Positions 1-64,000 of a DNA stretch of 64,000 nt are shown here, piece after piece (position 1 is the stretch's first letter; each line of letters begins with the position of its first letter). Source of the stretch: Paenarthrobacter sp. A20 (GTDB lineage: Bacteria; Actinomycetota; Actinomycetes; Actinomycetales; Micrococcaceae); assembly GCF_024168825.1 (NCBI RefSeq), contig NZ_JALJWH010000001.1, positions 4,898,001 through 4,962,000 on the forward strand, in the 5' to 3' direction. The notes below the pieces were generated by a model. The model searched no databases and was not told the DNA's origin. It saw only the letters and a list, made by a program, of their open reading frames with translations. A program made the position numbers and the translations under genes.

Positions 1-813
1 GAGGAGAAGAACGCCGCTGTGTTCGCGGATGCCAAAGTGCAGAAGCGTACTGGCGAAGCCGCATTCTTCGATGTCGACAACACGTTGATGAAGGGCGCGA
101 GCCTCTTCCACGTGGCCCGCAAAATGTATGAGCGCAAGGCATTTACGCTCCCCCAAGCTGCTGGTTTCGCCTGGAAGCAGTTCAAATTCGTCATGCGCGG
201 CGAAAACATGGAAGACGTCCACGCAGTGCGCGACTCCGCCCTTACCCTCGCCGCCGGCATCACCGTGGATGACATCAAGGCATTGGGCGAAGAGGTCTAC
301 GACGAAATGATCGAGTCGCGGATCTGGCCCGGAACCAAGGCCTTGGCGGAACAACACCTCAGGGTCGGCCGGAAGGTGTGGCTTGTGACGGCAACACCCA
401 TCGAGGTTGCCACGGTCATTTCCACACGGCTCGGCCTGACGGGCGCCCTTGGCACAGTGGGCGAAGTCGAAGACGGAATGTACACAGGGAAACTTGTGGG
501 TGACATCCTGCACGGGCCCGCAAAAGCCGTCGCCGTTCAACTCGTCGCCGACCGGGAGGGCCTGGACCTGGAGCACTGCTGGGCCTACAGCGATTCAGCC
601 AACGACATTCCGCTGCTGACCATGGTGGGGCACCCCGTAGTGATCAACCCGGATGCCAAGCTCCGCAGGCACGCCCGCGAGAACAACTGGCCCGTGTACG
701 ACTTCCGTTCCGGTCGCCGCGCAGCAACGCTGGGCCTAAAGGCCGCCACCGTCGGCGGAGCGATCTACGGTCTGTGGCGAGGATTCTCAAGGTTCCGCGG
801 CCCCCGCATCTGA
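1..813 (+). CDS. HAD-IB family phosphatase (SerB-like), 5' end cut by window edge
   Basis: Haloacid-dehalogenase superfamily phosphatase of subfamily IB, the group containing phosphoserine phosphatase SerB. Seen: the motif I signature FFDVDNTLMKG with the nucleophile/acid Asp pair, and a motif III/IV region reading YSDSANDIPLL. A Gly/Arg-rich C-terminus (GGAIYGLWRGFSRFRG) could be a short membrane-associating segment. A GTG at 19 is a possible start, but the frame is open to base 1 with sensible residues (EEKNAAV), so the true start is probably upstream of the window. Substrate cannot be told from sequence. In Mycobacterium tuberculosis a SerB1-type gene lies close to the proC/bS22 block, which fits the neighbours here. 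The stop codon directly abuts a tandem repeat. Confidence 0.8.
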   Translation, partial: EEKNAAVFADAKVQKRTGEAAFFDVDNTLMKGASLFHVARKMYERKAFTLPQAAGFAWKQFKFVMRGENMEDVHAVRDSALTLAAGITVDDIKALGEEVYDEMIESRIWPGTKALAEQHLRVGRKVWLVTATPIEVATVISTRLGLTGALGTVGEVEDGMYTGKLVGDILHGPAKAVAVQLVADREGLDLEHCWAYSDSANDIPLLTMVGHPVVINPDAKLRRHARENNWPVYDFRSGRRAATLGLKAATVGGAIYGLWRGFSRFRGPRI

Positions 814-921
814 CCCCCTCTCACCAAACAGCCCCTCCCGGCCAACCCCCTCTCACCAAACAGCCCCTCCCGCCCAACCCCCTCTCACCAAACAGCCCCT
901 CCCGGCCAACCCCCTCTCACC
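814..921. repeat. 32-bp-period tandem repeat, three full copies plus a partial one
   Basis: Copies begin at 814, 846, 878 and 910, each opening with CCCCCTCTCACC; copies 1-3 are nearly identical over the full 32 bp and copy 4 breaks off after 12 bp. The first copy begins directly after the TGA of the preceding gene. The same octamer in inverted orientation (GGTGAGAG), also every 32 bp, recurs at 1950-2023 on the other side of the next gene. Confidence 0.85.
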
Positions 922-991
922 GCATGAGTTCAGCCACAGCGCCTGTGGATAACTTCTGCACGTGCTGGGCTTCTTGGGCAACAATGCCCGT

Positions 992-1954
992 ATGCAAAAA
1001 CCGTCGCCCGTTCCTGCCTTGCTGGCTTCTGCCCCCTTCACCATTGACGAGGCCAAGGCTGCGGGCTTGGAGCATGCGCAGCTCCGAAATCGAAACTCAT
1101 TCGAAAGTGTCAGCCAAGGAATCTACCGTCCCACCAATTGGGACTTTGACCTGACGGAAGCTGCGCGATCCCTCTCAGCGGCGAGTCCTGGCGCATGGAT
1201 CTCCCATGTGACCGCCGCCAGGATACACGGCCTTTTCCTCCCGCCGTGGCTGGCCGATTCACATGAACTGCACCTCAGTAAGCCAACGAAACTCCCCTCA
1301 GCGCGGCGACGAGGCATCATCGGACACACGGTGATCGTGGACGAATCCGAAATCGAGTTCAACCACGGCATGTGGATGAGCACCCGCTCCAGGACATGGC
1401 TGGACCTGGCACGCCGACTACCGTTGAAAGAGCTGGTCTGTGTAGGCGACCAAATCATTCGCACCCCTCGGCAGGAGTTTGAAGGACGCGAAACTCCGTT
1501 CAGTTCCATCGCGGCACTTCGGAAAATGCTTGACCGGCACAAGAACCTGCAAGGTGTGGTCCGGGCACGCGAAGCACTTGAACTGATGAGGGTCGGTGCT
1601 GACTCGGCGCCGGAGTCGATGCTTCGTCTGGCCATGCTCGACGCAGGCCTCGCAGAACCTGAGCTCCAGATACGGCTACGGGCGGACGACCCGTACTCTC
1701 CATCCGCGGACCTCGGCTTCCGCGTGCGGCGCCTGGCCATTCAGTACGACGGCGAACATCACCTTGAGGAGGAACAGTTCTTCAGCGATCGGCGCCGCGA
1801 CAAAGCTTTCGCGGCGGCGGGCTGGACCGTTCTTGTCTTCGGAAAAGACGATCTGGCAGACGGATTCGCCAAGGCGATACTGCACATCAAGAGGGCCCTA
1901 CCGAACGGCTGGATTGACCCGGCTGTGGAGTCGGGTTTCGCGCCGGGACGGTGA
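992..1954 (+). CDS. DUF559/Vsr-like endonuclease-fold protein with AbiEi-like N-terminus
   Basis: A 320-residue protein of the actinobacterial group that joins an AbiEi-antitoxin-like helix-turn-helix N-terminal half to a C-terminal DUF559 (Vsr/restriction-endonuclease-like) domain. Seen: the motif IQYDGEHH near residue 250, followed by DRRRDKAFAAAGWTVLVF, the conserved D...R...GW.V pattern of the fold. ATG at 992 is preferred over GTG at 962, which adds only a short unconserved stretch; neither has a strong ribosome site. The role of these proteins is not established; they are common single genes in Arthrobacter-type genomes. The stop codon lies inside the first GGTGAGAG repeat of the downstream array, so the repeats fit tightly around this gene. 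Confidence 0.7.
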   Translation: MQKPSPVPALLASAPFTIDEAKAAGLEHAQLRNRNSFESVSQGIYRPTNWDFDLTEAARSLSAASPGAWISHVTAARIHGLFLPPWLADSHELHLSKPTKLPSARRRGIIGHTVIVDESEIEFNHGMWMSTRSRTWLDLARRLPLKELVCVGDQIIRTPRQEFEGRETPFSSIAALRKMLDRHKNLQGVVRAREALELMRVGADSAPESMLRLAMLDAGLAEPELQIRLRADDPYSPSADLGFRVRRLAIQYDGEHHLEEEQFFSDRRRDKAFAAAGWTVLVFGKDDLADGFAKAILHIKRALPNGWIDPAVESGFAPGR

Positions 1955-2023
1955 GAGAGGCTTCCGCCAAAAGGCCCGAACGGTGAGAGAGCGCCAGCAA
2001 AAACCGTGCCGACGGTGAGAGGG
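1950..2023. repeat. 32-bp-period repeat, inverted relative to the array at 814-921
   Basis: GGTGAGAG occurs at 1950, 1982 and 2014, exactly 32 bp apart; the intervening 24 bp are diverged but all are GC-rich with an AAAA tract in copies 1 and 2. The reverse complement of the 814-921 unit contains the same octamer (GGTGAGAGGGGG). The stop codon of the preceding gene (1952-1954) is inside the first copy. Confidence 0.75.
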
Positions 2024-2057
2024 GATCGGTGGTTGGGGGCGGGGTCCGGGATGCAAA

Positions 2058-2089
2058 AATGCCCGCCACCTCGAAAGGCAACGGGCATT
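2058..2089 (-). terminator. Intrinsic terminator of the bS22 gene
   Basis: Inverted repeat AATGCCCG / CGGGCATT with a 16-nt loop; on the minus strand the stem is followed by TTT. It lies 20 bp past the bS22 stop codon. Confidence 0.6.
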
Positions 2090-2108
2090 CACGCTTGATG
2101 AAGTATCT

Positions 2109-2207
2109 CTACTTCTTATTGCGGCGCTGGTGGCGGGTCTTGCGAAGCAGCTTGCGGTGCTTCTTCTTGGCCATACGCTTGCGGCGCTTCTTAATAACTG
2201 AACCCAC
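2109..2207 (-). CDS. 30S ribosomal protein bS22 (AURKAIP1/COX24 family), 32 aa
   Basis: A very short gene that automatic calling often misses. Translation starts with GTG and begins GSVIKKRRKRMAKKKHRKLL, ends RRNKK: the extremely basic sequence typical of the small actinobacterial subunit protein bS22, first seen in the Mycobacterium smegmatis ribosome. GTG at 2207 is supported by AAGGAA six bases upstream; an internal ATG would remove the conserved GSVIKKRRKR start. It is followed by a terminator at 2058-2089. Gene order bS22 next to an excisionase-like HTH gene is conserved in actinobacteria (Rv0500B/Rv0500A in M. tuberculosis). Confidence 0.9.
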   Translation of the reverse strand: MGSVIKKRRKRMAKKKHRKLLRKTRHQRRNKK

Positions 2208-2344
2208 GAAAGTTCCTTACAAACTAGAAGTTCCTGTCTGTTGGAACAGATCCGCGGAAGCAGACAGTACAACTGACAGATTCTTACATTGACGTAAAAC
2301 GTTCCTTAACAGAGTACCGCTTCAAAGGGGTACCCCATGACCAC

Positions 2345-2361
2345 GGTCCGCTGGACGGACC
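2345..2361. terminator. Short hairpin downstream of the HTH gene
   Basis: GGTCCG/CGGACC with a 5-nt loop, ten bases past the HTH gene stop on the minus strand. No U-run follows, so termination is uncertain; a read-through into bS22 is possible. Confidence 0.3.
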
Positions 2362-2370
2362 CCGGCAGCC

Positions 2371-2583
2371 TCAGGCGGTCTCGGATTGTCCGTCAACCAC
2401 AGCACCCTTGAGGTACTGGGCAACAGCCTCTTCAGGAACCCGGAAGGAACGGCCGAACCTTACGGCGGGCATTTCCCCTGAGTGGACCAGGCGATACACA
2501 GTCATTTTGGAAACACGCAGGACGTCGGCCACTTCAGCCACCGTCATGAAACGCGCATTCGAGAAGTTAGTCTCTGCGGACAT
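2371..2583 (-). CDS. Excisionase-family (BldC/MerR-like) helix-turn-helix DNA-binding protein, 70 aa
   Basis: Small one-domain DNA-binding protein. Seen: the helix-turn-helix MTVAEVADVLRVSKMTVYRL at about residues 13-32, followed by the wing HSGEMPAVRFGRSFRVPEEAV, the pattern of the excisionase/HTH_17 family. ATG at 2583 is chosen because AAGGAA precedes it; the frame runs open much further upstream but that part is compositionally unlike a protein. The orthologous gene next to bS22 and proC in mycobacteria is Rv0500A. Target genes are unknown. Confidence 0.8.
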   Translation of the reverse strand: MSAETNFSNARFMTVAEVADVLRVSKMTVYRLVHSGEMPAVRFGRSFRVPEEAVAQYLKGAVVDGQSETA

Positions 2584-2723
2584 TTCCCATATTCCTTTGC
2601 TCTCAGCCGGTAAGGACACCCCCCGTAGAACGGTGTGCCGATGCTGAGCCATCAAACAACCATGTGCTAGATACTCTAGAGGCTGATGGGGCCAATGTGA
2701 AAGTACTTTCGGAAAGTGGGACC

Positions 2724-3872
2724 CTACTCCTCCGTCGCTGCACGACGCTTCCGTGCCGACGCTGCGAGCTGTTCCAAGACCGACGCCGTGACGTCCCACT
2801 CCATGCAGGCGTCGGTGACGCTCTGGCCGTAAACGAGTTCCTGTTCGCCTGCCAATTGCTTGGCGGTGTCCAGGTTCTGCGCTCCTCCCACCAGGAAACT
2901 TTCCAGCATGACGCCGGCAATCGGCGAGGTCTCCCCCGTCTCGAGCTGCGCACCGATTTCCAGCGCAACCTCGGCTTGGCGGTGGTGGCTCTTGCCGCTG
3001 TTGGCGTGGCTGGCGTCCACGATCAAGCGCGGGTTCAGCCCCTTGGCAGCGAGCTTGGACGATGCAGCCGCGACGTCTTCCATGGAGTAGTTGGGCCCCT
3101 TGCGTCCGCCACGCAGGATCACGTGGGTGTCCGGGTTGCCGGACGTCGCCACGAGGGCCGCGCGGCCGTCGTCGTCGATTCCCAGGAAGGCCTGCTCAGC
3201 GGCGGACGCGCCACAAGCGTCGATGGCCACCTGCAGGTCTCCGTCGGTGCCGTTCTTGAAACCGATGGGCATGGACAGTCCGGAGGCGAGCTGGCGGTGG
3301 ATCTGGCTTTCGGTGGTGCGCGCGCCGATGGCACCCCAGGAGACCAGGTCAGCCATGTACTGAGGGCTGATCGGCTCAAGGAACTCGGTGGCCGTGGGCA
3401 GGCCCAGCGCGGTGACCTGCTTCAGGAAACCCCGGGCGGCGCGAAGACCAGCGGCAATGTCGTGGCTGCCGTCCAGGTGGGGATCGTTGATCAGGCCCTT
3501 CCAGCCGACGGTGGTGCGCGGCTTCTCGAAGTAGGTCCGCATAACGATCAGCAAGTCTTCCTTGTGCTTCTCCGCCTGGCTGACCAGTCGGCGGGCGTAT
3601 TCCAGGCCGGCTTTGGGATCGTGGATGGAGCACGGGCCAACGATCACCAGAAGGCGGTCGTCCACGCCGTCCATGATGGCGCGGACCTGGTCACGGCCGC
3701 GGTCGACGACGGCCGCTGAGCGGGCGTCCAGCGGCAACTCTGCGATGAGGTCCTGGGGTGCCGGAAGCGGCTCGAAACGGGCAACCCGGAGGTTGGAGGT
3801 GCTGGGCTGGGCTGCTTGCCCGGAATCAGCGGAGTCGAGCGATTCGGTGTGTTCTGCGGCGATGCTGGTCAT
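2724..3872 (-). CDS. aroF: 3-deoxy-7-phosphoheptulonate (DAHP) synthase, class I
   Basis: First enzyme of the shikimate pathway: condenses phosphoenolpyruvate with erythrose 4-phosphate. Seen: GPCSIHD at residues 79-85 and RTYFEKPRT at 112-120, the PEP/metal-site signatures of the class I (AroFGH) type, and a total of 382 residues against about 350 for E. coli enzymes, the excess being an N-terminal extension of about 30. The ATG at 3872 is preceded by AGGAC. Upstream is a 19-codon open frame rich in aromatic codons and several competing RNA stems, so expression is probably controlled by ribosome-mediated attenuation, as known for aroF of Corynebacterium glutamicum with its aroR leader. Which isozyme (Phe-, Tyr- or Trp-regulated) cannot be told. 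Confidence 0.92.
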   Translation of the reverse strand: MTSIAAEHTESLDSADSGQAAQPSTSNLRVARFEPLPAPQDLIAELPLDARSAAVVDRGRDQVRAIMDGVDDRLLVIVGPCSIHDPKAGLEYARRLVSQAEKHKEDLLIVMRTYFEKPRTTVGWKGLINDPHLDGSHDIAAGLRAARGFLKQVTALGLPTATEFLEPISPQYMADLVSWGAIGARTTESQIHRQLASGLSMPIGFKNGTDGDLQVAIDACGASAAEQAFLGIDDDGRAALVATSGNPDTHVILRGGRKGPNYSMEDVAAASSKLAAKGLNPRLIVDASHANSGKSHHRQAEVALEIGAQLETGETSPIAGVMLESFLVGGAQNLDTAKQLAGEQELVYGQSVTDACMEWDVTASVLEQLAASARKRRAATEE

Positions 3873-3898
3873 TTCTGGGTCCTGTTCCGGGATGCGGA

Positions 3899-3967
3899 GC
3901 GGGCCCTTTTTCAGAACCCGCCGGATATGGCGAAGGGCAGAGAATAATCTCTGCCCTGTTGGCTCTG
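3899..3967 (-). promoter_or_regulatory. Putative attenuator stems upstream of DAHP synthase
   Basis: Between leader peptide and structural gene the RNA can form: (i) UUGGCUCUG (4016-4008, leader codons 11-13) with CAGAGCCAA (3967-3959); (ii) a perfect 9-bp hairpin GGGCAGAGA/UCUCUGCCC at 3935-3956; (iii) GCGGG/CCCGC (3921-3917 with 3903-3899). CAGAGCC of (i) can instead pair with GGUUCUG (3918-3912), which would break stem (iii). The exclusivity is what attenuation needs, but no clear U-run follows stem (iii), so it may act on translation or by Rho. Confidence 0.5.
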
Positions 3968-3986
3968 AAGGAAAGTTGGATGCGTG

Positions 3987-4046
3987 TCAGTTAGACGCGG
4001 GCCCCTCCAGAGCCAACGAAAAATACGCATACCAACGGTTTGTCAT
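3987..4046 (-). CDS. aroR: Aromatic leader peptide (aroR-like), 19 aa
   Basis: An ATG-started 19-codon frame, sequence MTNRWYAYFSLALEGPASN, ending in TGA 114 bases before the DAHP synthase start. Four of the five residues 5-9 are Trp, Tyr, Tyr and Phe, far above chance and exactly the three end products of the pathway. A ribosome stalled there would cover the UUGGCUCUG segment of codons 11-13 that pairs with CAGAGCCAA downstream. This is the architecture of the AroR leader reported for C. glutamicum aroF. The frame continues upstream without a stop, but no good start with conserved content is seen there. Function as leader is inference; the sequence feature is clear. Confidence 0.7.
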   Translation of the reverse strand: MTNRWYAYFSLALEGPASN

Positions 4047-4092
4047 AGCCACACCATAACCGCGGTTCTTCACAGCGGGCAAATCCTGTCCA

Positions 4093-5112
4093 TCAAGATG
4101 ACAACAGTTTGCGCAGGAACTGCAACTGCCGGATCCAGTGGTGCTCCTGGCCGCCTTCGTGATTGTTGAAGCGGTACACCTCAATGTCCTTCTCGGGCGC
4201 GCTGCCCTTTTCGCGGGAGCCAATGCCGTAGTTGTTGTAGCTCGCGAACACGGTGGACGGAGGGCAGATGTCGTCCATCTGGGCAGCGGAGAACAGCGCG
4301 GGTACCGTTGCCGCGCGGCCGAGGTGCACGCCGTCGAAGTAGTTCAGCACCGCCAGCATGGGCTGGTACTTGTCGCGATGCCGCCCCAGGAACCCGGCGA
4401 TCTCCGGATACGGACCGCGCGGGGTGATGTCGATGGCGCGCGGGAAGTCCTGCAGGAACGGGACGTCGGGCAGCGCGGCGATGACGCCGTCGAGCCTTCC
4501 GGCCGTCAGCCCGGCGGCAGCAACTGTGATGCCGCCGCCCTGGCTCACGCCGGCCAGCACCACCTTGGCAGGGTCGACGGCGGGATGGCTCTGTGCCGCT
4601 TCCACCGCACGGAACGCGTCCACGTAGACGCGCCGGAAGTAGTAGTTGTCCTGGTGGTCGGCACCCCGGGTCATGAGCCCTGCATAGTTGACGCCACCTG
4701 CTGACGCATGCGGATCCGGCGTATCCCCCGAGACGCCGCCATAGCCCTGGCCTCGGGTGTCCATGATGAAGTGCGCGTAGCCCGCCTGGGCCCATCGGGT
4801 GTTCTGGTTCACCAGGCCCCGGCCGCCCGAGTAGCCAATGTACTCGACCACCACGGGAAGCCGCTGGCCTGCCTCCAGGTGTGCTGGCACGTGAAGCCAG
4901 CCCTTGATGCGGTCTCCGCCGAAGCCGGAGAAGGAGACGTCGAAGGTGTCGATCACTGAGAGGTAGTTATCCACGGGTTCGAACACGGCGTCCAGCGGAA
5001 GGGCCCTGGCCTCGGAAATGGTGCGGTCCCAAAAGGCGTCCAGATCTGCTGGTGGGACCGCGCTTGAGGTGTAGTCGCGGAGCTGCTCAAGGGGAAGGTC
5101 AAAGAGGGGCAT
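4093..5112 (-). CDS. Acetylxylan esterase / cephalosporin-C deacetylase family (CE7)
   Basis: Cytoplasmic alpha/beta-hydrolase that removes acetyl groups from sugars and short oligosaccharides. Seen: nucleophile elbow GVSQGG with Ser190, the acid in MDDICPP (Asp280/281), His318 in NNHEGG, and the CE7 signature RGQGYGG at 120-126. Length 339 matches the family (about 320-340). No signal peptide, so it acts on imported substrate. It is the last gene of a minus-strand run that starts with a YesL-like gene at 10920 and passes through a binding protein, two permeases, a rhamnogalacturonan acetylesterase and a YesU-like gene, which points to acetylated pectic oligosaccharides as substrate. The start at 5112 has TAGGAT upstream. 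Confidence 0.88.
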   Translation of the reverse strand: MPLFDLPLEQLRDYTSSAVPPADLDAFWDRTISEARALPLDAVFEPVDNYLSVIDTFDVSFSGFGGDRIKGWLHVPAHLEAGQRLPVVVEYIGYSGGRGLVNQNTRWAQAGYAHFIMDTRGQGYGGVSGDTPDPHASAGGVNYAGLMTRGADHQDNYYFRRVYVDAFRAVEAAQSHPAVDPAKVVLAGVSQGGGITVAAAGLTAGRLDGVIAALPDVPFLQDFPRAIDITPRGPYPEIAGFLGRHRDKYQPMLAVLNYFDGVHLGRAATVPALFSAAQMDDICPPSTVFASYNNYGIGSREKGSAPEKDIEVYRFNNHEGGQEHHWIRQLQFLRKLLSS

Positions 5113-5163
5113 GGGGACATCCTACGTCATGGTTTCGTGTGCCCCGTCACAGGGCCCACGTGG

Positions 5164-5856
5164 TCACAGGTTGCTGATGGACAGGTTGCGGTACGCGGCT
5201 TTCAGTGGAGCCATTTGGCGGATTCCGAAGTAGCCGCCGCCGAGTGGTTCTGCTGCGGGATCGGTCCATTCGAAGAGCCGCAAGTCATTGATGGCGAAGG
5301 CCACCCGCGGGCCGTCCTTGATCACTTCGATGCGATAGAAATCGTCGGCATCCCCGACGGGTGGAAGTGGATCGGCTCCCTGCGCCACCAGCTCGAAGCC
5401 TGCGCTCTTGCGGAGATTGCAGGTTCGGAACGCGCGCTCGGAAGGGTGCTTGTGCCGGAAGTAGGAGATGTGCAGGGCGTCGATATCCCCCGAATGGTAC
5501 TGGGGATAGAAACCGGTGCGGGGAGCCAGGGACGCCGAGAACAGGTCCTCGCCTCCGTGACCGCGGGCTGCGAAGAACGCCATGGCCAGGCCGGGCTCCT
5601 CCAGCGGCAGGAACTCCCAGGTGATCCGCACATGATCGGGAAGTTCCTCCGGGCACCAGAGGGTCCAATGGGCCTGGTCGCCGTGCTCTTCCGCGTCGAG
5701 GGAACCCGACAACACCAGCGCGTTGGTTCCGTCATCCGCGAGCCCCAGCCCGCCGCCGTCGGCCGTTCCATGGTTGTACGTTCCGAAGTGAACCGGCCCT
5801 TCGGCCACCCAACCAGCCACATCCGAAGGACCCCGCAAGGCGTTGGAGTAGATCAA
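5164..5856 (-). CDS. DUF1961 family protein (YesU-like)
   Basis: 230-residue protein of the concanavalin-like DUF1961 family, to which B. subtilis YesU of the rhamnogalacturonan operon belongs. Seen: beta-rich sequence with RTGFYPQYHSGDIDALHISY in the middle and GGGYFGIRQM near the C-terminus; no signal peptide. The start is TTG at 5856, overlapping the stop of the upstream acetylesterase by four bases (TTGA), with GGAG about seven bases before it, so translation is coupled. Catalytic activity has not been assigned to the family as far as I know; a polysaccharide-binding or lyase-like role on rhamnogalacturonan fragments is the usual guess from context. Confidence 0.8.
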   Translation of the reverse strand: MIYSNALRGPSDVAGWVAEGPVHFGTYNHGTADGGGLGLADDGTNALVLSGSLDAEEHGDQAHWTLWCPEELPDHVRITWEFLPLEEPGLAMAFFAARGHGGEDLFSASLAPRTGFYPQYHSGDIDALHISYFRHKHPSERAFRTCNLRKSAGFELVAQGADPLPPVGDADDFYRIEVIKDGPRVAFAINDLRLFEWTDPAAEPLGGGYFGIRQMAPLKAAYRNLSISNL

Positions 5857-6524
5857 TCGCGTACTCCGGCGCTGACCGTAGCCACCAGCCCGTAACCGAG
5901 GGATTCCAAATGCTCTGCCACGAACGCCGCGATCCGCCGGGCACCCTTTTCGTGGAAATGGGTGTTGTCCTCAAGCCCGCCGGCCCGGTGTGCGTGCTCG
6001 CCCGGAGCGAAGTGGAAGAAGAGCTCTTTGGAACCCTCTTCCCCCAGTTCCTGGTACAGGGAGCGCGTCCACTGGTTGAGGTCGATGACGTCCAGGCCGA
6101 GCTCCAAGCCAAGCTCCCGGACCACCACGGGGTAGTCCCCCAGCGTGACCTCAAGCTGCCCGTCCGCAAAGTGCCTGCGCTCAACCGAGGTACACAGGAC
6201 GGGAATGCCGCCTTTGGCGCGAACCTCGGCGACCATCCGCCGGAGGTTGTCCGTGTAGCCCGCGCGCGCCGCGAGGTGCTCGCGTTTCTGATCGTTATGC
6301 CCAAACTGGATGAGGACCAGGTCCCCCTGAACCGTCTGGTTGATGAGCTGGTACCAAAGACCCTCCTCGCGGAACGACTCCGTGGTGGCGCCGCCTTTGG
6401 CAAAGTTGTGGACGGCAGCCCACCAGTAGGTCTCGGGCGCAAGATGGGCGCCCCAGCCGCTCATCGGATATTCGTAGCTGGGACAGGCGGCAACAGTGGA
6501 GTCGCCCGCAAGGAGGATTTTCAT
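5853..6524 (-). CDS. rhgT: Rhamnogalacturonan acetylesterase, SGNH hydrolase (RhgT/YesT-like, CE12)
   Basis: Removes acetyl groups from galacturonate residues of rhamnogalacturonan I fragments. Seen: SGNH block I AGDST with nucleophile Ser9, block III GHND at 75-78, and block V DNTH with Asp186/His189; 223 residues, normal for RhgT/YesT. No signal peptide, hence intracellular, as in B. subtilis. AAAGGAC precedes the ATG. It overlaps the YesU-like gene by four bases and lies 28 bases after the permease gene, so it is in the same operon. The order permease-permease-esterase-DUF1961 repeats YesP-Q-(R-S)-T-U of B. subtilis with YesR and YesS missing. Confidence 0.87.
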   Translation of the reverse strand: MKILLAGDSTVAACPSYEYPMSGWGAHLAPETYWWAAVHNFAKGGATTESFREEGLWYQLINQTVQGDLVLIQFGHNDQKREHLAARAGYTDNLRRMVAEVRAKGGIPVLCTSVERRHFADGQLEVTLGDYPVVVRELGLELGLDVIDLNQWTRSLYQELGEEGSKELFFHFAPGEHAHRAGGLEDNTHFHEKGARRIAAFVAEHLESLGYGLVATVSAGVRD

Positions 6525-6551
6525 GGTTGTCCTTTCATCGGGAAGCGGCGC

Positions 6552-7424
6552 CTAGCCCTTCACGGAACCGATCAGCATTCCCTTGGCGAAGTGCTTCTGC
6601 AGGAAGGGGTAGAAGACCAGGATTGGCAGGGTTGCCACCACGATCACAGCAAATTTGATGCCCTGTTCCGGCGGGATATAGGAGGGGTCCACGTTGCCGG
6701 TACCCAGGAGATCCGAAGCGGCCGTAACCTGGCGCAGGTACATCTGCAGGGTCCACATGTTGTTATCGCTCAGGTAGAGCAGGGGCGACATGAAGTCGTT
6801 CCAGATCCCCACCGCGTAGAACAGCGCGAACGTGGCCAGTACCGGCTTGGACAACGGCAAGAGGATCCGCCAGAGGATCCCGATTTCCGTGGCACCGTCC
6901 ATCTTGGCCGACTCTTCCAACTCGGCCGGGAGCTCCTGGAAGAAGTTCTTGATGATGATCAGGCTGAACGGGTTGATGGCCGCCGGCAGGATAAGGGCCC
7001 AATACGAGTTCAGCAGGCCCAGGTCCTTGACCAGCAGGAATGTGGGAATCATGCCGCCGGAGAACACCATGGCGAAGACCACCAGGGACATGATCAGCTT
7101 CCGGCCCCGCAGGTTCTTCTTCGCCAACGGGTAGGCCATGGTCACGGTCAGGATGAGCTGGATCAGGGTGCCCACCAGCGTGACCAGCACAGTGGTGATC
7201 AGTGCCCGGGTGAAAGCCGGCGTGGAGAAGATGTACTCGTAGGCGCCCAGGGTGAATTGCTCGGGCCAGACGAAGAACGCCCGCCGGGTGATCTCGGCTT
7301 CGTTGGCGAAGGACCCGGCGATCACATAAATGAACGGCAGCAGGGTGATGATGCCGACCAGGCTCAGGAAGACGTAGTTTGCGGCATCAAAAACCCGTCC
7401 GCCGCGGGTGTTGTGAATCTTCAT
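6552..7424 (-). CDS. Carbohydrate ABC transporter permease, LplC/YesQ type
   Basis: Membrane subunit of a CUT1-type sugar importer. Seen: 290 residues, six predicted hydrophobic segments beginning YVFLSLVGIITLLPFIYVI, the LplC-family hallmark FVWPEQFTLGAYEYI, and the cytoplasmic EAA loop ELEESAKMDGATEIGILWRI that docks the ATPase. The ATG overlaps the stop of the partner permease by one base (TAATG), so both are coupled. The partner binding protein and permease are immediately upstream. No ATP-binding subunit is encoded in the operon. Confidence 0.9.
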   Translation of the reverse strand: MKIHNTRGGRVFDAANYVFLSLVGIITLLPFIYVIAGSFANEAEITRRAFFVWPEQFTLGAYEYIFSTPAFTRALITTVLVTLVGTLIQLILTVTMAYPLAKKNLRGRKLIMSLVVFAMVFSGGMIPTFLLVKDLGLLNSYWALILPAAINPFSLIIIKNFFQELPAELEESAKMDGATEIGILWRILLPLSKPVLATFALFYAVGIWNDFMSPLLYLSDNNMWTLQMYLRQVTAASDLLGTGNVDPSYIPPEQGIKFAVIVVATLPILVFYPFLQKHFAKGMLIGSVKG

Positions 7425-8398
7425 TAGAACAATCCGCTCTGGTTGAACCGCTTGGACAGCCAGTTGGTGCCGAAGATCAGCACGATGCCCACCAGGGACT
7501 TGAACAGTCCGACGGCGGTGCTGTAGCTGTAGGCGCCTTGGGTGATGCCCACGAAGTACACGTAGGTATCGAAGACGTCGGCCACGCTGCGGTTGAGTGC
7601 GTTGGTCATGAGGTAGATCTGCTCGAAGCCGGTATTGAGCATCTGTCCGATGGCCAGGATGAGCATCACGATGATGGTGGACCGGATGCCCGGCAGGGTG
7701 ATGTGCCAGACGCGACGGAACCTGCCGGCGCCGTCGATAATTGCCGCCTCATACTGGTCCTGGTCCACGGTGGCAAGCGCGGCGAGGAAGATGATGGTTC
7801 CCCAGCCGGTGTTCTTCCAGATTTCCTGGAGCACGATCAGAGGCCGGAACCAGTTGGGATCGGACAGGATGTCCACATTGGTGCCGAAGAGTCCGTTGAC
7901 GAACTGGAACAACGGCCCAATGTCCAGGGCGAAGAGCAGGAAGCTCAGCGAGGCCACGATGGTCCAGGACAGGAAGTGCGGAATGTACACCAGTGTCTGG
8001 ACGGTGCGCTTGAGCACCGACAGGCGGACCTCGTTGAGCAGCAGCGCCAAAATAATGGTCAAGGGGAATGCGATCCCCAGGTTCAGGAAGGCCAGGATCA
8101 GCGTGTTGCCCAGCAACCGGGGAAAGTCCGGGTTTGCGAAGAAATCCGTGAAGTTGGTGACGCCCACCCAGGGGCTGCCATTGACGCCCAGGAACGGAAC
8201 GTAGTCCTTGAAGGCGATGGACACGCCGTACATGGGTCCGTACCGGAAGATCGCGAAGTACAGGACTCCGGGCAGCAACAGCAGATACAGCCACTTGTAA
8301 TGCGCGAAGTGGACGGCGAACCCGCGCCGCCGCGCCGGGGCGGGCGGCGTGGTGGCCGCCCGCTCCGAGGCTTTGGCCTCTACAACCGGGGCTGTCAC
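7424..8398 (-). CDS. Carbohydrate ABC transporter permease, LplB/YesP type
   Basis: Second membrane subunit of the same importer: 324 residues with a proline/arginine-rich cytoplasmic N-terminus, then LLLLPGVLYFAIFRYGPMYG, the typical first transmembrane segment and YGPMYG motif of LplB proteins, and an EAA loop QYEAAIIDGAGRFRRVWHI. Start is GTG, overlapping the stop of the binding-protein gene (GTGA). Homologous transporters bring in oligosaccharides of pectin breakdown (YesO-P-Q/YtePQ in bacilli), and the co-transcribed esterases support that here. Confidence 0.9.
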   Translation of the reverse strand: MTAPVVEAKASERAATTPPAPARRRGFAVHFAHYKWLYLLLLPGVLYFAIFRYGPMYGVSIAFKDYVPFLGVNGSPWVGVTNFTDFFANPDFPRLLGNTLILAFLNLGIAFPLTIILALLLNEVRLSVLKRTVQTLVYIPHFLSWTIVASLSFLLFALDIGPLFQFVNGLFGTNVDILSDPNWFRPLIVLQEIWKNTGWGTIIFLAALATVDQDQYEAAIIDGAGRFRRVWHITLPGIRSTIIVMLILAIGQMLNTGFEQIYLMTNALNRSVADVFDTYVYFVGITQGAYSYSTAVGLFKSLVGIVLIFGTNWLSKRFNQSGLF

Positions 8399-9924
8399 TT
8401 CTTGTTGTCCTGCCAGAGCTTGTTGATTTCTTCCTTGACCTTGTCACCGCCGCTGGTGTTCCACAGCTTGATGGCGTCCTTCAGGCCCTGCTCGTCGATC
8501 TGCCCTGCCAGGTACTTGATGCGGGCATCGGCCACGATGTTGTCCAGCTGGGCACCCTTGGCAACATAGGTGGGCGAAACGAACGCAGCTGCCGGGTTGT
8601 ACACGGCGCTCTTGAGGTCCTCGGCCATGACGGCGACGCGGTCGTCAAAGACCTTCTGCTCATACTCGGAGGCCTGCTTGACGGGGTAGAAGTTGTTGCC
8701 GGTGACGTTGGTTCCCAGCTGGGCGAAGCTCTTGATGTCCGTGTTGACCACCTTGCCCTCAGGGGTCTCGGGCTTGATGGTGGCGGCGAGGCCTTCCTCC
8801 ACCGTGAAGTTCACGCCCTCGATGCCGTTGTTCATGAGCACGGCAACTTCCTTGCTGTTCAGCTTGTCCAGGAAGGTGAGGACGTTCTTCAGGTCTGCCT
8901 CGGTCTTGACGCTGGCTTTGGGAATGGCGAGGAAGCCGGAGTAGCCGTCGGTGGGGTGAGCGTGCAGCTCACCGTCCGGCCCCTTCAGGCTGCCCACAAA
9001 GCCCACCTTGTTCTCGAAGTCATTCGGGTTGGCTTGCTTGAACAGGTTGATCAGTACGCTCACGCGGGAGTCGACGTCAACGATGATGCCGCCCTTGCCG
9101 TTGAAGAACGGCTCGTTCCACTTGGTGCCGTCAAACGTTGCGAAATCGGGGTTGATGAGTTTCTCGTCCACCATCTTCTTGACGAACCGGTTGGCCTCCA
9201 GGAATTCTTCGGTTTCGAAGCTCGGGACCAGCTTGCCGTCACGCTCGGTCCAGCGGTTGCCGGCGCCGTACCAGGTCTCGATCAGGTCGTACGGGCTGTT
9301 GGTTCCCAGCGCGCCCCATTTGGGGATGGTGATGCCGTAGGTGTCGTTCTGGCCGTTGCCATCCGGGTCCTGCTCGGTGAAGGCCTTGGCCACGTTGTAG
9401 AGATCTTCGGTGGTCTCGGGCGCTTTCAGCCCCAGCTTGTCCATCCAATCCTGACGGAACATGACCGCAGCGCGGATGGGGTTGCGGCCGCGGTACACAC
9501 CGTAGACCTTGCCGTTGACGCTGGCGTTTTGCTGGACCTCGGGGAAGGTGGTGGTGAGGTTGGGGTAGTCCTTCAGCTTGTCCGTCAGGTCCCAGAAGGC
9601 GCCGGCCTCAGCGTTCTTGACGAAGCCGGGCGTCTTTCCCTGGACCACCAGGACGTGTGGGATCTCCGATGATGCCAGCGTGATGTTCATTTTGTCTTCG
9701 TACGACGCGTTGGGCGTCCACGTGATGTTGACGTCCTTGCCCGTCAGCTCTTCGAGCTTCTTCTGCACGGCGCCGTCGGCTGTTGGCGGCTGCGCCTCCA
9801 GGAACGGCGCCATGATCTTGACGGATGAGAGGTCCGACGCCGGCGCTTCGCCACCACAGGCGGTCAGCGCCAGGGCTGCGGAAACGACGACGGCGGCGGC
9901 CAGCGTGTGTTTTCTACGGATCAT
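8395..9924 (-). CDS. Extracellular solute-binding lipoprotein, LplA/YtcQ type
   Basis: Substrate-binding lipoprotein of the first importer, 509 residues, the long form typical of LplA/YtcQ (cluster E/D binding proteins, about 500 versus 420 for ordinary CUT1 proteins). Seen: basic N-terminus MIRRKH, hydrophobic core, and lipobox ALTACGG giving an acylated Cys; mature part contains the Asp/Asn/Trp-rich EPFFNGKGGIIVDVDSRVSVL region. The ATG has GGAGCAGG upstream. It is the second gene of the operon after the YesL-like gene (225 bp apart), so a separate promoter may lie in the gap. Confidence 0.9.
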   Translation of the reverse strand: MIRRKHTLAAAVVVSAALALTACGGEAPASDLSSVKIMAPFLEAQPPTADGAVQKKLEELTGKDVNITWTPNASYEDKMNITLASSEIPHVLVVQGKTPGFVKNAEAGAFWDLTDKLKDYPNLTTTFPEVQQNASVNGKVYGVYRGRNPIRAAVMFRQDWMDKLGLKAPETTEDLYNVAKAFTEQDPDGNGQNDTYGITIPKWGALGTNSPYDLIETWYGAGNRWTERDGKLVPSFETEEFLEANRFVKKMVDEKLINPDFATFDGTKWNEPFFNGKGGIIVDVDSRVSVLINLFKQANPNDFENKVGFVGSLKGPDGELHAHPTDGYSGFLAIPKASVKTEADLKNVLTFLDKLNSKEVAVLMNNGIEGVNFTVEEGLAATIKPETPEGKVVNTDIKSFAQLGTNVTGNNFYPVKQASEYEQKVFDDRVAVMAEDLKSAVYNPAAAFVSPTYVAKGAQLDNIVADARIKYLAGQIDEQGLKDAIKLWNTSGGDKVKEEINKLWQDNKK

Positions 9925-10149
9925 TTTCTTACCTGCTCCACTTCATCGGGGTTGGTGTCTTTCGACTCTTGGTTTGACGGCACACCCGGGAACCTTTTAA
10001 GGCTCCACATGTGCTGGCCACTTGCATCTTGATACGTTTCATTAGTACTCACGCCGGAGGCGTTGGGAACGAGTTCACTGCTTCCTTGAACATCGAGGGA
10101 GCGGTGAAGGATCGCCGGCCCGCTCAAAGCGGGACTGGCGCGGTTGAGC
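9925..10149. promoter_or_regulatory. 225-bp gap with a possible LacI-type box TGATACGTTTCA
   Basis: Lies between the YesL-like gene and the binding-protein gene. TGATACGTTTCA at 10030-10041 is a near-palindrome with central CG, the LacI-family pattern, but differs from the common box found elsewhere in the window. It would suit an internal promoter for the transporter genes. No hairpin terminator is obvious. Confidence 0.35.
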
Positions 10150-10920
10150 TCAGACAAGGCTGGCCTCCGTACTGTGGGTCGTGGTGGAAACAGGGCCGGT
10201 GCCGGAGGCGGACTGCGCGCTGGCGGCAGCTGCGGCCGGCGGTGGGCTGGCCGCGGACGCGGGACCCGATGCTGCGCCGCGGGCGGCCGCATCGCCGACG
10301 GTGGCTGCCATCGCCTCATCGTTGGCTGTAAAGAAACGGTCGCAAAGCCATCCCGTGACATAAAGCCACGCACCAATACCGAAGAAAGGAATCAGCCCCG
10401 GAATCGACCGGCACACGAACAGGGCGGCCGCCGTGACGAACAGGAGGATCACAGTTCCTGCCAGGTGCCGCACCGCAAAGCGTGAGGACATCAGGAAGTA
10501 CCGGGGAAGGGAAAGCTCATAGCGGGCGAACATCGGGAACAGGTAGCAGACCGTGCCGGCGGCAAAGAGGGCCGCCATCAGGATTCCGGCGGAAGCGATC
10601 TGCGAGCCAAAGTCCCAGCCCGCCGAGAAGTAGGCCCAGTTCAGGCTCAGGGCGACACCCACAGCAATGAGGGGCAACCCCAAGGCGTTGCCCTTGGCGA
10701 AGTTCTTGAAATACTCCCTTGCGAAGCGCCGCATCAAGGGCGCAGCATTTCCCCGCACCTTGTCGCGGACCAGGACGTGGGCGGCAGCGGTGCTGGGCCC
10801 GACACCCAGGACAACCCCACCGAGGACAGTGAAGGCAATCCACAACACGTTCAGGCAAGCAATCCACACGAGCGTGTCGAAGAGCGTGTAGGCACGGAAA
10901 CCAAATCCACCAGAGGCCAT
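10150..10920 (-). CDS. DUF624 membrane protein (YesL-like)
   Basis: Integral membrane protein of the DUF624 family; B. subtilis YesL heads the rhamnogalacturonan yes operon. Seen: 256 residues, about five hydrophobic segments (e.g. TLVWIACLNVLWIAFTVLGG, AGILMAALFAAGTVCYLF), the family feature GPSTAAAHVLVRDKVRG in the first loop, and an Ala/Pro-rich cytoplasmic tail of about 45 residues that is a lineage-specific addition. GGGGGAG precedes the ATG. Molecular role unknown; DUF624 genes accompany LplABC-type sugar importers so consistently that an accessory role in transport or sensing is likely. Confidence 0.85.
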   Translation of the reverse strand: MASGGFGFRAYTLFDTLVWIACLNVLWIAFTVLGGVVLGVGPSTAAAHVLVRDKVRGNAAPLMRRFAREYFKNFAKGNALGLPLIAVGVALSLNWAYFSAGWDFGSQIASAGILMAALFAAGTVCYLFPMFARYELSLPRYFLMSSRFAVRHLAGTVILLFVTAAALFVCRSIPGLIPFFGIGAWLYVTGWLCDRFFTANDEAMAATVGDAAARGAASGPASAASPPPAAAAASAQSASGTGPVSTTTHSTEASLV

Positions 10921-11258
10921 GGCGCTCCCCCTTTCTCCATCGTTGCAGAACAGGCCCGCGTGACCGTGAGTGGCGATTGTCAGGGAGTCTCACTACAGCC
11001 GCTGGAGCCGGTCAGTCGGGGTTGGCCCACGTGGGCCATGTCACTAAGTAAACGCTTTCCCGTCAACTTAGACGCTGGGTAAGGGTGGAGTCAAGATGAT
11101 TCTTGAATCGTTACATTTGCTGGGATCCCGCGCTACACTGGGCGGAGCCGGAACTGGGAAAGCGCTTGCTGGGTATAGCCTGAACCCGCCGGACCACTTT
11201 CGTGAATACCTTGACGACGGCGTCACAGCCTTCGTTGCAGCGCCAGCAGAGGAGAGCC
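10921..11258. promoter_or_regulatory. Divergent control region (338 bp) with two LacI-type boxes and a 16-bp palindrome
   Basis: Separates the yes-like operon (minus) from the Gfo/Idh-GH78 operon (plus). Contains the perfect 16-bp palindrome TGGCCCACGTGGGCCA at 11023-11038, AAACGCTTT at 11050-11058 (box in reverse orientation) and GGGAAAGCGCTTGC at 11156-11169. GTTACA (11110) and TACACT (11134) with 18-bp spacing form a possible plus-strand promoter just before the second box, a layout expected for repression. No gene is seen in this stretch. Confidence 0.5.
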
Positions 11259-13370
11259 ATGGACACCCCTTCCATCGAGTCCATCACCAGCCCGAACCCC
11301 CGCGGGGATTCGCCTGCACTCGGAGAAAAGGCGGCGACCGGAGCAACCCAGGCCAAGGGATCAGCCCCAGCACCTCGGACCGGACCGGCCCGGATTGCCT
11401 TGGTAGGTGTCCACGGCTTCGGAACGCATCACCTCCACAATCTGGAACGGCTCAGCGCACAGGGAGCGGTGGAACTCGTCGCCGTGGCCGACCCCAATCC
11501 CCCGTCCGCAGGAGCCCTGCCCGAAACCACCGCTGTCCACGAAAACCTGGACTCCTTGTTGGCAGGTGACCACCGCCCGGACATCATCATCGTGGCGACC
11601 CCCATCCAGACCCACGCCCCCTTGGCCCTTTCCGTGCTCGCTTCCCAGGCCGACCTCTATCTGGAGAAGCCTCCAGTGGCCTCCATGAATGACTTCCTCC
11701 GCCTCCAGGACGCCGCAAACGCAGCCGGTCGCAGTGTCCAGATTGGATTCCAGAGCCTCGGTTCCCAGGCACTTGCGGCGTTGGCGGAGCTGGCAAACGG
11801 CGGCGCCACGGAAGAGCTTCCCGGTATCGGCACCCTCAAGGGCATCTCTGCCACCGGCCGTTGGGTGCGCGACCGGGCTTACTACAAGCGCTCACGCTGG
11901 GCGGGCAAGCGCAGCCTCGATGGCGTGGACGTGGTGGATGGAGTTGCAACCAATCCCTTGGCCCATGCGATCGCGACTGCGTTGCGCATTGCCGGAGCCC
12001 GCCAAGCGGAGGACCTCGCCTTCGTGGACACGGATCTCTATCGCGCCAACGACATTGAAGCGGACGACACCTCAGTGATCCGCATGAAGACCGTGGACGG
12101 ACTGCCCATCACCTGCGCCCTCACTCTCTGCGCCACTGAATCGGTGGAACCGTACGTCACGCTGCACGGGACCGAGGGAACGGCCGTATTCCACTACACC
12201 GAAGACCGCGTCACAGTCAGCACGGAAGCTGGTGACACCACCCATGTCTTCGGGCGGGACGATCTCACCGAGAACCTGCTCCAGCACCTCACCGACGGCG
12301 TGCCCCTGCTCAGCCCGTTGGATCACAGCGGCGCCTTCATGCGCGTCGTGGAAGCCATCCGGACTGCCGAGGCACCGGCTTTGATTCCCACGGAATACGT
12401 GACGTGGGTTGGAACGGGCGATCAAGCCCATGCCGTGATCCCGCACATCGAAGACATCCTGAAACGGGCCACGCTCGCCCATGTCACGTTCTCCGAGCTC
12501 GGCCTCCCTTGGGCACGGCCAACCTCCGCTGGCACCGAGGCTCTCTTCACTCCGGGCGGTGCCGGAAGCGATGGTCCAGATGCAGTCCTCCGCAGTGGAA
12601 GCGGCCTTGATACTGCGTTGTCGCCGAGGCCTTACCTTCATCCGGTGGCCACTCCGGGCGGCGTTGTAGTGACGGATCACCTGGCGTCGGACCATGTCTG
12701 GCATCTCGGCGCGGGATTCGCGCTGCAGGATGTCAACGGCAGCAACTTTTGGGGCGGCCGTAGTTATCGACGGACCGCGGGAAAATACCTGGACTTGAAA
12801 GACCACGGCAGGATCGGGATCGCGGGAATCACTCGCGGGTCGGAACACACCAGGGCGGACCTGCACTGGCTCGGAGCAGATGGCGGCTTGCTCCTGGAGG
12901 AGTGCCGCACTTTCCGCCGTACGCTCATCAACCCGAACACGTGGCGAATGGACATCACAACGGAGCTCACCGCCGTCGTGGATGCCGCGCTGGGGAGCCC
13001 AGGGTCCCACGGTGCGGCCGGAAGCGGCTACGGCGGCTTCTTCTGGAGGCTTCCTGTCAATGCGTCGATGCGTATCTTTTCCTCCACAGCCGAGGGCGAA
13101 CCCGCCGTGCACGGCTCAGTCACCCCGTGGCTGGCATGGACTGGAGAGTTCGACGGCGGCCCTGCAACATTGGTGTTTGGCGCACCGGCCGAGTCCCCCG
13201 ACCCATGGTTCGTCAGGTGCAGCGGCTACCCGGCCGTCGGTTCGGCACTGGCCTGGGATACGGCCAAGATGCTTGCCGCGGGCGAGTCCCTCACCCGCTC
13301 CGTCACGGTGTGGATCAGTGACGGAACACTGGATATGGGGGAAATCGAAGGTTTGGTGGCCAGCCGATGA
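11259..13370 (+). CDS. Gfo/Idh/MocA oxidoreductase fused to DUF6807 (PmoA-like) domain
   Basis: 703-residue two-domain protein. N-terminal half: NAD(P)-binding Gfo/Idh/MocA fold with IALVGVHGFG (variant glycine motif), the EKP motif in DLYLEKPPVAS and a C-terminal Gfo/Idh substrate domain. From about residue 450: DUF6807 (PF14100, once named after PmoA), with PRPYLHPV, DHVWHLGAGFALQDVNGSNF, WGGRSY and YGGFFWRLP. The linker is Gly/Ser-rich. ATG at 11259 has AGAGGAG in front; an upstream GTG is less likely. The stop overlaps the GH78 start (ATGA), so the pair is translationally coupled. A full-length paralogue is encoded at 30564. The reaction is unknown; oxidation of a glycoside-bound or free sugar is likely for the first domain. 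Confidence 0.82.
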   Translation: MDTPSIESITSPNPRGDSPALGEKAATGATQAKGSAPAPRTGPARIALVGVHGFGTHHLHNLERLSAQGAVELVAVADPNPPSAGALPETTAVHENLDSLLAGDHRPDIIIVATPIQTHAPLALSVLASQADLYLEKPPVASMNDFLRLQDAANAAGRSVQIGFQSLGSQALAALAELANGGATEELPGIGTLKGISATGRWVRDRAYYKRSRWAGKRSLDGVDVVDGVATNPLAHAIATALRIAGARQAEDLAFVDTDLYRANDIEADDTSVIRMKTVDGLPITCALTLCATESVEPYVTLHGTEGTAVFHYTEDRVTVSTEAGDTTHVFGRDDLTENLLQHLTDGVPLLSPLDHSGAFMRVVEAIRTAEAPALIPTEYVTWVGTGDQAHAVIPHIEDILKRATLAHVTFSELGLPWARPTSAGTEALFTPGGAGSDGPDAVLRSGSGLDTALSPRPYLHPVATPGGVVVTDHLASDHVWHLGAGFALQDVNGSNFWGGRSYRRTAGKYLDLKDHGRIGIAGITRGSEHTRADLHWLGADGGLLLEECRTFRRTLINPNTWRMDITTELTAVVDAALGSPGSHGAAGSGYGGFFWRLPVNASMRIFSSTAEGEPAVHGSVTPWLAWTGEFDGGPATLVFGAPAESPDPWFVRCSGYPAVGSALAWDTAKMLAAGESLTRSVTVWISDGTLDMGEIEGLVASR

Positions 13371-16300
13371 GCTCCGGTGCCACACGATCACCACTGGCCG
13401 CCACGAACCTCACGGTCGGGGGCCTGACACAGTGTTTGATGGCACCGGCCGTGCCAAGGTTCGGTTGGTTGCTTGATGCAGGCCACTCCGCGAGCGCGGG
13501 GCAATCATTCCAGGCCGCCTACCGCCTCCGGGTGATGGACCGCGCGGGAACAGAAGTGTGGGATTCGGGCACGGTTGTCACGGACCAGCAGCACCACCTT
13601 CCCTACACAGGCCCGGAGCTGACCCCGGACAGCGACTACCAATGGACGGTGCAGCTTACCGACTCCACCGGCGCTGTGGGTGAACCCTGCGCTCCTGCCG
13701 CTTTCAGCACGGGTCTCTTCGAGTCCACCGCCAACAGCTGGGCTGCGGAGTGGATTCACCGCGAACCCGGCGGACGTGTGCCACTGGAACAGGTGAATGG
13801 ACTGCTGCGGGTGAGCGGCTCGCCTTATCTTCCGTGGCCAGCCCTACCCAACGGCACCACCACTATTAGTGCCCGTTTCCGCCTGCGGCTGGGTACCGCG
13901 GGAATCCTCCTTCGCAGTGAAGGCCCTGGTTCAGGTCTGTTGCTGGAGATCAAGCCGAACCGCTCTGCCCTCCTGCGTCCCGCCCCCGATTGGGAGATCG
14001 GCGCAATGTCGGCCCCGATCACTCAACCATTGGCCGAAACGCCGGCCTTTGAAGCAACAGCCTCTTCGCGCGCCGGCGCTCTGCCCGAGGACGGCTGGCA
14101 GGACCTGGTGGTCACCGACGACGGGCAGCGCATCACTGTCAGCATCGACGGTGACCTCGCCCTGGACACCGAAGTCCCCGGCAACACCTCCACGGGCATC
14201 GCATTCCATCAAGGGCCACGCAGCCAGGCGGAGTACTTGTCGGTTCGAGTCCAGGGTGGCGGGGCTACCCTCCTGGAAACTGACTTCACCACACCCGGCG
14301 CCCTCAACGGCTGGACCACCACCACTCCCCTCCGCCAGCCCGACGAGTGGACTCTCGTAAAAGCCACCTTCAACCTCAAGCGTCCCGTGGTCCGTGCCCG
14401 CCTCTACGCTGCCGCGAGCCACCACGCCGCGTTCACCATCAACGGCAGCCCGTGCCTGGAGACCACCAATTTCGGGTACCCGGGCGAGCAGTTCTACAAC
14501 GCCGCCGACGTCACTGGCACACTGCAGTCGAGCGGTACCGCCACCTTGACCGCCGTCGCCCATTGGTATGGTCCCGGCCAGGGCCGCGCCGCCAGCCGCC
14601 CCGGCCTGCTGGCCCAGATGACACTGGAGTACGACGACGGCACCCGGGACGTGTTCGGATCAGGGCCCGGGTGGCTGGTGGCCGAAGGTCCGTATCGGCA
14701 GAGCGGATACCGAAACGACGAGGGCGATCCCATCGAGCATTTCGATGCGACGGCCTGGCTGGAACCACAGCAATGGCACCCGGCAATCTCCCTCGGAACC
14801 CACCCGGTCCCCGACTTCCCACACCTGCGACCCAACGATGCGGGCGTCGCACGTCACTACACGGCCGCCGTCGACATTTTCACGGCCGACGACGGAACCC
14901 CTGTGGCGGACTTCGGCGCAGTGATTCCAGGGCGCCCCGTGGTGGACTTTCTCCGTGGGGAGCAGGGGCGGACCGTGATGCTCCGGGCAGGCTACAACCT
15001 CCGGGCCGACCGTCGCGTGGACACTGGAAAGACACCCAGCCAGAACACGGACATGTCGTTCCCCTTTACTCAGGGAGACGGTCCGCAACGCTACGAGGCG
15101 GCCGTGCACCTGGGCTTCCGCTACCTCGAAATGCCTGGCATGGAGCTCGCAGACCTCGGCGCGGTCGGCGCAACAGTGATCCATGCCGAACACCCGTCCG
15201 AAGGCACCTTCCACAGCTCCGACGACACCCTGAACAGGGTCTTCGCCCTCCTCCGGAACTCAGCGTTGTTCGGCGTGCAGGAGCAGTTCGTGGACACGCC
15301 CACCCGCGAGAAGGGCCAGTTCCTGGGCGACGCCGTGAATATCTCGTACGCCACCATGGCCCTGTTTGGTGAGCGTCACTTCACGGCCAAAGCGTTGCGC
15401 GAATTCGCGGGATCTGCCAAGCGCTACTGGCAGGATCCTGCTGAGCGTGGGCGTTACAACGCGGTCTACCCCAACGGCGACGGGAAGCGCGACATCCCGG
15501 ATTTCTCGCTCATGATGCCCGAATGGGTGGAGGACTACCACCGGCTCAGCGGGGATGGTGCGCTGGTCCGGGAGCTCCTCCCCTGCCTTCAGGACACGGC
15601 GGAGTACGTGCTCCGGCACATCCCGTCGGATGGCCCCACCGCAGGGCTGGTCACCGATCTGGGCGGCGGCGGTGGTCCCTACCTCCATGGCATCGTGGAT
15701 TGGCCGGCGCCGGGCCGCTTCGGCTACGACATGGACTGCGCGGCGCGCACCACGGTGAACGCCCAGTCGTGGTCAGTGCTCGACGCCGTCAGCCGGCTCT
15801 GCGCGTCCGCTGGCCTGGCGCCCGAGGCCGCCCGGTGCAGGGAAGCGGCGGCATCGCTGGCTGGACGGATCAACTCGCGGCTCAGGGTCGACGGCGTGAT
15901 GGTGGACGGCTTGTACGCCGACGGCCGCCCCAGCTTGAATGCTTCCCAGCACGCGACCTCTTTCCCGTTGTCGCTGGGGATCACTCCCGCTGAACACGTG
16001 GCGAAGGATGCCGAACGCATCGCCGGGATGGGGATGCGGCAGGGTCCCATGACCGTGCACCGGCTGCTCCGTGCGCTGCTCTCCCAAGGGCGGGTGGACG
16101 ATGTCCTGGATCTCCTCACTGACCCCAGCCAACCCGGGTGGGCGCGCTTGCTCGAAGCCGGAGGGTCCTTTACCTGGGAGGCCTGGGAGCTTGATGAGGG
16201 CACGGATTACAGCCAATCCCACGCGTGGTCAGCCTCCGTGGTCCGGGAGATCCTTGAGTACCTCCTCGGTGTCCGCGTCACCGCACCGGGGGCGTCCGCC

Positions 16301-16516
16301 GTCGTGATTCAGCCGCCGGTATGCCGACTGGAAGCTGCCGGGGGAAGCGTGCCCACCCAGCGCGGATTCATTGCTGTCTCCTGGCGTCGAACGGCCGCTG
16401 GCATGGAGTTGGAGTGCACCATCCCCGCTGGCGTTACTGCCCAGGTGGTCCTCCCGGAGCGGACCATCGACGTCACCCCGGGAACGTGGCATTTCACGCC
16501 GCGAGGTGACACTTAA
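13367..16516 (+). CDS. Alpha-L-rhamnosidase, GH78, intracellular
   Basis: Releases terminal alpha-L-rhamnose from oligosaccharides or glycosides by inversion. Seen in order: N-terminal Fn3-like rhamnosidase domain (WLLDAGHSASAGQSFQAAYR), an inserted concanavalin-like region at about 150-310 (FRLRLGTAGILLRSEG ... ITVSIDGDLALDTE), the rhamnosidase N domain, the (alpha/alpha)6 barrel with DTPTREKGQFLGD at 643-655 (Glu648 in the general-acid position), HAWSAS, and a C-terminal beta domain. 1049 residues is normal for GH78 with an insert. No signal peptide. Start overlaps the preceding fusion gene by four bases. The last codons run into a palindrome that also contains the stop. Confidence 0.9.
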   Translation: MSSGATRSPLAATNLTVGGLTQCLMAPAVPRFGWLLDAGHSASAGQSFQAAYRLRVMDRAGTEVWDSGTVVTDQQHHLPYTGPELTPDSDYQWTVQLTDSTGAVGEPCAPAAFSTGLFESTANSWAAEWIHREPGGRVPLEQVNGLLRVSGSPYLPWPALPNGTTTISARFRLRLGTAGILLRSEGPGSGLLLEIKPNRSALLRPAPDWEIGAMSAPITQPLAETPAFEATASSRAGALPEDGWQDLVVTDDGQRITVSIDGDLALDTEVPGNTSTGIAFHQGPRSQAEYLSVRVQGGGATLLETDFTTPGALNGWTTTTPLRQPDEWTLVKATFNLKRPVVRARLYAAASHHAAFTINGSPCLETTNFGYPGEQFYNAADVTGTLQSSGTATLTAVAHWYGPGQGRAASRPGLLAQMTLEYDDGTRDVFGSGPGWLVAEGPYRQSGYRNDEGDPIEHFDATAWLEPQQWHPAISLGTHPVPDFPHLRPNDAGVARHYTAAVDIFTADDGTPVADFGAVIPGRPVVDFLRGEQGRTVMLRAGYNLRADRRVDTGKTPSQNTDMSFPFTQGDGPQRYEAAVHLGFRYLEMPGMELADLGAVGATVIHAEHPSEGTFHSSDDTLNRVFALLRNSALFGVQEQFVDTPTREKGQFLGDAVNISYATMALFGERHFTAKALREFAGSAKRYWQDPAERGRYNAVYPNGDGKRDIPDFSLMMPEWVEDYHRLSGDGALVRELLPCLQDTAEYVLRHIPSDGPTAGLVTDLGGGGGPYLHGIVDWPAPGRFGYDMDCAARTTVNAQSWSVLDAVSRLCASAGLAPEAARCREAAASLAGRINSRLRVDGVMVDGLYADGRPSLNASQHATSFPLSLGITPAEHVAKDAERIAGMGMRQGPMTVHRLLRALLSQGRVDDVLDLLTDPSQPGWARLLEAGGSFTWEAWELDEGTDYSQSHAWSASVVREILEYLLGVRVTAPGASAVVIQPPVCRLEAAGGSVPTQRGFIAVSWRRTAAGMELECTIPAGVTAQVVLPERTIDVTPGTWHFTPRGDT

Positions 16517-16559
16517 TGCCAATGTTCCTTCTCGGAACTGTCATCAAGTGCCACCTCGC
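16501..16559. repeat. Imperfect palindrome overlapping the GH78 stop; shares 20 bp with the 40964 element
   Basis: Arms GCGAGGTGACACTTAATGCC... and its near reverse complement ending CACCTCGC pair at 23 of 26 positions around TTCTC. The GH78 stop TAA (16514-16516) lies within the left arm. GACACTTAATGCCAATGTTC is identical to the palindrome between the LacI and GntR genes. It sits between convergent genes and could act as a bidirectional terminator. Confidence 0.7.
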
Positions 16560-16574
16560 GTGCCCGATCAGGGA

Positions 16575-17867
16575 CTAGCCCAGCGCGCTCTTCGCTTCGT
16601 CCATGGCCTTCTTGGCAGCTTCTGCGGGTGACATCCGGTTGAAGTGCACTTCCAGGCCGTAACGGCCAAAGGCCTCGACGGCGGAACTGGAACCTGCCGG
16701 CGGCACGGGCACTGAGTCTCCCAGTTCGGAGGAGATTTCGTCGATGAACTTGGCAGTGGCGGCGTCCTCCGGCGTCAGCTTGGGAAGGACAGCGGCACGG
16801 ACCTCCGAGTTGCCCGGAATACCCCGGTCTGCCAAGGCAATTTCGCCGGCCTCCACATTGTTGGCGAGGAAGTCGATGAACTTCTGCACCTCAGCCGGGT
16901 GCTTGGTCCGGGAACTCGCGGACCAGAACTGGGATGACTTGTAGAACTGCTTTGCGCTGGCGGCATTGCCGTCCGTGCTCGGCGGGCGGTGGATCTCAAG
17001 CGGCTGGCCCGAGGCTTTGGTGAGGGCGCTCAGCTGGTTGGACCAGTACCAGGCAAGACCAAACCTGTTGGTGGCCAGGCCCTGCTGATCCACCGACGCT
17101 GTGGCGTCCTCGGTCATCACTGAAGCGGGAGGCACCGCCTTGGAGTCGCGGAGTTCAGCCTGGTATTCGTACCAGCCCGTGAGGTCGCCCTCGTCAAAGC
17201 CGAACTTGCCGTCGGAGGTAAACAGCGATTTGCCGTGCTGGCGGAACCATAGGTTCATGGGAGCGTCGCCGCTGACGGCACCCGAGCCATAAACACCGCT
17301 CTTGCTGCCTTCGGTGATGGAGGCAGCCGTCTTGTTGTACTCATCCCAGGTCCACGTCTTGTCATCGGGCAAGGTGACACCGCTGGCTGTGAGGAGCGAA
17401 GGGTTCGCCAAGACGACCTGGGCGTTCACGCCTGCAGTGACGGCGTACTGCTTGCCTTCAACCTTGCCGGCATCTGCCACGGCAGGATCGAACTTGCCGA
17501 GGTCCACATCCTTCAGTTCGAGGAGTGCCCCGCGTTCGGCGTACTCACCCAGGTAAGCGGCGTCCATTTGGATGATGTCCGGGGCGTCCTGCGATGCGAC
17601 CTGGGTGGCCAGCTTGTCCCAATAGCCGGACCAGTCGCCGTACTCACCTTTGACCTTGATGGTGGGATTTTCCGCTTCGAAAGCGTCAATGAGTTTTTGG
17701 GTCATCTTGTGGCGAACATCCGAACCCCACCAGCTGAAGCGAAGGGTGACGGTTCCATCGGAGGCGGCTTGCTGGGAGCCGCCTCCACAACCGGTCAACG
17801 TGATGGCGACGGCGGCTGCGGCCGCTGCTACTTTCGCGGCTAATTTTCTGCGTGCTCGAGGAGACAT
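16575..17867 (-). CDS. Orphan extracellular sugar-binding lipoprotein (CUT1 family 1)
   Basis: 430-residue ABC binding protein. Seen: Arg/Lys-rich N-terminus, hydrophobic core AAAAVAITLTGCGGG with lipobox LTGC, and the solute-binding family 1 body. It is a close relative of the protein encoded at 25573: both share RFSWWG, EYGDWSGYWDKLATQVA, DAPDIIQMD, LPDDKTWTW and FWSASSRTKHP. No permease gene accompanies it, so it may feed the permeases at 27108-28974 or another system. ATG at 17867 (after TTG at 17870) is favoured by AAGGAC spacing. A LacI-type box, GAGAAAACGCTTTCTC, lies 33 bases upstream of the start. Confidence 0.88.
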   Translation of the reverse strand: MSPRARRKLAAKVAAAAAAVAITLTGCGGGSQQAASDGTVTLRFSWWGSDVRHKMTQKLIDAFEAENPTIKVKGEYGDWSGYWDKLATQVASQDAPDIIQMDAAYLGEYAERGALLELKDVDLGKFDPAVADAGKVEGKQYAVTAGVNAQVVLANPSLLTASGVTLPDDKTWTWDEYNKTAASITEGSKSGVYGSGAVSGDAPMNLWFRQHGKSLFTSDGKFGFDEGDLTGWYEYQAELRDSKAVPPASVMTEDATASVDQQGLATNRFGLAWYWSNQLSALTKASGQPLEIHRPPSTDGNAASAKQFYKSSQFWSASSRTKHPAEVQKFIDFLANNVEAGEIALADRGIPGNSEVRAAVLPKLTPEDAATAKFIDEISSELGDSVPVPPAGSSSAVEAFGRYGLEVHFNRMSPAEAAKKAMDEAKSALG

Positions 17868-17899
17868 CAAACGTCCTTATCTGAGTCGTGCGCTACGGG

Positions 17900-17915
17900 G
17901 AGAAAACGCTTTCTC
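17900..17915. promoter_or_regulatory. LacI-type operator box upstream of the orphan binding protein
   Basis: GAGAAAACGCTTTCTC is the reverse complement of GAGAAAGCGTTTTCTC found next to the LacI gene at 39822. It lies 33 bases before the start codon at 17867, where it would block transcription or early elongation. Confidence 0.6.
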
Positions 17916-17988
17916 AGCCTAGGTGTGCGCTACATCACTCGTCAAGGGAGTTTTTGTTTGTTTGAGCTATCACTTTTAACAAAAGCGC

Positions 17989-19281
17989 TCAGACTGCCGT
18001 GCGGGTGCGCCGGGCTGAATACCTCCACAGCAGGAGCCCAATCACCACTGCAGACGCCATGCCCAACGCCCCTGTGACCACCAGCCCGGCTCGTACGCCG
18101 AAGTCCTCCGTCAGCCAGCCGGCAAGCAGCCCACCCAAAGCGTGACCGCCCAAAAGCAACGGAAAGTAGAGGGCAAGAACCCGGCCGCGTACGCTGGCAC
18201 CCGCTTCAAGCTGCACTGCGGTGGCTGCACTGGTAAGGAACACCAGCGTCATGAAGCCAACCACAATCAACATCACCACGAACCACTCCTGCGTGGGCAT
18301 CAGGGCAGCGAGCAACTGCGTCAGCCCGAAGAGTCCAGCACTGGCAACGATCCCCTTACGGCCAAACCGCTTGATCCGTGTAGCCACCAGCGCACCAGCC
18401 AGGGCGCCCAACGCACTGACCGTATTGAAGAGACCGAAACCGGCAGGACCGCTATGCCACACACCGTCCGCAAAAGCGGCGAGGACCACAGGGCCGTTCA
18501 TTCCAAATGCGCCCAGCAAGCCCGCCAGGAGCATCGTCAGCAGGAGGGGAGGTCGTGCCCGGACAAAGCGGAACCCGGCCAGGATCTGACCTTTGCGCGC
18601 CGTGGGATCAGGAGATTCGGGAGAATGGTGCAGCTCGTCGGACCTGATGGATGCAATCATCACCAGGACCGCCACGCCAAGACAGGCGTTGGCAGCGAAC
18701 GCCGCCGCTGGTCCTGCCTGGGCAATGACGACGCCGGCCAGGGCAGGTCCGGCCATGGCACCCAGTTGGCCAACGGCGCTGTTCAGGCCAATTGCTGCTG
18801 GCAGCCCGGCATCGCCCACCACCTCATTGACGAACACCTGGCGTGCCGGTCCATCAATGGCACTGGTGATCCCCAACGCGATGCAGGAGGCGTAAACCAC
18901 CCAAACGTCGCTGCCGCCCATCGCGTTCCATACAGCCAGGCCGGCGGCCAGCAATGCGGCGACGGACTGGCAGACCAGGAGGATGCGGCCCTTTGGGAAA
19001 AGGTCCACCAGAACGCCACTGATGGGGCCCACTACCAGCATGGGAAGGAACTGGAGCGCGACGGCGAGGCCCACTGCGGCCGGGCTTCCTGTCAACTGCA
19101 GCACCAGCCAATCCTGCGCCAACCGCTGCATCCACACGCCACCGCTCCCCACCAGGGACAGCGCGACGAAGACCCGGTAATTGTGGTGCCGCAGCGGGTA
19201 GTGCCAGGACTCCATGGAGCGGGCACGCGCTGCCGGAGCTTTGGTGGATTTGGGGCGCAGTGGGAACGGGCGCGGCGACAC
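17989..19281 (-). CDS. MFS transporter (MFS_3/enterobactin exporter-like)
   Basis: 430-residue major-facilitator protein, about twelve hydrophobic segments. Seen: HYPLRHHNYRVFVALSLVG at the start of TM1, WLVLQLTGSPAAVGLA, and GPISGVLVDLFPKGRILL with the conserved D-x-x-x-(R/K) loop between TM2 and TM3, typical of the MFS_3 group of drug and siderophore exporters. Start is GTG at 19281 without a strong ribosome site; a later ATG at 19215 is possible. It lies between sugar-uptake genes but is separated from them by a palindrome at 19326, so a link to glycan use is not established. Substrate unknown. Confidence 0.8.
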   Translation of the reverse strand: MSPRPFPLRPKSTKAPAARARSMESWHYPLRHHNYRVFVALSLVGSGGVWMQRLAQDWLVLQLTGSPAAVGLAVALQFLPMLVVGPISGVLVDLFPKGRILLVCQSVAALLAAGLAVWNAMGGSDVWVVYASCIALGITSAIDGPARQVFVNEVVGDAGLPAAIGLNSAVGQLGAMAGPALAGVVIAQAGPAAAFAANACLGVAVLVMIASIRSDELHHSPESPDPTARKGQILAGFRFVRARPPLLLTMLLAGLLGAFGMNGPVVLAAFADGVWHSGPAGFGLFNTVSALGALAGALVATRIKRFGRKGIVASAGLFGLTQLLAALMPTQEWFVVMLIVVGFMTLVFLTSAATAVQLEAGASVRGRVLALYFPLLLGGHALGGLLAGWLTEDFGVRAGLVVTGALGMASAVVIGLLLWRYSARRTRTAV

Positions 19282-19325
19282 GGGGCGGTCTGCTCGATTC
19301 AGCGGGTTGGGGGCGGATTCTTATG

Positions 19326-19388
19326 GAGTTTTTGTACAGCTAATGCCCTTAAGGAGGCTCCTAAAGGGCATTAGCTGTACAAAAACTC
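19326..19388. repeat. 63-bp near-perfect palindrome, TTTTTGTACAG family
   Basis: 25-bp perfectly complementary arms beginning GAGTTTTTGTACAGCTAATG, with the centre AGGAGGCTCCT itself symmetric. A relative with the same outer arm lies at 49451-49515. It abuts the stop codon (19387-19389) of the DUF624-like gene and sits before the MFS gene. Confidence 0.85.
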
Positions 19389-20037
19389 AGCGATGGGAGC
19401 GGATCTTGATGGCTGCTGCGGCCAGGACCAGGGTCCCGGGCACGATCACGAACAGGGCCTGCAGCATCCAGACGAAGACAACGGTCATGAAGACGGCCGC
19501 GAGCAGGAGGAGCGAACCACTCCAGTCGCGCAGCGAATCAGCTTTGGCGCTGGCGTAGGCGGCAGCCCAGCGTTGCTGGCCCGGTACCTCAACAGGCTGC
19601 TGGCCTGCATCGCCGTCCCAGTTCACCCCGCCGCTCCAGTTGGCGGCGACCCGCAGGAAGAGGACCGCCCCTGCCGCGGCGAGAATCAGGGTGGCGGGCA
19701 GGATGGCTGCCCGGCCGGGCAGTTGACCCACCAGAGCGAGCAACAGGTTCAAGACAATCACGACGGCGGCTGCCGCCGTCGTGATTCCCATCTTCCAACT
19801 GCCTGGAAGCGCGCGGCGGAAGTTCCCCCACAAGCTGCGGAGGGAATCGTCCCTGCCGCTGAGGTGCCTCTCCAGGTGCGCGACGCCGGCCGCATAGGCA
19901 GCCGGCGCCGTCACCAAGGGGACGGACAGGAGGAGCACGATGACCCCCGCCAGGATGGTCTCGGCGAAGAGGGCAAAGCGGTTGACCGGAATGCCGGGAT
20001 TCCCCGACGACTTGCCGGTGGCGTTCATGGTGCTCAT
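19387..20037 (-). CDS. DUF624-like membrane protein
   Basis: 216-residue integral membrane protein with about five hydrophobic stretches (ILAGVIVLLLSVPLVTAPAA, AAAAVVIVLNLLLALVGQLP, ILPATLILAAAGAVLFL, AAVFMTVVFVWMLQALFVIV). The early loop VPLVTAPAAYAAGVAHLERH has the position and style of the DUF624/YesL family (GP/AP followed by a helix and charged residues), but similarity is weaker than for the gene at 10150. It is the last gene of the second ABC operon, 25 bases after the permease, so it may be the YesL counterpart of that system. Confidence 0.6.
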   Translation of the reverse strand: MSTMNATGKSSGNPGIPVNRFALFAETILAGVIVLLLSVPLVTAPAAYAAGVAHLERHLSGRDDSLRSLWGNFRRALPGSWKMGITTAAAAVVIVLNLLLALVGQLPGRAAILPATLILAAAGAVLFLRVAANWSGGVNWDGDAGQQPVEVPGQQRWAAAYASAKADSLRDWSGSLLLLAAVFMTVVFVWMLQALFVIVPGTLVLAAAAIKIRSHR

Positions 20038-20062
20038 TTTTCAGTACTCTCTTCCGTGTCCG

Positions 20063-20989
20063 TCAGCCTTTGAGGCCCTGTGTTGAAACGCCTTCGACGA
20101 TGTAGCGCTGGAAGACGAGGAAGAAGACCAGGACCGGGAGGAGCGCCAGGACGGACATGGCGATCATGGCTCCGTAGTCCGAGGACTGGGTTTGGTCCAC
20201 GAAGAGCCGCAGCGCCAGCGGGAGCGGATATTTCTCGGGGGTGTTCAGGTAGAGCAGCGGGCCCAGGAAATCGTTCCAGCTCCAAATGAAGGAGAAGATC
20301 GAGGTGGAAATCAGGGCCGGTTTCATGAGCGGGAGCATGATGGACCCGAAGATTCTCACGTGCCCTGCGCCGTCGATGCGGGCTGCCTCGTCCAGTTCGG
20401 CCGGGAGGCCACGCATGAACTGGACCATGAGGAACACGAAGAACGCGTCCGCGGCGAGGAACTTGCCGATCAGCAAGGGTACGTAGGTGTCCACGAGGCC
20501 GAGCTGTTGGAACACGATGTACTGCGGGATGATCACCACGTGGAAGGGCAGGAGCAAGGTGGCGATCATCATGCCGAAGAACAGTCCACGGCCGGGAAAG
20601 TTGATCCTCGCGAACGCGTAGGCCGAGATGGACGCCGAGAGGACCGTTCCCACCACGGCGCCGACGGCCAGGATCAACGAGTTGGTGAAGAACGTCAGGG
20701 TGGACACCCCGCCGATGCCTTCCATGGCGGTGGCAAAGTTATCGAAGCTGAAGTTATCCGACCACAACGCATTGTTGGCGCCGCCGATCTCGGAGTTCGG
20801 CTTGAAGGATGAGGCGATCATCCATAGGGCCGGATAGAGGACCATCGCCACCAGGGCCAGGGCAATAATGTGGAAGATGGTGCTCTTGATGCGTTTGACC
20901 GTGCCGGACTCGGACTTCGGGTTGTAGACCGGCGCCGGAGTCGCGGGCGTTGTGGGTTGGTTTTGGGTGGGTGTTGCCATGGTTGTCAT
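20063..20989 (-). CDS. Sugar ABC transporter permease, MalG-like (CUT1), system 2
   Basis: 308 residues; Pro/Thr-rich cytoplasmic N-terminus, then six hydrophobic segments from FHIIALALVAMVLYPALWMI. The CUT1 permease signature and EAA loop read ELDEAARIDGAGHVRIFGSI. Overlaps the stop of the upstream permease by four bases. It closely resembles the permease at 27108 (both contain ARIDGAGH and QYI.F.Q.G.V.T), so the two transport systems are related duplicates. The ATPase subunit is not encoded nearby. Confidence 0.9.
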   Translation of the reverse strand: MTTMATPTQNQPTTPATPAPVYNPKSESGTVKRIKSTIFHIIALALVAMVLYPALWMIASSFKPNSEIGGANNALWSDNFSFDNFATAMEGIGGVSTLTFFTNSLILAVGAVVGTVLSASISAYAFARINFPGRGLFFGMMIATLLLPFHVVIIPQYIVFQQLGLVDTYVPLLIGKFLAADAFFVFLMVQFMRGLPAELDEAARIDGAGHVRIFGSIMLPLMKPALISTSIFSFIWSWNDFLGPLLYLNTPEKYPLPLALRLFVDQTQSSDYGAMIAMSVLALLPVLVFFLVFQRYIVEGVSTQGLKG

Positions 20990-21936
20990 TTCGAATCACC
21001 GCTGTAGTGGACCCAGGACTTGGAGGTCTTGAAGAAGATCAGCGTGATGATGCCGACCACGATCACCAGGAGCCAGGCCATGGCCGAGGCGTAACCCATC
21101 CGGAAATCGGAGAAACCGCGCAAGTACAGGTAGAGGGTGTAGAAGAGGGTGGAGCCTGCCGGGCCGCCCTCACCGTTGGAGATGATGTAGGCCGAGGCGA
21201 AAATCTGGAACGCATGGATGGTTTCCATCAGCAGGTTGAAGAAAATCACCGGGGAAAGCATGGGCCAGGTGATGTTGATGAACTTCCGGACCGGACCGGC
21301 GCCGTCCATCGACGCTGCCTCGTACAGGTCGGCGGGGATCTGCTTCAGGCCGGCCAGGAAAATCACCATCGGGGCGCCGAACTGCCACACGGTCAGCAGG
21401 ATCATCATGCCCATGGTCATGTCCGGGTTGCCCACCCAGCCGCCAAGGTTGATCCCGAAGAAGGACAAGCCCTGGTCCACGGGACCGGAATCGCCGAACA
21501 TGGCCTTCCACACGATCGCGATGGACACCGACGCTCCGATCAGGGACGGTGCGTAGAACGCGGAGCGGTAGAAACCCTGGCCCTTGCGTTTGCTGTTGAG
21601 CAGCATCGCGATCGCCAACGCCGCCGCGAGTTTGAGCGGGGTACCGAAGACCACATATTGCATGGTCACGCCCACGGACTGCAGGAACCGTTCGTCCTGG
21701 AACAGCGAGGTGTAATTGTCCAGGCCGATCCATTTGGGGGCATCGAAGAGGTTGTAGTTGGTGAAGGACAGGTACAGCGAGGAAATCATCGGGCCCACGG
21801 TCAGGGCGATGAATCCCAGCAGCCAGGGCAACAGGAACGTGTAGCCGGCGCGGGCGTCCGCCCCGCGCCGCCGCGATTTACGCGGCCGCGAGGGAACGGA
21901 CGCGGTGCGCCTGCTCAGGGTTGGGCTTTGAGTCAC
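20986..21936 (-). CDS. Sugar ABC transporter permease, MalF-like (CUT1), system 2
   Basis: 316 residues with an Arg/Ser-rich N-terminus followed by AGYTFLLPWLLGFIALTVGP, the usual first membrane segment of MalF/UgpA proteins, and the EAA loop LYEAASMDGAGPVRKFINI. Start codon GTG at 21936, 49 bases after the binding-protein stop. The family partner is encoded at 20063. The homologue of system 3 (28030) shares WLLG.(I/L)A.(I/L)TVGPM and the LYL(S)FT(N/D)YNL segment. Confidence 0.9.
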   Translation of the reverse strand: MTQSPTLSRRTASVPSRPRKSRRRGADARAGYTFLLPWLLGFIALTVGPMISSLYLSFTNYNLFDAPKWIGLDNYTSLFQDERFLQSVGVTMQYVVFGTPLKLAAALAIAMLLNSKRKGQGFYRSAFYAPSLIGASVSIAIVWKAMFGDSGPVDQGLSFFGINLGGWVGNPDMTMGMMILLTVWQFGAPMVIFLAGLKQIPADLYEAASMDGAGPVRKFINITWPMLSPVIFFNLLMETIHAFQIFASAYIISNGEGGPAGSTLFYTLYLYLRGFSDFRMGYASAMAWLLVIVVGIITLIFFKTSKSWVHYSGDSK

Positions 21937-21985
21937 AAGATCAGTCCGTCAGTTGGGAAGGCCGGTTCAGACACAGAAGGTCTGC

Positions 21986-23272
21986 TTAGGCGTTCTGCTT
22001 GATGAGGTCTTCGGCTTCCTTGAACCACGCATCCGCTGCGCCGTCCACGGTGAGCTTGCCGTAGTTCAGGTCCTGGGCGACCCGCTTGAACGTGGACTCC
22101 AGCGTGCCGAACCCAACAATGGGCGGCTCCGGGGCGTCCTTGAGGTACTTCTCGATGGACTTCTCGTAATCGACCACCAGTTTGTCGGTGCCTTCGAACG
22201 TGGTCCCGTCGCGCTGGGTCTTCGACGCCGGAACACCGCGGGAGGTCTTGAAGATCTGGCCCACCTCGGGATCGTTGACCATGAAGTCAATGAACCGGGC
22301 AGCAGCGTCCTTGTACTTGGTCTTCGCGCTGGCCACCATCAGCATGGACGGCTTCAGGAACAGGCCCAGGTTCTCCGGATCATCCGAGGGAACAGGTACC
22401 AGCTTGAGTTCCTTCGCACCGGAGTCCGCGAGGTAACCGGCCATGAAGTTATCCCATGTCACTTCCGTGGCGGTCACGTTGGAGCCGAACGGGGACTTGG
22501 GCAGCAACTGCGTGGCCTTGTCCTCTCCTACAATGGCCCCGGTGCCGCGCAGATCCGCGGTGAGGTTGAACCACTTCTTCAGATCATCCTTGGAGAACCC
22601 AAGCTTGCCTTCGTCCGTGAAGGCCTTGATGTTGTTCTGCCGCAGCCAGATGTTGAAGTTCCACCAGATGCCGGTGTAGTCGGTGCCGCCGAACAACGTC
22701 CCGTTGCCCTTGGCGCCAACCTCGGCCAGGAACGCGTTGAACTCCTTGTAGGTCCAGGACCCATCCGGCTCCGCGATACCCAAGGAAGCGAGCTTGGCAG
22801 GATCATAATAAACAGCAAAAGCATTCGTGCTGGTCGGGATGCCGTACGTCTTGCCACGGATCTGGCCCGACGGCAACAAAGACTTCTCGAAAGCGTCCGT
22901 GTTGACCTTCACCGTGCCAAGATCCAGGAGTTGGTTCCGCTGGCCGTAGTCACGCAGGTAGGACAGGTCCCACTGCATCACGTCCGGCAGGCCACCACCG
23001 GCAGCCTCGGTGGCGCGCTTCTGCCAATACCCCGCAAAGTCGGAGAAGTTGCCGTTGACCTTGATATCCGGGTTCTTCGACTCGAACAACGCAATAGCCT
23101 TGCGGGTACGCTCAGCGCGGTCGTCGTTGCCCCACCACGTGTACGTAATGGTCACGGGATTCTCCGCCGAACCAGCCTGCCCAGCGGTCGAGGACTGGCC
23201 ACACGCGGCCAGGAATGCAGCAGATGCAGTGCCCAAAGCCACCGTGCCCAGGAACTTCCTTCTATCAATCAT
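21986..23272 (-). CDS. Sugar-binding lipoprotein (Tat-type signal), system 2
   Basis: 428-residue solute-binding protein. The signal reads MIDRRKFLGTVALGTASAAF followed by LAACG: twin arginine with FLG suggests export by Tat before lipid attachment at the Cys, unlike the Sec-type signals of the other three binding proteins here. Body is the family 1 fold with TYTWWGNDDRAERT, DFAGYWQKRATEAAGGG and LPDVMQWD. ATG at 23272 is preceded by AAGGAGG, an ideal ribosome site; the longer open frame upstream is not coding. It is divergent from the GH42 gene, sharing its promoter region, so beta-galactosides are a reasonable substrate guess. Confidence 0.9.
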   Translation of the reverse strand: MIDRRKFLGTVALGTASAAFLAACGQSSTAGQAGSAENPVTITYTWWGNDDRAERTRKAIALFESKNPDIKVNGNFSDFAGYWQKRATEAAGGGLPDVMQWDLSYLRDYGQRNQLLDLGTVKVNTDAFEKSLLPSGQIRGKTYGIPTSTNAFAVYYDPAKLASLGIAEPDGSWTYKEFNAFLAEVGAKGNGTLFGGTDYTGIWWNFNIWLRQNNIKAFTDEGKLGFSKDDLKKWFNLTADLRGTGAIVGEDKATQLLPKSPFGSNVTATEVTWDNFMAGYLADSGAKELKLVPVPSDDPENLGLFLKPSMLMVASAKTKYKDAAARFIDFMVNDPEVGQIFKTSRGVPASKTQRDGTTFEGTDKLVVDYEKSIEKYLKDAPEPPIVGFGTLESTFKRVAQDLNYGKLTVDGAADAWFKEAEDLIKQNA

Positions 23273-23480
23273 GAGAGCCTCCTTGCTCAGTTGGTGCAAG
23301 TTTGTCGAGTTATCTACAACGTGGCAGTGATCTCGCTTACACTCGTTCTGAATCGATACAATATCCCTAAACCGGGATCTGGGCAAGCGTTTTCCAAAGA
23401 GTACGTTTTCCCGGATACGCTGCACTCATACCTCCTGCACCACCCGCACCAGCCCGGCCAACTTGACGAAGGAGTCCCCC
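23273..23480. promoter_or_regulatory. Divergent promoter region of binding protein 2 and GH42
   Basis: 208 bp. GGGCAAGCGTTTTCCAAA (core AAGCGTTTTC at 23385-23394) matches the LacI-type box of the cluster, followed by GTACGTTTTCCC at 23401. TGAATCGATACA at 23349-23360 is a second near-palindrome with central CG, perhaps for another LacI-family protein. Confidence 0.5.
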
Positions 23481-25499
23481 TTGACCTCCCCCGAAATCCC
23501 CCGCAGTCGATCTGTCTGGCACAGCGTCGACGGCCTCGCCTACGGCGGCGACTACAACCCGGAGCAGTGGCCTGAAGACATCCGGCTCGAGGACATCGAG
23601 CTCATGAAGGAAGCCGGCGTAAACTTCCTCAGCGTCGGTATCTTCTCCTGGGGACTCCTGGAACCCGCCGAAGGCACCTACGACTTTGGCTGGCTGGATG
23701 ACGTGATGGACAACCTCCATGGCGCCGGCATCAAGGTGGCGCTGGCGACGGCCACCGCGTCACCGCCGGCATGGCTGGCCCGCAAGTACCCCGAAATCCT
23801 CCCCGTCACCGCGGAAGGAGTCACGCTGGAGCGTGGCTCGCGGCGCCACTACACGCCGTCGTCCTCTGTCTACCGCCGCTACGCCACCGCCATGACGCGC
23901 ATGATCGCCGAACGGTACAAAGACCACCCGGCCCTGGCGCTCTGGCACGTTGACAACGAACTCGGCTGCCACGTTGGCGAGTTCCACGGCGAAGAAGACG
24001 CCGCCGCATTCCGCGCCTGGCTGGAACGCCGATACGGTTCCATCGAGGCCCTCAATGAAGCCTGGGGAACGGCCTTCTGGTCCCAGCACTACGCCTCATT
24101 CGAGGAAATCATCCCACCCGGCGCGGCCCCCACCACCCTCAACCCAGGCCAGCAGTTGGACTTCGCACGGTTCAACTCCTGGGTGTTCATCGATTACTAC
24201 CGTGAGCTGCTGGCCGTGATCCGCGAGGTCACCCCGGAAATTCCGGCCACCACCAACTTCATGGTCTCCAGCGCCACCAAGACCCTGGACTACTTCGACT
24301 GGTCCGAGGACATGGACGTCATTGCCAACGACCATTACCTGGTGGCGGCGGACCCGGAGCGCGAAATCGAGTTGGCCTTCAGCGCCGATCTCACCCGCGG
24401 CGTAGCGGGCGGCCAGCCCTGGATCCTCATGGAACACTCGACGTCCGCGGTCAACTGGCAGCCGCACAACCAGCCCAAGATGCCCGGCGAAATGCTCCGC
24501 AACTCGCTGGCGCACGTGGCCCGCGGAGCCGATGCCGTGATGTTCTTCCAGTGGCGGCAGAGCAAGACCGGCTCGGAGAAATTCCATTCAGCCATGGTTC
24601 CGCACGGCGGCCGCGACACGCAGGTGTGGCGCAATGTGGTGGACCTCGGAGACGCTTTGGCCAAGCTGCAACCCGTCAGGGGCTCCCAGGTGGAATCACG
24701 GGTGGCGATCATCTTCGACTACGAGGCCTGGTGGGCTTCGGAACTGGATTCGCACCCGAACAATTCGCTGAAATACCTCGACACGATGCGCGCCTTCCAC
24801 CGGGCTTTGTATCTGCGCGGGATCACCGCGGACTTCGTCCACCCCTCCGCCAACCTCGCCGGTTACGACCTCATCCTGGCCTGCACCCTCTACGCCGTGA
24901 CGGATGCCGCGGCTGCTTCAATAGCCGCCGCCGCCGAGGGTGGGGCCACGGTGCTGGTCAGCTACTTCAGCGGGATCGTCGACGAACGGGATCACGTCCG
25001 CTTGGGCGGATACCCCGGCGCCTTCCGCAAACTCCTGGGCATTCGCAGCGAGGAATTCCACCCGCTTTTCCCCGGAACCTCCGTCACGTTGAGCGACGGA
25101 TCCACGGGCTCCGTATGGAGCGAACACGTGCACGCGGACGCCTCGACGGAGGTTGTTGCCACCTTCACGGATTACCCGCTCGACGGCGTCCCGGCACTGA
25201 CGCGCCGCGTTGTCGGAACCGGTTCCGCCTGGTATCTCGCAACGCTTCCCGACGCCGGAAGCATCGACTCCTTGACCGCGCGACTGGTGGAGGAAGCCGG
25301 GGTGACGGCCGTGGCCGAGGCGGTTGCCGGCGTCGAACTTTCCCGCAGGCGCGCCGCAGACGGCCGCAGCTTCCTGTTCGCCATTAACCACAGCCGGGAG
25401 GACGCCACCGTGAAGTCCGACGGCGAGGAACTCCTCAGCGGTGGTCGCTTCGGTGGCGTTGTACCCGCCGGAGCCGTGGCCGTCATCGCGGAAGACTGA
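23481..25499 (+). CDS. Beta-galactosidase, GH42
   Basis: Hydrolyses terminal beta-D-galactosides, in this setting probably galactan side-chain oligosaccharides. Seen: YGGDYNPEQWPEDIRLEDIE at the N-terminus typical of GH42, acid/base Glu160 in WHVDNELG, nucleophile Glu318 in ILMEHSTS, then the trimerisation domain (VAIIFDYEAWWASELDSHP) and a C-terminal beta domain; 672 residues is normal. No signal peptide. TTG at 23481 is taken as start because AAGGAG sits six bases before it; another TTG at 23463 lacks a ribosome site. A hairpin terminator follows at 25513. Confidence 0.92.
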   Translation: MTSPEIPRSRSVWHSVDGLAYGGDYNPEQWPEDIRLEDIELMKEAGVNFLSVGIFSWGLLEPAEGTYDFGWLDDVMDNLHGAGIKVALATATASPPAWLARKYPEILPVTAEGVTLERGSRRHYTPSSSVYRRYATAMTRMIAERYKDHPALALWHVDNELGCHVGEFHGEEDAAAFRAWLERRYGSIEALNEAWGTAFWSQHYASFEEIIPPGAAPTTLNPGQQLDFARFNSWVFIDYYRELLAVIREVTPEIPATTNFMVSSATKTLDYFDWSEDMDVIANDHYLVAADPEREIELAFSADLTRGVAGGQPWILMEHSTSAVNWQPHNQPKMPGEMLRNSLAHVARGADAVMFFQWRQSKTGSEKFHSAMVPHGGRDTQVWRNVVDLGDALAKLQPVRGSQVESRVAIIFDYEAWWASELDSHPNNSLKYLDTMRAFHRALYLRGITADFVHPSANLAGYDLILACTLYAVTDAAAASIAAAAEGGATVLVSYFSGIVDERDHVRLGGYPGAFRKLLGIRSEEFHPLFPGTSVTLSDGSTGSVWSEHVHADASTEVVATFTDYPLDGVPALTRRVVGTGSAWYLATLPDAGSIDSLTARLVEEAGVTAVAEAVAGVELSRRRAADGRSFLFAINHSREDATVKSDGEELLSGGRFGGVVPAGAVAVIAED

Positions 25500-25512
25500 C
25501 ACAACACGCAAG

Positions 25513-25557
25513 AACCGCGCCCCGGGCTGATCACGAATGATCGCCCGGGACGCGGTT
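25513..25557. terminator. Bidirectional hairpin between GH42 and binding protein 3
   Basis: AACCGCG-C-CCCGGG pairs with CCCGGG-A-CGCGGTT around a 17-nt loop that itself holds GATC/GATC. It lies between convergent stop codons at 25499 and 25573. Confidence 0.65.
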
Positions 25558-25572
25558 CCCGTTGCAGAAAAG

Positions 25573-26925
25573 CTAGCTGATGGCGGATTTCATCTCATCC
25601 ACGGCTTTCTTCCCGGCTTCTTCCGGCGAGAGCCTGTTGAACATGACCTCCGACGTGTAGCGCTTGATGATTTCCTGGATGGCACCTGCACCCTTCGGCG
25701 GAGCGGCCGGGGCTTCGCCGAGCTCTTCCTTGATGGCGCCGATGAAGTCGACCACCTTGACGTCCGCCTTCGCGAGCTTCGGGGCGATTGCGTCGCGGAC
25801 CTCGGAGTTGGGGTAGACGCCGCGGTCGGCCAGCAGGATCTCTCCGGCCTTGGCGTTGTTGGTCAGGAAGTTGATGAACTTCGCTGTTTCTTCAGGGTGC
25901 TTGGTCCGCGATGATGCCGACCAGAACTGCGACGCCTTGTACCAAAGGCCGGCGTCCTCAGCCTTGCCGGTCTTGGACGGGAACCGAAGGATCTGCAGTT
26001 CGCCGCCGGAAGCCTTCTCGAGGGCGGGAAGCTGGTTGGACCACCAGAATGCCATGCCGTTCTTACCGGTCGCCAGGCCGCTCTGGTCCAGCGGTGCGGC
26101 TTCGGCTTCGACAATCTCCGATGCCGTAGGCACTGCCTTGTTCTCGCTCATCTGCTTCAGGAATTCCCAGTAGCCCTTGATGTCCGAGGGCTCGAAGCCG
26201 AGCTTTCCGTCCTGGGTGTAGAGCGACTTACCGTTCTGGCGCAGCCACACCCCGAGGGAGGCTTCGTCCGTCCCGTAGGCCGCAGCACCGTAGGTCCCCT
26301 TGGGAGACTTGGCTGTCACCTCGGCTGCAATGCGCTCGAAGTCTTCCCAGGTCCAGGTTTTGTCATCCGGAAGCGCTACGCCTGCAGCCTCGAAGACCGC
26401 CGGGTTGGCCAGGATGGTGGCGGCATTGATGCCCGCGGCAATACCCGTAAGGCCCTTCTCGCCCTTACCGGCGTTGAGTGCGGCTTCGTCGAGTTTGGAC
26501 GTGTCAATGTCGTACTTGGAAAGGTCAAGCAGGGCACCGCGGGTGGAGTATTCGGTGATGTACTTTTCGTCCATCTGGATGATGTCAGGAGCATCGTTGG
26601 CCGCAACCTGCGTGGCCAGCTTGTCCCAGTAACCGCTCCAGTCGCCGTATTCAGCCTTGACCTTGATGTTGGGGTTCTCGGCCTCGAACGCCGCGATGGC
26701 TTCCTGTGTCAGCTGCGCACGCTTGTCGCCGCCCCACCACGAAAAGCGAAGCTCGACTTTTCCGTCAGCGCTTTTCGCCTCGGATCCCCCGCCGCAGGCG
26801 GTGAGGGCGAGTACCGCGGCGGCTGTTGCTGCGATGAGGGCAGAGGCGCGGAGCCTGCGCTTGGCCTTGGGTGCTTCAGCACGGGTTGCGGGGGCGATTG
26901 CTTCACCCTTTGGATTTACCGGCAC
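25573..26925 (-). CDS. Sugar-binding lipoprotein (CUT1 family 1), system 3
   Basis: 450-residue binding protein with a long basic cytoplasmic leader (about 25 residues), hydrophobic segment LIAATAAAVLALTACGGG and lipobox LTAC. The body shares long stretches with the orphan protein at 16575 (RFSWWGGDKR, EYGDWSGYWDKLATQVA, FWSASSRTKHPEE), evidence of duplication within the cluster. GTG start at 26925 has GGAG eight bases before it. Expression is probably separate from the permeases upstream, since a strong hairpin lies between (27063-27096), and it has its own LacI-type box at 26962. Confidence 0.9.
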   Translation of the reverse strand: MPVNPKGEAIAPATRAEAPKAKRRLRASALIAATAAAVLALTACGGGSEAKSADGKVELRFSWWGGDKRAQLTQEAIAAFEAENPNIKVKAEYGDWSGYWDKLATQVAANDAPDIIQMDEKYITEYSTRGALLDLSKYDIDTSKLDEAALNAGKGEKGLTGIAAGINAATILANPAVFEAAGVALPDDKTWTWEDFERIAAEVTAKSPKGTYGAAAYGTDEASLGVWLRQNGKSLYTQDGKLGFEPSDIKGYWEFLKQMSENKAVPTASEIVEAEAAPLDQSGLATGKNGMAFWWSNQLPALEKASGGELQILRFPSKTGKAEDAGLWYKASQFWSASSRTKHPEETAKFINFLTNNAKAGEILLADRGVYPNSEVRDAIAPKLAKADVKVVDFIGAIKEELGEAPAAPPKGAGAIQEIIKRYTSEVMFNRLSPEEAGKKAVDEMKSAIS

Positions 26926-26961
26926 TGTTGTCTCCGATCTTCATTGATCCTGATGCGATGT

Positions 26962-26977
26962 GAGAAAGCGTTTTCTT
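26962..26977. promoter_or_regulatory. LacI-type operator box upstream of binding protein 3
   Basis: GAGAAAGCGTTTTCTT differs by one end base from the box at 39822-39839; it is 37 bases upstream of the GTG start at 26925. Confidence 0.6.
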
Positions 26978-26990
26978 ACTGTTGATTATG

Positions 26991-27031
26991 GTACAAGTCA
27001 CAGTCTTGTATGACAAGACGTTGACTTGTAC
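26991..27031. promoter_or_regulatory. Nested palindromes, GntR-like operator candidate
   Basis: Outer arms GTACAAGTCA / TGACTTGTAC (perfect 10-bp) enclose an inner perfect palindrome GTCTTGT-ATG-ACAAGAC at 27003-27019. The form TTGT-n-ACAA is that of GntR-family operators. It lies just upstream of the LacI box in front of binding protein 3. Confidence 0.5.
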
Positions 27032-27062
27032 TACTTGTTGGTGGCGTCCGACGGCGGCACTC

Positions 27063-27096
27063 ACCAAAAGGGGGCGGCATGCGCCCCCTTCTGGTG
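27063..27096 (-). terminator. Strong hairpin terminator after permease operon 3
   Basis: CACCAAAAGGGGGCG pairs with CGCCCCCTTCTGGTG around GCATG with one mismatch. It is 12 bases after the stop of the permease at 27108 and should reduce read-through into the binding-protein gene. Confidence 0.7.
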
Positions 27097-27107
27097 GAAC
27101 GATCGGT

Positions 27108-28037
27108 CTACTTGATGCCTGTGGTGGCGATGCCCTTGATAAGGAAGCGCTGGCCGAACAGGAAGACCAGGAATACGGGGAGCAAGGACACGATGGACAT
27201 TGCGAAGAGTGATCCCCAGCTGGTGGCGGACTGCGAGTCAACGAAGGCCCGCAAAGCCACCGGCACGGTGAACATATCCGGGTCCGTCAGGTAGATGAGG
27301 GCGCCGAAGAAGTCGTTCCAGGTCCAGATGAACGTGAAAATGGTGGTGGTGGCCAGGGCCGGGACCATCAGGGGCAGGATGACGCGAAGGAAGATCCGGG
27401 GGTGGCCGGCGCCGTCAATGCGCGCTGCCTCATCGAGGTCCTTCGGGATGCCGCGGATGAATTGGACCATGAGGAACACGAAGAACGCATCCGTGGCCAG
27501 GAGCTTGGGCACAATCAGCGGCCAGAACGTATTCACCCAGCCGATCTGCGAGAACAGGATGTACTGGGGCACGATTACCACGTGGAAGGGCAGCATGATG
27601 GTCAGCAGCATGATGCCGAAGAAGATCTTCTTGCCACTGAACTGCAGGCGGGCGAAGGCGTAGGCGGCCATGGAACAGGAGACCAGGTTGCCAACGATCG
27701 AGCCCAGGACCACGATCGCGGAGTTGATCATGTAATGCCCGAACGGGTGCGTCAGCGCGGACCAGCCGTCGGTGTAGTTGCTCATCTCCAGGTTCTCCAG
27801 CCAGAGACCCGGCTCACGGAAGATGAGGTCATTGGGGCGCAGGGAGGAAACCACCATCCACAACAGCGGGTAGATCATGACGCCGCCAACAAGGATCAGG
27901 ATGGCGTGCTTGATCAGGCCCTTGATGCGGGCGCTGCGGCTATAGGCCAGGTTTCCCCGGGATTCACGGCGGCGCGGGCTCTTACCGGACGTGGCGTCAG
28001 AGGAGGAAGCGGCGGGGAGGGTCTGGAGTTTAGTCAT
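27108..28037 (-). CDS. Sugar ABC transporter permease, MalG-like (CUT1), system 3
   Basis: 309 residues: Ser/Arg-rich cytoplasmic leader, six hydrophobic segments from AILILVGGVMIYPLLWMVVS, and EAA loop DLDEAARIDGAGHPRIFLRV. ATG at 28037 is used (MTKLQTLP); it overlaps the end of the upstream permease by eight bases, so the two are coupled. Counterpart of 20063 in system 2. Followed by a strong terminator. Confidence 0.9.
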   Translation of the reverse strand: MTKLQTLPAASSSDATSGKSPRRRESRGNLAYSRSARIKGLIKHAILILVGGVMIYPLLWMVVSSLRPNDLIFREPGLWLENLEMSNYTDGWSALTHPFGHYMINSAIVVLGSIVGNLVSCSMAAYAFARLQFSGKKIFFGIMLLTIMLPFHVVIVPQYILFSQIGWVNTFWPLIVPKLLATDAFFVFLMVQFIRGIPKDLDEAARIDGAGHPRIFLRVILPLMVPALATTTIFTFIWTWNDFFGALIYLTDPDMFTVPVALRAFVDSQSATSWGSLFAMSIVSLLPVFLVFLFGQRFLIKGIATTGIK

Positions 28038-28974
28038 CGTAGAACACCCAATACTTTGAAGCGATGAAGTTGATGGCAGTGAAGGCACCGATGATGACCA
28101 GCAGGAACCAGGCCATCGCTGAGGCGTAACCCATATCGAACTGGCCGAAGCCCTTTTGGTACAGGTACAGGGTGAAGAACATGGTGGAGTCGGACGGGCC
28201 GCCGTTGCCTCCGGAGACGATGAACGCCTGCGTGAACGACTGGAATGAACCGATGATCTGCAGCACCAGGTTGAAGAAGATGATGGGGCTCAGCATGGGG
28301 AGCGTGATCCGCCAGAACTGCTGCAGCGTGGTTGCGCCGTCCACCTTGGCTGCCTCGTAGTACATCACCGGGATCTGGCGCAGGCCGGCCAGGAAGATGA
28401 TCATGGGGCTACCAAAGGTCCAGACGTGCAGCAGGATGATGGAGCCCAGTGCGGTGTTGGGGTCAGAGATCCACCCCGGCCCTTCAATGCCCACCATCGC
28501 AAGGACCTGGTTCACCAGGCCGGTGGTACCGAAGATCTGCTTCCACAGGATGGCAACAGCAACGGAACCGCCCAACAGGGAGGGCAAGTAGAAGATGGAG
28601 CGGTAGAACGGAAGGCCGCGAAGACCCTTGTCCAGGACCAAGGCAATCACCAGAGCAACAGCCAACTGAAGCGGAACACCCACCAGGACGTAGGTGAAGG
28701 TGACGCGCAGCGAGTTGTGCAGGCGGGCATCGCCGAACATCCGGACAAAGTTGTCCAGGCCGACCCATTCCGGTGGCTGCAGGAGATTGTAGTCCGTGAA
28801 GGACAGGTACAAGGACATCAGCATGGGGCCCACGGTGATCGCAGCCAGGCCGAGCAGCCAGGGAAGAAGGAACACGTAGGCGGCCTTATTGTCGCGGCCG
28901 TTCGCTTTCTTCTCTTCTTTGGTCATGGGGCCCTTGCGGCGGGTCATCGTGGAGAGTTCGCCAATGGCGCTCAT
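28030..28974 (-). CDS. Sugar ABC transporter permease, MalF-like (CUT1), system 3
   Basis: 314 residues with a charged leader (MTRRKGPMTKEEKKANGRDN within the first 31) then AYVFLLPWLLGLAAITVGPM and the EAA loop YYEAAKVDGATTLQQFWRI. ATG at 28974 has GAGGGGGAA upstream; the open frame extends further but is not protein-like. First gene of a two-permease operon whose binding protein lies downstream beyond a terminator. The divergent partner is the hydrolase at 29350, with two LacI-type boxes in between. Confidence 0.9.
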   Translation of the reverse strand: MSAIGELSTMTRRKGPMTKEEKKANGRDNKAAYVFLLPWLLGLAAITVGPMLMSLYLSFTDYNLLQPPEWVGLDNFVRMFGDARLHNSLRVTFTYVLVGVPLQLAVALVIALVLDKGLRGLPFYRSIFYLPSLLGGSVAVAILWKQIFGTTGLVNQVLAMVGIEGPGWISDPNTALGSIILLHVWTFGSPMIIFLAGLRQIPVMYYEAAKVDGATTLQQFWRITLPMLSPIIFFNLVLQIIGSFQSFTQAFIVSGGNGGPSDSTMFFTLYLYQKGFGQFDMGYASAMAWFLLVIIGAFTAINFIASKYWVFYDD

Positions 28975-29349
28975 TGTTTCCCCCTCGCCGGAGCGCGAAC
29001 GCCTTGCGGCGTCCCCGTGTTTGTTACAGCGGCCATGTGGTCTCCTTTGGTCATCGTGGCCATCCACGGAGTTCGAGTCTGGGTGGTACTTGCCTTGCGG
29101 GGGCGCCGCCATACTTCCGGCGCTCCCCCATGGGAAGCCAGGATTCGGGTCCCGGCTTTCAGCGGCTCCGTACCAAAGTAAACGTTTTCTTGACCCATGT
29201 ACAGCCTTTTGCTAATTTTTGAGAAAGCGTTTTCTTGCGAAGCCGCCCACATCGATTTCCCCACGCTGAAGAAGCCCGGCGTGCACTTCCGCACACCACC
29301 CCGCACCGATAAGGCTGGACACAATTGTTTCCCACCGACTCCGCCTGCC
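28975..29349. promoter_or_regulatory. Divergent control region (375 bp) with two LacI-type boxes
   Basis: AAGTAAACGTTTTCTTGA at 29176-29193 and TGAGAAAGCGTTTTCTTG at 29220-29237, 44 bp apart, i.e. about four helical turns, which would allow cooperative or looped binding. They lie between permease operon 3 (minus) and the hydrolase/Gfo-Idh-DUF6807/M24 operon (plus). Apart from this and the leader of either gene I see nothing in the stretch. Confidence 0.6.
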
Positions 29350-30567
29350 ATGACCACCGCTGACATGGCAGAATCGCCCAACCGCCCCAGCGCGCTGGCC
29401 GGCTACGAAGATTGGCCCGGGTATGCGGCGCGCCATCAGCACGTGGCCGGCTCGCCTGAAGCGGGGCAACTGGCCGACACACTTGGGGTTCCTGCCGTAA
29501 CACCGGACCTTGGGTACACGGTGCACTCGGAATCGGAGCACGACGGCGTCATCACCTCGTCCCTTTCCTGGCAGTTGGGCTTCGGGCCAAGAACCTCCGC
29601 TTGGTTCGTGCGGCCGGCCGGCGCCACCGGACCACTGCCCGGCCTGCTCGCCCTGCACTGCCATGGAGGCATCAAGGCTTACGGTGCCGAGCGGCTCGTG
29701 TCCCTTCCTGCAGGCGCCGAAGACCACGACGGCGGTACCTCCACCGCTGGCGGCTTCGGCCGCCTGCCTCGCGGATTGAGTGGAAAGCTTTACGGCGGGC
29801 GGGCGCCCGCCACGTGGTTGGCACAACAGGGCTTTGCCGTTCTGGCGCACGACGCTTTCATGTGGGGCAGCCGTCGTTTTGAGCTGGATCCCCTGCCTTG
29901 GCGGACTGCCAAAGCGGTCGACGGCCAGCAGGCACTCTGGCGGGAGGCCGGCGTCGAACCCTCCGCGGCGGAACAGTACGACTCAGCGGCGGCCGCCCAC
30001 GAGGAAACCGTGGCGAAAGCTGCCACGCTGCTCGGAAGCAGTGTTGCCGGAACCGTGGCGCATGACGACCTCGCGGCACTGGGTATCCTGGCATCCCTGC
30101 CGGGAGTGGACCGGGATCGGCTCGGTTGCCTGGGCTTCTCCGGCGGAGGTGGCCGGGCTTTGGTGCTGGCCGCCCTCACTCCCCGGATCCGTTGCTACGT
30201 GGTGACCTGCATGATGACCACTTTTGAGTCGCTCCTGCCTTCCTACCTCGACGCACACTCCTGGCTGCTGCATTCCCCTGGCCTGGCCAGGCTTGGAGAC
30301 TGGCCGGACCTGGCTGTGCGCTCCAACGCCCACGTCCTGGTCCAATACGGACTGGCCGACCACCTCTTCCCCGAACAGGGCATGCGCGACGCCCATGCCC
30401 GTTTGTCGTCACGCATGCCCACCCGCTACACGGGCAGCTTCTGGCAGGAACCCCACGTTTTTACCCCGGCCATGCAGGACGAGGCCGCGGCCTTCCTCAC
30501 CGCAGCCCTGCAGCCTACACACCCCGCCAGTTCCACCGCACCTGATCCCGCTAGGACGGACTCATGA
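29350..30567 (+). CDS. Alpha/beta hydrolase (dienelactone hydrolase/acetylxylan-esterase-like)
   Basis: 405-residue cytoplasmic alpha/beta hydrolase. Seen: LALHCHGGIKAYGAERL (oxyanion region), the nucleophile elbow LGFSGGGGRAL (GxSxG), acid in YGLADHLFPEQGM and C-terminal His in WQEPHVFTPAM, an order consistent with a Ser-Asp-His triad. An insert of about 90 residues between the oxyanion strand and the elbow could form a lid. ATG at 29350 is chosen, because the operator at 29220 would otherwise lie inside the gene. Its stop overlaps the start of the Gfo/Idh-DUF6807 gene (ATGA). Acetyl or acyl ester cleavage on a sugar is likely, by context and family, but the substrate is not known. Confidence 0.75.
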   Translation: MTTADMAESPNRPSALAGYEDWPGYAARHQHVAGSPEAGQLADTLGVPAVTPDLGYTVHSESEHDGVITSSLSWQLGFGPRTSAWFVRPAGATGPLPGLLALHCHGGIKAYGAERLVSLPAGAEDHDGGTSTAGGFGRLPRGLSGKLYGGRAPATWLAQQGFAVLAHDAFMWGSRRFELDPLPWRTAKAVDGQQALWREAGVEPSAAEQYDSAAAAHEETVAKAATLLGSSVAGTVAHDDLAALGILASLPGVDRDRLGCLGFSGGGGRALVLAALTPRIRCYVVTCMMTTFESLLPSYLDAHSWLLHSPGLARLGDWPDLAVRSNAHVLVQYGLADHLFPEQGMRDAHARLSSRMPTRYTGSFWQEPHVFTPAMQDEAAAFLTAALQPTHPASSTAPDPARTDS

Positions 30568-32612
30568 CCCAGCCTTTGACCACCTCAACTGCGGATGCCC
30601 AAGCCCGGCTCCCCCGCATCGCACTGGTGGGCGTGCACGGATTCGGCGAACGGCACTTGGACAACCTTGACCGCCTGAGCGCTGCCGGCCGCGTCGAACT
30701 GGTTGCCGTGGCCGATCCCCTACCCCCGGCGGAGGGGGAACTCAGCCACGGGGTCGACGTCTTCACGTCCCTTGATGAGCTCCTCGCTGCTGGAACCGCG
30801 CCGGACGTGGTGATCGTCTCCACGCCCATCCAGACCCACGCGCCTTTGGCCCTCGCTGCCCTCAAAGCCGGCGCCAATGTGTATCTGGAAAAGCCACCAG
30901 TAGCGTCCATGGAGCAATACGAGGAAGTCATGGCAGCGGCCGCGAGCGCCGGACGACTGGTTCAAGTGGGGTTCCAGAGCCTGGGTTCCGAGGCCTTGCC
31001 CGCGATCGAAGCACTCGTGGCATCCGGCGGCATTGGTGAGGTCCGGGGCATCAGTGCCACTGGCCTGTGGCTGCGCACCAAGGGGTATTTCAAGCGCTCC
31101 CGGTGGGCCGGGAAGCGCAGCCTGAACGGAACCGACGTGGTGGACGGGGTGGCCACCAACGCCCTGGCGCACGCCGTTGCTACCGGGCTGCGGCTGGCTG
31201 GTGCCAGGACAGTAGCGGATGTCGAATCCGTAGACACCGATCTCTACCGGGCCAACGACACCGAGAGTGACGACACCTCAGTGGTGAGGGTACGGACCAC
31301 GGACGGCACAGTCCTGACCTGCGCCCTGACGCTCTGCGCACCCGTGCAGTCCGCACCGGCGGTCACCATCTACGGGACGTTGGGACAGCTCGCCCTCTCG
31401 TACACGGAGGACCGAGTGGAGATCACCACGCCCGAGGGTGTCCGGACGCAGAGTTTTGGGCGGAAGGATCTGCTGGAGAACCTGCTGGCCGCCCGCAGTG
31501 AGAAGGATCTACTCAGCCCGCTCAGTGGCGCCGGCGCCTACATCTCCGTGCTGGAGGCCATCCGCACGGCAGACTCACCCTTGCCGATCCATCCGGACTT
31601 CATCAGCTGGGAGGGCCGGGACGACGACGCCCACCCCGTGGTGCACGGCATCGAATCCTTGATCCGCCGGGCAGCCTTGGGCCAAGCCACTTTCGCGGAG
31701 CTCGGAGCACCGTGGACTGACTCCGCCGGGACCTCCCTCACCATCAACGGCACCCCGGTCGCGACACTCCAGGACGGCACCCACATCCGTGGGACCTCCT
31801 CCCCGCGCCCCTATGTCCACCCCGTGCGGACCCTTGGCGGAACGGTGGTCACCGATCACGTCCCCGAAGACCACGTGTGGCACTTGGGTGCAGGTGTGGC
31901 ACTCCAGGATGTGGATGGCATCAACTTCTGGGGCGGCCGGACTTACACCCGCGACGCCGGGGCGTACGTCTGGCGCAAGGACCACGGCCGCATCGTCACC
32001 GAATCCGCGGAGCACAGTGATGGGCATCGGCGCGAACACCTGAGCTGGCTCGGGCCCGACGGCACACCGGTGCTGCGCGAGCAGCGCGAGTGGCGCTGGG
32101 CCGCCGTCGGGAATTCAGCATGGAAACTGACCCTGGACTTCACGCTGGAGTCCGCCACCGGTCGTACCGTACTGCTGGGCAGCCCCGGTTCCAACGGGCG
32201 GCCGCAGGGCGGTTACGGCGGCTTCTTCTGGCGGCTGCCCAACGTTGGCGGCGCCACCATCTGGACTCCGGACGCGCGTGGCGAGGACGCTGTGCACGGC
32301 ACCGTGGCGCCATGGCTGGCGTGGTCGGGAACGTTCGACGCCGGAACGTCCGACGCGGCGCACGTCACGGGCGACCCCGGGCTGGGCCACCCGGCAACGC
32401 TCGTATTCCTTTCTTCGCCTCAGGCCCCGGACCCTTGGTTCGTACGGCACTCCGGTTACCCCGGCGTCGGGCTATCGCTGGCCTGGGATGCCCCGGTGTC
32501 CGCCGAGCCCGAACGCCCTGTCCACAGGTCGGTCACCGTGCTCGTCACGGATGGCTTCCTGGCAACACAAGACATTGAACTGCTCATCACTACCTTGGGG
32601 GAATCGGCATGA
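30564..32612 (+). CDS. Gfo/Idh/MocA oxidoreductase fused to DUF6807, second copy
   Basis: 682-residue paralogue of the protein encoded at 11259. Same order: Rossmann domain with IALVGVHGFGERHLDNLDRL, EKP in YLEKPPVASMEQ, shared core RSRWAGKRSL.G.DVVDGVATN, then from about residue 410 the DUF6807 domain with PRPYVHPVRTLGGTVVTDH, HVWHLGAGVALQDVDGINFW and GYGGFFWRLP. The linker is shorter than in the other copy. It is coupled by four-base overlaps to an esterase-like hydrolase upstream and an M24-fold protein downstream, so the three probably work on one substrate. Reaction unknown; the fused second domain is usually a separate protein elsewhere. Confidence 0.82.
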   Translation: MTQPLTTSTADAQARLPRIALVGVHGFGERHLDNLDRLSAAGRVELVAVADPLPPAEGELSHGVDVFTSLDELLAAGTAPDVVIVSTPIQTHAPLALAALKAGANVYLEKPPVASMEQYEEVMAAAASAGRLVQVGFQSLGSEALPAIEALVASGGIGEVRGISATGLWLRTKGYFKRSRWAGKRSLNGTDVVDGVATNALAHAVATGLRLAGARTVADVESVDTDLYRANDTESDDTSVVRVRTTDGTVLTCALTLCAPVQSAPAVTIYGTLGQLALSYTEDRVEITTPEGVRTQSFGRKDLLENLLAARSEKDLLSPLSGAGAYISVLEAIRTADSPLPIHPDFISWEGRDDDAHPVVHGIESLIRRAALGQATFAELGAPWTDSAGTSLTINGTPVATLQDGTHIRGTSSPRPYVHPVRTLGGTVVTDHVPEDHVWHLGAGVALQDVDGINFWGGRTYTRDAGAYVWRKDHGRIVTESAEHSDGHRREHLSWLGPDGTPVLREQREWRWAAVGNSAWKLTLDFTLESATGRTVLLGSPGSNGRPQGGYGGFFWRLPNVGGATIWTPDARGEDAVHGTVAPWLAWSGTFDAGTSDAAHVTGDPGLGHPATLVFLSSPQAPDPWFVRHSGYPGVGLSLAWDAPVSAEPERPVHRSVTVLVTDGFLATQDIELLITTLGESA

Positions 32613-33718
32613 CCACGCCCACTCAATCCACTCCAGCCGTGGCTGCACTCACGGCTCCCGGCAACGCAGCCGACCGCGCCGTGAAACGCCGCCGCGTGCT
32701 GGACATCCTGGACGCCGCAGGACGCGACTCGCTCCTGCTGACGTCCAACACGGCGCTTACCTGGTACCTGGACGGCAGTCGCGTCCACATCAGCCTGGCC
32801 GGCGACCCCATCGCGGCCCTCTTGGTGGACCGCTCCGGCGACCATCTGGTCACGTTCAACAACGAGGCCGGGAGGATCGCCGCCGAGGAATTGCCGGAAG
32901 GCGTCAGCCTGGACACGGTCCCATGGCACGGCCAGCTGCATGCTGCGGCCGCGGGCCTGGCGATCGACGGAGACCCACTGGTGGAGGCTGCAGTCACCTC
33001 GGAACTCCGGGCGGCCCGCCAGCAACTCCTGCCCGCCGAGGCAGCCCGGTACGCCTCACTGTCCGCCGACGCGGCGGCAGCCATGACCGATGTCCTCACA
33101 ACTGCGACACCGGAAACCACTGAGTTCCAGCTGGTTTCAGAGCTGGCCGCCAGGATCGTTGCAGCAGGTGCCGAGCCGCTGGTCCTGCTCTGCAACGGCA
33201 CGTCCCGCAGCGACTTCCGGCACCCGCTGGCCACGCACTCCCCCATCGGCAGGCGCGCCATGGCAGTTGTTTGTGCACGCAGGAACGGTTTGGTGGCCAA
33301 CGTGACCCGTTGGGTGGCGTTCGACGCCGGGACTCCCCGGGAGCTGGACGCCGAGGCCCGCATCGCAGCTGTAGAGGCCGACATCTTCCGGGCCACGGTC
33401 CCCGGCGCCAGGCTCAACGAGGTCTTCACCCAGATCCAGCAGGCCTATGCCCGGCATGGATTCGGCGACGATCAGTGGACGCTGCACCACCAGGGCGGCC
33501 CAGCAGGATATGCAGGCCGCGATCCCCGGGTCACCGCAGACGTGACGGACACCATCGTCCTCAACCAGCCCTTCACGTGGAACCCGTCCGGTCCTGCCGT
33601 GAAGATCGAGGACACGGTGCTGCTCACGGATTCCGGCCTGCGGGTCCTGACCACGGACGATCGCTGGCCGACCACCGAAGTGGACGGCCGCCGTCGTCCG
33701 CTGACGCTCCGCCCCTGA
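32609..33718 (+). CDS. M24 (pita-bread) fold protein with missing metal ligands
   Basis: 369-residue protein of the Xaa-Pro aminopeptidase/creatinase fold: N-terminal domain about 1-135, C-terminal pita-bread domain 145-355. In active M24 peptidases five ligands are Asp, Asp, His, Glu, Glu. Here the segment that should read D-x-G...(S/A)D is VVCARRNGLVANVTR (positions 220-234), so both Asp are replaced (Cys/Ala and Asn231); His294 is kept in LHHQGGPAGY; the first Glu is replaced in FTWNPSG (Asn325) and only Glu334 remains (KIEDTVLLTDSG). It is therefore unlikely to bind two metals; a creatinase-like metal-free hydrolase or a binding protein is possible. Start overlaps the preceding stop (ATGA). 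Last gene of the operon. Confidence 0.75.
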   Translation: MTTPTQSTPAVAALTAPGNAADRAVKRRRVLDILDAAGRDSLLLTSNTALTWYLDGSRVHISLAGDPIAALLVDRSGDHLVTFNNEAGRIAAEELPEGVSLDTVPWHGQLHAAAAGLAIDGDPLVEAAVTSELRAARQQLLPAEAARYASLSADAAAAMTDVLTTATPETTEFQLVSELAARIVAAGAEPLVLLCNGTSRSDFRHPLATHSPIGRRAMAVVCARRNGLVANVTRWVAFDAGTPRELDAEARIAAVEADIFRATVPGARLNEVFTQIQQAYARHGFGDDQWTLHHQGGPAGYAGRDPRVTADVTDTIVLNQPFTWNPSGPAVKIEDTVLLTDSGLRVLTTDDRWPTTEVDGRRRPLTLRP

Positions 33719-33753
33719 CTCCTGCACCCAACACTCCTGCGCCCAACCACGAA

Positions 33754-33791
33754 AAGGGGCGGGGTCACCATCACGGTGACCCCGCCCCTTT
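33754..33791. terminator. Strong bidirectional hairpin terminator
   Basis: AAAGGGGCGGGGTCACC pairs with GGTGACCCGCCCCTTT (one bulged G) around ATCAC, followed by T on the plus strand and preceded by A-rich sequence. It lies between the convergent M24-fold and aldehyde dehydrogenase genes. Confidence 0.75.
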
Positions 33792-33804
33792 ATCGTGTGC
33801 GCTC

Positions 33805-33827
33805 ACCCAAGTAGGTCGCAGTTGGGT
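33805..33827. repeat. Short deletion form of the 43133 palindrome
   Basis: ACCCAAGTAGGTCGCAG followed by TTGGGT: the first 17 bases match the left arm of the element at 43133 (one change) and the last six its right end, with the core missing. Confidence 0.55.
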
Positions 33828-33831
33828 GGGG

Positions 33832-35283
33832 TCAGCTGAGTGTCAGCACGCCGTCCACGCGCCGCGGGATTCCCAGCGGGTTGGCGTCGTGCAGCGCCGG
33901 GTGCAGGACAGACTCCGGGGCGTCTTGGTAGGCCACCGGACGCTGGAAGCGACGGACCGCAGTGGCGCCAACTGAGGTGAACAGCGAGGTAGTGGCCGGG
34001 TACGGGCCGCCGTGCTGCTGGGCCCAGTTCACGGCAACACCCGTGGGCCAGCCGTCGAACAGGACCCTGCCAGCCAAACCGCTGAGCTGCTCCACGAGTG
34101 CGGAGACGTCTTCACCCGGTTCCGCGTGAACGGTGCCCGTGAGGCTGCCCGGAACCTTCGCCAGTGCCGCGGACAGTTCCTCCTGGTTGGCGTACTCGAT
34201 GAGCAGCGTGGTGGGGCCGAAGCACTCCTCCAACAGCTCATCAGGGCGCTCCAGCACGTTGGCCGCACTGGTGGAGAACACCACGGGTGCGGCGCCGTCG
34301 GCCAGGCTGTCCTGCTGGACGGTGCCACTGACGACGGCGACACCCGGCTGGCCTGCGACGTTCCGGAGCCCGTCCGGGTACGCCTCGGCGATGCGCTCGG
34401 TGAGCATGGCGGCTGTCGGCTTGTCCTTGCTTGCCTCAGCAAGGCGTGACGCAAAGTCCGTGCCGGCCGGGATGAAGACCAAGCCGGGCTTGGTGCAGAA
34501 CTGGCCCGCACCCATCGTGAAGGAGCCTGCGAGGCCAGCAGCCAGCTGTTGGCCTCGCTCGGCCAGCGCGTCCGCCGTGATGACTACAGGGTTCAGGCTG
34601 CCCAGCTCGCCGTAGAAGGGGATGGGCTCCGGGCGGGACGACGCGAGGTCGAACAACGCGCGGCCGCCGGGGATGGAACCCGTGAAGCCGACGGCCTTGA
34701 TGGCGGGGTCCTGGACCAACGCTGTGCCGGCCTCGCGCCCGCTGACCAAGGCAAAAACCCCGGCGGGAGCTCCGGCCTTGGCCAGGGCGTCGCTGACAAT
34801 CTCGGCGGTCCGCTCGGAGAGGCGGAGATGTCCCGAGTGCGCCTTGACGATCACCGGACAGCCAACAGCCAACGCGGAAGCAGTATCGCCGCCGGCCACG
34901 GAGAACGCGAATGGGAAGTTCGACGCCGAGAACACGGCCACCGGGCCAATCGGACGCAGGATGCGGCGCAAGTCGGGCTTGGGCGGAGTGGCCGTAGGGT
35001 CGGCGTGGTCAATGACGGCTTCCAGGTACGAGCCCTCGGTCATCACGTTCGCGAACAGCCGCAGCTGGCCACTGGTCCTGGCTACCTCGCCCGTGAGCCG
35101 GACAGAACCCAGGCTCGTCTCGGAATCGGCGATGGCCACCAGTTCGGTGACGTTGGCGTCCAAGGCGTCGGCGACGGCGGTCAGCCAGGCTGCACGCTCG
35201 GCGTCAGAGGCTGCTGCGGTCACTTTTGCGGCCTCGGTAGCTGCCGCCGTGATGGCGGTCAGGTCAAGAGTTGCTGTACTCAA
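33832..35283 (-). CDS. Aldehyde dehydrogenase, probable 2,5-dioxopentanoate (2-oxoglutarate semialdehyde) dehydrogenase
   Basis: Last step of oxidative uronate/aldarate breakdown: oxidises 2-oxoglutarate semialdehyde to 2-oxoglutarate with NAD(P). Seen: 483 residues, cofactor region GPVAVFSASNFPFAFSVAGG and VKAHSGH, GFTGSIPGGRALFD, catalytic-Glu region FYGELGSLNP and catalytic Cys in GAGQFCTKPG, all typical of the GucD/YcbD group of semialdehyde dehydrogenases. The start is TTG at 35283 with AAAGGAAA in front, overlapping the previous gene by 20 bases. Position in one operon with an enolase-family enzyme, a KDG-type dehydratase and a sugar dehydrogenase fits the pathway. Confidence 0.85.
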   Translation of the reverse strand: MSTATLDLTAITAAATEAAKVTAAASDAERAAWLTAVADALDANVTELVAIADSETSLGSVRLTGEVARTSGQLRLFANVMTEGSYLEAVIDHADPTATPPKPDLRRILRPIGPVAVFSASNFPFAFSVAGGDTASALAVGCPVIVKAHSGHLRLSERTAEIVSDALAKAGAPAGVFALVSGREAGTALVQDPAIKAVGFTGSIPGGRALFDLASSRPEPIPFYGELGSLNPVVITADALAERGQQLAAGLAGSFTMGAGQFCTKPGLVFIPAGTDFASRLAEASKDKPTAAMLTERIAEAYPDGLRNVAGQPGVAVVSGTVQQDSLADGAAPVVFSTSAANVLERPDELLEECFGPTTLLIEYANQEELSAALAKVPGSLTGTVHAEPGEDVSALVEQLSGLAGRVLFDGWPTGVAVNWAQQHGGPYPATTSLFTSVGATAVRRFQRPVAYQDAPESVLHPALHDANPLGIPRRVDGVLTLS

Positions 35284-36412
35284 TGCGGTTTCCTTTACTC
35301 TCGGGGGCGGAGCTGTCAGGGGCAGCCACCTCAGGTGTGTGCGGCTTCCCGCCGAAGTCGAAGCCGAGCCCGTGAAGGCCTGAAGACGTGAGCCGGCTGT
35401 TGCGGATGCGAACCGGGGAAGGCCCGGACAGGATGCCAAGCTGACCGAATGAGGCGTCCTCAACGTCCTCCACGCTCACGGCCTCGGCCAAGGTGAGTGC
35501 CAGCTGCCCGGACAGCTCCGGGAGCAGGTGCGGCGCCACCCGGATGCTGTTGGCACGGGCAAGCTCAACGATCCTGCGGAAGGGCGTAATACCGCCCACC
35601 CGGACGATGTTGGGCTGGATGATGTCCACGGCTTCAGCTTCGATGAAATCGCGGAAACGGTAGATCGTGTGGACGTTCTCGCCCAGGGCAATGGGCACGG
35701 GCGAGTGCTTGCGCAAGCGGCGGTAGGCCCAGAGGTCGTCGGCGCGGATCGGTTCTTCCAGCCACTCCAGTCCGTGCTCCCCCAAAACATCCAAGGCACG
35801 GAAGGTGTGGGCGAGGTCCCAACGCTGGTTGGCGTCGATCATGAGCAGCCGGTCAGGGCCGATCACAGCCCGCACGGCGGCGACGCGTTCGGCGTCTTCG
35901 CGGAGTTCGGGCTTGCCCACCTTGATCTTTACGGCGTTGTGCCCCGCGGCAACCCACCGCTGGGTTTGCTCCACCAGCTGATCCAAGGTGTAGTGCAGGT
36001 TCACGCCGGAACCGTAGACCTCCACGGATTCCTGGCGCTGGCCCAAAAGCCCGGTGACGGATGTGCCCGCCTGCCGTGCCTTCAGGTCCCACAGGGCAAG
36101 GTCCACACCTGCCATCGCGATGGTGGTGAGGCCTCCCCCGCCTGCTTCGTGCAGCCGCTTCCACAGTTGGTCCCACACGATCTCCGGGTTGGCTTCCAAA
36201 CCCACGATGAACGGTGCGATGTCGTGATCCAGCAGAGCCTTCACCGCCTGGGGACCAATGGTAGGTGTCCACGAGAAACCGTGGCCCGTACCGCCGTCGT
36301 CCGTGGTCAGTTCGGTGACGATCACATGGTTCTCGGGCGCCTCAGCACCCCAGCTGCGCAGCAGCGGGACCGTGATCAGCCGGGTGGCGAGGCCCGTAAT
36401 GCGGGCCGGCAT
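35264..36412 (-). CDS. Enolase-superfamily dehydratase/cycloisomerase (mandelate racemase subgroup)
   Basis: 382-residue enzyme of the mandelate racemase type, about the length of galactarolactone cycloisomerase and sugar-acid dehydratases. Seen: Lys pair KIK (162, 164), metal ligands Asp193 (DANQ), Glu219/220 (LEEP) and Glu245 (GEN), and general-base His295 (APHLLPEL), i.e. a complete active site. Because the neighbours encode a sugar dehydrogenase and a KDG-type dehydratase, the best guess is ring opening/dehydration of an aldaro-lactone to 2-keto-3-deoxy-hexarate (galactarolactone cycloisomerase), but sugar-acid dehydratases such as rhamnonate or galactarate dehydratase share all these residues. 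The ATG overlaps the upstream stop by one base. Confidence 0.8.
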   Translation of the reverse strand: MPARITGLATRLITVPLLRSWGAEAPENHVIVTELTTDDGGTGHGFSWTPTIGPQAVKALLDHDIAPFIVGLEANPEIVWDQLWKRLHEAGGGGLTTIAMAGVDLALWDLKARQAGTSVTGLLGQRQESVEVYGSGVNLHYTLDQLVEQTQRWVAAGHNAVKIKVGKPELREDAERVAAVRAVIGPDRLLMIDANQRWDLAHTFRALDVLGEHGLEWLEEPIRADDLWAYRRLRKHSPVPIALGENVHTIYRFRDFIEAEAVDIIQPNIVRVGGITPFRRIVELARANSIRVAPHLLPELSGQLALTLAEAVSVEDVEDASFGQLGILSGPSPVRIRNSRLTSSGLHGLGFDFGGKPHTPEVAAPDSSAPESKGNRIEYSNS

Positions 36413-37317
36413 CAGCTGCCGGCCAGCTCGTGGCCCTTGGCCAGGATGGACTTGAGCTCCAGCAGTTGCTCTTCGCTGGGGTCAACCAGCGGCGGACGGA
36501 CCGGGCCAACGGGCAGCCCGGCAAGGCGCAGGCCTGCCTTGATGAGGGAAACGCCAAAGCCCGGAGTCTGGTCGCGGAGCCGGACCAGCGGCGCGTAGAA
36601 ACCTTCCAGCAGGGCGTGGCGGCGCTCTTCGTCACCGAAGACGTAGGCGTCGTAATAGGCCTTGGCGATTTCCGGGGCCATGGCGAACGCCGCGGAGGAG
36701 TACAAGGGGATGCCGAGGCCACGGTAGGCACCCTGCGTCAGCTCAGCGGTCAGCAGGCCGTTGAACAGGGCGAAGTCGGTGCGGCCGCTGGCGTTGATCG
36801 CGGAGACGATTTCCTGGGCCAGTCCGACGTCGCCGATTCCGTCCTTGAAGCCAACAACCTTCGGGTTGGCAGTGAGGCGCGTGATCGCCTCTGCGGTGAA
36901 CTTGGCCGTACCGCGGTGGTACACGATCACCGGCAGGCTGCTCGCGGCGGCGATGGCTTCGACGTAGGCCACCACGCCGTCCGTGGGGCCGGTGACCAGA
37001 TACGGCGGGAGCACCAGGAGGGCGTCTGCGCCTGCTTCCTCAGCCACCTTGGCTGCGGCGATGGCGTGGCCCAGGGGTCCACCGGCACCGGAGACCACGG
37101 GAACAGCTCCTGCAACGGCCTCGACGGCGGCAGTCACCACAGTGCGGATCTCATCGAGCGAGAGTGCGTGGAATTCGCCGGTGCCGCAGGCGGGGAAGAC
37201 GCCGCCGGGGCCGAATGGAAGACGGGAGGTGATGTGCTCCTTCAGCAGGGCTACATCTACCGAGCCGTCCTCGGCAAAGGGCGTGACGGGGAAGAACAAT
37301 ACGCCGTCGAAGTTCAT
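36412..37317 (-). CDS. kdgD: 5-dehydro-4-deoxyglucarate dehydratase (DHDPS/NAL superfamily)
   Basis: Decarboxylating dehydratase converting 5-keto-4-deoxy-D-glucarate to 2,5-dioxopentanoate. Seen: 301 residues, Schiff-base Lys158 in VVGFKDG, Tyr133 in VIVYHRG and the GTGEF motif at 45-49, which is the KdgD version of the GTTGE motif of this superfamily. The downstream aldehyde dehydrogenase uses its product. Coupled at both ends: ATGA overlap with the dehydrogenase upstream, one-base overlap with the enolase-family gene downstream. Confidence 0.88.
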   Translation of the reverse strand: MNFDGVLFFPVTPFAEDGSVDVALLKEHITSRLPFGPGGVFPACGTGEFHALSLDEIRTVVTAAVEAVAGAVPVVSGAGGPLGHAIAAAKVAEEAGADALLVLPPYLVTGPTDGVVAYVEAIAAASSLPVIVYHRGTAKFTAEAITRLTANPKVVGFKDGIGDVGLAQEIVSAINASGRTDFALFNGLLTAELTQGAYRGLGIPLYSSAAFAMAPEIAKAYYDAYVFGDEERRHALLEGFYAPLVRLRDQTPGFGVSLIKAGLRLAGLPVGPVRPPLVDPSEEQLLELKSILAKGHELAGS

Positions 37318-38312
37318 GGGGTCTCCTTGGTTGCTCCCGCCGGGACCAGGCCGGCGTGATTCTCGTCGTTGAGTGCTGGTTGTTCGGTTGCTGCTCTGTC
37401 TTCGCCCTCGAAAGCCGGCCTAAGCTCGGTGCGCCAGGTGCGCTTGGGCGCCCAGCCGAGGAGTTCGCGGGCTTTGTCGATGGAGAATGCCGGGCTGGTT
37501 CCGGTCAGCTGTTCAGTGAGTGGGCCGCTGCCGGGAAGGAAGCGCGGGAACAATTCCGCCAGGGGCGCTGTAGCCAGGGCATCCCTGGCGCCAACGAAGA
37601 AGACCTGGCCGTTGGGAATTGAGTCCATCTTGTCCAGGAGCACGTCCAGGAAGTCGGCCACGTCCCGGGCATCCACGTAGTTGAACAGTGCCGGTGCTGA
37701 AAGCGCTGGGTCCTGCAACCGCTCGCGGACCGTGTGTCCCTGCTGCGTCAACGCGCCTTCCCATTCTTCCGGGGAGATCACGTAGCAGGGGCGGAATGCC
37801 GCGTACCGGATCTTGTCCCCCTGCGCGGCCGCGAACATCTGCACGGTCTGCTCGGCGATCAGTTTGGACAACGCATACGCGTTCCACGGCTTGGGCAGCG
37901 TCCGCTCGTCCAGCGGGAACGACGGCGGCAGCCAGCCGGCCGGTGAGCCATAGCCCAGGGCGGTGGGGCTGGACGCCGTCACGATCTTCGGGACACCCGC
38001 GTCGGTAGCCGCACTGACCACCGCGTAGGCGAGCCGGGTGTTCGTGCTGAAAATGACGTCCTCGGGTGCGCTGAAAGGTACGGCAATAGCAGCGAGGTGG
38101 ATCACGGCGTCGGGCGCTGTTTCGCGGATGAGCCGCTCCGCTTCCCCCGGTGCCAGCAGATCCACGGTGTACTGCTCGGCTCCGGCGGGCAACTGCTCCG
38201 CGGGGATGGCGTCCCGGTCCACCGAGATCACCTTGTGGCCCGCATCGGCGAGACCGGCCACCACACTGCGGCCGAGCCGGCCTGAACCGCCGGTGACGAA
38301 TATCCTGCTCAT
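37314..38312 (-). CDS. NAD-dependent epimerase/dehydratase family, candidate uronate dehydrogenase
   Basis: Extended short-chain dehydrogenase, 332 residues. Seen: nucleotide motif TGGSGRLG at 7-14, SSP around 114-116 and the catalytic YALSK at 146-150. Place at the head of the KDG pathway suggests oxidation of galacturonate or glucuronate to the aldarolactone, as by uronate dehydrogenase (Udh). Known Udh enzymes are about 265-275 residues, so this one is longer, with extra sequence near the substrate side and the C-terminus (RAATEQPALNDENHAGLVPA); another sugar as substrate is possible. It lies 30 bases after the Gfo/Idh gene and overlaps kdgD by four bases. Confidence 0.7.
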   Translation of the reverse strand: MSRIFVTGGSGRLGRSVVAGLADAGHKVISVDRDAIPAEQLPAGAEQYTVDLLAPGEAERLIRETAPDAVIHLAAIAVPFSAPEDVIFSTNTRLAYAVVSAATDAGVPKIVTASSPTALGYGSPAGWLPPSFPLDERTLPKPWNAYALSKLIAEQTVQMFAAAQGDKIRYAAFRPCYVISPEEWEGALTQQGHTVRERLQDPALSAPALFNYVDARDVADFLDVLLDKMDSIPNGQVFFVGARDALATAPLAELFPRFLPGSGPLTEQLTGTSPAFSIDKARELLGWAPKRTWRTELRPAFEGEDRAATEQPALNDENHAGLVPAGATKETP

Positions 38313-38342
38313 GGTCTTTTCCTTGCTTGGGTAGTGAACCGG

Positions 38343-39755
38343 TCAGGCCTGGCTGCGGCTGAGATCAACGCCGAGGCCAAGTTCGCTGATGCGGACGGGA
38401 AGGTCGGTCTCCAGGGATTGGTTGCCGGCGATGCCCACCGATACGGACCGGAGTCCGTCGATGTAGCCGGACGGGCGGCCCAGCGGGTCAGCGCCGGGAC
38501 CGTTGAAGAGGTCCGAGAGCAGCAGGTTGTCGCCGCCCCCGTGGCCGCCTTCGCCGTTGATGATCGGGACTTCGTAGGCAGCTTCCCAGTGGCGCTGGAC
38601 CACCAGGCGTTCACCGTTGCGGCGTACCGCGTCTTCCTCCTCGATGGGAGTGGCGCTCGGGTCCACCACGGTCTTCTTGTCCGTGCTGGACTCGACGGCG
38701 GCGCGCTCCACCACTTCGAGTTCCGCACGGCCTTCGGTGCCGTTGACGGTGACCCGGTAGCCTTCCCACGGGCTGTGGGCGTTCAGCGAGTAGCTCAGCG
38801 TCGGCCCGCCCTGGTAATCCACCACGAGGGCCAGGTTGTCCTCGATGGTGATGCCCTCGGTGAACACGTCTTGGTCACGGATGTAGCCGTCAAACTTTTC
38901 GTTGTCGTAGTACAGGGCCTTCAAGCGCTCGTCGTCGCGCATGTCCAGGCGGAAGGGATCGTGCTCCAGGCCGTCAACGGTGCCGCGCTCGGGGCGGGCT
39001 CCCAGGCCGCGCTCGGCGGCGTTCTTGTCGCCGTAGAAGCGCAGGCCACCGGAGGCAAACACGCGCTCCGGAACATCGTTGATCCACCAGTTCACCAGGT
39101 CGAAGTGGTGGGAAGCCTTGTGGATGAGCAGGCCACCGGAGTTCTTCTTTTCGCGGTGCCAGCGGCGGAAGTAGTCGGCGCCGTGCACAGTGTCCAGCAC
39201 CCAGCTGAAGTCGATGGACGTGACTTTTCCGATCACGCCGTTCTGGATGACTTCCTTGAGCGCGCTGTTGCGTGGCGAGTAGCGGTAGTTGAACGTCACC
39301 ACTACGTAGCGGCCGGTCTTCGCCACGGCGTCGGTGATTCGGCGGCAGCCGTCAACGTCAATCGTCAGCGGCTTTTCAACCACGACGTCGGCACCCGCCT
39401 CGAGTGCCTCAACGATGTAGTCCGCGTGGGTGTAGTCGGGCGTCGTGACGATGACGCGCTCGATGCCGTTGGACTGGATGAAGCTTGTGAGCTCGCCGGG
39501 CTCGAAGGAAGCTACCGGCTCTGTTCCGCCGAGTTCCTTGATGAGGTCCTGGTAGAAGTCCACCCGGCCCTGGTTGACGTCGGAAAGCGCAATGAGTTCT
39601 GCGACGTCCGCGTGCTGCCCATAGATGGCCCGGATGTACATCTCCGAGCGGCCGCCCGTGCCGATGAGGGCAATGCGGGTCCGCTTGCGGCCACCGGCCT
39701 GGGTTGTCGTTGCGGCAGATGCGGTCTGGGTCTCGGCTGAGTCGACGTTGACCAT
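38343..39755 (-). CDS. Gfo/Idh/MocA family oxidoreductase (single, not fused)
   Basis: 470-residue NAD(P)-dependent sugar oxidoreductase. Seen: RIALIGTGGRSEMYIRA at residues 26-42 after a Ser/Thr/Ala-rich leader, EKPLT (EKP motif), and HKASHHFDLVNWWI in the catalytic region; the C-terminal domain carries an acidic insert. It resembles the group acting on sugars from glycans rather than inositol dehydrogenase. First gene of the minus-strand uronate operon; the LacI-type box at 39822 is 67 bases upstream and is shared with the divergent LacI gene. Exact substrate unknown. Confidence 0.83.
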   Translation of the reverse strand: MVNVDSAETQTASAATTTQAGGRKRTRIALIGTGGRSEMYIRAIYGQHADVAELIALSDVNQGRVDFYQDLIKELGGTEPVASFEPGELTSFIQSNGIERVIVTTPDYTHADYIVEALEAGADVVVEKPLTIDVDGCRRITDAVAKTGRYVVVTFNYRYSPRNSALKEVIQNGVIGKVTSIDFSWVLDTVHGADYFRRWHREKKNSGGLLIHKASHHFDLVNWWINDVPERVFASGGLRFYGDKNAAERGLGARPERGTVDGLEHDPFRLDMRDDERLKALYYDNEKFDGYIRDQDVFTEGITIEDNLALVVDYQGGPTLSYSLNAHSPWEGYRVTVNGTEGRAELEVVERAAVESSTDKKTVVDPSATPIEEEDAVRRNGERLVVQRHWEAAYEVPIINGEGGHGGGDNLLLSDLFNGPGADPLGRPSGYIDGLRSVSVGIAGNQSLETDLPVRISELGLGVDLSRSQA

Positions 39756-39821
39756 GTGGATGCCCCTTTCGAAAGGCAGGAGTGAACCGCTTGACGGCCC
39801 GGCTTCAAGTGGGAAGAATCA

Positions 39822-39839
39822 TGAGAAAGCGTTTTCTCA
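39822..39839. promoter_or_regulatory. LacI-family operator, best palindrome of the cluster
   Basis: TGAGAAAGCGTTTTCTCA, an 18-bp near-perfect dyad with central CG, placed between the divergent uronate operon (start 39755) and the LacI gene (start 39935). Variants of it precede at least four other transcription units in 11-29 kb. Position suits autoregulation plus operon repression. Confidence 0.7.
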
Positions 39840-39934
39840 GAGCGTTATAAGCTTTGTATCAAGACTCTGGTGGTCACGTCAACCATTGCTCCAACGACGG
39901 AGCATGCGGGAGGCGACCAATGGGAAGGGGCCAC

Positions 39935-40966
39935 ATGGCACGCAGGAACACCAACAGGCGCGTTGGCATTGCCGATGTCGCGGAGAAGGCGGGCGTCTCG
40001 CACGCCACCGTGTCGCGCGTCATGAACGGTAATGCCGCCGTGGACCCTGGCATCGCTGCGCGCGTCCGGGCAGCCGCTGCGGAATTGAAGTACCAGCCCA
40101 ACCCCGTGGGGCGCAGCCTCGCCCTGGGCAAGACAGACACCATCGGCATCGTCGTACCGGATCTTGCCAACCCCACCTTCCAGGCCATCCTCCGCGGACT
40201 CAGCATCGCGGCAGCCCAGGACGGGTACCGCGTCCTGATCGCCGACTCCTCCGAGGTCACCAGCGAAGAAGCCATCCTTGCAGGCGAGGCCAGGCGCCGC
40301 TGTGACGGCGTGGTGCTCTGCGCCCCCCGCATGGCTGATGCCGAGTTGGAAGAACTTGCGCCCACCCTGCACCCGCTGGTGCTCATCAATCGCACCACCA
40401 TTGCCACCAACACGCCCAGCCTGAGCGTCGACTACGGGCAGGGCATCCAGGAGTTGGCGCAGCACTTGGTGACGTTGGGCCACCGCCGGCTGGCATTCCT
40501 CTCCGGACCCGAGCACAGTGCATCCAACCGCCAACGCCTGGTCGGGCTGGACCAGTTCCGCGCCGAACACCCGGAGATCGAACTGCAGATGCTCCATGGC
40601 GGCTCCAACTTCGACTCCGGCCATGAGTCCACCGAGGCCATCATTGCCAGCGGCGCCACCGGAATCCTGGCCTTCAACGACCTCGTTGCCATGGGGTTGC
40701 TCAGCGGCCTGCATGAGCGCGGAATACGCGTACCGGAAGACATCTCAGTGACGGGCTTCGACGACATCCCGTTCGCCAAATACACAACTCCCCCGCTGAC
40801 CACCGCGGCCGTGCCCATCAACGAGCTCGGAAGCCTGGCTTGGCGGAGGATGCGGGAGCAGATCCAGCAGGCCGGCGAAGCCACCACCCAGGCGCAGGAC
40901 GAATTCGCCCCCAGGGTGGAGATCCGCAAGAGCACGGCAGCCCCCGCACTCACTCCAGCCAGTTGA
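39935..40966 (+). CDS. LacI-family transcriptional regulator
   Basis: 343-residue repressor. Seen: N-terminal helix-turn-helix VAEKAGVSHATVSRVMNG, hinge helix region NPVGRSLALGKTDTIG, and the periplasmic-binding-like ligand domain ending FDDIPFAKYTTPPLTT, the classic LacI/GalR pattern. ATG at 39935 has GGGAAGGGG upstream; earlier ATGs in frame lack a ribosome site. It is divergent from the uronate operon, and the repeated TGAGAAAGCGTTTTCTCA-type boxes across 29 kb make it the likely regulator of the whole catabolic region. Effector unknown; a uronate or pathway intermediate is plausible. The TGA stop is part of a palindrome. Confidence 0.9.
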   Translation: MARRNTNRRVGIADVAEKAGVSHATVSRVMNGNAAVDPGIAARVRAAAAELKYQPNPVGRSLALGKTDTIGIVVPDLANPTFQAILRGLSIAAAQDGYRVLIADSSEVTSEEAILAGEARRRCDGVVLCAPRMADAELEELAPTLHPLVLINRTTIATNTPSLSVDYGQGIQELAQHLVTLGHRRLAFLSGPEHSASNRQRLVGLDQFRAEHPEIELQMLHGGSNFDSGHESTEAIIASGATGILAFNDLVAMGLLSGLHERGIRVPEDISVTGFDDIPFAKYTTPPLTTAAVPINELGSLAWRRMREQIQQAGEATTQAQDEFAPRVEIRKSTAAPALTPAS

Positions 40967-41010
40967 CACTTAATGCCAATGTTCGGCGAGAAGATTGGCA
41001 TTAAGTGTCA
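40964..41010. repeat. Perfect palindrome providing both stop codons of convergent genes
   Basis: 17-bp perfect arms TGACACTTAATGCCAAT (40964-40980) and its complement (40994-41010) with a 13-nt loop. The outermost TGA on each strand is the stop codon of the LacI gene and of the GntR gene respectively. Twenty bases are shared with the palindrome at 16501-16559. Confidence 0.85.
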
Positions 41011-41706
41011 CTTCGGGGAGGGGTTTGCGCCCACTCCGGCCTCTTTATAGAAGCCTTGGATGTGGGCGGCCACCAGCTCAGCTGCCTTGCCGCCGTCGTT
41101 ATTGTTCACAGCAGTGAGGATGGCGCGATGTTCGGCGCGCAGCCGGGTTGACGTAGTGTCCCAATCGGGCAGGTTTCCGGTGAGCTCACCGGCGTAGTTC
41201 TCGATCGCACCCCTCAGCGAGGCCATCATGGCACTGACCACCGAGTTGCCGGCAGCCTGCGCCAGTGCCACATGGAAGCGGGCATCAAGGGCCAGGAAAG
41301 TGTCGATGTCAGGCGCCGCATCCATCTGATCCAGGAGCGCAGCAGCTTCCTCCAGCTCCGGCACGCCCACCTTAGCCCGCTCCGCCGCCCAGGATTCAAG
41401 CAGGACGCGGGTCTCCACGATGTCCGCCACCGGAAGGTGCCGGGTGGCCACGTGCAGCCGAAGGGTTGAACCCAGCGCGGAGCCCGGCTCGGCGATGACC
41501 ACTGTCCCGGCGTCCTTGCCCGAACCCACGCCGGCGCGGACCACGCCCATCGCTTCCAGCATCCGGACCGCCTCGCGCACGGAAGTCCGTGACACCTGCA
41601 ATTGTTCGGCCATGGCGCGTTCACCCGGCAGCCGGCCGCCAAGGGCAAGGTCTCCGTCGGACAACTGCTTCTCGATCCATTGCAGGACCAACTCATGGGT
41701 ACGCAT
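41008..41706 (-). CDS. lldR: GntR-family (FadR subgroup) regulator, probable lactate regulator
   Basis: 232 residues: N-terminal winged helix with GRLPGERAMAEQLQVSRTSV and REAVRMLEAMGVV, C-terminal FCD domain with metal-binding style DARFHVALAQAAGN and AEHRAILTAV. Divergent to an L-lactate dehydrogenase gene, with three palindromic TGTGGT-n3-ACCACA boxes in the 90-bp gap, the pattern of FadR-type regulators such as LldR of C. glutamicum. The gene name rests on context, not on direct similarity. Autoregulation is likely, as the boxes start 18 bases from its ATG. Confidence 0.82.
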   Translation of the reverse strand: MRTHELVLQWIEKQLSDGDLALGGRLPGERAMAEQLQVSRTSVREAVRMLEAMGVVRAGVGSGKDAGTVVIAEPGSALGSTLRLHVATRHLPVADIVETRVLLESWAAERAKVGVPELEEAAALLDQMDAAPDIDTFLALDARFHVALAQAAGNSVVSAMMASLRGAIENYAGELTGNLPDWDTTSTRLRAEHRAILTAVNNNDGGKAAELVAAHIQGFYKEAGVGANPSPK

Positions 41707-41723
41707 AACGGAATACTAGTTGA

Positions 41724-41777
41724 TGTGGTCCAACCACATGCATTACAGTGTGGTTAGACCACAGTGGTAGGACCACA
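41724..41777. promoter_or_regulatory. Three GntR-type operator boxes between lldR and lldD
   Basis: TGTGGTCCAACCACA (41724-41738) and TGTGGTTAGACCACA (41749-41763) are perfect 6-3-6 palindromes; AGTGGTAGGACCACA (41763-41777) is a near-perfect third. Boxes 2 and 3 share a base and lie about 20-50 bases before the lldD start. Confidence 0.8.
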
Positions 41778-41796
41778 GAATTCAAGGGAGAACCGT

Positions 41797-43128
41797 ATGA
41801 CCGAGACCCTCGATCCCAAGATCACCGCCGCCCCTGCCAATGCCGGCAGCGACGAAAACGTGATACGCCCCGCCCAGCCGCGCCCCGCCGTCGTGCAGCC
41901 GCCCGCGCTGAAGCGCCGCGTCCCCAAAGTCTCCGACCTGGCGCCACTGATGCAGTTCAAGAAGCCGGAATTCAGCAAGACCGCACGGCTCAAGCGCGCC
42001 AGCACCATCTGGGAACTGCGCGGGATCGCCAAGCGCCGTACCCCGCAGGCTCCCTTCGACTACACGGACGGTGCCGCCGAAGAAGAGATCACGCTGCGCC
42101 GCGCACGCCAGGCCTTCCAGGACATCGAGTTCCGTCCCGGCATTCTGCGCGATGTCTCCACGATCGATCTCCGCACGGACATCCTGGGCAAGGAATCACG
42201 ACTGCCGTTCGGCATTGCACCCACAGGATTCACCCGGATGATGCAGTCCGAGGGCGAGTACGCCGGCTCCCAGGCAGCTGAGGCTGCAGGCATTCCGTAC
42301 ACCCTGTCCACCATGGGCACTGCATCCATCGAGGACGTGGCCACTGCCGCCCCGAACGGGCGCAACTGGTTCCAGCTCTACCTGTGGACGGACCGCGACC
42401 GCTCGCTGGAGCTGATCGAGCGGGCTGCCAAGGCCGGCAACGACACCCTCATGGTCACCGTGGACACAGCCGTAGCCGGCGCCCGCCTGCGCGATGTACG
42501 CAATGGCATGACCATCCCGCCGGCACTGACCCTGAAGACCGTGCTCGATGCCTCCTATCGCCCGGCCTGGTGGTTCAACTTCCTCACCCACGAACCCCTG
42601 ACGTTCGCCTCCCTCTCGCGCTACACGGGCACCGTGGCAGACCTCATCAACTCGATGTTCGACCCCACGCTGACCTACGAAGACCTGGACTGGCTGCGTG
42701 AAACCTGGAAGGGCAAGCTGGTGGTCAAGGGCATCCAGACCGTGGAAGACGCCCGGCGCGTTGTTAACCACGGTGCGGACGGCATCATCCTCTCCAACCA
42801 CGGCGGACGCCAGCTGGACCGTGCACCCATCCCGTTCCACCTGCTTCCGGAGGTCACGACGGCACTGAAGGCGGACAACAGCAAGGCCGCGGTCATGCTG
42901 GACACGGGCATCATGAGCGGCGCGGACATCGTGGCAGCCCTGGCCTTGGGCGCCGACTTTGCCCTGATCGGCCGCGCTTACCTCTATGGCCTCATGGCCG
43001 GCGGACGTGAAGGCGTGGACCGGACCATCCAGATCCTTGAGAAGGACATGACCCGGACCATGGCGCTCCTCGGGGTCAGCAAGGTGGCGGACCTCAACCC
43101 GGACCACGTGCGGTTGCTCCAGCGCTAA
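41797..43128 (+). CDS. lldD: L-lactate dehydrogenase (FMN-dependent alpha-hydroxy-acid oxidase family)
   Basis: Oxidises L-lactate to pyruvate, passing electrons to the quinone pool (LldD) or oxygen. Seen: 443 residues, FMN-binding (alpha/beta)8 barrel with [24 protein letters not shown], the catalytic His/Arg stretch [14 protein letters not shown], and [20 protein letters not shown] near the phosphate site. The N-terminal about 45 residues are an Ala/Pro-rich extension without a signal sequence. ATG at 41797 follows GGGAG and is preferred to an in-frame GTG at 41764, which overlaps an operator box. Under control of the divergent GntR protein. Confidence 0.9.
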
Positions 43129-43132
43129 CCGC

Positions 43133-43200
43133 ACCCAAGTAAGTCGCAGCAAACGCCCTTTTGAGCGCTCAGAAGGGCGTTTGCTGCGACTCAGTTGGGT
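43133..43200. repeat. 68-bp near-perfect palindrome, GTCGCAGCAAACGCC family
   Basis: 28-bp arms beginning ACCCAAGTAAGTCGCAGCAA pair with the right arm except for a few bases near the outer end; the centre TGAGCGCTCA is a perfect palindrome. Lies between the convergent lldD and gdhA genes. A shortened copy is at 33805. Confidence 0.85.
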
Positions 43201-43209
43201 AAAGGCGGG

Positions 43210-44649
<1,440 letters not shown>

Positions 44650-44754
44650 TCATGCCGGAGTTAACACAACTGTAGAAAATCGTTGAAAACTCAAGGAAAT
44701 GCAAGGTTAACAAAAACTCACAATGTGAGGAGGATCACGTTAGGTTGGTGCCCG

Positions 44755-45336
44755 CTACCGCTTACGCCCGAACTTGGGAAGGTTGGGCAGGTTCGGGAGG
44801 TTGGCCAGGAGATCAGCAGCCTTAGTGGCCGCCCGCCCCACTGTGCGGCCAATCTGTTGGGGAACGGTGTCATCGGAAGCCGGGTCCAGGGTCACCGGTG
44901 TTCCACTCGCATGGACCTTTACGGCCTGGCCGATGGCGTCGGTGCGGGTGGGGGCAGCTTCAGGCGCTGCCGCGGCGGCAGGCGCCTCAGGTGCTGCCGC
45001 GGAAGACTCAGCAGCAGACGGAACAGCAGCAGACGGTACAACAGCAGAAGGCACGACGGCGGCGGGAGCCGGGGTTCCGACGTCGAACGTTTCAAGCCAA
45101 CTCGCGACGCCGGCGAGAGGCTTCGGATTCAGCGCATAGAAGCGCTTCTGGCCTTGCGCGCGCATGCTGACGAGATCCGCCTCGCGGAGCACCTTCAGAT
45201 GCTTGGAGATTGTGGGCTGGCTCGCAGCCAGTTCTTCCACCAGTTCGCCTACTGCTTTATCCCCAGAGCGGAGGGAGACCAGGATGTCACGCCTGGTTGC
45301 CTCAGCTATGACGGCAAATACGTCGTCAGTCACCAT
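44755..45336 (-). CDS. ArsR-family regulator with Ala/Pro/Ser-rich tail
   Basis: 193 residues. N-terminal ArsR winged helix: DDVFAVIAEATRRDILVSLR, the recognition helix AASQPTISKHLKVLREADLV and wing QGQKRFYALNP. From about residue 80 a low-complexity linker with imperfect VVPSA repeats, then a C-terminal stretch with RTVGRAATKAADLLANLPNL repeating the motif NLP. No metal-binding Cys is seen, so not an arsenic-type sensor. ATG at 45336 follows GGGAGG. Target genes unknown; it is next to gdhA but in its own unit. Confidence 0.8.
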   Translation of the reverse strand: MVTDDVFAVIAEATRRDILVSLRSGDKAVGELVEELAASQPTISKHLKVLREADLVSMRAQGQKRFYALNPKPLAGVASWLETFDVGTPAPAAVVPSAVVPSAAVPSAAESSAAAPEAPAAAAAPEAAPTRTDAIGQAVKVHASGTPVTLDPASDDTVPQQIGRTVGRAATKAADLLANLPNLPNLPKFGRKR

Positions 45337-45486
45337 GCCTCCCACCCTAGCGACATATACGCCAATTGGCATCCCTGTTTCCTGCGGCGACAGGTATGGG
45401 CCGTTGACCCCCGCGGGGGCCGATGTTACAACGGAGGCACGGTCCGTCCGGGCTCCCAGGCCCCGGCCGCCAAAAGCACGGGGTGC

Positions 45487-45969
45487 ATGGCAATGACTGA
45501 ATTTTTCCGGCGGCGTATCTTTGACATCATTGCCGCCGTATTCCTCGCCCTTTTCGTCCTCGTATGGACCACCGTCCTGGTGCGTGTCGGCACGTGGGTC
45601 CCCTCGGGAACTGCGGAGGCACCCGAACTGAACGGCGCCTTGGTCACGGCAGCGGGAGTCATGGCAACGTCGCTGAGTTCGCTCACAGCGTCAGCGCTCG
45701 GCTTCACTATTTCAGAAGTAAAACGAGACAACGCCGACGCCGGGTCGCCCAGCCCCTTGGTCAGCCCGGCTGACGTGGCCACGAGGCTCTCCGGCCGCGT
45801 GATTTTCGCGATCATGGTCTATATGACCATGGGCATGCTGGTGCTGGTGCTCTGGCTGTTCAAAGGCCAGGCCTCCACGGATCTCATCGGAGCCTTCGCG
45901 CTGTCCCTGCTTGGTTGGCTCGTGGGGGCCGCCGGAGTGGTTTTCCAAACGGAAAGGACCGGGCCCTAG
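45487..45969 (+). CDS. Small integral membrane protein, function unknown
   Basis: 160 residues with four hydrophobic segments: IIAAVFLALFVLVWTTVLV near the N-terminus, LVTAAGVMATSLSSLTASAL, VIFAIMVYMTMGMLVLVLWL and LIGAFALSLLGWLVGAAGVV. The loop between the second and third contains SEVKRDNADAGSPSPLVSPA. I do not recognise a family. ATG at 45487 is used, with GGGG just upstream; a second ATG two codons later is equally possible. A longer open frame beginning far upstream is not coding because it crosses the ArsR gene on the other strand. Confidence 0.65.
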   Translation: MAMTEFFRRRIFDIIAAVFLALFVLVWTTVLVRVGTWVPSGTAEAPELNGALVTAAGVMATSLSSLTASALGFTISEVKRDNADAGSPSPLVSPADVATRLSGRVIFAIMVYMTMGMLVLVLWLFKGQASTDLIGAFALSLLGWLVGAAGVVFQTERTGP

Positions 45970-46001
45970 CTTCCCCGGGTCCAGGGTCAGTCGAACCACG
46001 G

Positions 46002-47228
46002 TCAGTCGAACCAGGGATCCAGGCCATACAGCGGGAAGATCTCCTTGCGTGTGGCGATGACGGTCCTGTCCACCTCGTCCGCGGGGTCGTAGCCAACCTC
46101 CCACGAGCGCCACCAGACATCCACGTCGTCGCCCATCGACTCCGGGGCCCAGACGCCGTACGTTTCCTTGACGTATGTACGCCAGGCTTCCGGCACGGGC
46201 GTGCTGAGGGGTACCGGGCGTTGCGTCACCATTCCGATCAGGTGGCTCCAGGCGCGTGGCACAACACCGGTGACGTCGTAGCCCCCTCCGCCTGTTGCGA
46301 TCCAACGGTTGTCGCAGTAGCGCGCAGCAAGGCTGGCGACGGCGGACGCCGCCTCACGTTGTCCGTCGACGCTCAGGTTGAGGTGCGTCAGGGGGTCGTC
46401 CCTATGGGAGTCGCAACCGTGTTGGCTGACGATCACCTCGGGCTGGAAGGCGCCCACGAGCTGCGGGACCACCGCGTGGAAGGCCCGTAGCCAGGCCGCG
46501 TCACCGGTGAAGGTAGGCAGCGCAACGTTGACCGCCGTCCCGGGCGCATCAGGGCCTCCTGTTTCATTGGCAAAGCCGGTGCCCGGAAACAGCGTGAGGC
46601 CGGTTTCGTGCAGGCTGATGGTCATGACCCGGGGATCGTTCCAGAAGATACTCTGCGTCCCGTCGCCGTGGTGGGCATCGACGTCGATACTGACGATCCG
46701 CTGCACACCGCCGTCGAGCAGTCTTTGAATCGCCAGCGCGACGTCGTTGTATACGCAAAAGCCGCTGGCCCGCTCACGAGCGGCGTGGTGCATCCCGCCG
46801 CCGAAGTTCACGGCCCGGACTGCCCGGCCGGACAGGATGCTCTCAGCGGCCAGCAACGAACCACCGGCAAGGCGGGCACTGGCCTCATGCATGCCGGCAA
46901 ACGCGGGATCATCCTCGGTGCCCAACCCGCGGGCTTCCTCGGGAGTGGAGGGGTCCTCGCTGACGCGGCGGACGGCCTCCACATAGCCGGCGCTGTGCAC
47001 CGTGAGGAGTTCGACGTCGGTCGCCACCTTGGGTGCCTCCACCGCCACATGCTGGTGTCCGAACAGCCCCAGGGACTCGGCCAGCCGCGCCGTCAGTTCC
47101 AGCCGCTGCGGGGCCATGGGGTGACCCGGACCAAAGTTGTAGGCTGTCATGGCTGGATCCCACACCACCGTCGTTGGCAGTGCGGAGCGCGTAATGCTGG
47201 ACGCTGTGGTTCCGGCCCTGGAGTTCAT
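46002..47228 (-). CDS. acuC: Acetoin utilisation protein AcuC / class I histone deacetylase family
   Basis: 408-residue zinc-dependent deacetylase of the AcuC type, which in B. subtilis deacetylates acetyl-CoA synthetase. Seen: FGPGHPMAPQRL at the N-terminus, GGGMHHA (catalytic His pair with GFCVYNDVA following), zinc ligands in DVDAHHGDGTQ, ISLHETG and the C-terminal GGGGYD. All active-site elements are present. The start at 47228 keeps the conserved TTVVWDPAM segment; its ribosome site is weak. Stands alone between the membrane protein and the divergent potassium transporter genes. Confidence 0.87.
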   Translation of the reverse strand: MNSRAGTTASSITRSALPTTVVWDPAMTAYNFGPGHPMAPQRLELTARLAESLGLFGHQHVAVEAPKVATDVELLTVHSAGYVEAVRRVSEDPSTPEEARGLGTEDDPAFAGMHEASARLAGGSLLAAESILSGRAVRAVNFGGGMHHAARERASGFCVYNDVALAIQRLLDGGVQRIVSIDVDAHHGDGTQSIFWNDPRVMTISLHETGLTLFPGTGFANETGGPDAPGTAVNVALPTFTGDAAWLRAFHAVVPQLVGAFQPEVIVSQHGCDSHRDDPLTHLNLSVDGQREAASAVASLAARYCDNRWIATGGGGYDVTGVVPRAWSHLIGMVTQRPVPLSTPVPEAWRTYVKETYGVWAPESMGDDVDVWWRSWEVGYDPADEVDRTVIATRKEIFPLYGLDPWFD

Positions 47229-47331
47229 CCAGAACAGGCTACCCGAGGCAGGAGGGCGCTACCGCCCGGTTACGCCGCAGGAATAGTGGTTTACTACTCA
47301 GGAAAGCTTGTTTCAACCGAGGAAGAGCGCC

Positions 47332-48765
47332 ATGTCTCAAAGCCAGTCGCGGTCCACCAGCCCGGCCAACTGGCAACCCAACCAGCAGGAGCGGGAAGGT
47401 CTCTGGATCTTCACCCGCGTGCGCGACTTCATCGACAACATTGCCAACACCTCACCTGCCCGTTTGGCGTTGACCGTCTTTGCGGTGGTGATCCTGGTGT
47501 TCACCGGTTTGCTGTCCCTCCCTGCCGCATCCTCGGATGGGACCGTCACACCATTGCACCAAGCAATGTTCACGGCCGTTTCCAGCGTCTGCGTTACCGG
47601 CCTGACCGTAGTTTCGACTGCCACGCACTGGACGTTTTTTGGCCAGCTGGTCATTCTGATTGGCATTTTCGTAGGTGGTCTTGGCACGTTGACCCTGGCC
47701 TCGTTGCTGGCCCTCATGGTGAGCAAGCGGCTGGGCGTGCGCGGCAAGCTCATCGCCCAGGAAGCAATGAACAACGCCGGCCGGCTCGGCGAGGTGGGTA
47801 CTTTGCTCCGGATCGTCATCGTGACGTCCGTGGTCATCGAGGCCGCCCTTGCCCTGGCCCTGATTCCGCGCTTCATACTGCTCGGCGAGGACTTCTGGCA
47901 ATCCGTGTGGCACGGTGTCTTCTACTCGATTTCCGCGTTCAACAACGCAGGCTTCACCCCGCATTCGGATGGAATCGTTCCCTACGAAACCGACCTCTGG
48001 ATCCTCATCCCGCTGATGCTGGGGGTTTTCCTCGGCAGCCTCGGCTTCCCCGTTGTGATGGTGCTCCAGCAGAACGGGCTCAACTGGAAAAAGTGGAACC
48101 TCCACACCAAGCTCACCATCCAGGTCTCCTTCATCCTGCTCGCAGCTGGAACCATCCTGTGGGCCTTGATGGAGTGGGACAACGTGCGGACCATCGCCCA
48201 CATGGACTTGGGCGACAAAATCACCCACTCGCTCTTTGCCTCTGTCATGACCCGATCCGGCGGCTTCAACCTCGTGGACCAGAACCACATGGAATCCACC
48301 ACGATGCTCCTGACCGATGCCCTCATGTTCGCAGGCGGTGGCTCCGCTTCCACCGCCGGCGGCATCAAGGTGACCACCATCGCCGTCATGTTCCTGGCCA
48401 TCATGGCCGAAGCCCGCGGTGACGCCGATGTGAAGGTCTACGGCCGCACCATTCCCCAGGGCACCATGCGCGTAGCTATCTCGGTGATCGTCGCCGGAGC
48501 CACCCTGGTGTCCGTGGCCGCGTTCCTGCTGCTCTCGATCAGCGGTGCCTCACTGGACCGGGTGCTCTTCGAATCAATTTCCGCCTTTGCCACCGTGGGA
48601 CTGAGCACCAACCTCAGTGCCGAGCTGCCGCCGTCGGGCGTGTATGTCCTCACTGTTTTGATGTTCGCCGGCCGCGTCGGCACCGTCACCCTTGCTGCCG
48701 GACTGGCCCTGCGCCAACGCAGCCAGCTGTACCACTACCCGGAAGAGAGGCCAATCATTGGCTAG
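47332..48765 (+). CDS. trkH: Potassium uptake channel subunit, TrkH/KtrB family
   Basis: 477-residue membrane protein with four M1-P-M2 repeats. Filter-like segments seen: SSVCVTGLTVVS, SAFNNAGFTPHS, SVMTRSGGFNLVD and SAFATVGLSTNLS, each with the conserved Gly of the selectivity filter, and AGGGSASTAGGIKVTT in the intramembrane loop. ATG at 47332 with GGAAGAG ahead. Its end overlaps the TrkA gene by eight bases, so both subunits are made together in a fixed ratio. Confidence 0.92.
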   Translation: MSQSQSRSTSPANWQPNQQEREGLWIFTRVRDFIDNIANTSPARLALTVFAVVILVFTGLLSLPAASSDGTVTPLHQAMFTAVSSVCVTGLTVVSTATHWTFFGQLVILIGIFVGGLGTLTLASLLALMVSKRLGVRGKLIAQEAMNNAGRLGEVGTLLRIVIVTSVVIEAALALALIPRFILLGEDFWQSVWHGVFYSISAFNNAGFTPHSDGIVPYETDLWILIPLMLGVFLGSLGFPVVMVLQQNGLNWKKWNLHTKLTIQVSFILLAAGTILWALMEWDNVRTIAHMDLGDKITHSLFASVMTRSGGFNLVDQNHMESTTMLLTDALMFAGGGSASTAGGIKVTTIAVMFLAIMAEARGDADVKVYGRTIPQGTMRVAISVIVAGATLVSVAAFLLLSISGASLDRVLFESISAFATVGLSTNLSAELPPSGVYVLTVLMFAGRVGTVTLAAGLALRQRSQLYHYPEERPIIG

Positions 48766-49444
48766 TACCACGGGGGCTGCCAACCGCCCCGCACACAACG
48801 CACCAGTACTGGTCATTGGGCTTGGCCGATTCGGGTCTGCGACCGCCGAGCAGCTGGTCAAGCAGGGCCGCGAAGTCCTCGCCATCGAACGCGACCGCAC
48901 CCTCGTCCAGAAATGGGCGCCCGTTCTGACGCACGTAGTAGAGGCCGACGCCACCAATATCGATGCCCTGCGCCAGCTCGGTGCCCAGGAGTTCAGCTCT
49001 GCCGTGGTTGGTGTGGGCACGTCCATCGAATCCTCGGTGCTCATCACCGTGAACCTGGTGGACCTCGGCATCCAGCACTTGTGGGTCAAAGCCATCACGC
49101 CCTCGCACGGCAAGATCCTCACCCGGATCGGCGCCAACCACGTGATCTACCCCGAGGCTGACGCCGGCGTCCGTGCCGCCCACCTGGTGTCCGGGCGAAT
49201 GCTGGACTTCATCGAGTTCGACGACGACTACGCAATCGTCAAGATGTACCCGCCCAAGGAAACAGTGGGCTTCACGTTGGAAGAATCCAAGGTCCGTTCC
49301 AAGTACGGCGTGACCATTGTGGGTGTGAAAACCCCGGGCGAGGACTTCACCTATGCCCGGCCGGAAACCAAAGTGTCCGGCCACGACATGTTGATCGTGT
49401 CCGGACACGTGGACCTGCTGGAGCGCTTCGCAGCGCGACCGTAA
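48758..49444 (+). CDS. trkA: Potassium uptake regulatory subunit, TrkA/KtrA family
   Basis: 228 residues: RCK-N domain with VIGLGRFGSATAEQLVKQG (nucleotide-binding Gly motif) and HVVEADATNIDALRQLG, followed by an RCK-C domain (EESKVRSKYGVTIVGVKTPG). Gates the TrkH/KtrB channel in response to bound nucleotide. The start is TTG at 48758, with AGAGAGG in front, overlapping trkH. Followed by a palindrome at 49451 that separates it from the convergent proC. Confidence 0.92.
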   Translation: MASTTGAANRPAHNAPVLVIGLGRFGSATAEQLVKQGREVLAIERDRTLVQKWAPVLTHVVEADATNIDALRQLGAQEFSSAVVGVGTSIESSVLITVNLVDLGIQHLWVKAITPSHGKILTRIGANHVIYPEADAGVRAAHLVSGRMLDFIEFDDDYAIVKMYPPKETVGFTLEESKVRSKYGVTIVGVKTPGEDFTYARPETKVSGHDMLIVSGHVDLLERFAARP

Positions 49445-49450
49445 CCGGAT

Positions 49451-49515
49451 GGAGTTTTTGTACAGTTAACGCCCTTTAGACGCGCTCTTAGGGGCGTTAG
49501 CTGTACAAAAACTCC
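49451..49515. repeat. 65-bp palindrome, TTTTTGTACAG family
   Basis: Arms GGAGTTTTTGTACAGTTAAC... and complement CTGTACAAAAACTCC, the same outer arm as the element at 19326-19388 but with a diverged core (TTAACGCCC instead of CTAATGCCC). Lies between the convergent trkA and proC genes. Confidence 0.85.
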
Positions 49516-49519
49516 GAGG

Positions 49520-50350
49520 TTAGCCGAGCTGCTTGGTGATCTCTGCAGCCCTGGCGGCAGCCGCGCGGGCGCCGTCCGCGATGATCCTGGGGATCCCGCC
49601 GTCGTCAAAGGCGGCAATTGCGCGTTCCGTGGTGCCCTTGGGGCTGGTGACGGCGATGCGAAGGGCGGTGGGATCTGCTCCCGGTTCGGCCAACATGAAG
49701 CCTGCGCCCGCCACGGTTTCCCGGGCCAACATGACGGACAACTCCTGGTCCAAGCCGAGTTCGACGCCGGCCGCAGCCATGGCCTCGGCCAGATAGAACG
49801 CGTAGGCCGGGCCGGAGCCGCTGATGGCGGACAGCGCGTCCACCTGCTCTTCAGGAATCTCGACCACCGTGCCGGCACCCGCCAGCGCCTTCTTTGCTTT
49901 ATCGAGCTGCTCAGGCGTGCAGTGCGTGCCCGGGGAGACGGAAATGACGCCGCGGCCCAGCCTTGCCGGCGTATTGGGCATGGTGCGGATCACCGGCTGA
50001 CCGTCCGGCAGCGCTGCTTCCAGCTGGGTGATGGAGACCGCTGCAGCAACGCTGACCACAAGGGTGTCCTTCGCCAGTGCCGGACTGATCTCCCGTGCCA
50101 GGTCCAGGATGCCCACCGGCTTGACGCCCAGGATGACCATGCTGGAGCCCTTGGTGGCCAGCTTGTTGTTGTCCGGCTCCTCCTCGCCCGCGATGGCCAT
50201 GACGTGATGGCGCTGCGCCAGTTCGTCAGCGCGTTCTGCCCGGCGGACAGTGGCGACAATGTCGGACGGGTCCGTCCCGGCGGCAATCAGACCGCCCAGG
50301 ATTGCCTCGTTCATGGATCCACAGCCAAGGAATGCGATTCGGTTGCTCAT
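49520..50350 (-). CDS. proC: Pyrroline-5-carboxylate reductase
   Basis: Last step of proline synthesis: reduces pyrroline-5-carboxylate with NAD(P)H. Seen: 276 residues, RIAFLGCGSMNEAILGGLI at the N-terminus (Gly-rich Rossmann motif), MPNTPARLGRGV, and the family signature AISGSGPAYAFYLAEAM in the C-terminal domain. Gene order ppx - isomerase - proC on one strand agrees with mycobacteria, where the HTH and bS22 genes follow directly; here those lie about 47 kb away at the left end of the window. Confidence 0.93.
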   Translation of the reverse strand: MSNRIAFLGCGSMNEAILGGLIAAGTDPSDIVATVRRAERADELAQRHHVMAIAGEEEPDNNKLATKGSSMVILGVKPVGILDLAREISPALAKDTLVVSVAAAVSITQLEAALPDGQPVIRTMPNTPARLGRGVISVSPGTHCTPEQLDKAKKALAGAGTVVEIPEEQVDALSAISGSGPAYAFYLAEAMAAAGVELGLDQELSVMLARETVAGAGFMLAEPGADPTALRIAVTSPKGTTERAIAAFDDGGIPRIIADGARAAAARAAEITKQLG

Positions 50351-50668
50351 TGCTCCATCATTGCAGTTGGCCTTGGACGGGGTCTAACGGGTTCCGGATT
50401 CCCAGCTTGTTCCCAAGGTTATTGCAGGCAGCACTCATTCTTGGTCCGTAACTTAGTAGTTACCTCATTGAGGGTGCGAGTGATGAGGCGGGCATGGGGA
50501 TGTCCGCCAGCAGCACCGGTGGCCGGGCGGGTTTTCCCCCATTTCCCGATTCGGCCGCCGGTGCTTTCGCTTTTAAGCCGCAGCCCCGCTAAATCCCGCA
50601 GTCGCCCGCCTGACGAGCCGCTGTAGGGCACGCCAGGCGAACAAGCACAGGAACAGCGCTCGACGCCG
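50351..50668. other. 318-bp gene-free gap between the isomerase gene and proC
   Basis: Holds the stem-loop series described at 50464-50574 and, for proC, an upstream region without a clear promoter. GTAACT-TAGT-AGTTAC at 50450-50465 is a further small palindrome. Frames crossing the gap have no protein-like continuity, so I see no gene in it. Confidence 0.5.
50464..50574 (+). ncRNA. Candidate structured RNA: three consecutive hairpins with U-rich tail
   Basis: On the plus strand: CTCAT/ATGAG (50464-50487), then GCGGGCAT-gggg-ATGTCCGC (50488-50507, 8 bp), then GCACCGGTGGCCG/CGGCCGCCGGTGC (50513-50564, one mismatch) followed by TTTCGCTTTT, the shape of an intrinsic terminator. Both flanking genes are on the minus strand, so no known plus-strand gene ends here. 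No match to a known RNA family is recognised; existence as a transcript is inference. Confidence 0.35.
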
Positions 50669-51502
50669 TTAGTTGTCCACGCTTCGAAGCAGCGGGACGC
50701 TGAGGTGCTGCTTCGCGAAACGCAGGGTTTCCGCAAGCATTTCCTCACGTTCCCCCGCCACTTTCGCCTTGCGGGTGGAAATCTCGGCCACCACAACACC
50801 GTCAAAACCACTGGATGCCAAATGCTGGAGGGCATCCGCACATTGCTGCGTTCCGGTACCGGGCACCAGGTGCTCGTCCTTGCCGGAACCCGAGCCGTCG
50901 GTGAGGTGGACGTGGCGGAGCTTGCTTCCCAAGGCCTTGATGGCTTCCAAACTGTTGGCCCCGGCAGTGGCCGCGTGCGAGAAGTCCCACGTGACGTCGT
51001 CGTAATCCTGCCCCAGCGGATCCCAGTGCGGCAGGTAAGCCACAGCTTCCCTGCCGCGGACACGCCACGGGTACATGTTTTCCACGGCGATATGGACCTG
51101 GTACATCGCCGCTATCTCCCGGACGCCTTCCACGAAGTTCTCGGCGTAGTTGGACTGCCAGCGGAACGGCGGATGGACCACCACAGTGTCGCAACCGACG
51201 TCTGCGGCCATCTGGCAAGACTTCTCGATCTTGTTCCACGCCGTACCCCAAACTTGCTGGGTCAGCAGCAGGGTGGGCGCGTGGATGGACACGATTTCCT
51301 GGTGGTAGCGGTGGCTCAACTGGATCAGGGCATCAGGGTTCTGGCTCACCGCGTTATTGGTGACCATCACCTCCACGCCCTCGTAGCCCAGGTCCTGCGC
51401 CACGGCAAAGGCGTCATGGACGCTCAGGGGGTAGACGGACGCGCTGGACAGCGCTACAGGGATCTGGCGGTCATTCACTTCAGGTTCGACGTCGTTGCTC
51501 AT
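50669..51502 (-). CDS. Sugar phosphate isomerase/epimerase (AP endonuclease 2 / xylose isomerase-like TIM barrel)
   Basis: 277-residue TIM-barrel protein. Seen: DLGYEGVEVMV, VSIHAPTLLL, VVVHPPFRW, VHIAVENMYPW, TWDFSHAATAG, LRHVHLTDGS and VVAEISTRK, i.e. the acidic/His metal ligands at strand ends of this superfamily. The orthologue next to proC in M. tuberculosis is Rv0498, of unknown activity. It starts one base after the Ppx stop, so the two are translationally linked. Substrate cannot be inferred from sequence. Confidence 0.83.
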   Translation of the reverse strand: MSNDVEPEVNDRQIPVALSSASVYPLSVHDAFAVAQDLGYEGVEVMVTNNAVSQNPDALIQLSHRYHQEIVSIHAPTLLLTQQVWGTAWNKIEKSCQMAADVGCDTVVVHPPFRWQSNYAENFVEGVREIAAMYQVHIAVENMYPWRVRGREAVAYLPHWDPLGQDYDDVTWDFSHAATAGANSLEAIKALGSKLRHVHLTDGSGSGKDEHLVPGTGTQQCADALQHLASSGFDGVVVAEISTRKAKVAGEREEMLAETLRFAKQHLSVPLLRSVDN

Positions 51503-51503
51503 C

Positions 51504-52613
51504 TCAGGAGGCCAGCCCGCCTGCCACGGGGGCTGGGATTGGTGCAGGGGCCGGGGTGTTTACAGGGACAGGAAAGTCATGGACATGGGGCTGGTTTTCG
51601 TCAGTGTCCGCCGCCTTGCCCGCTTTCTTCTTGGACTTGTCCTTCTTTCGTTTGCCCACATGCGGAGCGGGATCGAGGGCCTCTTCGAAAACCAACTGGT
51701 CAAGCCGGCGCAGGATAAGGCCCTCCCGCAGTGCCCAGGGACAAATTTCCATCTTGGGGAATTCAAAAAGCTCAAGGGCTGCTTCGGCAACCAGGGCACC
51801 TGCCAACAACTGGCGGGCACGGGCATCCGAAACGCCCGGAAGGTACAAACGGTCCTCCACCGTCATGGCGGAAATGCGCTGGGCCCAGAGTCCCAGGTCC
51901 GCCGCGTGGAGTTCACGCTTGACGTACGGGCCTGCACCGCTTGGGGCAGCGCCTGCAATCCGGGCCAGGGAGCGGAAGGTCTTGGAGGTGCCGGCCACCA
52001 GGTTGGCGCGGCCCAACTCGTGGAAGTTCCGCACCACCGGCTTCAGCGTCGAGCGGATGTAACGCCGCAATTCCTTGACGCTCTTGGCAGTGGGGGGATC
52101 GTCATGGAGCCAGTCCCGCGTCAGACGGCTGGCACCAAGGGGCACGGAGGTGGCGAACTCAGGGAGTTCATCCGTTCCGTACGCCATTTCAAACGAGCCA
52201 CCCCCGATGTCCAGGTCGAGGATGGGACCTGCGCCCCATCCGTACCAACGGCGGACGGCGAAGAAAGTCATGGATGCTTCTTCGCTGCCAGTGAGTTCCT
52301 GGAGGGTCACCGTGGTTTCGTGCTTGACGCGGGCCAGGACTTCCGGGCCGTTGGTTGCTTCGCGGATCGCCGACGTACAGAAAGCCAGGAGATCCTCGGC
52401 CTTGTGGCTGGCGGCGAACTCCCAGGCTTCCAGGACGAACTCAATGAGCTCGTGCTGGCCGGCGTCGTTGATGTTGCCGTCACCATCGAGGTATTGCACC
52501 AACGACAACGGACGTTTATGGGATGCGAAGGCCACCGGACGCGCGCCCGGGTGAGCATCCACAAGGAGCAGATGGACGGTGTTGGAACCGATGTCGAGAA
52601 CGCCAAGACGCAT
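51504..52613 (-). CDS. ppx: Ppx/GppA exopolyphosphatase/pppGpp phosphatase family
   Basis: 369 residues, the short actinobacterial Ppx1 form consisting of the two ASKHA domains. Seen: VLDIGSNTVHLLLVD (phosphate-1 motif), FCTSAIREATN, and LDIGGGSFEM (phosphate-2 motif). The last about 65 residues are a Lys-rich then Pro/Ala-rich tail (GKRKKDKSKKKAGKAADTDE) not needed for the fold. ATG at 52613 starts MRLGVLDIG as in relatives; an ATG five codons upstream is possible. Orthologous to the region of Rv0496 beside Rv0498 and proC. Confidence 0.88.
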   Translation of the reverse strand: MRLGVLDIGSNTVHLLLVDAHPGARPVAFASHKRPLSLVQYLDGDGNINDAGQHELIEFVLEAWEFAASHKAEDLLAFCTSAIREATNGPEVLARVKHETTVTLQELTGSEEASMTFFAVRRWYGWGAGPILDLDIGGGSFEMAYGTDELPEFATSVPLGASRLTRDWLHDDPPTAKSVKELRRYIRSTLKPVVRNFHELGRANLVAGTSKTFRSLARIAGAAPSGAGPYVKRELHAADLGLWAQRISAMTVEDRLYLPGVSDARARQLLAGALVAEAALELFEFPKMEICPWALREGLILRRLDQLVFEEALDPAPHVGKRKKDKSKKKAGKAADTDENQPHVHDFPVPVNTPAPAPIPAPVAGGLAS

Positions 52614-52702
52614 TCTGCCATTATTCACCGATTCGAAGCCCGTGAAGCAACCTGGTGACGACGTTTCGCTGACGGGATGGTGTCCGGCAGCCTGGGCGAC
52701 CG

Positions 52703-53137
52703 CTATTCCGCGGGCTCCCCTGCTTCGTCTGCGCGCTTGAAGTCGCGGCGGATGTTCGCGATGCCCTCGGGATCGATTTCGAAGCCGAACTCACTGCCCG
52801 GGTTGATGACCATACCCAGTTCATCCCCGATGTTGCCCAGGATCGCCGACCCCATGGTGCCCAGCACGTGAGGGGCAGCGTCGAGGAACCGCTCGTCCAC
52901 TCGGCTCGGGTGGCTGAAGACCGCAAGGACGGGCTGGCCATCGGCGTTGGAAAGTACCAGCGGCTCAACGGAGGAATCCGGGCCATCCACGGCTTCTGAG
53001 CTGACGAGGTAGACCTCGTTGTTCAGGAAGGCAAGGATGACGTCCACCGGGTTCGCGTCCGGCTGTTCGGCCGAGGCGAGCTTTGCCTCGAGGTCGTTCA
53101 AGGGTTCGTTATCCGGTGAAACCGTCTGTTCAGTCAT
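52703..53137 (-). CDS. SseB-family protein
   Basis: 144 residues matching the SseB N-terminal domain: VDVILAFLNNEVYLVSSEAV, PLVLSNADGQPVLAVFSHPS and GMVINPGSEFGFEIDPEGI, the last being the strongly conserved NPGS-x-x-G motif. Acidic N- and C-termini. No known activity; widespread in actinobacteria. It lies 66 bases after the topA gene, with a hairpin terminator in between. Confidence 0.8.
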   Translation of the reverse strand: MTEQTVSPDNEPLNDLEAKLASAEQPDANPVDVILAFLNNEVYLVSSEAVDGPDSSVEPLVLSNADGQPVLAVFSHPSRVDERFLDAAPHVLGTMGSAILGNIGDELGMVINPGSEFGFEIDPEGIANIRRDFKRADEAGEPAE

Positions 53138-53156
53138 GGTTCTACTCGACCACGAT

Positions 53157-53196
53157 GAAGGCCGGGACGCAATTCGCCATTGCTGTCCCGGCCTTC
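53157..53196 (-). terminator. Terminator hairpin after topA
   Basis: GAAGGCCGGGAC pairs perfectly with GTCCCGGCCTTC (12 bp) around a 16-nt loop, eight bases downstream of the topA stop codon. The stem is not followed by a long U-run on the minus strand. Confidence 0.6.
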
Positions 53197-53203
53197 AGTG
53201 AAG

Positions 53204-55927
53204 CTACTTCTTGGCTGTGGCCTTCCTGGCTGGCGCCTTGCGTGTAGTGGTCCTCTTGACCGGCCCCTTGGCCCGCTTTTCGGCCAAAAGCTCGACGGCG
53301 CGTTCCCGGGTCAGCTCCTCCAGCGAGGTTGAACGAGGGACAGTGATGTTGGTGATGCCATCTGTGATGTATGGGCCGAAGCGGCCCTCCTTCACCACGA
53401 TGTTCTTTTCCGAGACCGGGTCCGGGCCGAACTCGGCCAACGGCGGTACGGCCGCACGGGCGCCACGCTGCTTGGGCTGCGAGTAGATCTCCAGTGCCTG
53501 CTCAAGAGTGATCGTGAAGATTTCCTCTTCCGACCCGATGGAACGCGAATCCGTGCCCTTCTTCAGGTACGGACCGAAACGGCCGTTCTGCACGGTGATG
53601 GGGTTGCCCTCGGCGTCCTCACCCAGGACCCTGGGCAGGCTCATGAGCTGCAGTGCCTCATCCAAGGTCACCGTGTCCACGGTCATGGACTTGAACAGCG
53701 AACCGGTGCGCGGTTTGGCCTTGACGGGCTTCTTTGGCGGCTTCGGCTTGCCGTTCTTATAATACTCAACCGGCTGGTTGGCCAGCTGTTCCTCGGTCAT
53801 CTCCGGGATGATCTCGGTGACATAGGCTCCGTAGCGGCCGTTCTTGGCAACCACGGTATGGCCGGTGTGCGGATCCGTTCCCAGGACCCGTTCTTCCGGG
53901 GCAGCAGTCTCCATCAGCTCAATGGCCTTGGCGGCCGTGAGCTCATCCGGTGCGAGTTCCTCGGGGACGTTCGCCCGTGAGGACTCAACTACCTCACCGG
54001 TTTTTTCGTCGATCGTGGGGATCGAGCTTTCCAGATATGGGCCGAACTTGCCCACGCGGAGGGTGATGCCTTCGGCGATGGGCACGGAGTTGATCTCGCG
54101 GGCATCGATTTCGCCCAGGTTGTTCACGATGCTCAGCAGGCCGGGGTCAGCGTCTTCACCGTAGTAGAAGTGCTTGAGCCAGGCAGCGCCTACGGCCTGG
54201 CCGTTGGCGATCTTATCCAGGTCGCCTTCCATGTCAGCCGTAAACTCGTAGTCCACGTAATCGGTGAAGTGCTGCTCCAGCAATCGGATAACGGAGAACG
54301 CGATCCAGCTCGGAACCAGGGCAGAACCCTGTTTCCGGACGTAGCCGCGGTCCTGGATGGTAGAGATCGTGGAGGCATAGGTGGACGGACGGCCAATGCC
54401 CCGTTTTTCCAGTTCCGCGGTCAGCGATGCTTCGGTGTACCGCGGCGGGGGTGACGTTTCGTGGCCTACAGCCAGGATCTCCGATGCCGTCAGGGAATCA
54501 CCCTTGGCAACGTTGGGCAGGCGCCGGGCTTCATCCGATTCCTCGTCGCCACGGCTCTCGTCCTTGCCCTCTTCGTAGGCGGCAAGGAAGCCGGGGAAGG
54601 TGATGACCGTACCTGAAGCCGAGAACTCGGCGTCGCGTCCGTCGGAAGCAACCGCACCGAGGCGGATGGTGGCAGTGGAGCCCTTGGCATCGGCCATCTG
54701 CGAGGCGACTGTGCGCTTCCAGATGAGCTCATACAGCCGGAACTCGTCGCCGCTCAGCTGCTTGGCAACCTGCGCAGGCGTGCGGAAGGAGTCCCCAGCG
54801 GGACGGATGGCTTCGTGCGCTTCCTGCGCGTTGGCGGCCTTGTTGGCGTACACGCGGGGGCTTTGGGGCACATATTCGGGGCCGTAGAGCTCGGCGGCCT
54901 GGCGACGGGATGCCGTGAGGGCTTCATCGCTCAACGCCGATGAGTCGGTACGCATATAAGTGATGTAGCCGTTTTCATACAGGCGCTGGGCTACCTGCAT
55001 GGTGCTCTTGGAGGAGAAGCGGAGCTTACGGCCGGCTTCCTGCTGCAGCGTCGACGTGGTGAATGGTGCGGCAGGCCGGCGGGTGTACGGCTTGGTGTCT
55101 ACGGACCGGACACGGAAATCAGCGTTTTCCAGGCCGGCAGCCAAGGAGGTGGCGAGTTCTTCGTTGAGGTGCACCACGGTGGACGAGGTGAGCTGTCCGT
55201 TGTCGTTGAAGTCCCTGCCACTGGCAACCTTGGACCCATCCACAGCGGCGAGCTTGGCTTTGAACGAGCCCGAGTCTGAACCGAACTGGCCGGTGAGGTC
55301 CCAATAGGACGCTGCCCGGAAGGCCATGCGCTCACGTTCGCGGTCCACCACCATGCGGGTCACCACGGACTGCACGCGGCCTGCCGAGAGCCCACGGGCA
55401 ACCTTGCGCCACAGGACAGGAGAGATCTCGTAGCCGTACAGGCGGTCGAGGATGCGGCGGGTTTCCTGGGCATCCACCAAAGCGGTGTCCACATCGCGCA
55501 GGTTGTCCATGGCGCGGTGGATGGCTTCCTTGGTGATTTCACCAAAGGTCATGCGGTAAACGGGAACCTTGGGCTTCAGGACCTCCAGGAGGTGCCACGC
55601 GATGGCTTCACCTTCGCGGTCCCCATCGGTTGCGAGATAGAGCGCGTCGGCGTCTTTCAGCTGGGCCTTGAGCTCGGCAACCTTTTTCTTCTTGTCCGGG
55701 GAAACAACGTAGTACGGCTTGAAGTCGTTTTCGATGTCGACGGCGAACTTGCCCAGCGAGGTCTTCTTCAGTTCTGCAGGGAGATCGGACGGCTGCGGGA
55801 GGTCCCGGATGTGGCCGATGGAAGCCTCAACGATGAAGCCTTCCCCAAGGTACTTGGCGATGGTCTTACTCTTCGCGGGAGACTCCACGATCACGAGTTT
55901 CTTGCCGGTTTTTGCCTTGCTGGGCAC
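53204..55927 (-). CDS. topA: DNA topoisomerase I (type IA)
   Basis: Relaxes negative supercoils. Seen: 907 residues; Toprim motif VIVESPAKS with Glu15, DGDREGEAIAWHLLEVL (acidic triad), catalytic Tyr324 in ITYMRTDSS, then several C-terminal repeats of the actinobacterial TopA type (VQNGRFGPYLKKGTDSRS; VKEGRFGPYITDG) in place of zinc fingers, and a Lys/Arg/Ala-rich tail (VKRTTTRKAPARKATAKK). GTG at 55927 preceded by AGGAG is the start; longer translation from an upstream ATG is not conserved. Confidence 0.95.
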   Translation of the reverse strand: MPSKAKTGKKLVIVESPAKSKTIAKYLGEGFIVEASIGHIRDLPQPSDLPAELKKTSLGKFAVDIENDFKPYYVVSPDKKKKVAELKAQLKDADALYLATDGDREGEAIAWHLLEVLKPKVPVYRMTFGEITKEAIHRAMDNLRDVDTALVDAQETRRILDRLYGYEISPVLWRKVARGLSAGRVQSVVTRMVVDRERERMAFRAASYWDLTGQFGSDSGSFKAKLAAVDGSKVASGRDFNDNGQLTSSTVVHLNEELATSLAAGLENADFRVRSVDTKPYTRRPAAPFTTSTLQQEAGRKLRFSSKSTMQVAQRLYENGYITYMRTDSSALSDEALTASRRQAAELYGPEYVPQSPRVYANKAANAQEAHEAIRPAGDSFRTPAQVAKQLSGDEFRLYELIWKRTVASQMADAKGSTATIRLGAVASDGRDAEFSASGTVITFPGFLAAYEEGKDESRGDEESDEARRLPNVAKGDSLTASEILAVGHETSPPPRYTEASLTAELEKRGIGRPSTYASTISTIQDRGYVRKQGSALVPSWIAFSVIRLLEQHFTDYVDYEFTADMEGDLDKIANGQAVGAAWLKHFYYGEDADPGLLSIVNNLGEIDAREINSVPIAEGITLRVGKFGPYLESSIPTIDEKTGEVVESSRANVPEELAPDELTAAKAIELMETAAPEERVLGTDPHTGHTVVAKNGRYGAYVTEIIPEMTEEQLANQPVEYYKNGKPKPPKKPVKAKPRTGSLFKSMTVDTVTLDEALQLMSLPRVLGEDAEGNPITVQNGRFGPYLKKGTDSRSIGSEEEIFTITLEQALEIYSQPKQRGARAAVPPLAEFGPDPVSEKNIVVKEGRFGPYITDGITNITVPRSTSLEELTRERAVELLAEKRAKGPVKRTTTRKAPARKATAKK

Positions 55928-56051
55928 GGTGCTCCTACAGAAAAAATGTGTAATTGGGCTGGTGCCCATATTGGCCTAGTTCACCATAGTTTGCAGAATC
56001 CTGCGTTTTGGTACGGAAACCAGGGCGGTCATTCGGTGGTTGTGTGGGCCC

Positions 56052-56762
56052 CTATTGCCCGGGTGCCACGCGGTCATCCGGGATCATTGACCATAAGGTT
56101 GCCACACGTTCAGCACCCTCCGGTATATGGGTTGGATCGTCGAGTTCGTATTCCCGCACAACCTCTCGGATCCTGTCCGCAAGTTCCTTGCGTTGAGGGT
56201 TGGTGAGGTACAGCAGGTTGCTTGAGAGGACCACCGATACCGGTTCCTCTCCCCCTTCACCTCGCTGCCGGCGTTCTCCCCGGGCTCTGGCGAAGGCCGA
56301 CGCCCTTCGGCGGAAGGCATCGAGCTCCAGGTCAACCACGGCAATCTCGGGGCTAGCGACACTGCCGCCCGAGATGGTGAAGTCCGTTCCGGCCGCTTTC
56401 CAACGCCGTTCGCGGGCATCTCCGGCATTTTCGGCCGGGGCCACGATCCCCCACTTCTGGAGGGCCCGGAGGTGGTAGCTCATGGCGCTGGGGGTGAGGC
56501 CCGTACGGGCAGCGAGTTCCGTTGCTGTGTGGCTCACCTGAGTGGCATAGAGCTCGGAGATAACCTCGATGCGGGCAGCGTGCGCCAAGGCACGGATGGC
56601 CTTGGGATCGGTGATCTCAACCGTCTTCTCGGCCCGCTTCCGCCGCGGAACGTCGCCTGACGCCTGGGATGTCTCGTTGTTCGCAATCACTTCATCAGTG
56701 TAGTCAGGGTCACTTGCGGGCGGGCGGGCGTTGATTGCCGACGGCATCGCGTCGCTGCTCAT
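56052..56762 (-). CDS. Winged-helix (ArsR-like HTH_20) transcriptional regulator
   Basis: 236 residues. Central winged helix: DPKAIRALAHAARIEVISEL, recognition region ARTGLTPSAMSYHLRALQKW, wing GDARERRWKAAG; C-terminal part with SSNLLYLTNPQRKELADRIR, as in the HTH_20 group of ArsR-like proteins. A Ser/Asp-rich N-terminus of about 45 residues precedes. Its start codon lies inside an 11-bp direct duplication (GCTGCTCATTC twice) just after the stop of the methyltransferase gene, seven bases away, so the two genes are probably co-transcribed. Targets unknown. Confidence 0.8.
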   Translation of the reverse strand: MSSDAMPSAINARPPASDPDYTDEVIANNETSQASGDVPRRKRAEKTVEITDPKAIRALAHAARIEVISELYATQVSHTATELAARTGLTPSAMSYHLRALQKWGIVAPAENAGDARERRWKAAGTDFTISGGSVASPEIAVVDLELDAFRRRASAFARARGERRQRGEGGEEPVSVVLSSNLLYLTNPQRKELADRIREVVREYELDDPTHIPEGAERVATLWSMIPDDRVAPGQ

Positions 56763-56769
56763 TCGCTGC

Positions 56770-58419
56770 TCATTCGCTGATCCGCGCAGGATCCGGAAGC
56801 AGGAAGCCGTCCAATACCAGGTTGGTGACGTCCCGGATCAGTCCTTCCCGGAAAGCATCCTCGTCGAAGTCCTCTCCGCCACCCAGTAGAGACACCAAGG
56901 CCGAGGCGATCTGCCGGACCGACAACTGTCCATCGCAGGCCGAGATGAAGCCAGCGAGTTCGGTGCTGAGCAAATTGGTCCGGCGAAGACCCGCTCCCTG
57001 CCGCAGGAGGATGACCCCGGGGTGGGCGGCTCCGGGACGCTGATGCCGTTCCTCGGTGACGTCCTCCGCCACCAGCAGATGCGCTTCAGGTATCGGATTG
57101 GCCGCTACCCAATCGGCCAGTTCCATGGCAGCACCCAAATGCGGTCCGATGGGCTGCTGGATGGGATAAGTGATCTCCTCGAAGCGGCTGATGACGGGCT
57201 CGTGACCGGATGCGGGGCGGCGAAGCCAGATCATTCCGAAGCCCACGCCTTCCACGTTCCTGGACGCGAAGTCGTCAAGATAGGCGGCGTATGAGTCCTT
57301 GTACTGCTCGCGTTCGCGGTTCTGCGATGCGTCCTGCAGCCAGGTTTCAGCGTATTGCCCGGGATCAACCTGCTCCCGCTGAATGAACCAGACGTCCAGG
57401 CCTGAATCATGGAGCCACTCCCTGGGACGGTCTTTCCAGTCAGTTCCAGCAGCGACTTCCCAGTTTCCGAGCATCTGGGCCGTGCCCCCGGGTTCGAGTA
57501 CGCCAGCTAGGGACTGCACCAAGGAAGCCACGATGCCATCACCCGGGAGTCCGCCGTCACGGTAAGTGAACTGGTCCGACGACGATTCCCCACCAGTGCG
57601 GGGCGTAATCACGAAGGGAGGATTGGAGACCACGAGGCCAAACTCTTCGCCTGCCACCGGTTCCAGGAGCGAACCCAGGCGCAAGCTCACACGACTCTCC
57701 AAACTGCGCGGATCCAGGTCAAGCTCCGCCGCGTTCAACAGCAGGTTGAAGCGGGTGAACGCCAGTGCCCGCTCAGAAATGTCAGTGGCCGTCACATGCT
57801 CGCAGTGGTGCAGGAGGTGGAACGTTTGGATGCCGCAACCAGTCCCCAGGTCCAAGGCGCGCTTGGTGTGCTGCCTGAACGTGGTTTGGACGAGCGTTGT
57901 GGACGCACGCCCGATGCCAAGGACGTGATCGTGTCGCAGCACTCCCGGCTGCTGGTGGGCTGCGAGGTCGCTGGCGACCCAGAGCTCCGCACCGCCGCTG
58001 CCATCGGCGTTGGCCTCCCAGCCGTAGGGACGCAAGTCCACTTTGCCCCGGACGACCCCGGATTCGATACTCACCAAGCCCAAGTCCACCAGCCCTTGCG
58101 CCCGGATCCCCGGCAAGGCCGAGTCCACCTCTGCGACAGGCTGCGGGACGGCGAGCAACCAGAGACGGACAACCACAGTCAGGGCCCGCACGGCAGGATC
58201 GTGGGAATCCGTCAACCGCTCAGTGGCCAGGAGCGCAGGGACCACTTGGTCCCTGCTGAGCGCCGCGGAGGCAGACTCCCCCAGAAGGCCAGCAACGCCG
58301 TCCACGGTGTAGGAGATGGCACGAAGGTCCCCGGCAAGCACCGGGAGAAGCTCGGGCTGGTCGCTTCGGGGGGCATCGTCAATGGTGCCGGCGGTAAACA
58401 AGAAAGCTGTGTCAGTCAC
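56770..58419 (-). CDS. Class I SAM-dependent methyltransferase (DUF7059/DUF7782 type)
   Basis: 549 residues: N-terminal all-alpha domain (about 1-140), methyltransferase core with SAM motif ALDLGTGCGIQTFHLL, acidic motif VTATDISERAL and catalytic NPPF in LVVSNPPFVITPRTG, then a C-terminal winged-helix-like region (LLRQGAGLRRTNLL). NPPF places it with N6-adenine or N5-glutamine methyltransferases, such as the HemK/PrmC and RlmG/RsmC types; target not predictable. GTG at 58419 is chosen. A typical single-copy actinobacterial gene near topA. Confidence 0.8.
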   Translation of the reverse strand: MTDTAFLFTAGTIDDAPRSDQPELLPVLAGDLRAISYTVDGVAGLLGESASAALSRDQVVPALLATERLTDSHDPAVRALTVVVRLWLLAVPQPVAEVDSALPGIRAQGLVDLGLVSIESGVVRGKVDLRPYGWEANADGSGGAELWVASDLAAHQQPGVLRHDHVLGIGRASTTLVQTTFRQHTKRALDLGTGCGIQTFHLLHHCEHVTATDISERALAFTRFNLLLNAAELDLDPRSLESRVSLRLGSLLEPVAGEEFGLVVSNPPFVITPRTGGESSSDQFTYRDGGLPGDGIVASLVQSLAGVLEPGGTAQMLGNWEVAAGTDWKDRPREWLHDSGLDVWFIQREQVDPGQYAETWLQDASQNREREQYKDSYAAYLDDFASRNVEGVGFGMIWLRRPASGHEPVISRFEEITYPIQQPIGPHLGAAMELADWVAANPIPEAHLLVAEDVTEERHQRPGAAHPGVILLRQGAGLRRTNLLSTELAGFISACDGQLSVRQIASALVSLLGGGEDFDEDAFREGLIRDVTNLVLDGFLLPDPARISE

Positions 58420-58511
58420 CTTGCAAGTGTAGGTGCGGTCCAACAGGCAAGCCGGTCCCCCGTGGAACTATGTGGACAAACGCCCCGTCCGGAACCCGGT
58501 AGCGTGGAATC

Positions 58512-58955
58512 ATGCTCAACTTCTCCTCCACAAGGCGCCGTGCGTGCCTTGTTGCCATTACCGCCGGGGCCCTGCTGGGAGTCAGTGCCTGCCAGGCCCC
58601 GGTCAATATCGCAGATGCAGACGTTCCGGCGTGGAAGGACAAGGTCCTTCCGGCAGCGAACGGTGTGGTCCTGGAGGACTCCGGCAAGATCCTGAACCGG
58701 GATGAGCTGGTGAAGGAAGCACCCGGCGTGACTGCCGGAACGTACACGCTCACCATGGCCTGCGATGGCGGCGGCAAGGCTTACTTCGCCGTCTCCTCGG
58801 GCGGAAACAAGATCACGGACGCCGCCGCAGCCTGCAATGGCAACCTCGATGTGGTGAAGATCAAAGTGCCCGGCACGGGCGCCCTCAGCATCTCGACGAG
58901 CAGCGTCGATGCACCGCTGATCTACGCCTACCACCTCGTTCCGGCAGCCAGCTAG
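58512..58955 (+). CDS. Small secreted lipoprotein
   Basis: 147 residues. N-terminus MLNFSSTRRRACLVAITAGA with Arg triplet, hydrophobic segment and lipobox GVSACQ, so Cys27 is the probable acylated residue. The mature part has the pattern AGTYTLTMACDGGGKAYFAVS followed by a second Cys in AAACNGNLDVVKI and ends in a beta-rich domain; two Cys could form a disulphide. The next gene encodes a diverged relative with the same layout. No known family is recognised; a cell-surface role is all that can be said. Confidence 0.75.
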   Translation: MLNFSSTRRRACLVAITAGALLGVSACQAPVNIADADVPAWKDKVLPAANGVVLEDSGKILNRDELVKEAPGVTAGTYTLTMACDGGGKAYFAVSSGGNKITDAAAACNGNLDVVKIKVPGTGALSISTSSVDAPLIYAYHLVPAAS

Positions 58956-59020
58956 ACCCGCACCGGAACCTCCCGCTGACAGCCCTTCAGCCAGCGGCTG
59001 CACCGGCGTAAAGTCAGTGC

Positions 59021-59551
59021 ATGGGCAGCAAGGCAGCTGGCTCGGTGATGCCACAGCGGCTGGCGAGGGCCGCCGTCGTACTTCTCGTTGTCCTGTGCGG
59101 CAGCGTGGCCGGCTGCGAATATACCTACGAGGACGGCGGCAGGCCAGAGGCCAGCCCCACTTCCACAGCCGGAAATGTTGCCCTCCCGCCCGATCCGGCG
59201 CTGGAAGAAACTGTCACAGGCGAAGCTCTGGAGGAGTGGGCCAAGGCTGCCCTGCCCGAATCGCAGGGGCAGTCGTTCTACTCAAGCAGCGGCTACCTCA
59301 ACCCCGGTGAGTCCAAATCCGAGCAAACAGTTCAGTTGCCCGGAGGAACATATGCGGTGACGCTGGCATGCCGGGGCACCCGGCGCGTGACATTCGCTGT
59401 CCGGCTGAACGACGTGGCTCTCGTGGACCTGACTCTGGGGTGCGCGAATGCGCGGGTGAGCGTGGTTCAACTGGACAAGGATGCCATCTTGTCCATCACG
59501 GTCGGGTCCAGGTCGGACGCCAACTTCGCCTACAGGGTGAGCAGGCTCTGA
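59021..59551 (+). CDS. Small secreted lipoprotein, relative of the preceding gene
   Basis: 176 residues with signal MPQRLARAAVVLLVVLCGSV and lipobox VAGCEY. Mature part: Thr/Pro-rich linker, helical segment LEETVTGEALEEWAKAALPE, then PGGTYAVTLACRGTRRVTFAVRLNDVAL, aligned with AGTYTLTMACDGGGKAYFAVS of the neighbour, and a second Cys in LTLGCANARVSVVQLD. It probably arose by tandem duplication with later divergence. ATG at 59021 is used; 59048 is possible. Confidence 0.7.
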   Translation: MGSKAAGSVMPQRLARAAVVLLVVLCGSVAGCEYTYEDGGRPEASPTSTAGNVALPPDPALEETVTGEALEEWAKAALPESQGQSFYSSSGYLNPGESKSEQTVQLPGGTYAVTLACRGTRRVTFAVRLNDVALVDLTLGCANARVSVVQLDKDAILSITVGSRSDANFAYRVSRL

Positions 59552-59556
59552 GGCTG

Positions 59557-60453
59557 CTAAGCGGCCTCGCAGCCTCCGGGGCACCGCAGTGTTTCCGGGC
59601 TGGAAGCACATTCAGCACAGTAGAGGGTCAAGGTGCGGCAGCTGAGGTTGGAGCAGTTCTCGAACTTGTTGGTGGGAGCGGCGCAGCGGACGCACTCACC
59701 GATGGTCTTGGCGTCCTCGCTGAATTCCACGTGCATGCGCTTGTCGAAGACATAAAGGGAACCCTCCCACAGGCCCTTGTCCTTGAACGTTTCGCCGTAG
59801 CGGACAATCCCGCCGTCCAGCTGGTAGACCTCTTTGAAGCCTCGGTTGACCATCAGGCTGGACAACACTTCGCAGCGGATGCCACCGGTGCAGTACGTGA
59901 CAACGGGTTTGTCCTTGAGGTCGTCGTACTTGCCCGAATCGAGTTCCTTGATGAAGTCATGGGTCGTGTCGACGTCCGGAACGATCGCATCCTTGAACTT
60001 GCCGATTTGGGCTTCGAACGCATTGCGGCCGTCGAAGAACACGACGTCTTCACCGCTGGATTTCCTGGCCTCCACCAGCGCGTGGAGTTCCTCTGGCTGA
60101 AGGTGCCTACCGCCGCCAACTACTCCGTTGGCATCGACCTTGAGTTCACCGGGAGCACCGAATGACACGATCTCATCGCGGACCTTGACACTGAGGCGCG
60201 GGAAGTCGGCGGCGCCACCGTCTGACCATTTGAAGTCGATTCCGTGGAAACCCTTGTATTCACGGGTGGTTTTCACGTACTGCTTCATGTTGTTCAGCTC
60301 GCCGCCCACCGTGGCGTTAATGCCGTCCTTCGAAATGAGGATCCGACCGGTGAGGCCAAGTTTTTCGCACAGGGCGCGCTGCCACAGACGCACGGCGTCG
60401 GGGTCGGCGATCGGGGTAAAGCCATAGAAGAGCACAATTCTGTTTAAAGCCAC
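59557..60453 (-). CDS. trhO: tRNA uridine(34) hydroxylase, rhodanese-like (TrhO/YceA)
   Basis: Hydroxylates uridine 34 of tRNA anticodons, giving 5-hydroxyuridine. Seen: 298 residues; N-terminal ferredoxin-like domain with [18 protein letters not shown], rhodanese domain with [18 protein letters not shown] and active-site loop [10 protein letters not shown] (Cys188), and a C-terminal Cys cluster (CVRCAAP, CSNLSCR, YCAEC, CPGGC) that looks like a zinc site. GTG start at 60453 with a weak ribosome site. Single gene. Confidence 0.92.
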
Positions 60454-60599
60454 TATTCAAGGGTACTTGGTGCAGTAAAATCGCCCGCTGCCGTCGCTTC
60501 CGGCTTCAGCACATGAGAAGAAGTCACAATTCCATAAGCAACGATTCCCGGGCTGATCCGGCTCTGTTGCTTCATAGTGCACTGGCATACTCTCTCTAC

Positions 60600-61295
60600 A
60601 TGAGTCCAGACGCCTTGGTTGAAGATATTGCGCACCTCTTGGAAGTCTGGGTAGCCGGCTGGTCCGGCTGCCGCGGCTATGAATCACGCCTGGAGGGCCG
60701 CTTCCCTGCTGCATTTCGCGCCGATAAAACCGGTGATTGGGAGTATTTTGCCCATGATCCCTCGGACGAAGAGTTCACCGCTCTGGCTGGCAAGACCACA
60801 GAAGCCCCCACCAGGATCCTGACAGTCCTCACCAACGACGTCCAAAGGTACAAGTACCTGGCTGAACAGCACGGGCTGACCGTGACGTCGGCGTCGCAAA
60901 CCATGATGATCGTGGACATGGAAACCCAGGATTCCGAGGATCCGTGGCTGCCCGACGACGACCTTGAACTGGCCACCTCCGAATCCAACGGAGTCCACTA
61001 CGCCGTGGTCCATTCCGGCGAGCAGGTGGCTGCCAGCGGCCGGGTTTTCGTGGTGGACCGTACCGCCGTCTTCGACAAGATCGTCACCGAACCGGACTTC
61101 CAACGCCGTGGGCTGGGAAGCTTCATCATGAAGGCCCTCGCCGCCCAAGCGTTCTCGCATGATGTGGAGAACGGGCTCTTGCTGGCATCCCTTGACGGCC
61201 AGAAGCTTTACTCCCACCTTGGCTGGGACGTCGTGGGCCACGTGCTCATGATGTCCGGCAGCGGCGCTGAAGGGTCCGACCTTTCCGGGGCGTAA
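60600..61295 (+). CDS. GNAT-family N-acetyltransferase
   Basis: 231 residues with an N-terminal extension of unknown fold (about 1-110, starting MSPDALVEDIAHLLEVWVAG) and a GNAT core: VVHSGEQVAASGRVFVVDRT, motif A IVTEPDFQRRGLGSFIMKAL (R-x-x-G-L-G for acetyl-CoA) and motif B LYSHLGWDVVGHVLMMSG. ATG at 60600 follows CATACT by about eight bases and lacks a Shine-Dalgarno sequence, so the transcript may be leaderless. Substrate unknown. It lies before a helicase gene on the same strand, 90 bases apart. Confidence 0.82.
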   Translation: MSPDALVEDIAHLLEVWVAGWSGCRGYESRLEGRFPAAFRADKTGDWEYFAHDPSDEEFTALAGKTTEAPTRILTVLTNDVQRYKYLAEQHGLTVTSASQTMMIVDMETQDSEDPWLPDDDLELATSESNGVHYAVVHSGEQVAASGRVFVVDRTAVFDKIVTEPDFQRRGLGSFIMKALAAQAFSHDVENGLLLASLDGQKLYSHLGWDVVGHVLMMSGSGAEGSDLSGA

Positions 61296-61385
61296 CTTCT
61301 CGGCTGACGGCTGATTGAGCCAGGTTCGACGGCGGCGCCCCCGGGTGCCGCCGTCGGCATGCCCGCACAGTGACAGAATGATTCG

Positions 61386-63728
61386 GTGGCTGCACCTCAT
61401 TCATTGATCTCCCTGCTGGGCCGGACGCCGGACCCGGAGCAGCTGCGCCATGTCCACACCATCCCTGCCAGAAAAGCCGTCAACGAGCCGTGGCCGGGCT
61501 GGGTGCATCCCGACGTCGTGGCAGCCTATGGAACCTTGGGGATCCACGAACCGTACCGGCACCAGATCCAGGCCGCCGACCTCGCCCACTCGGGCCAGCA
61601 CGTGGTCATCGCCACCGGGACAGCTTCGGGTAAGTCGCTCGCCTACCAGTTGCCTGCCTTGGACGCGATACACCGCTCCGAACTGCGGGTCCTGTCCGAT
61701 CCCGGGAAGATCCACGACGACGGTGCCGTCACCCTCTATCTGTCGCCCACCAAGGCCCTGGCCGCTGACCAGCTTGCAGCGATCCGCGCGTTGAAGCTGC
61801 CCACAGTTCGTGCAGAAACATACGACGGCGACACCGACGTTGCGTCGCGCCGCTGGATCCGTGATCACGCGAACTTCATCCTGGCCAACCCGGACATGCT
61901 GCACTTCGGTATCCTGCCCAACCACACCTGGTGGGCAAAGTTCTTCCGGCGGCTGCGCTACGTCATCGTGGATGAAGCCCACAGCTACCGCGGTGTCTTC
62001 GGCTCCCACGTCGCCAATCTGATGCGCCGCCTCCGACGGATCTGCGCCTACTACGGAGCGGGAAACACCTTCCCCGAGCCTGTGTTCATTGCGGCATCCG
62101 CCACGGCCTCCGACCCCGGAGTTTCCTTCGGACGGCTCATCGGCGCTCCAGTGAGGGAAGTATCCGAAGACTGCTCTCCCCACGGCTCCACCACAGTGGC
62201 CTTCTGGGAGCCGGCGCTCACGGACCTCAAAGGCGAGAACGGAGCCAAACAGCGACGGACCGCCGTAGCCGAAACAGCGGACATCCTGGCCAACCTCGTT
62301 TCCTCCCGCGTGCGGACCATCGCGTTCATCAAGTCGCGTCGCGGCGCCGAGTCCATTGCTTCGATCACCAAGAGACTGTTGGACGAGGTGGACCCCAGCC
62401 TGCCGGGGCGGGTGGCCGCCTACAGATCCGGGTACTTGCCCGAAGAACGGCGTGCCTTGGAGCAAGCATTGCGGTCCGGGCAGTTGCTGGGGGTCGCCAG
62501 CACGTCTGCCCTGGAACTGGGCATCGACATTTCGGGGCTCGATGCAGTGCTGGTGGCTGGATGGCCGGGCACCCGCGCTTCCCTGTTCCAGCAGATTGGA
62601 CGGGCAGGACGGGCCGGACAGGATGCCATTGCGGCCTTTGTGGCCAGCGACGACCCGTTGGACACGTATCTGGTCAACCATCCCGAGGCCATCTTTGATG
62701 TGTCCGTGGAAGCCACCGTGTTTGATCCCGGTAATCCCTACGTCCTCGGTCCGCACTTGTGTGCGGCCGCGGCGGAGTTGCCGATCGGTCCTGCCGAGCT
62801 TGAACTCTTCGGTCCAACAGCCGAAGGCCTTCTCGATCGGCTGGTGGTTCAGGGATACCTCCGAAAGCGGCCCGCCGGATGGTTTTGGACACATCCGGAG
62901 AGCGCCGCAGGCATGGTAAACCTCCGGGCCGACGGAGGCGGGCCTGTCAGCATCGTCGATGCCGAGACCGGGTCCCTCCTGGGAACCATGGACTCGCCAC
63001 AAACCCACTACCAGGCCCATACGGGTGCCATCTACGTGCACCAGGGCGAGAGCTACCTTGTGGAGGACCTGAACGAAACCGACCATTGCGTCATGGTGCG
63101 GCGCGTCAACCCCGATTTCTACACCACGGCCCGGGACGTGACCCAGATCGAGGTCCTCGAAACATCCCGTTCGGTGCAGTGGGGCGACATCACCGTGCAT
63201 TTCGGCGACGTCAAAGTGACTACGCAAGTTGTCTCCTTTCAGCGGAAGGCACTGATCTCAAATGAGATCCTTGGCGAGGAGCCCCTCGAACTGGGGGCCC
63301 GCGATCTGTTTACCAAGGCCGTCTGGTTTGTGGTGGACAACCGCTCGCTTCACGGAGCCGGCCTGGTGGAAGCGGAATTTCCCGGGGCGCTGCATGCGGC
63401 CGAACATGCGGCCATCGGGCTCCTTCCTTTGGTGGCATCAAGCGACCGCTGGGACATCGGAGGGGTTTCCACCGCCCTGCACGCCGACACCGGTGTGCCC
63501 ACGATCTTCGTGTACGACGGCCATCCAGGCGGCGCTGGATTCGCAGAGCGGGGCTTTGACAAGGCCAAGATCTGGCTGACCGCCACGAGGGAGGCCATCA
63601 AAGCATGTGAGTGTGAAAACGGCTGCCCGTCTTGTGTGCAATCCCCTAAGTGCGGCAACAAGAACAACCCGCTGGACAAGGCAGCCGCCATCACATTGCT
63701 GGGAGTCCTGTTGAAGGACGCCGTCTAA
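61386..63728 (+). CDS. DEAD/DEAH-box helicase with DUF1998 domain (MrfA/YprA-like)
   Basis: 780-residue superfamily 2 helicase. Seen: Walker A ATGTASGKS at 76-84, DEAH box in IVDEAHSYRG, motif III SATAS, helicase C domain with STSALELGIDISGLDAVL and QQIGRAGRAGQ, then the DUF1998-type C-terminal domain ending in a Cys cluster CECENGCPSCVQSPKC. This is the architecture of B. subtilis MrfA (YprA), a DNA repair helicase acting on mitomycin adducts; the mycobacterial Rv3649 is a relative. GTG at 61386, no strong ribosome site. Confidence 0.9.
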   Translation: MAAPHSLISLLGRTPDPEQLRHVHTIPARKAVNEPWPGWVHPDVVAAYGTLGIHEPYRHQIQAADLAHSGQHVVIATGTASGKSLAYQLPALDAIHRSELRVLSDPGKIHDDGAVTLYLSPTKALAADQLAAIRALKLPTVRAETYDGDTDVASRRWIRDHANFILANPDMLHFGILPNHTWWAKFFRRLRYVIVDEAHSYRGVFGSHVANLMRRLRRICAYYGAGNTFPEPVFIAASATASDPGVSFGRLIGAPVREVSEDCSPHGSTTVAFWEPALTDLKGENGAKQRRTAVAETADILANLVSSRVRTIAFIKSRRGAESIASITKRLLDEVDPSLPGRVAAYRSGYLPEERRALEQALRSGQLLGVASTSALELGIDISGLDAVLVAGWPGTRASLFQQIGRAGRAGQDAIAAFVASDDPLDTYLVNHPEAIFDVSVEATVFDPGNPYVLGPHLCAAAAELPIGPAELELFGPTAEGLLDRLVVQGYLRKRPAGWFWTHPESAAGMVNLRADGGGPVSIVDAETGSLLGTMDSPQTHYQAHTGAIYVHQGESYLVEDLNETDHCVMVRRVNPDFYTTARDVTQIEVLETSRSVQWGDITVHFGDVKVTTQVVSFQRKALISNEILGEEPLELGARDLFTKAVWFVVDNRSLHGAGLVEAEFPGALHAAEHAAIGLLPLVASSDRWDIGGVSTALHADTGVPTIFVYDGHPGGAGFAERGFDKAKIWLTATREAIKACECENGCPSCVQSPKCGNKNNPLDKAAAITLLGVLLKDAV

Positions 63729-63767
63729 GGACGGCCCCGCCCAGGCAGAAGAGCCAGCGCCCGCAGC

Positions 63768-64000
63768 CTACGGGGGTGGTCCCGCCCGCGCCCGGCCGGT
63801 GGCAACTCCCCAGTCCAAGGGGTGGTCCAACTCGACACCGACTTCCACCACGTTCCCTCCGACCACGGTGCAGGAAGTCAGGGTTGCATCGTGGCGCCCG
63901 GCCACGTCCGACGCCACCGCACACGGATCTCCCGATGTGAGGCCCCGCGCGGCATCTGCGGCAGCAAGAGCCGCGAGGTCAGCCGCCGATGCGGCCCGGG
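63768..64000 (-). CDS. TadE-like (Rv3654c-type) protein, C-terminal part only
   Basis: The frame runs from the window edge to a TAG at 63768-63770. The 76 visible residues include RAASAADLAALAAADAARGL, DPCAVASDVAGRHDATLTSC and VVGGNVVEVGVELDHPLDWG, which is the end of the small pilin/TadE-like 'helicase/secretion neighbourhood' proteins. In M. tuberculosis Rv3654c lies in a type IV/Tad secretion operon (Rv3654c-Rv3660c) near the DEAD helicase Rv3649, the same neighbourhood as here. The rest of the operon is probably beyond the window. Confidence 0.7.
   Translation of the reverse strand, partial: RAASAADLAALAAADAARGLTSGDPCAVASDVAGRHDATLTSCTVVGGNVVEVGVELDHPLDWGVATGRARAGPPP

Follow-up and report, generated by a model that had tools for sequence, protein, structure and literature searches.

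Gfo/Idh/MocA-DUF6807 fusion proteins in a Paenarthrobacter glycan-use region and their possible role in acidic-sugar breakdown

The window, a stretch of 64,000 nucleotides from the soil bacterium Paenarthrobacter sp. A20, contains two full-length open reading frames that join a Gfo/Idh/MocA dehydrogenase to a DUF6807 domain (Table 1). Pfam matched GFO_IDH_MocA (PF01408) with E-values of 9.6e-17 in fusion 1 and 6.3e-21 in fusion 2 (62 and 76 bits; gathering cut-off 24) and DUF6807 (PF14100) with 4.2e-58 and 1.8e-64 (197 and 218 bits; gathering cut-off 27), fusion 1 being scanned from an upstream GTG at 11202. These scores, far above the cut-offs, bear out the original prediction of such fusions at 11259 and 30564 with DUF6807 in their C-terminal halves. 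The GTG start of fusion 1 is that of the ORF tool, and the gene caller chose the ATG at 11259, as the original prediction had done. The two proteins are 54% identical (alignment A2). The ORF list confirms the predicted four-base overlaps of fusion 1 with the GH78 gene (13367–13370) and of fusion 2 with the esterase-like gene before it (30564–30567) and the M24-like gene after it (32609–32612).

Table 1 Features of the fusion genes, their surroundings and related loci. Positions are those of the window unless a locus is named.
Feature	Position	Strand	Remarks
Two operator-like sites before fusion 1	11047–11060, 11157–11170		Two mismatches each
Fusion 1: Gfo/Idh/MocA dehydrogenase + DUF6807	11259–13370	+	703 aa counted from ATG
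Fusion 1, Rossmann domain PF01408	11391–11750	+	Pfam
Fusion 1, DUF6807 domain PF14100	12600–13358	+	Pfam
GH78 alpha-L-rhamnosidase	13367–16516	+	Clear Pfam match; four-base overlap with fusion 1
Operator AGAAARCGYTTTCT	17901–17914		Exact
Solute-binding protein, sugar ABC transporter	25573–26925	-	Pfam
Operator AGAAARCGYTTTCT	26963–26976		Exact
Two ABC sugar permeases	27108–29112	-	Pfam
Operator AGAAARCGYTTTCT	29222–29235		Exact; before esterase–fusion 2–M24; one-mismatch copy at 29177–29190
Alpha/beta-hydrolase, AXE1/DLH-like esterase	29350–30567	+	Weak AXE1 match (1.2e-6); longest ORF 29197–30567, start inferred from operator position
Fusion 2: Gfo/Idh/MocA dehydrogenase + DUF6807	30564–32612	+	682 aa; modelled
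Fusion 2, Rossmann domain PF01408	30615–30974	+	Contains EKP Lys110; Asn199-x3-His203 downstream of domain
Fusion 2, DUF6807 domain PF14100	31734–32579	+	Pfam; galactose-mutarotase-like fold in model
M24-fold protein	32609–33718	+	Weak Pfam match (2.6e-7)
Aldehyde dehydrogenase	33832–35283	-	Aldedh domain; no equivalog above cut-off
Enolase-superfamily protein, sugar-acid dehydratase/cycloisomerase-like	35264–36412	-	MR_MLE domain; no equivalog above cut-off
5-dehydro-4-deoxyglucarate dehydratase, KdgD-type	36412–37317	-	Above subfamily cut-off PRK03620, below equivalog cut-off TIGR03249
Extended SDR, epimerase/dehydratase-like	37314–38312	-	PDB matches
Second-type Gfo/Idh/MocA dehydrogenase, unfused	38343–39755	-	Domain scan
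Operator AGAAARCGYTTTCT	39824–39837		Exact; between lacI and uronate operon
LacI-family regulator	39935–40966	+	Domain scan
LacI-DUF6807 fusions	L044:10338–12305, L031:1474–3396, L032/L183, L158/L184

The genes from 4093 to 40966 form a glycan-use region with an AXE1 esterase, a DUF1961 protein, a GDSL esterase, GH78, GH42, an MFS protein, ABC transporters and a DUF624 protein; the DUF1961 gene (5164–5808; PF09224, 2.6e-84) sits beside those of the GDSL and AXE1 esterases. Downstream of fusion 2, on the opposite strand and facing it, lies a putative uronate (aldarate) operon of aldehyde dehydrogenase, enolase-superfamily, KdgD, SDR and second Gfo genes. Talarate/galactarate dehydratase is among the relatives of the enolase-superfamily protein. 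At 1e-8 the SDR has three matches in the PDB, two of them UDP-glucose 4-epimerases and the third a putative nucleotide-sugar epimerase. In the M24-like protein, the positions taken for the first two metal ligands hold Cys212 and Asn221 (gene-caller numbering), and an HHQGG(P/A)xGYxGRDPR-like motif is strongly kept in 41 aligned sequences; the protein is likely a metal-free member of the M24 fold.

The palindromic operator occurs at exactly four exact sites in the 5.38 Mb genome, all of them in this cluster and within 22 kb: before the binding-protein genes at 16575 and 25573, before esterase–fusion 2–M24, and between lacI and the uronate operon. With up to two mismatches allowed, there are seven sites in the window against 0.2 expected, two of them in front of fusion 1. 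The operator is kept across genera: 37 of the 80 named loci contain a copy with no more than one mismatch, usually at the corresponding promoter (a raw count without a shuffled control), and in four loci with no called esterase before the fusion (L059, L064, L073 and L076) it directly precedes the fusion gene. Because the site at 29222 falls inside the longest esterase ORF and the called starts in close relatives (L053, L054 and L056–L058) lie 126–127 bases after the operator, the esterase probably starts near 29350 rather than 29197. The shared operator makes fusion 2, the uronate operon and the transporter look like parts of a single response. The proposal that both fusions stand under one LacI-type box is supported: the operon of fusion 2 has an exact and a one-mismatch site, and fusion 1, with its two weaker two-mismatch sites, is probably a weaker member of the regulon.

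The dehydrogenase half has the residues of its family. All 48 of the fusions aligned, among them the two window copies, have the EKP lysine (K110), the loss of which was to count against the original prediction, and the catalytic histidine (H203). An Asp51-type residue in Gfo proteins indicates, as a rule of thumb, a preference for NAD, and its presence in 44 of the 48 fusions suggests NAD as the cofactor. The best structural and sequence matches of the Gfo part are WlbA-type UDP-GlcNAc-uronate dehydrogenases, with WlbA 22–23% identical to the fusion, and the P2B11 glucuronide-3-dehydrogenase. The Gfo fold, the EKP lysine and the Asn-x3-His motif are common to these enzymes and the fusions; however, the solved WlbA-type and P2B11 chains comprise 354–405 residues and have no DUF6807 part. 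As the VIA run on the whole fusion covered residues 13–340, the DUF6807 half was modelled separately.

In the model, DUF6807 consists nearly entirely of beta structure, its two helices being only 4 and 14 residues long, and adopts a galactose-mutarotase fold (beta-supersandwich); conserved His, Asp, Glu and Arg residues give the domain a charged-residue conservation of the enzyme type. The likeness to the aldose 1-epimerase/galactose mutarotase superfamily is one of predicted fold, whereas similarity at the profile level was not found: the fusions had no Pfam match to the aldose epimerase family PF01263, and hhalign gave a probability of 0.2% between the DUF6807 profile and an alignment of 21 aldose epimerase sequences that passed a motif filter, taken from ORFs of 30 loci. 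Searches for sequence relatives in the PDB gave nothing beyond short, unrelated segments, with best E-values of 0.018 and 0.78, and a viral fold library gave one match below E 0.001, a partial one. PmoA is a helical, membrane-embedded subunit of particulate methane monooxygenase. Because the model is almost all beta, the identification of PF14100 with PmoA is rejected, although some papers and annotations continue to label the family methane oxygenase or PmoA; in the portions of text available, one paper lists PF14100 as PmoA and another by DUF number only. The open-access literature searched assigned no reaction to PF14100.

The pairing of DUF6807 with a Gfo dehydrogenase recurs in other genomes and within this one, where a third, stand-alone DUF6807 gene (G000:C1:2243913) directly follows a separate Gfo gene and precedes a cupin gene. 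From 197 DUF6807 domains of at least ~220 residues in the fetched loci, overlapping loci included, a set of 105 was obtained at 80% identity. Of these, 49 are fused to Gfo, 40 lie no more than 300 bases from a Gfo gene of the same strand and 16 show neither arrangement; Gfo was called by a home-made profile at 50 bits, and many loci had been picked because they resemble the window. A quick tree, made without bootstrap, requires four changes of the fused state, at least two of which are forced by well-supported branches, so the fusion probably arose more than once. A fairer sample comes from an even draw of 396 genomes across the phylum, of which 21 carry DUF6807. Its 34 DUF6807 places were reduced to 30 by leaving out the three of the window's genome and one fragment (G002). 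Here 23 are fused or adjacent to Gfo, including one with a weak 58-bit Gfo match (L171), and seven are not, one of them at a contig edge; the background is 10 other Gfo matches across 484 kb. A single genus supplies 16 of the 30 places, and counted by genus the pairing is seen at least once in six of nine.

The arrangement is also found on plasmids. Plasmid pTC2 of Paenarthrobacter aurescens TC1 (L191) carries Gfo, DUF6807 and cupin genes as a set, accompanied by LacI genes and an ABC transporter of its own, and a Streptomyces plasmid has a xylanase, a Gfo protein, a PmoA family protein, a cupin and an arabinofuranosidase encoded in a row; a search for more distant plasmid relatives returned only the query's own record. 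pTC2 was typed as a conjugative plasmid. In Catenovulum the neighbour of DUF6807 is a ThuA-domain gene instead of Gfo, and in two Micromonospora loci (L120:9351–9974 and L131:9315–9959) a gene for 207–214 residues without any Pfam match occupies the usual Gfo place directly before DUF6807. A control search also showed a PF14100 gene in Caulobacter. DUF6807 is fused to LacI in four genomes (G043, G048, G056 and G397) of three family codes; three of these genes are followed by a Gfo gene and one by a 6-phosphogluconate-dehydrogenase-like gene. A related clade has three genes ahead of the fusion: in Nesterenkonia (L089:5453–8777) they encode Gfo, DUF993 and a sugar-isomerase-like TIM barrel (AP_endonuc_2), and five further loci (L075, L080, L082, L096 and L098) have a similar layout, judged by gene length and order only. 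The cluster is also carried by contigs labelled Sporosarcina beigongshangi (L074) and Acidobacteria MAG (L076), with DUF6807 54% and 51% identical and some neighbour genes up to 84–87% identical; these are either recent transfers or mislabelled contigs.

The 80 DUF6807 genes typed in loci L053–L132, stand-alone ones included, were sorted according to which of the two window copies was nearer. Of the 11 genes of the fusion-1 type, 2 have GH78 directly after them; of the 69 of the fusion-2 type, 19 have the esterase directly before them and 34 the M24-like gene directly after them. Coupling to GH78 or an esterase, found in a minority of typed loci, was therefore dropped as a defining trait. The original reading of the locus as a glycan-processing module keeps the fusion, the dehydrogenase motif, the glycan-use setting and the single LacI-type regulon, and loses the coupling of each fusion to a hydrolase. 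Genes nearest to the window's KdgD (by best BLAST hit, with a threshold of 1e-10 and identity unrestricted) occur in 31 of the 69 fusion-2-type loci of L053–L132, and in the same genus KdgD above cut-off lies 2.6 to 6.9 kb from the fusion-2-type gene in 22 of 22 carriers. This count leans partly on position, with 11 carriers typed by sequence and 11 by eye from the matched profile stretch and its place, and the 22 are not independent events because the relatives share one inherited cluster. Two genomes with fusion 1 only, typed by sequence (G012 and G022), have no KdgD above cut-off. Evidence against a strict link comes from four genomes that have KdgD above cut-off and no fusion (G002, G010, G019 and G028) and from another KdgD above cut-off at 1140051 in the window's genome.

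Dehydrogenase-assisted sugar breakdown is a known kind of system, and a broad-specificity redox pathway for glycans has reportedly been described. In the accessible parts of PMC10628242, a C3-oxidising dehydrogenase is combined with a second protein acting on the 3-keto-glycoside, as in DgpA with C-glycoside eliminases and in Agrobacterium OGE, a pairing like that proposed for Gfo and DUF6807; the eliminases are TIM-barrel Mn2+ enzymes, whereas DUF6807 is modelled as a beta-supersandwich. Another parallel is DUF1080, the 3-keto-disaccharide hydrolases of PF06439. This, too, is a domain whose function was not known when it was met next to a glycoside 3-dehydrogenase (PMC9007349, in the part available), but it belongs to a different family. 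Pfam scans found neither PF06439 nor PF01261, known families of 3-keto-glycoside eliminases and hydrolases, among genes 4093–40966, though the L089 locus of Nesterenkonia does have an AP_endonuc_2 gene ahead of its fusion; the only PF06439 match in the genome (G000:C1:1714719) is far from the window. The putative Lac161 cosmid operon of Verrucomicrobia combines a PF14100 gene with an enolase-superfamily gene, as in the window, and two reported beta-galactosidases, the accessible part of that paper mentioning neither an assay of the PF14100 protein nor a fusion (PMC5342196). The DUF6807 domain, its fold and its fusion to Gfo were not described for redox sugar breakdown in the open-access literature searched.

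Neighbours elsewhere bear on the substrate. DUF6807 lies near a PcRGLX-type (PL26) rhamnogalacturonan lyase in L109, near a pectate lyase/pectinesterase in L045, there without Gfo, and near GH43, GH3 and xylanase genes in other loci. What pectin and glucuronoxylan share is uronic acids, and a substrate of this kind agrees with the conserved arginines and with the aldarate operon. The best explanation, to which we give a probability of about 0.42, is that each fusion acts in two steps, within the cytoplasm, on imported plant oligosaccharides bearing a uronic acid. The WlbA-related Gfo domain would oxidise a ring hydroxyl of the uronide with NAD+, most likely at C3, and DUF6807 would act on the oxidised sugar, most likely by breaking the now labile glycosidic bond or by adding water to the product. 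The freed uronate would then pass through the SDR, the enolase-superfamily dehydratase, KdgD and the aldehyde dehydrogenase of the co-regulated operon to 2-oxoglutarate. At fusion 1, GH78 may remove rhamnose and the fusion the galacturonate thereby exposed, so that together they would unzip rhamnogalacturonan I. This explanation builds on the fusion itself, its recurrent pairing, the predicted fold, the conserved residues, the shared operator and the co-localisation with uronate genes; the uronide substrate, oxidation at C3, a cytoplasmic location, what DUF6807 catalyses and which way the pathway runs are inferred. Oxidation by Gfo followed by processing by DUF6807 is favoured by analogy with the C3 dehydrogenase and eliminase/hydrolase systems, as far as the available parts of the sources go (PMC10628242, PMC9007349, PMC8873060), and the role given to the second domain in the original prediction, action on the oxidised sugar, is plausible.

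The modelled fold also lends itself to another reading, the strongest rival though in our judgement an unlikely one, in which DUF6807 acts as a mutarotase, providing a Gfo C1-dehydrogenase with the anomer that it needs, and free uronate is converted to an aldarolactone for the enolase-superfamily enzyme and KdgD. Besides the galactose-mutarotase fold, this would account for an aldarate route in a cluster with no evident uronate dehydrogenase, where the SDR matches nucleotide-sugar epimerases and the enolase-superfamily protein has talarate/galactarate dehydratase as a relative. Yet DUF6807 showed no sequence relation to aldose epimerases (hhalign 0.2%, no PF01263 match), its partner Gfo is closer to 3-dehydrogenases, and it also occurs in stretches where aldarate genes were not seen. 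GH109 and GH188 are NAD-dependent glycoside hydrolases of the Gfo type, and a Gfo domain that works alone in their manner while DUF6807 merely holds the glycan is an improbable explanation. Least probable of these is a sugar-sensing or carrier role of DUF6807 without catalysis of its own: the LacI-DUF6807 fusions speak for it, occurring in four genomes (three family codes) and in three cases followed by a Gfo gene, but both of those proteins that were scanned retain the sugar-binding domain of LacI itself, and the charged-residue conservation of DUF6807 is that of an enzyme.

A more far-reaching form of the two-step uronide reading, which we consider doubtful, is that DUF6807 represents the first family of 3-keto-uronide lyases or hydrolases with a mutarotase fold, that Gfo-DUF6807 is a self-contained redox uronidase with which Actinobacteria remove uronic acids from pectic and xylan oligosaccharides without needing GH28, GH88 or GH105 enzymes, and that in some lineages DUF6807 is fused to a LacI repressor as a trigger enzyme. 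In the window's genome GH88/105 is absent and GH28 has one marginal match (28 bits). The absence of GH88/105 was dropped as a decisive argument and is only compatible with this proposal, because these families are rare across the genus, being above cut-off in 2 of 36 same-genus relatives, with or without DUF6807, and in 6 of 59 of all relatives.

The fusions point to a possibly undescribed route for the breakdown of acidic sugars. With PF14100 tied to one type of dehydrogenase, one fold and one pathway, its function becomes a directly testable enzyme question, and, if the proposal is true, DUF6807 would bring an additional fold to oxidation-assisted glycan breakdown.
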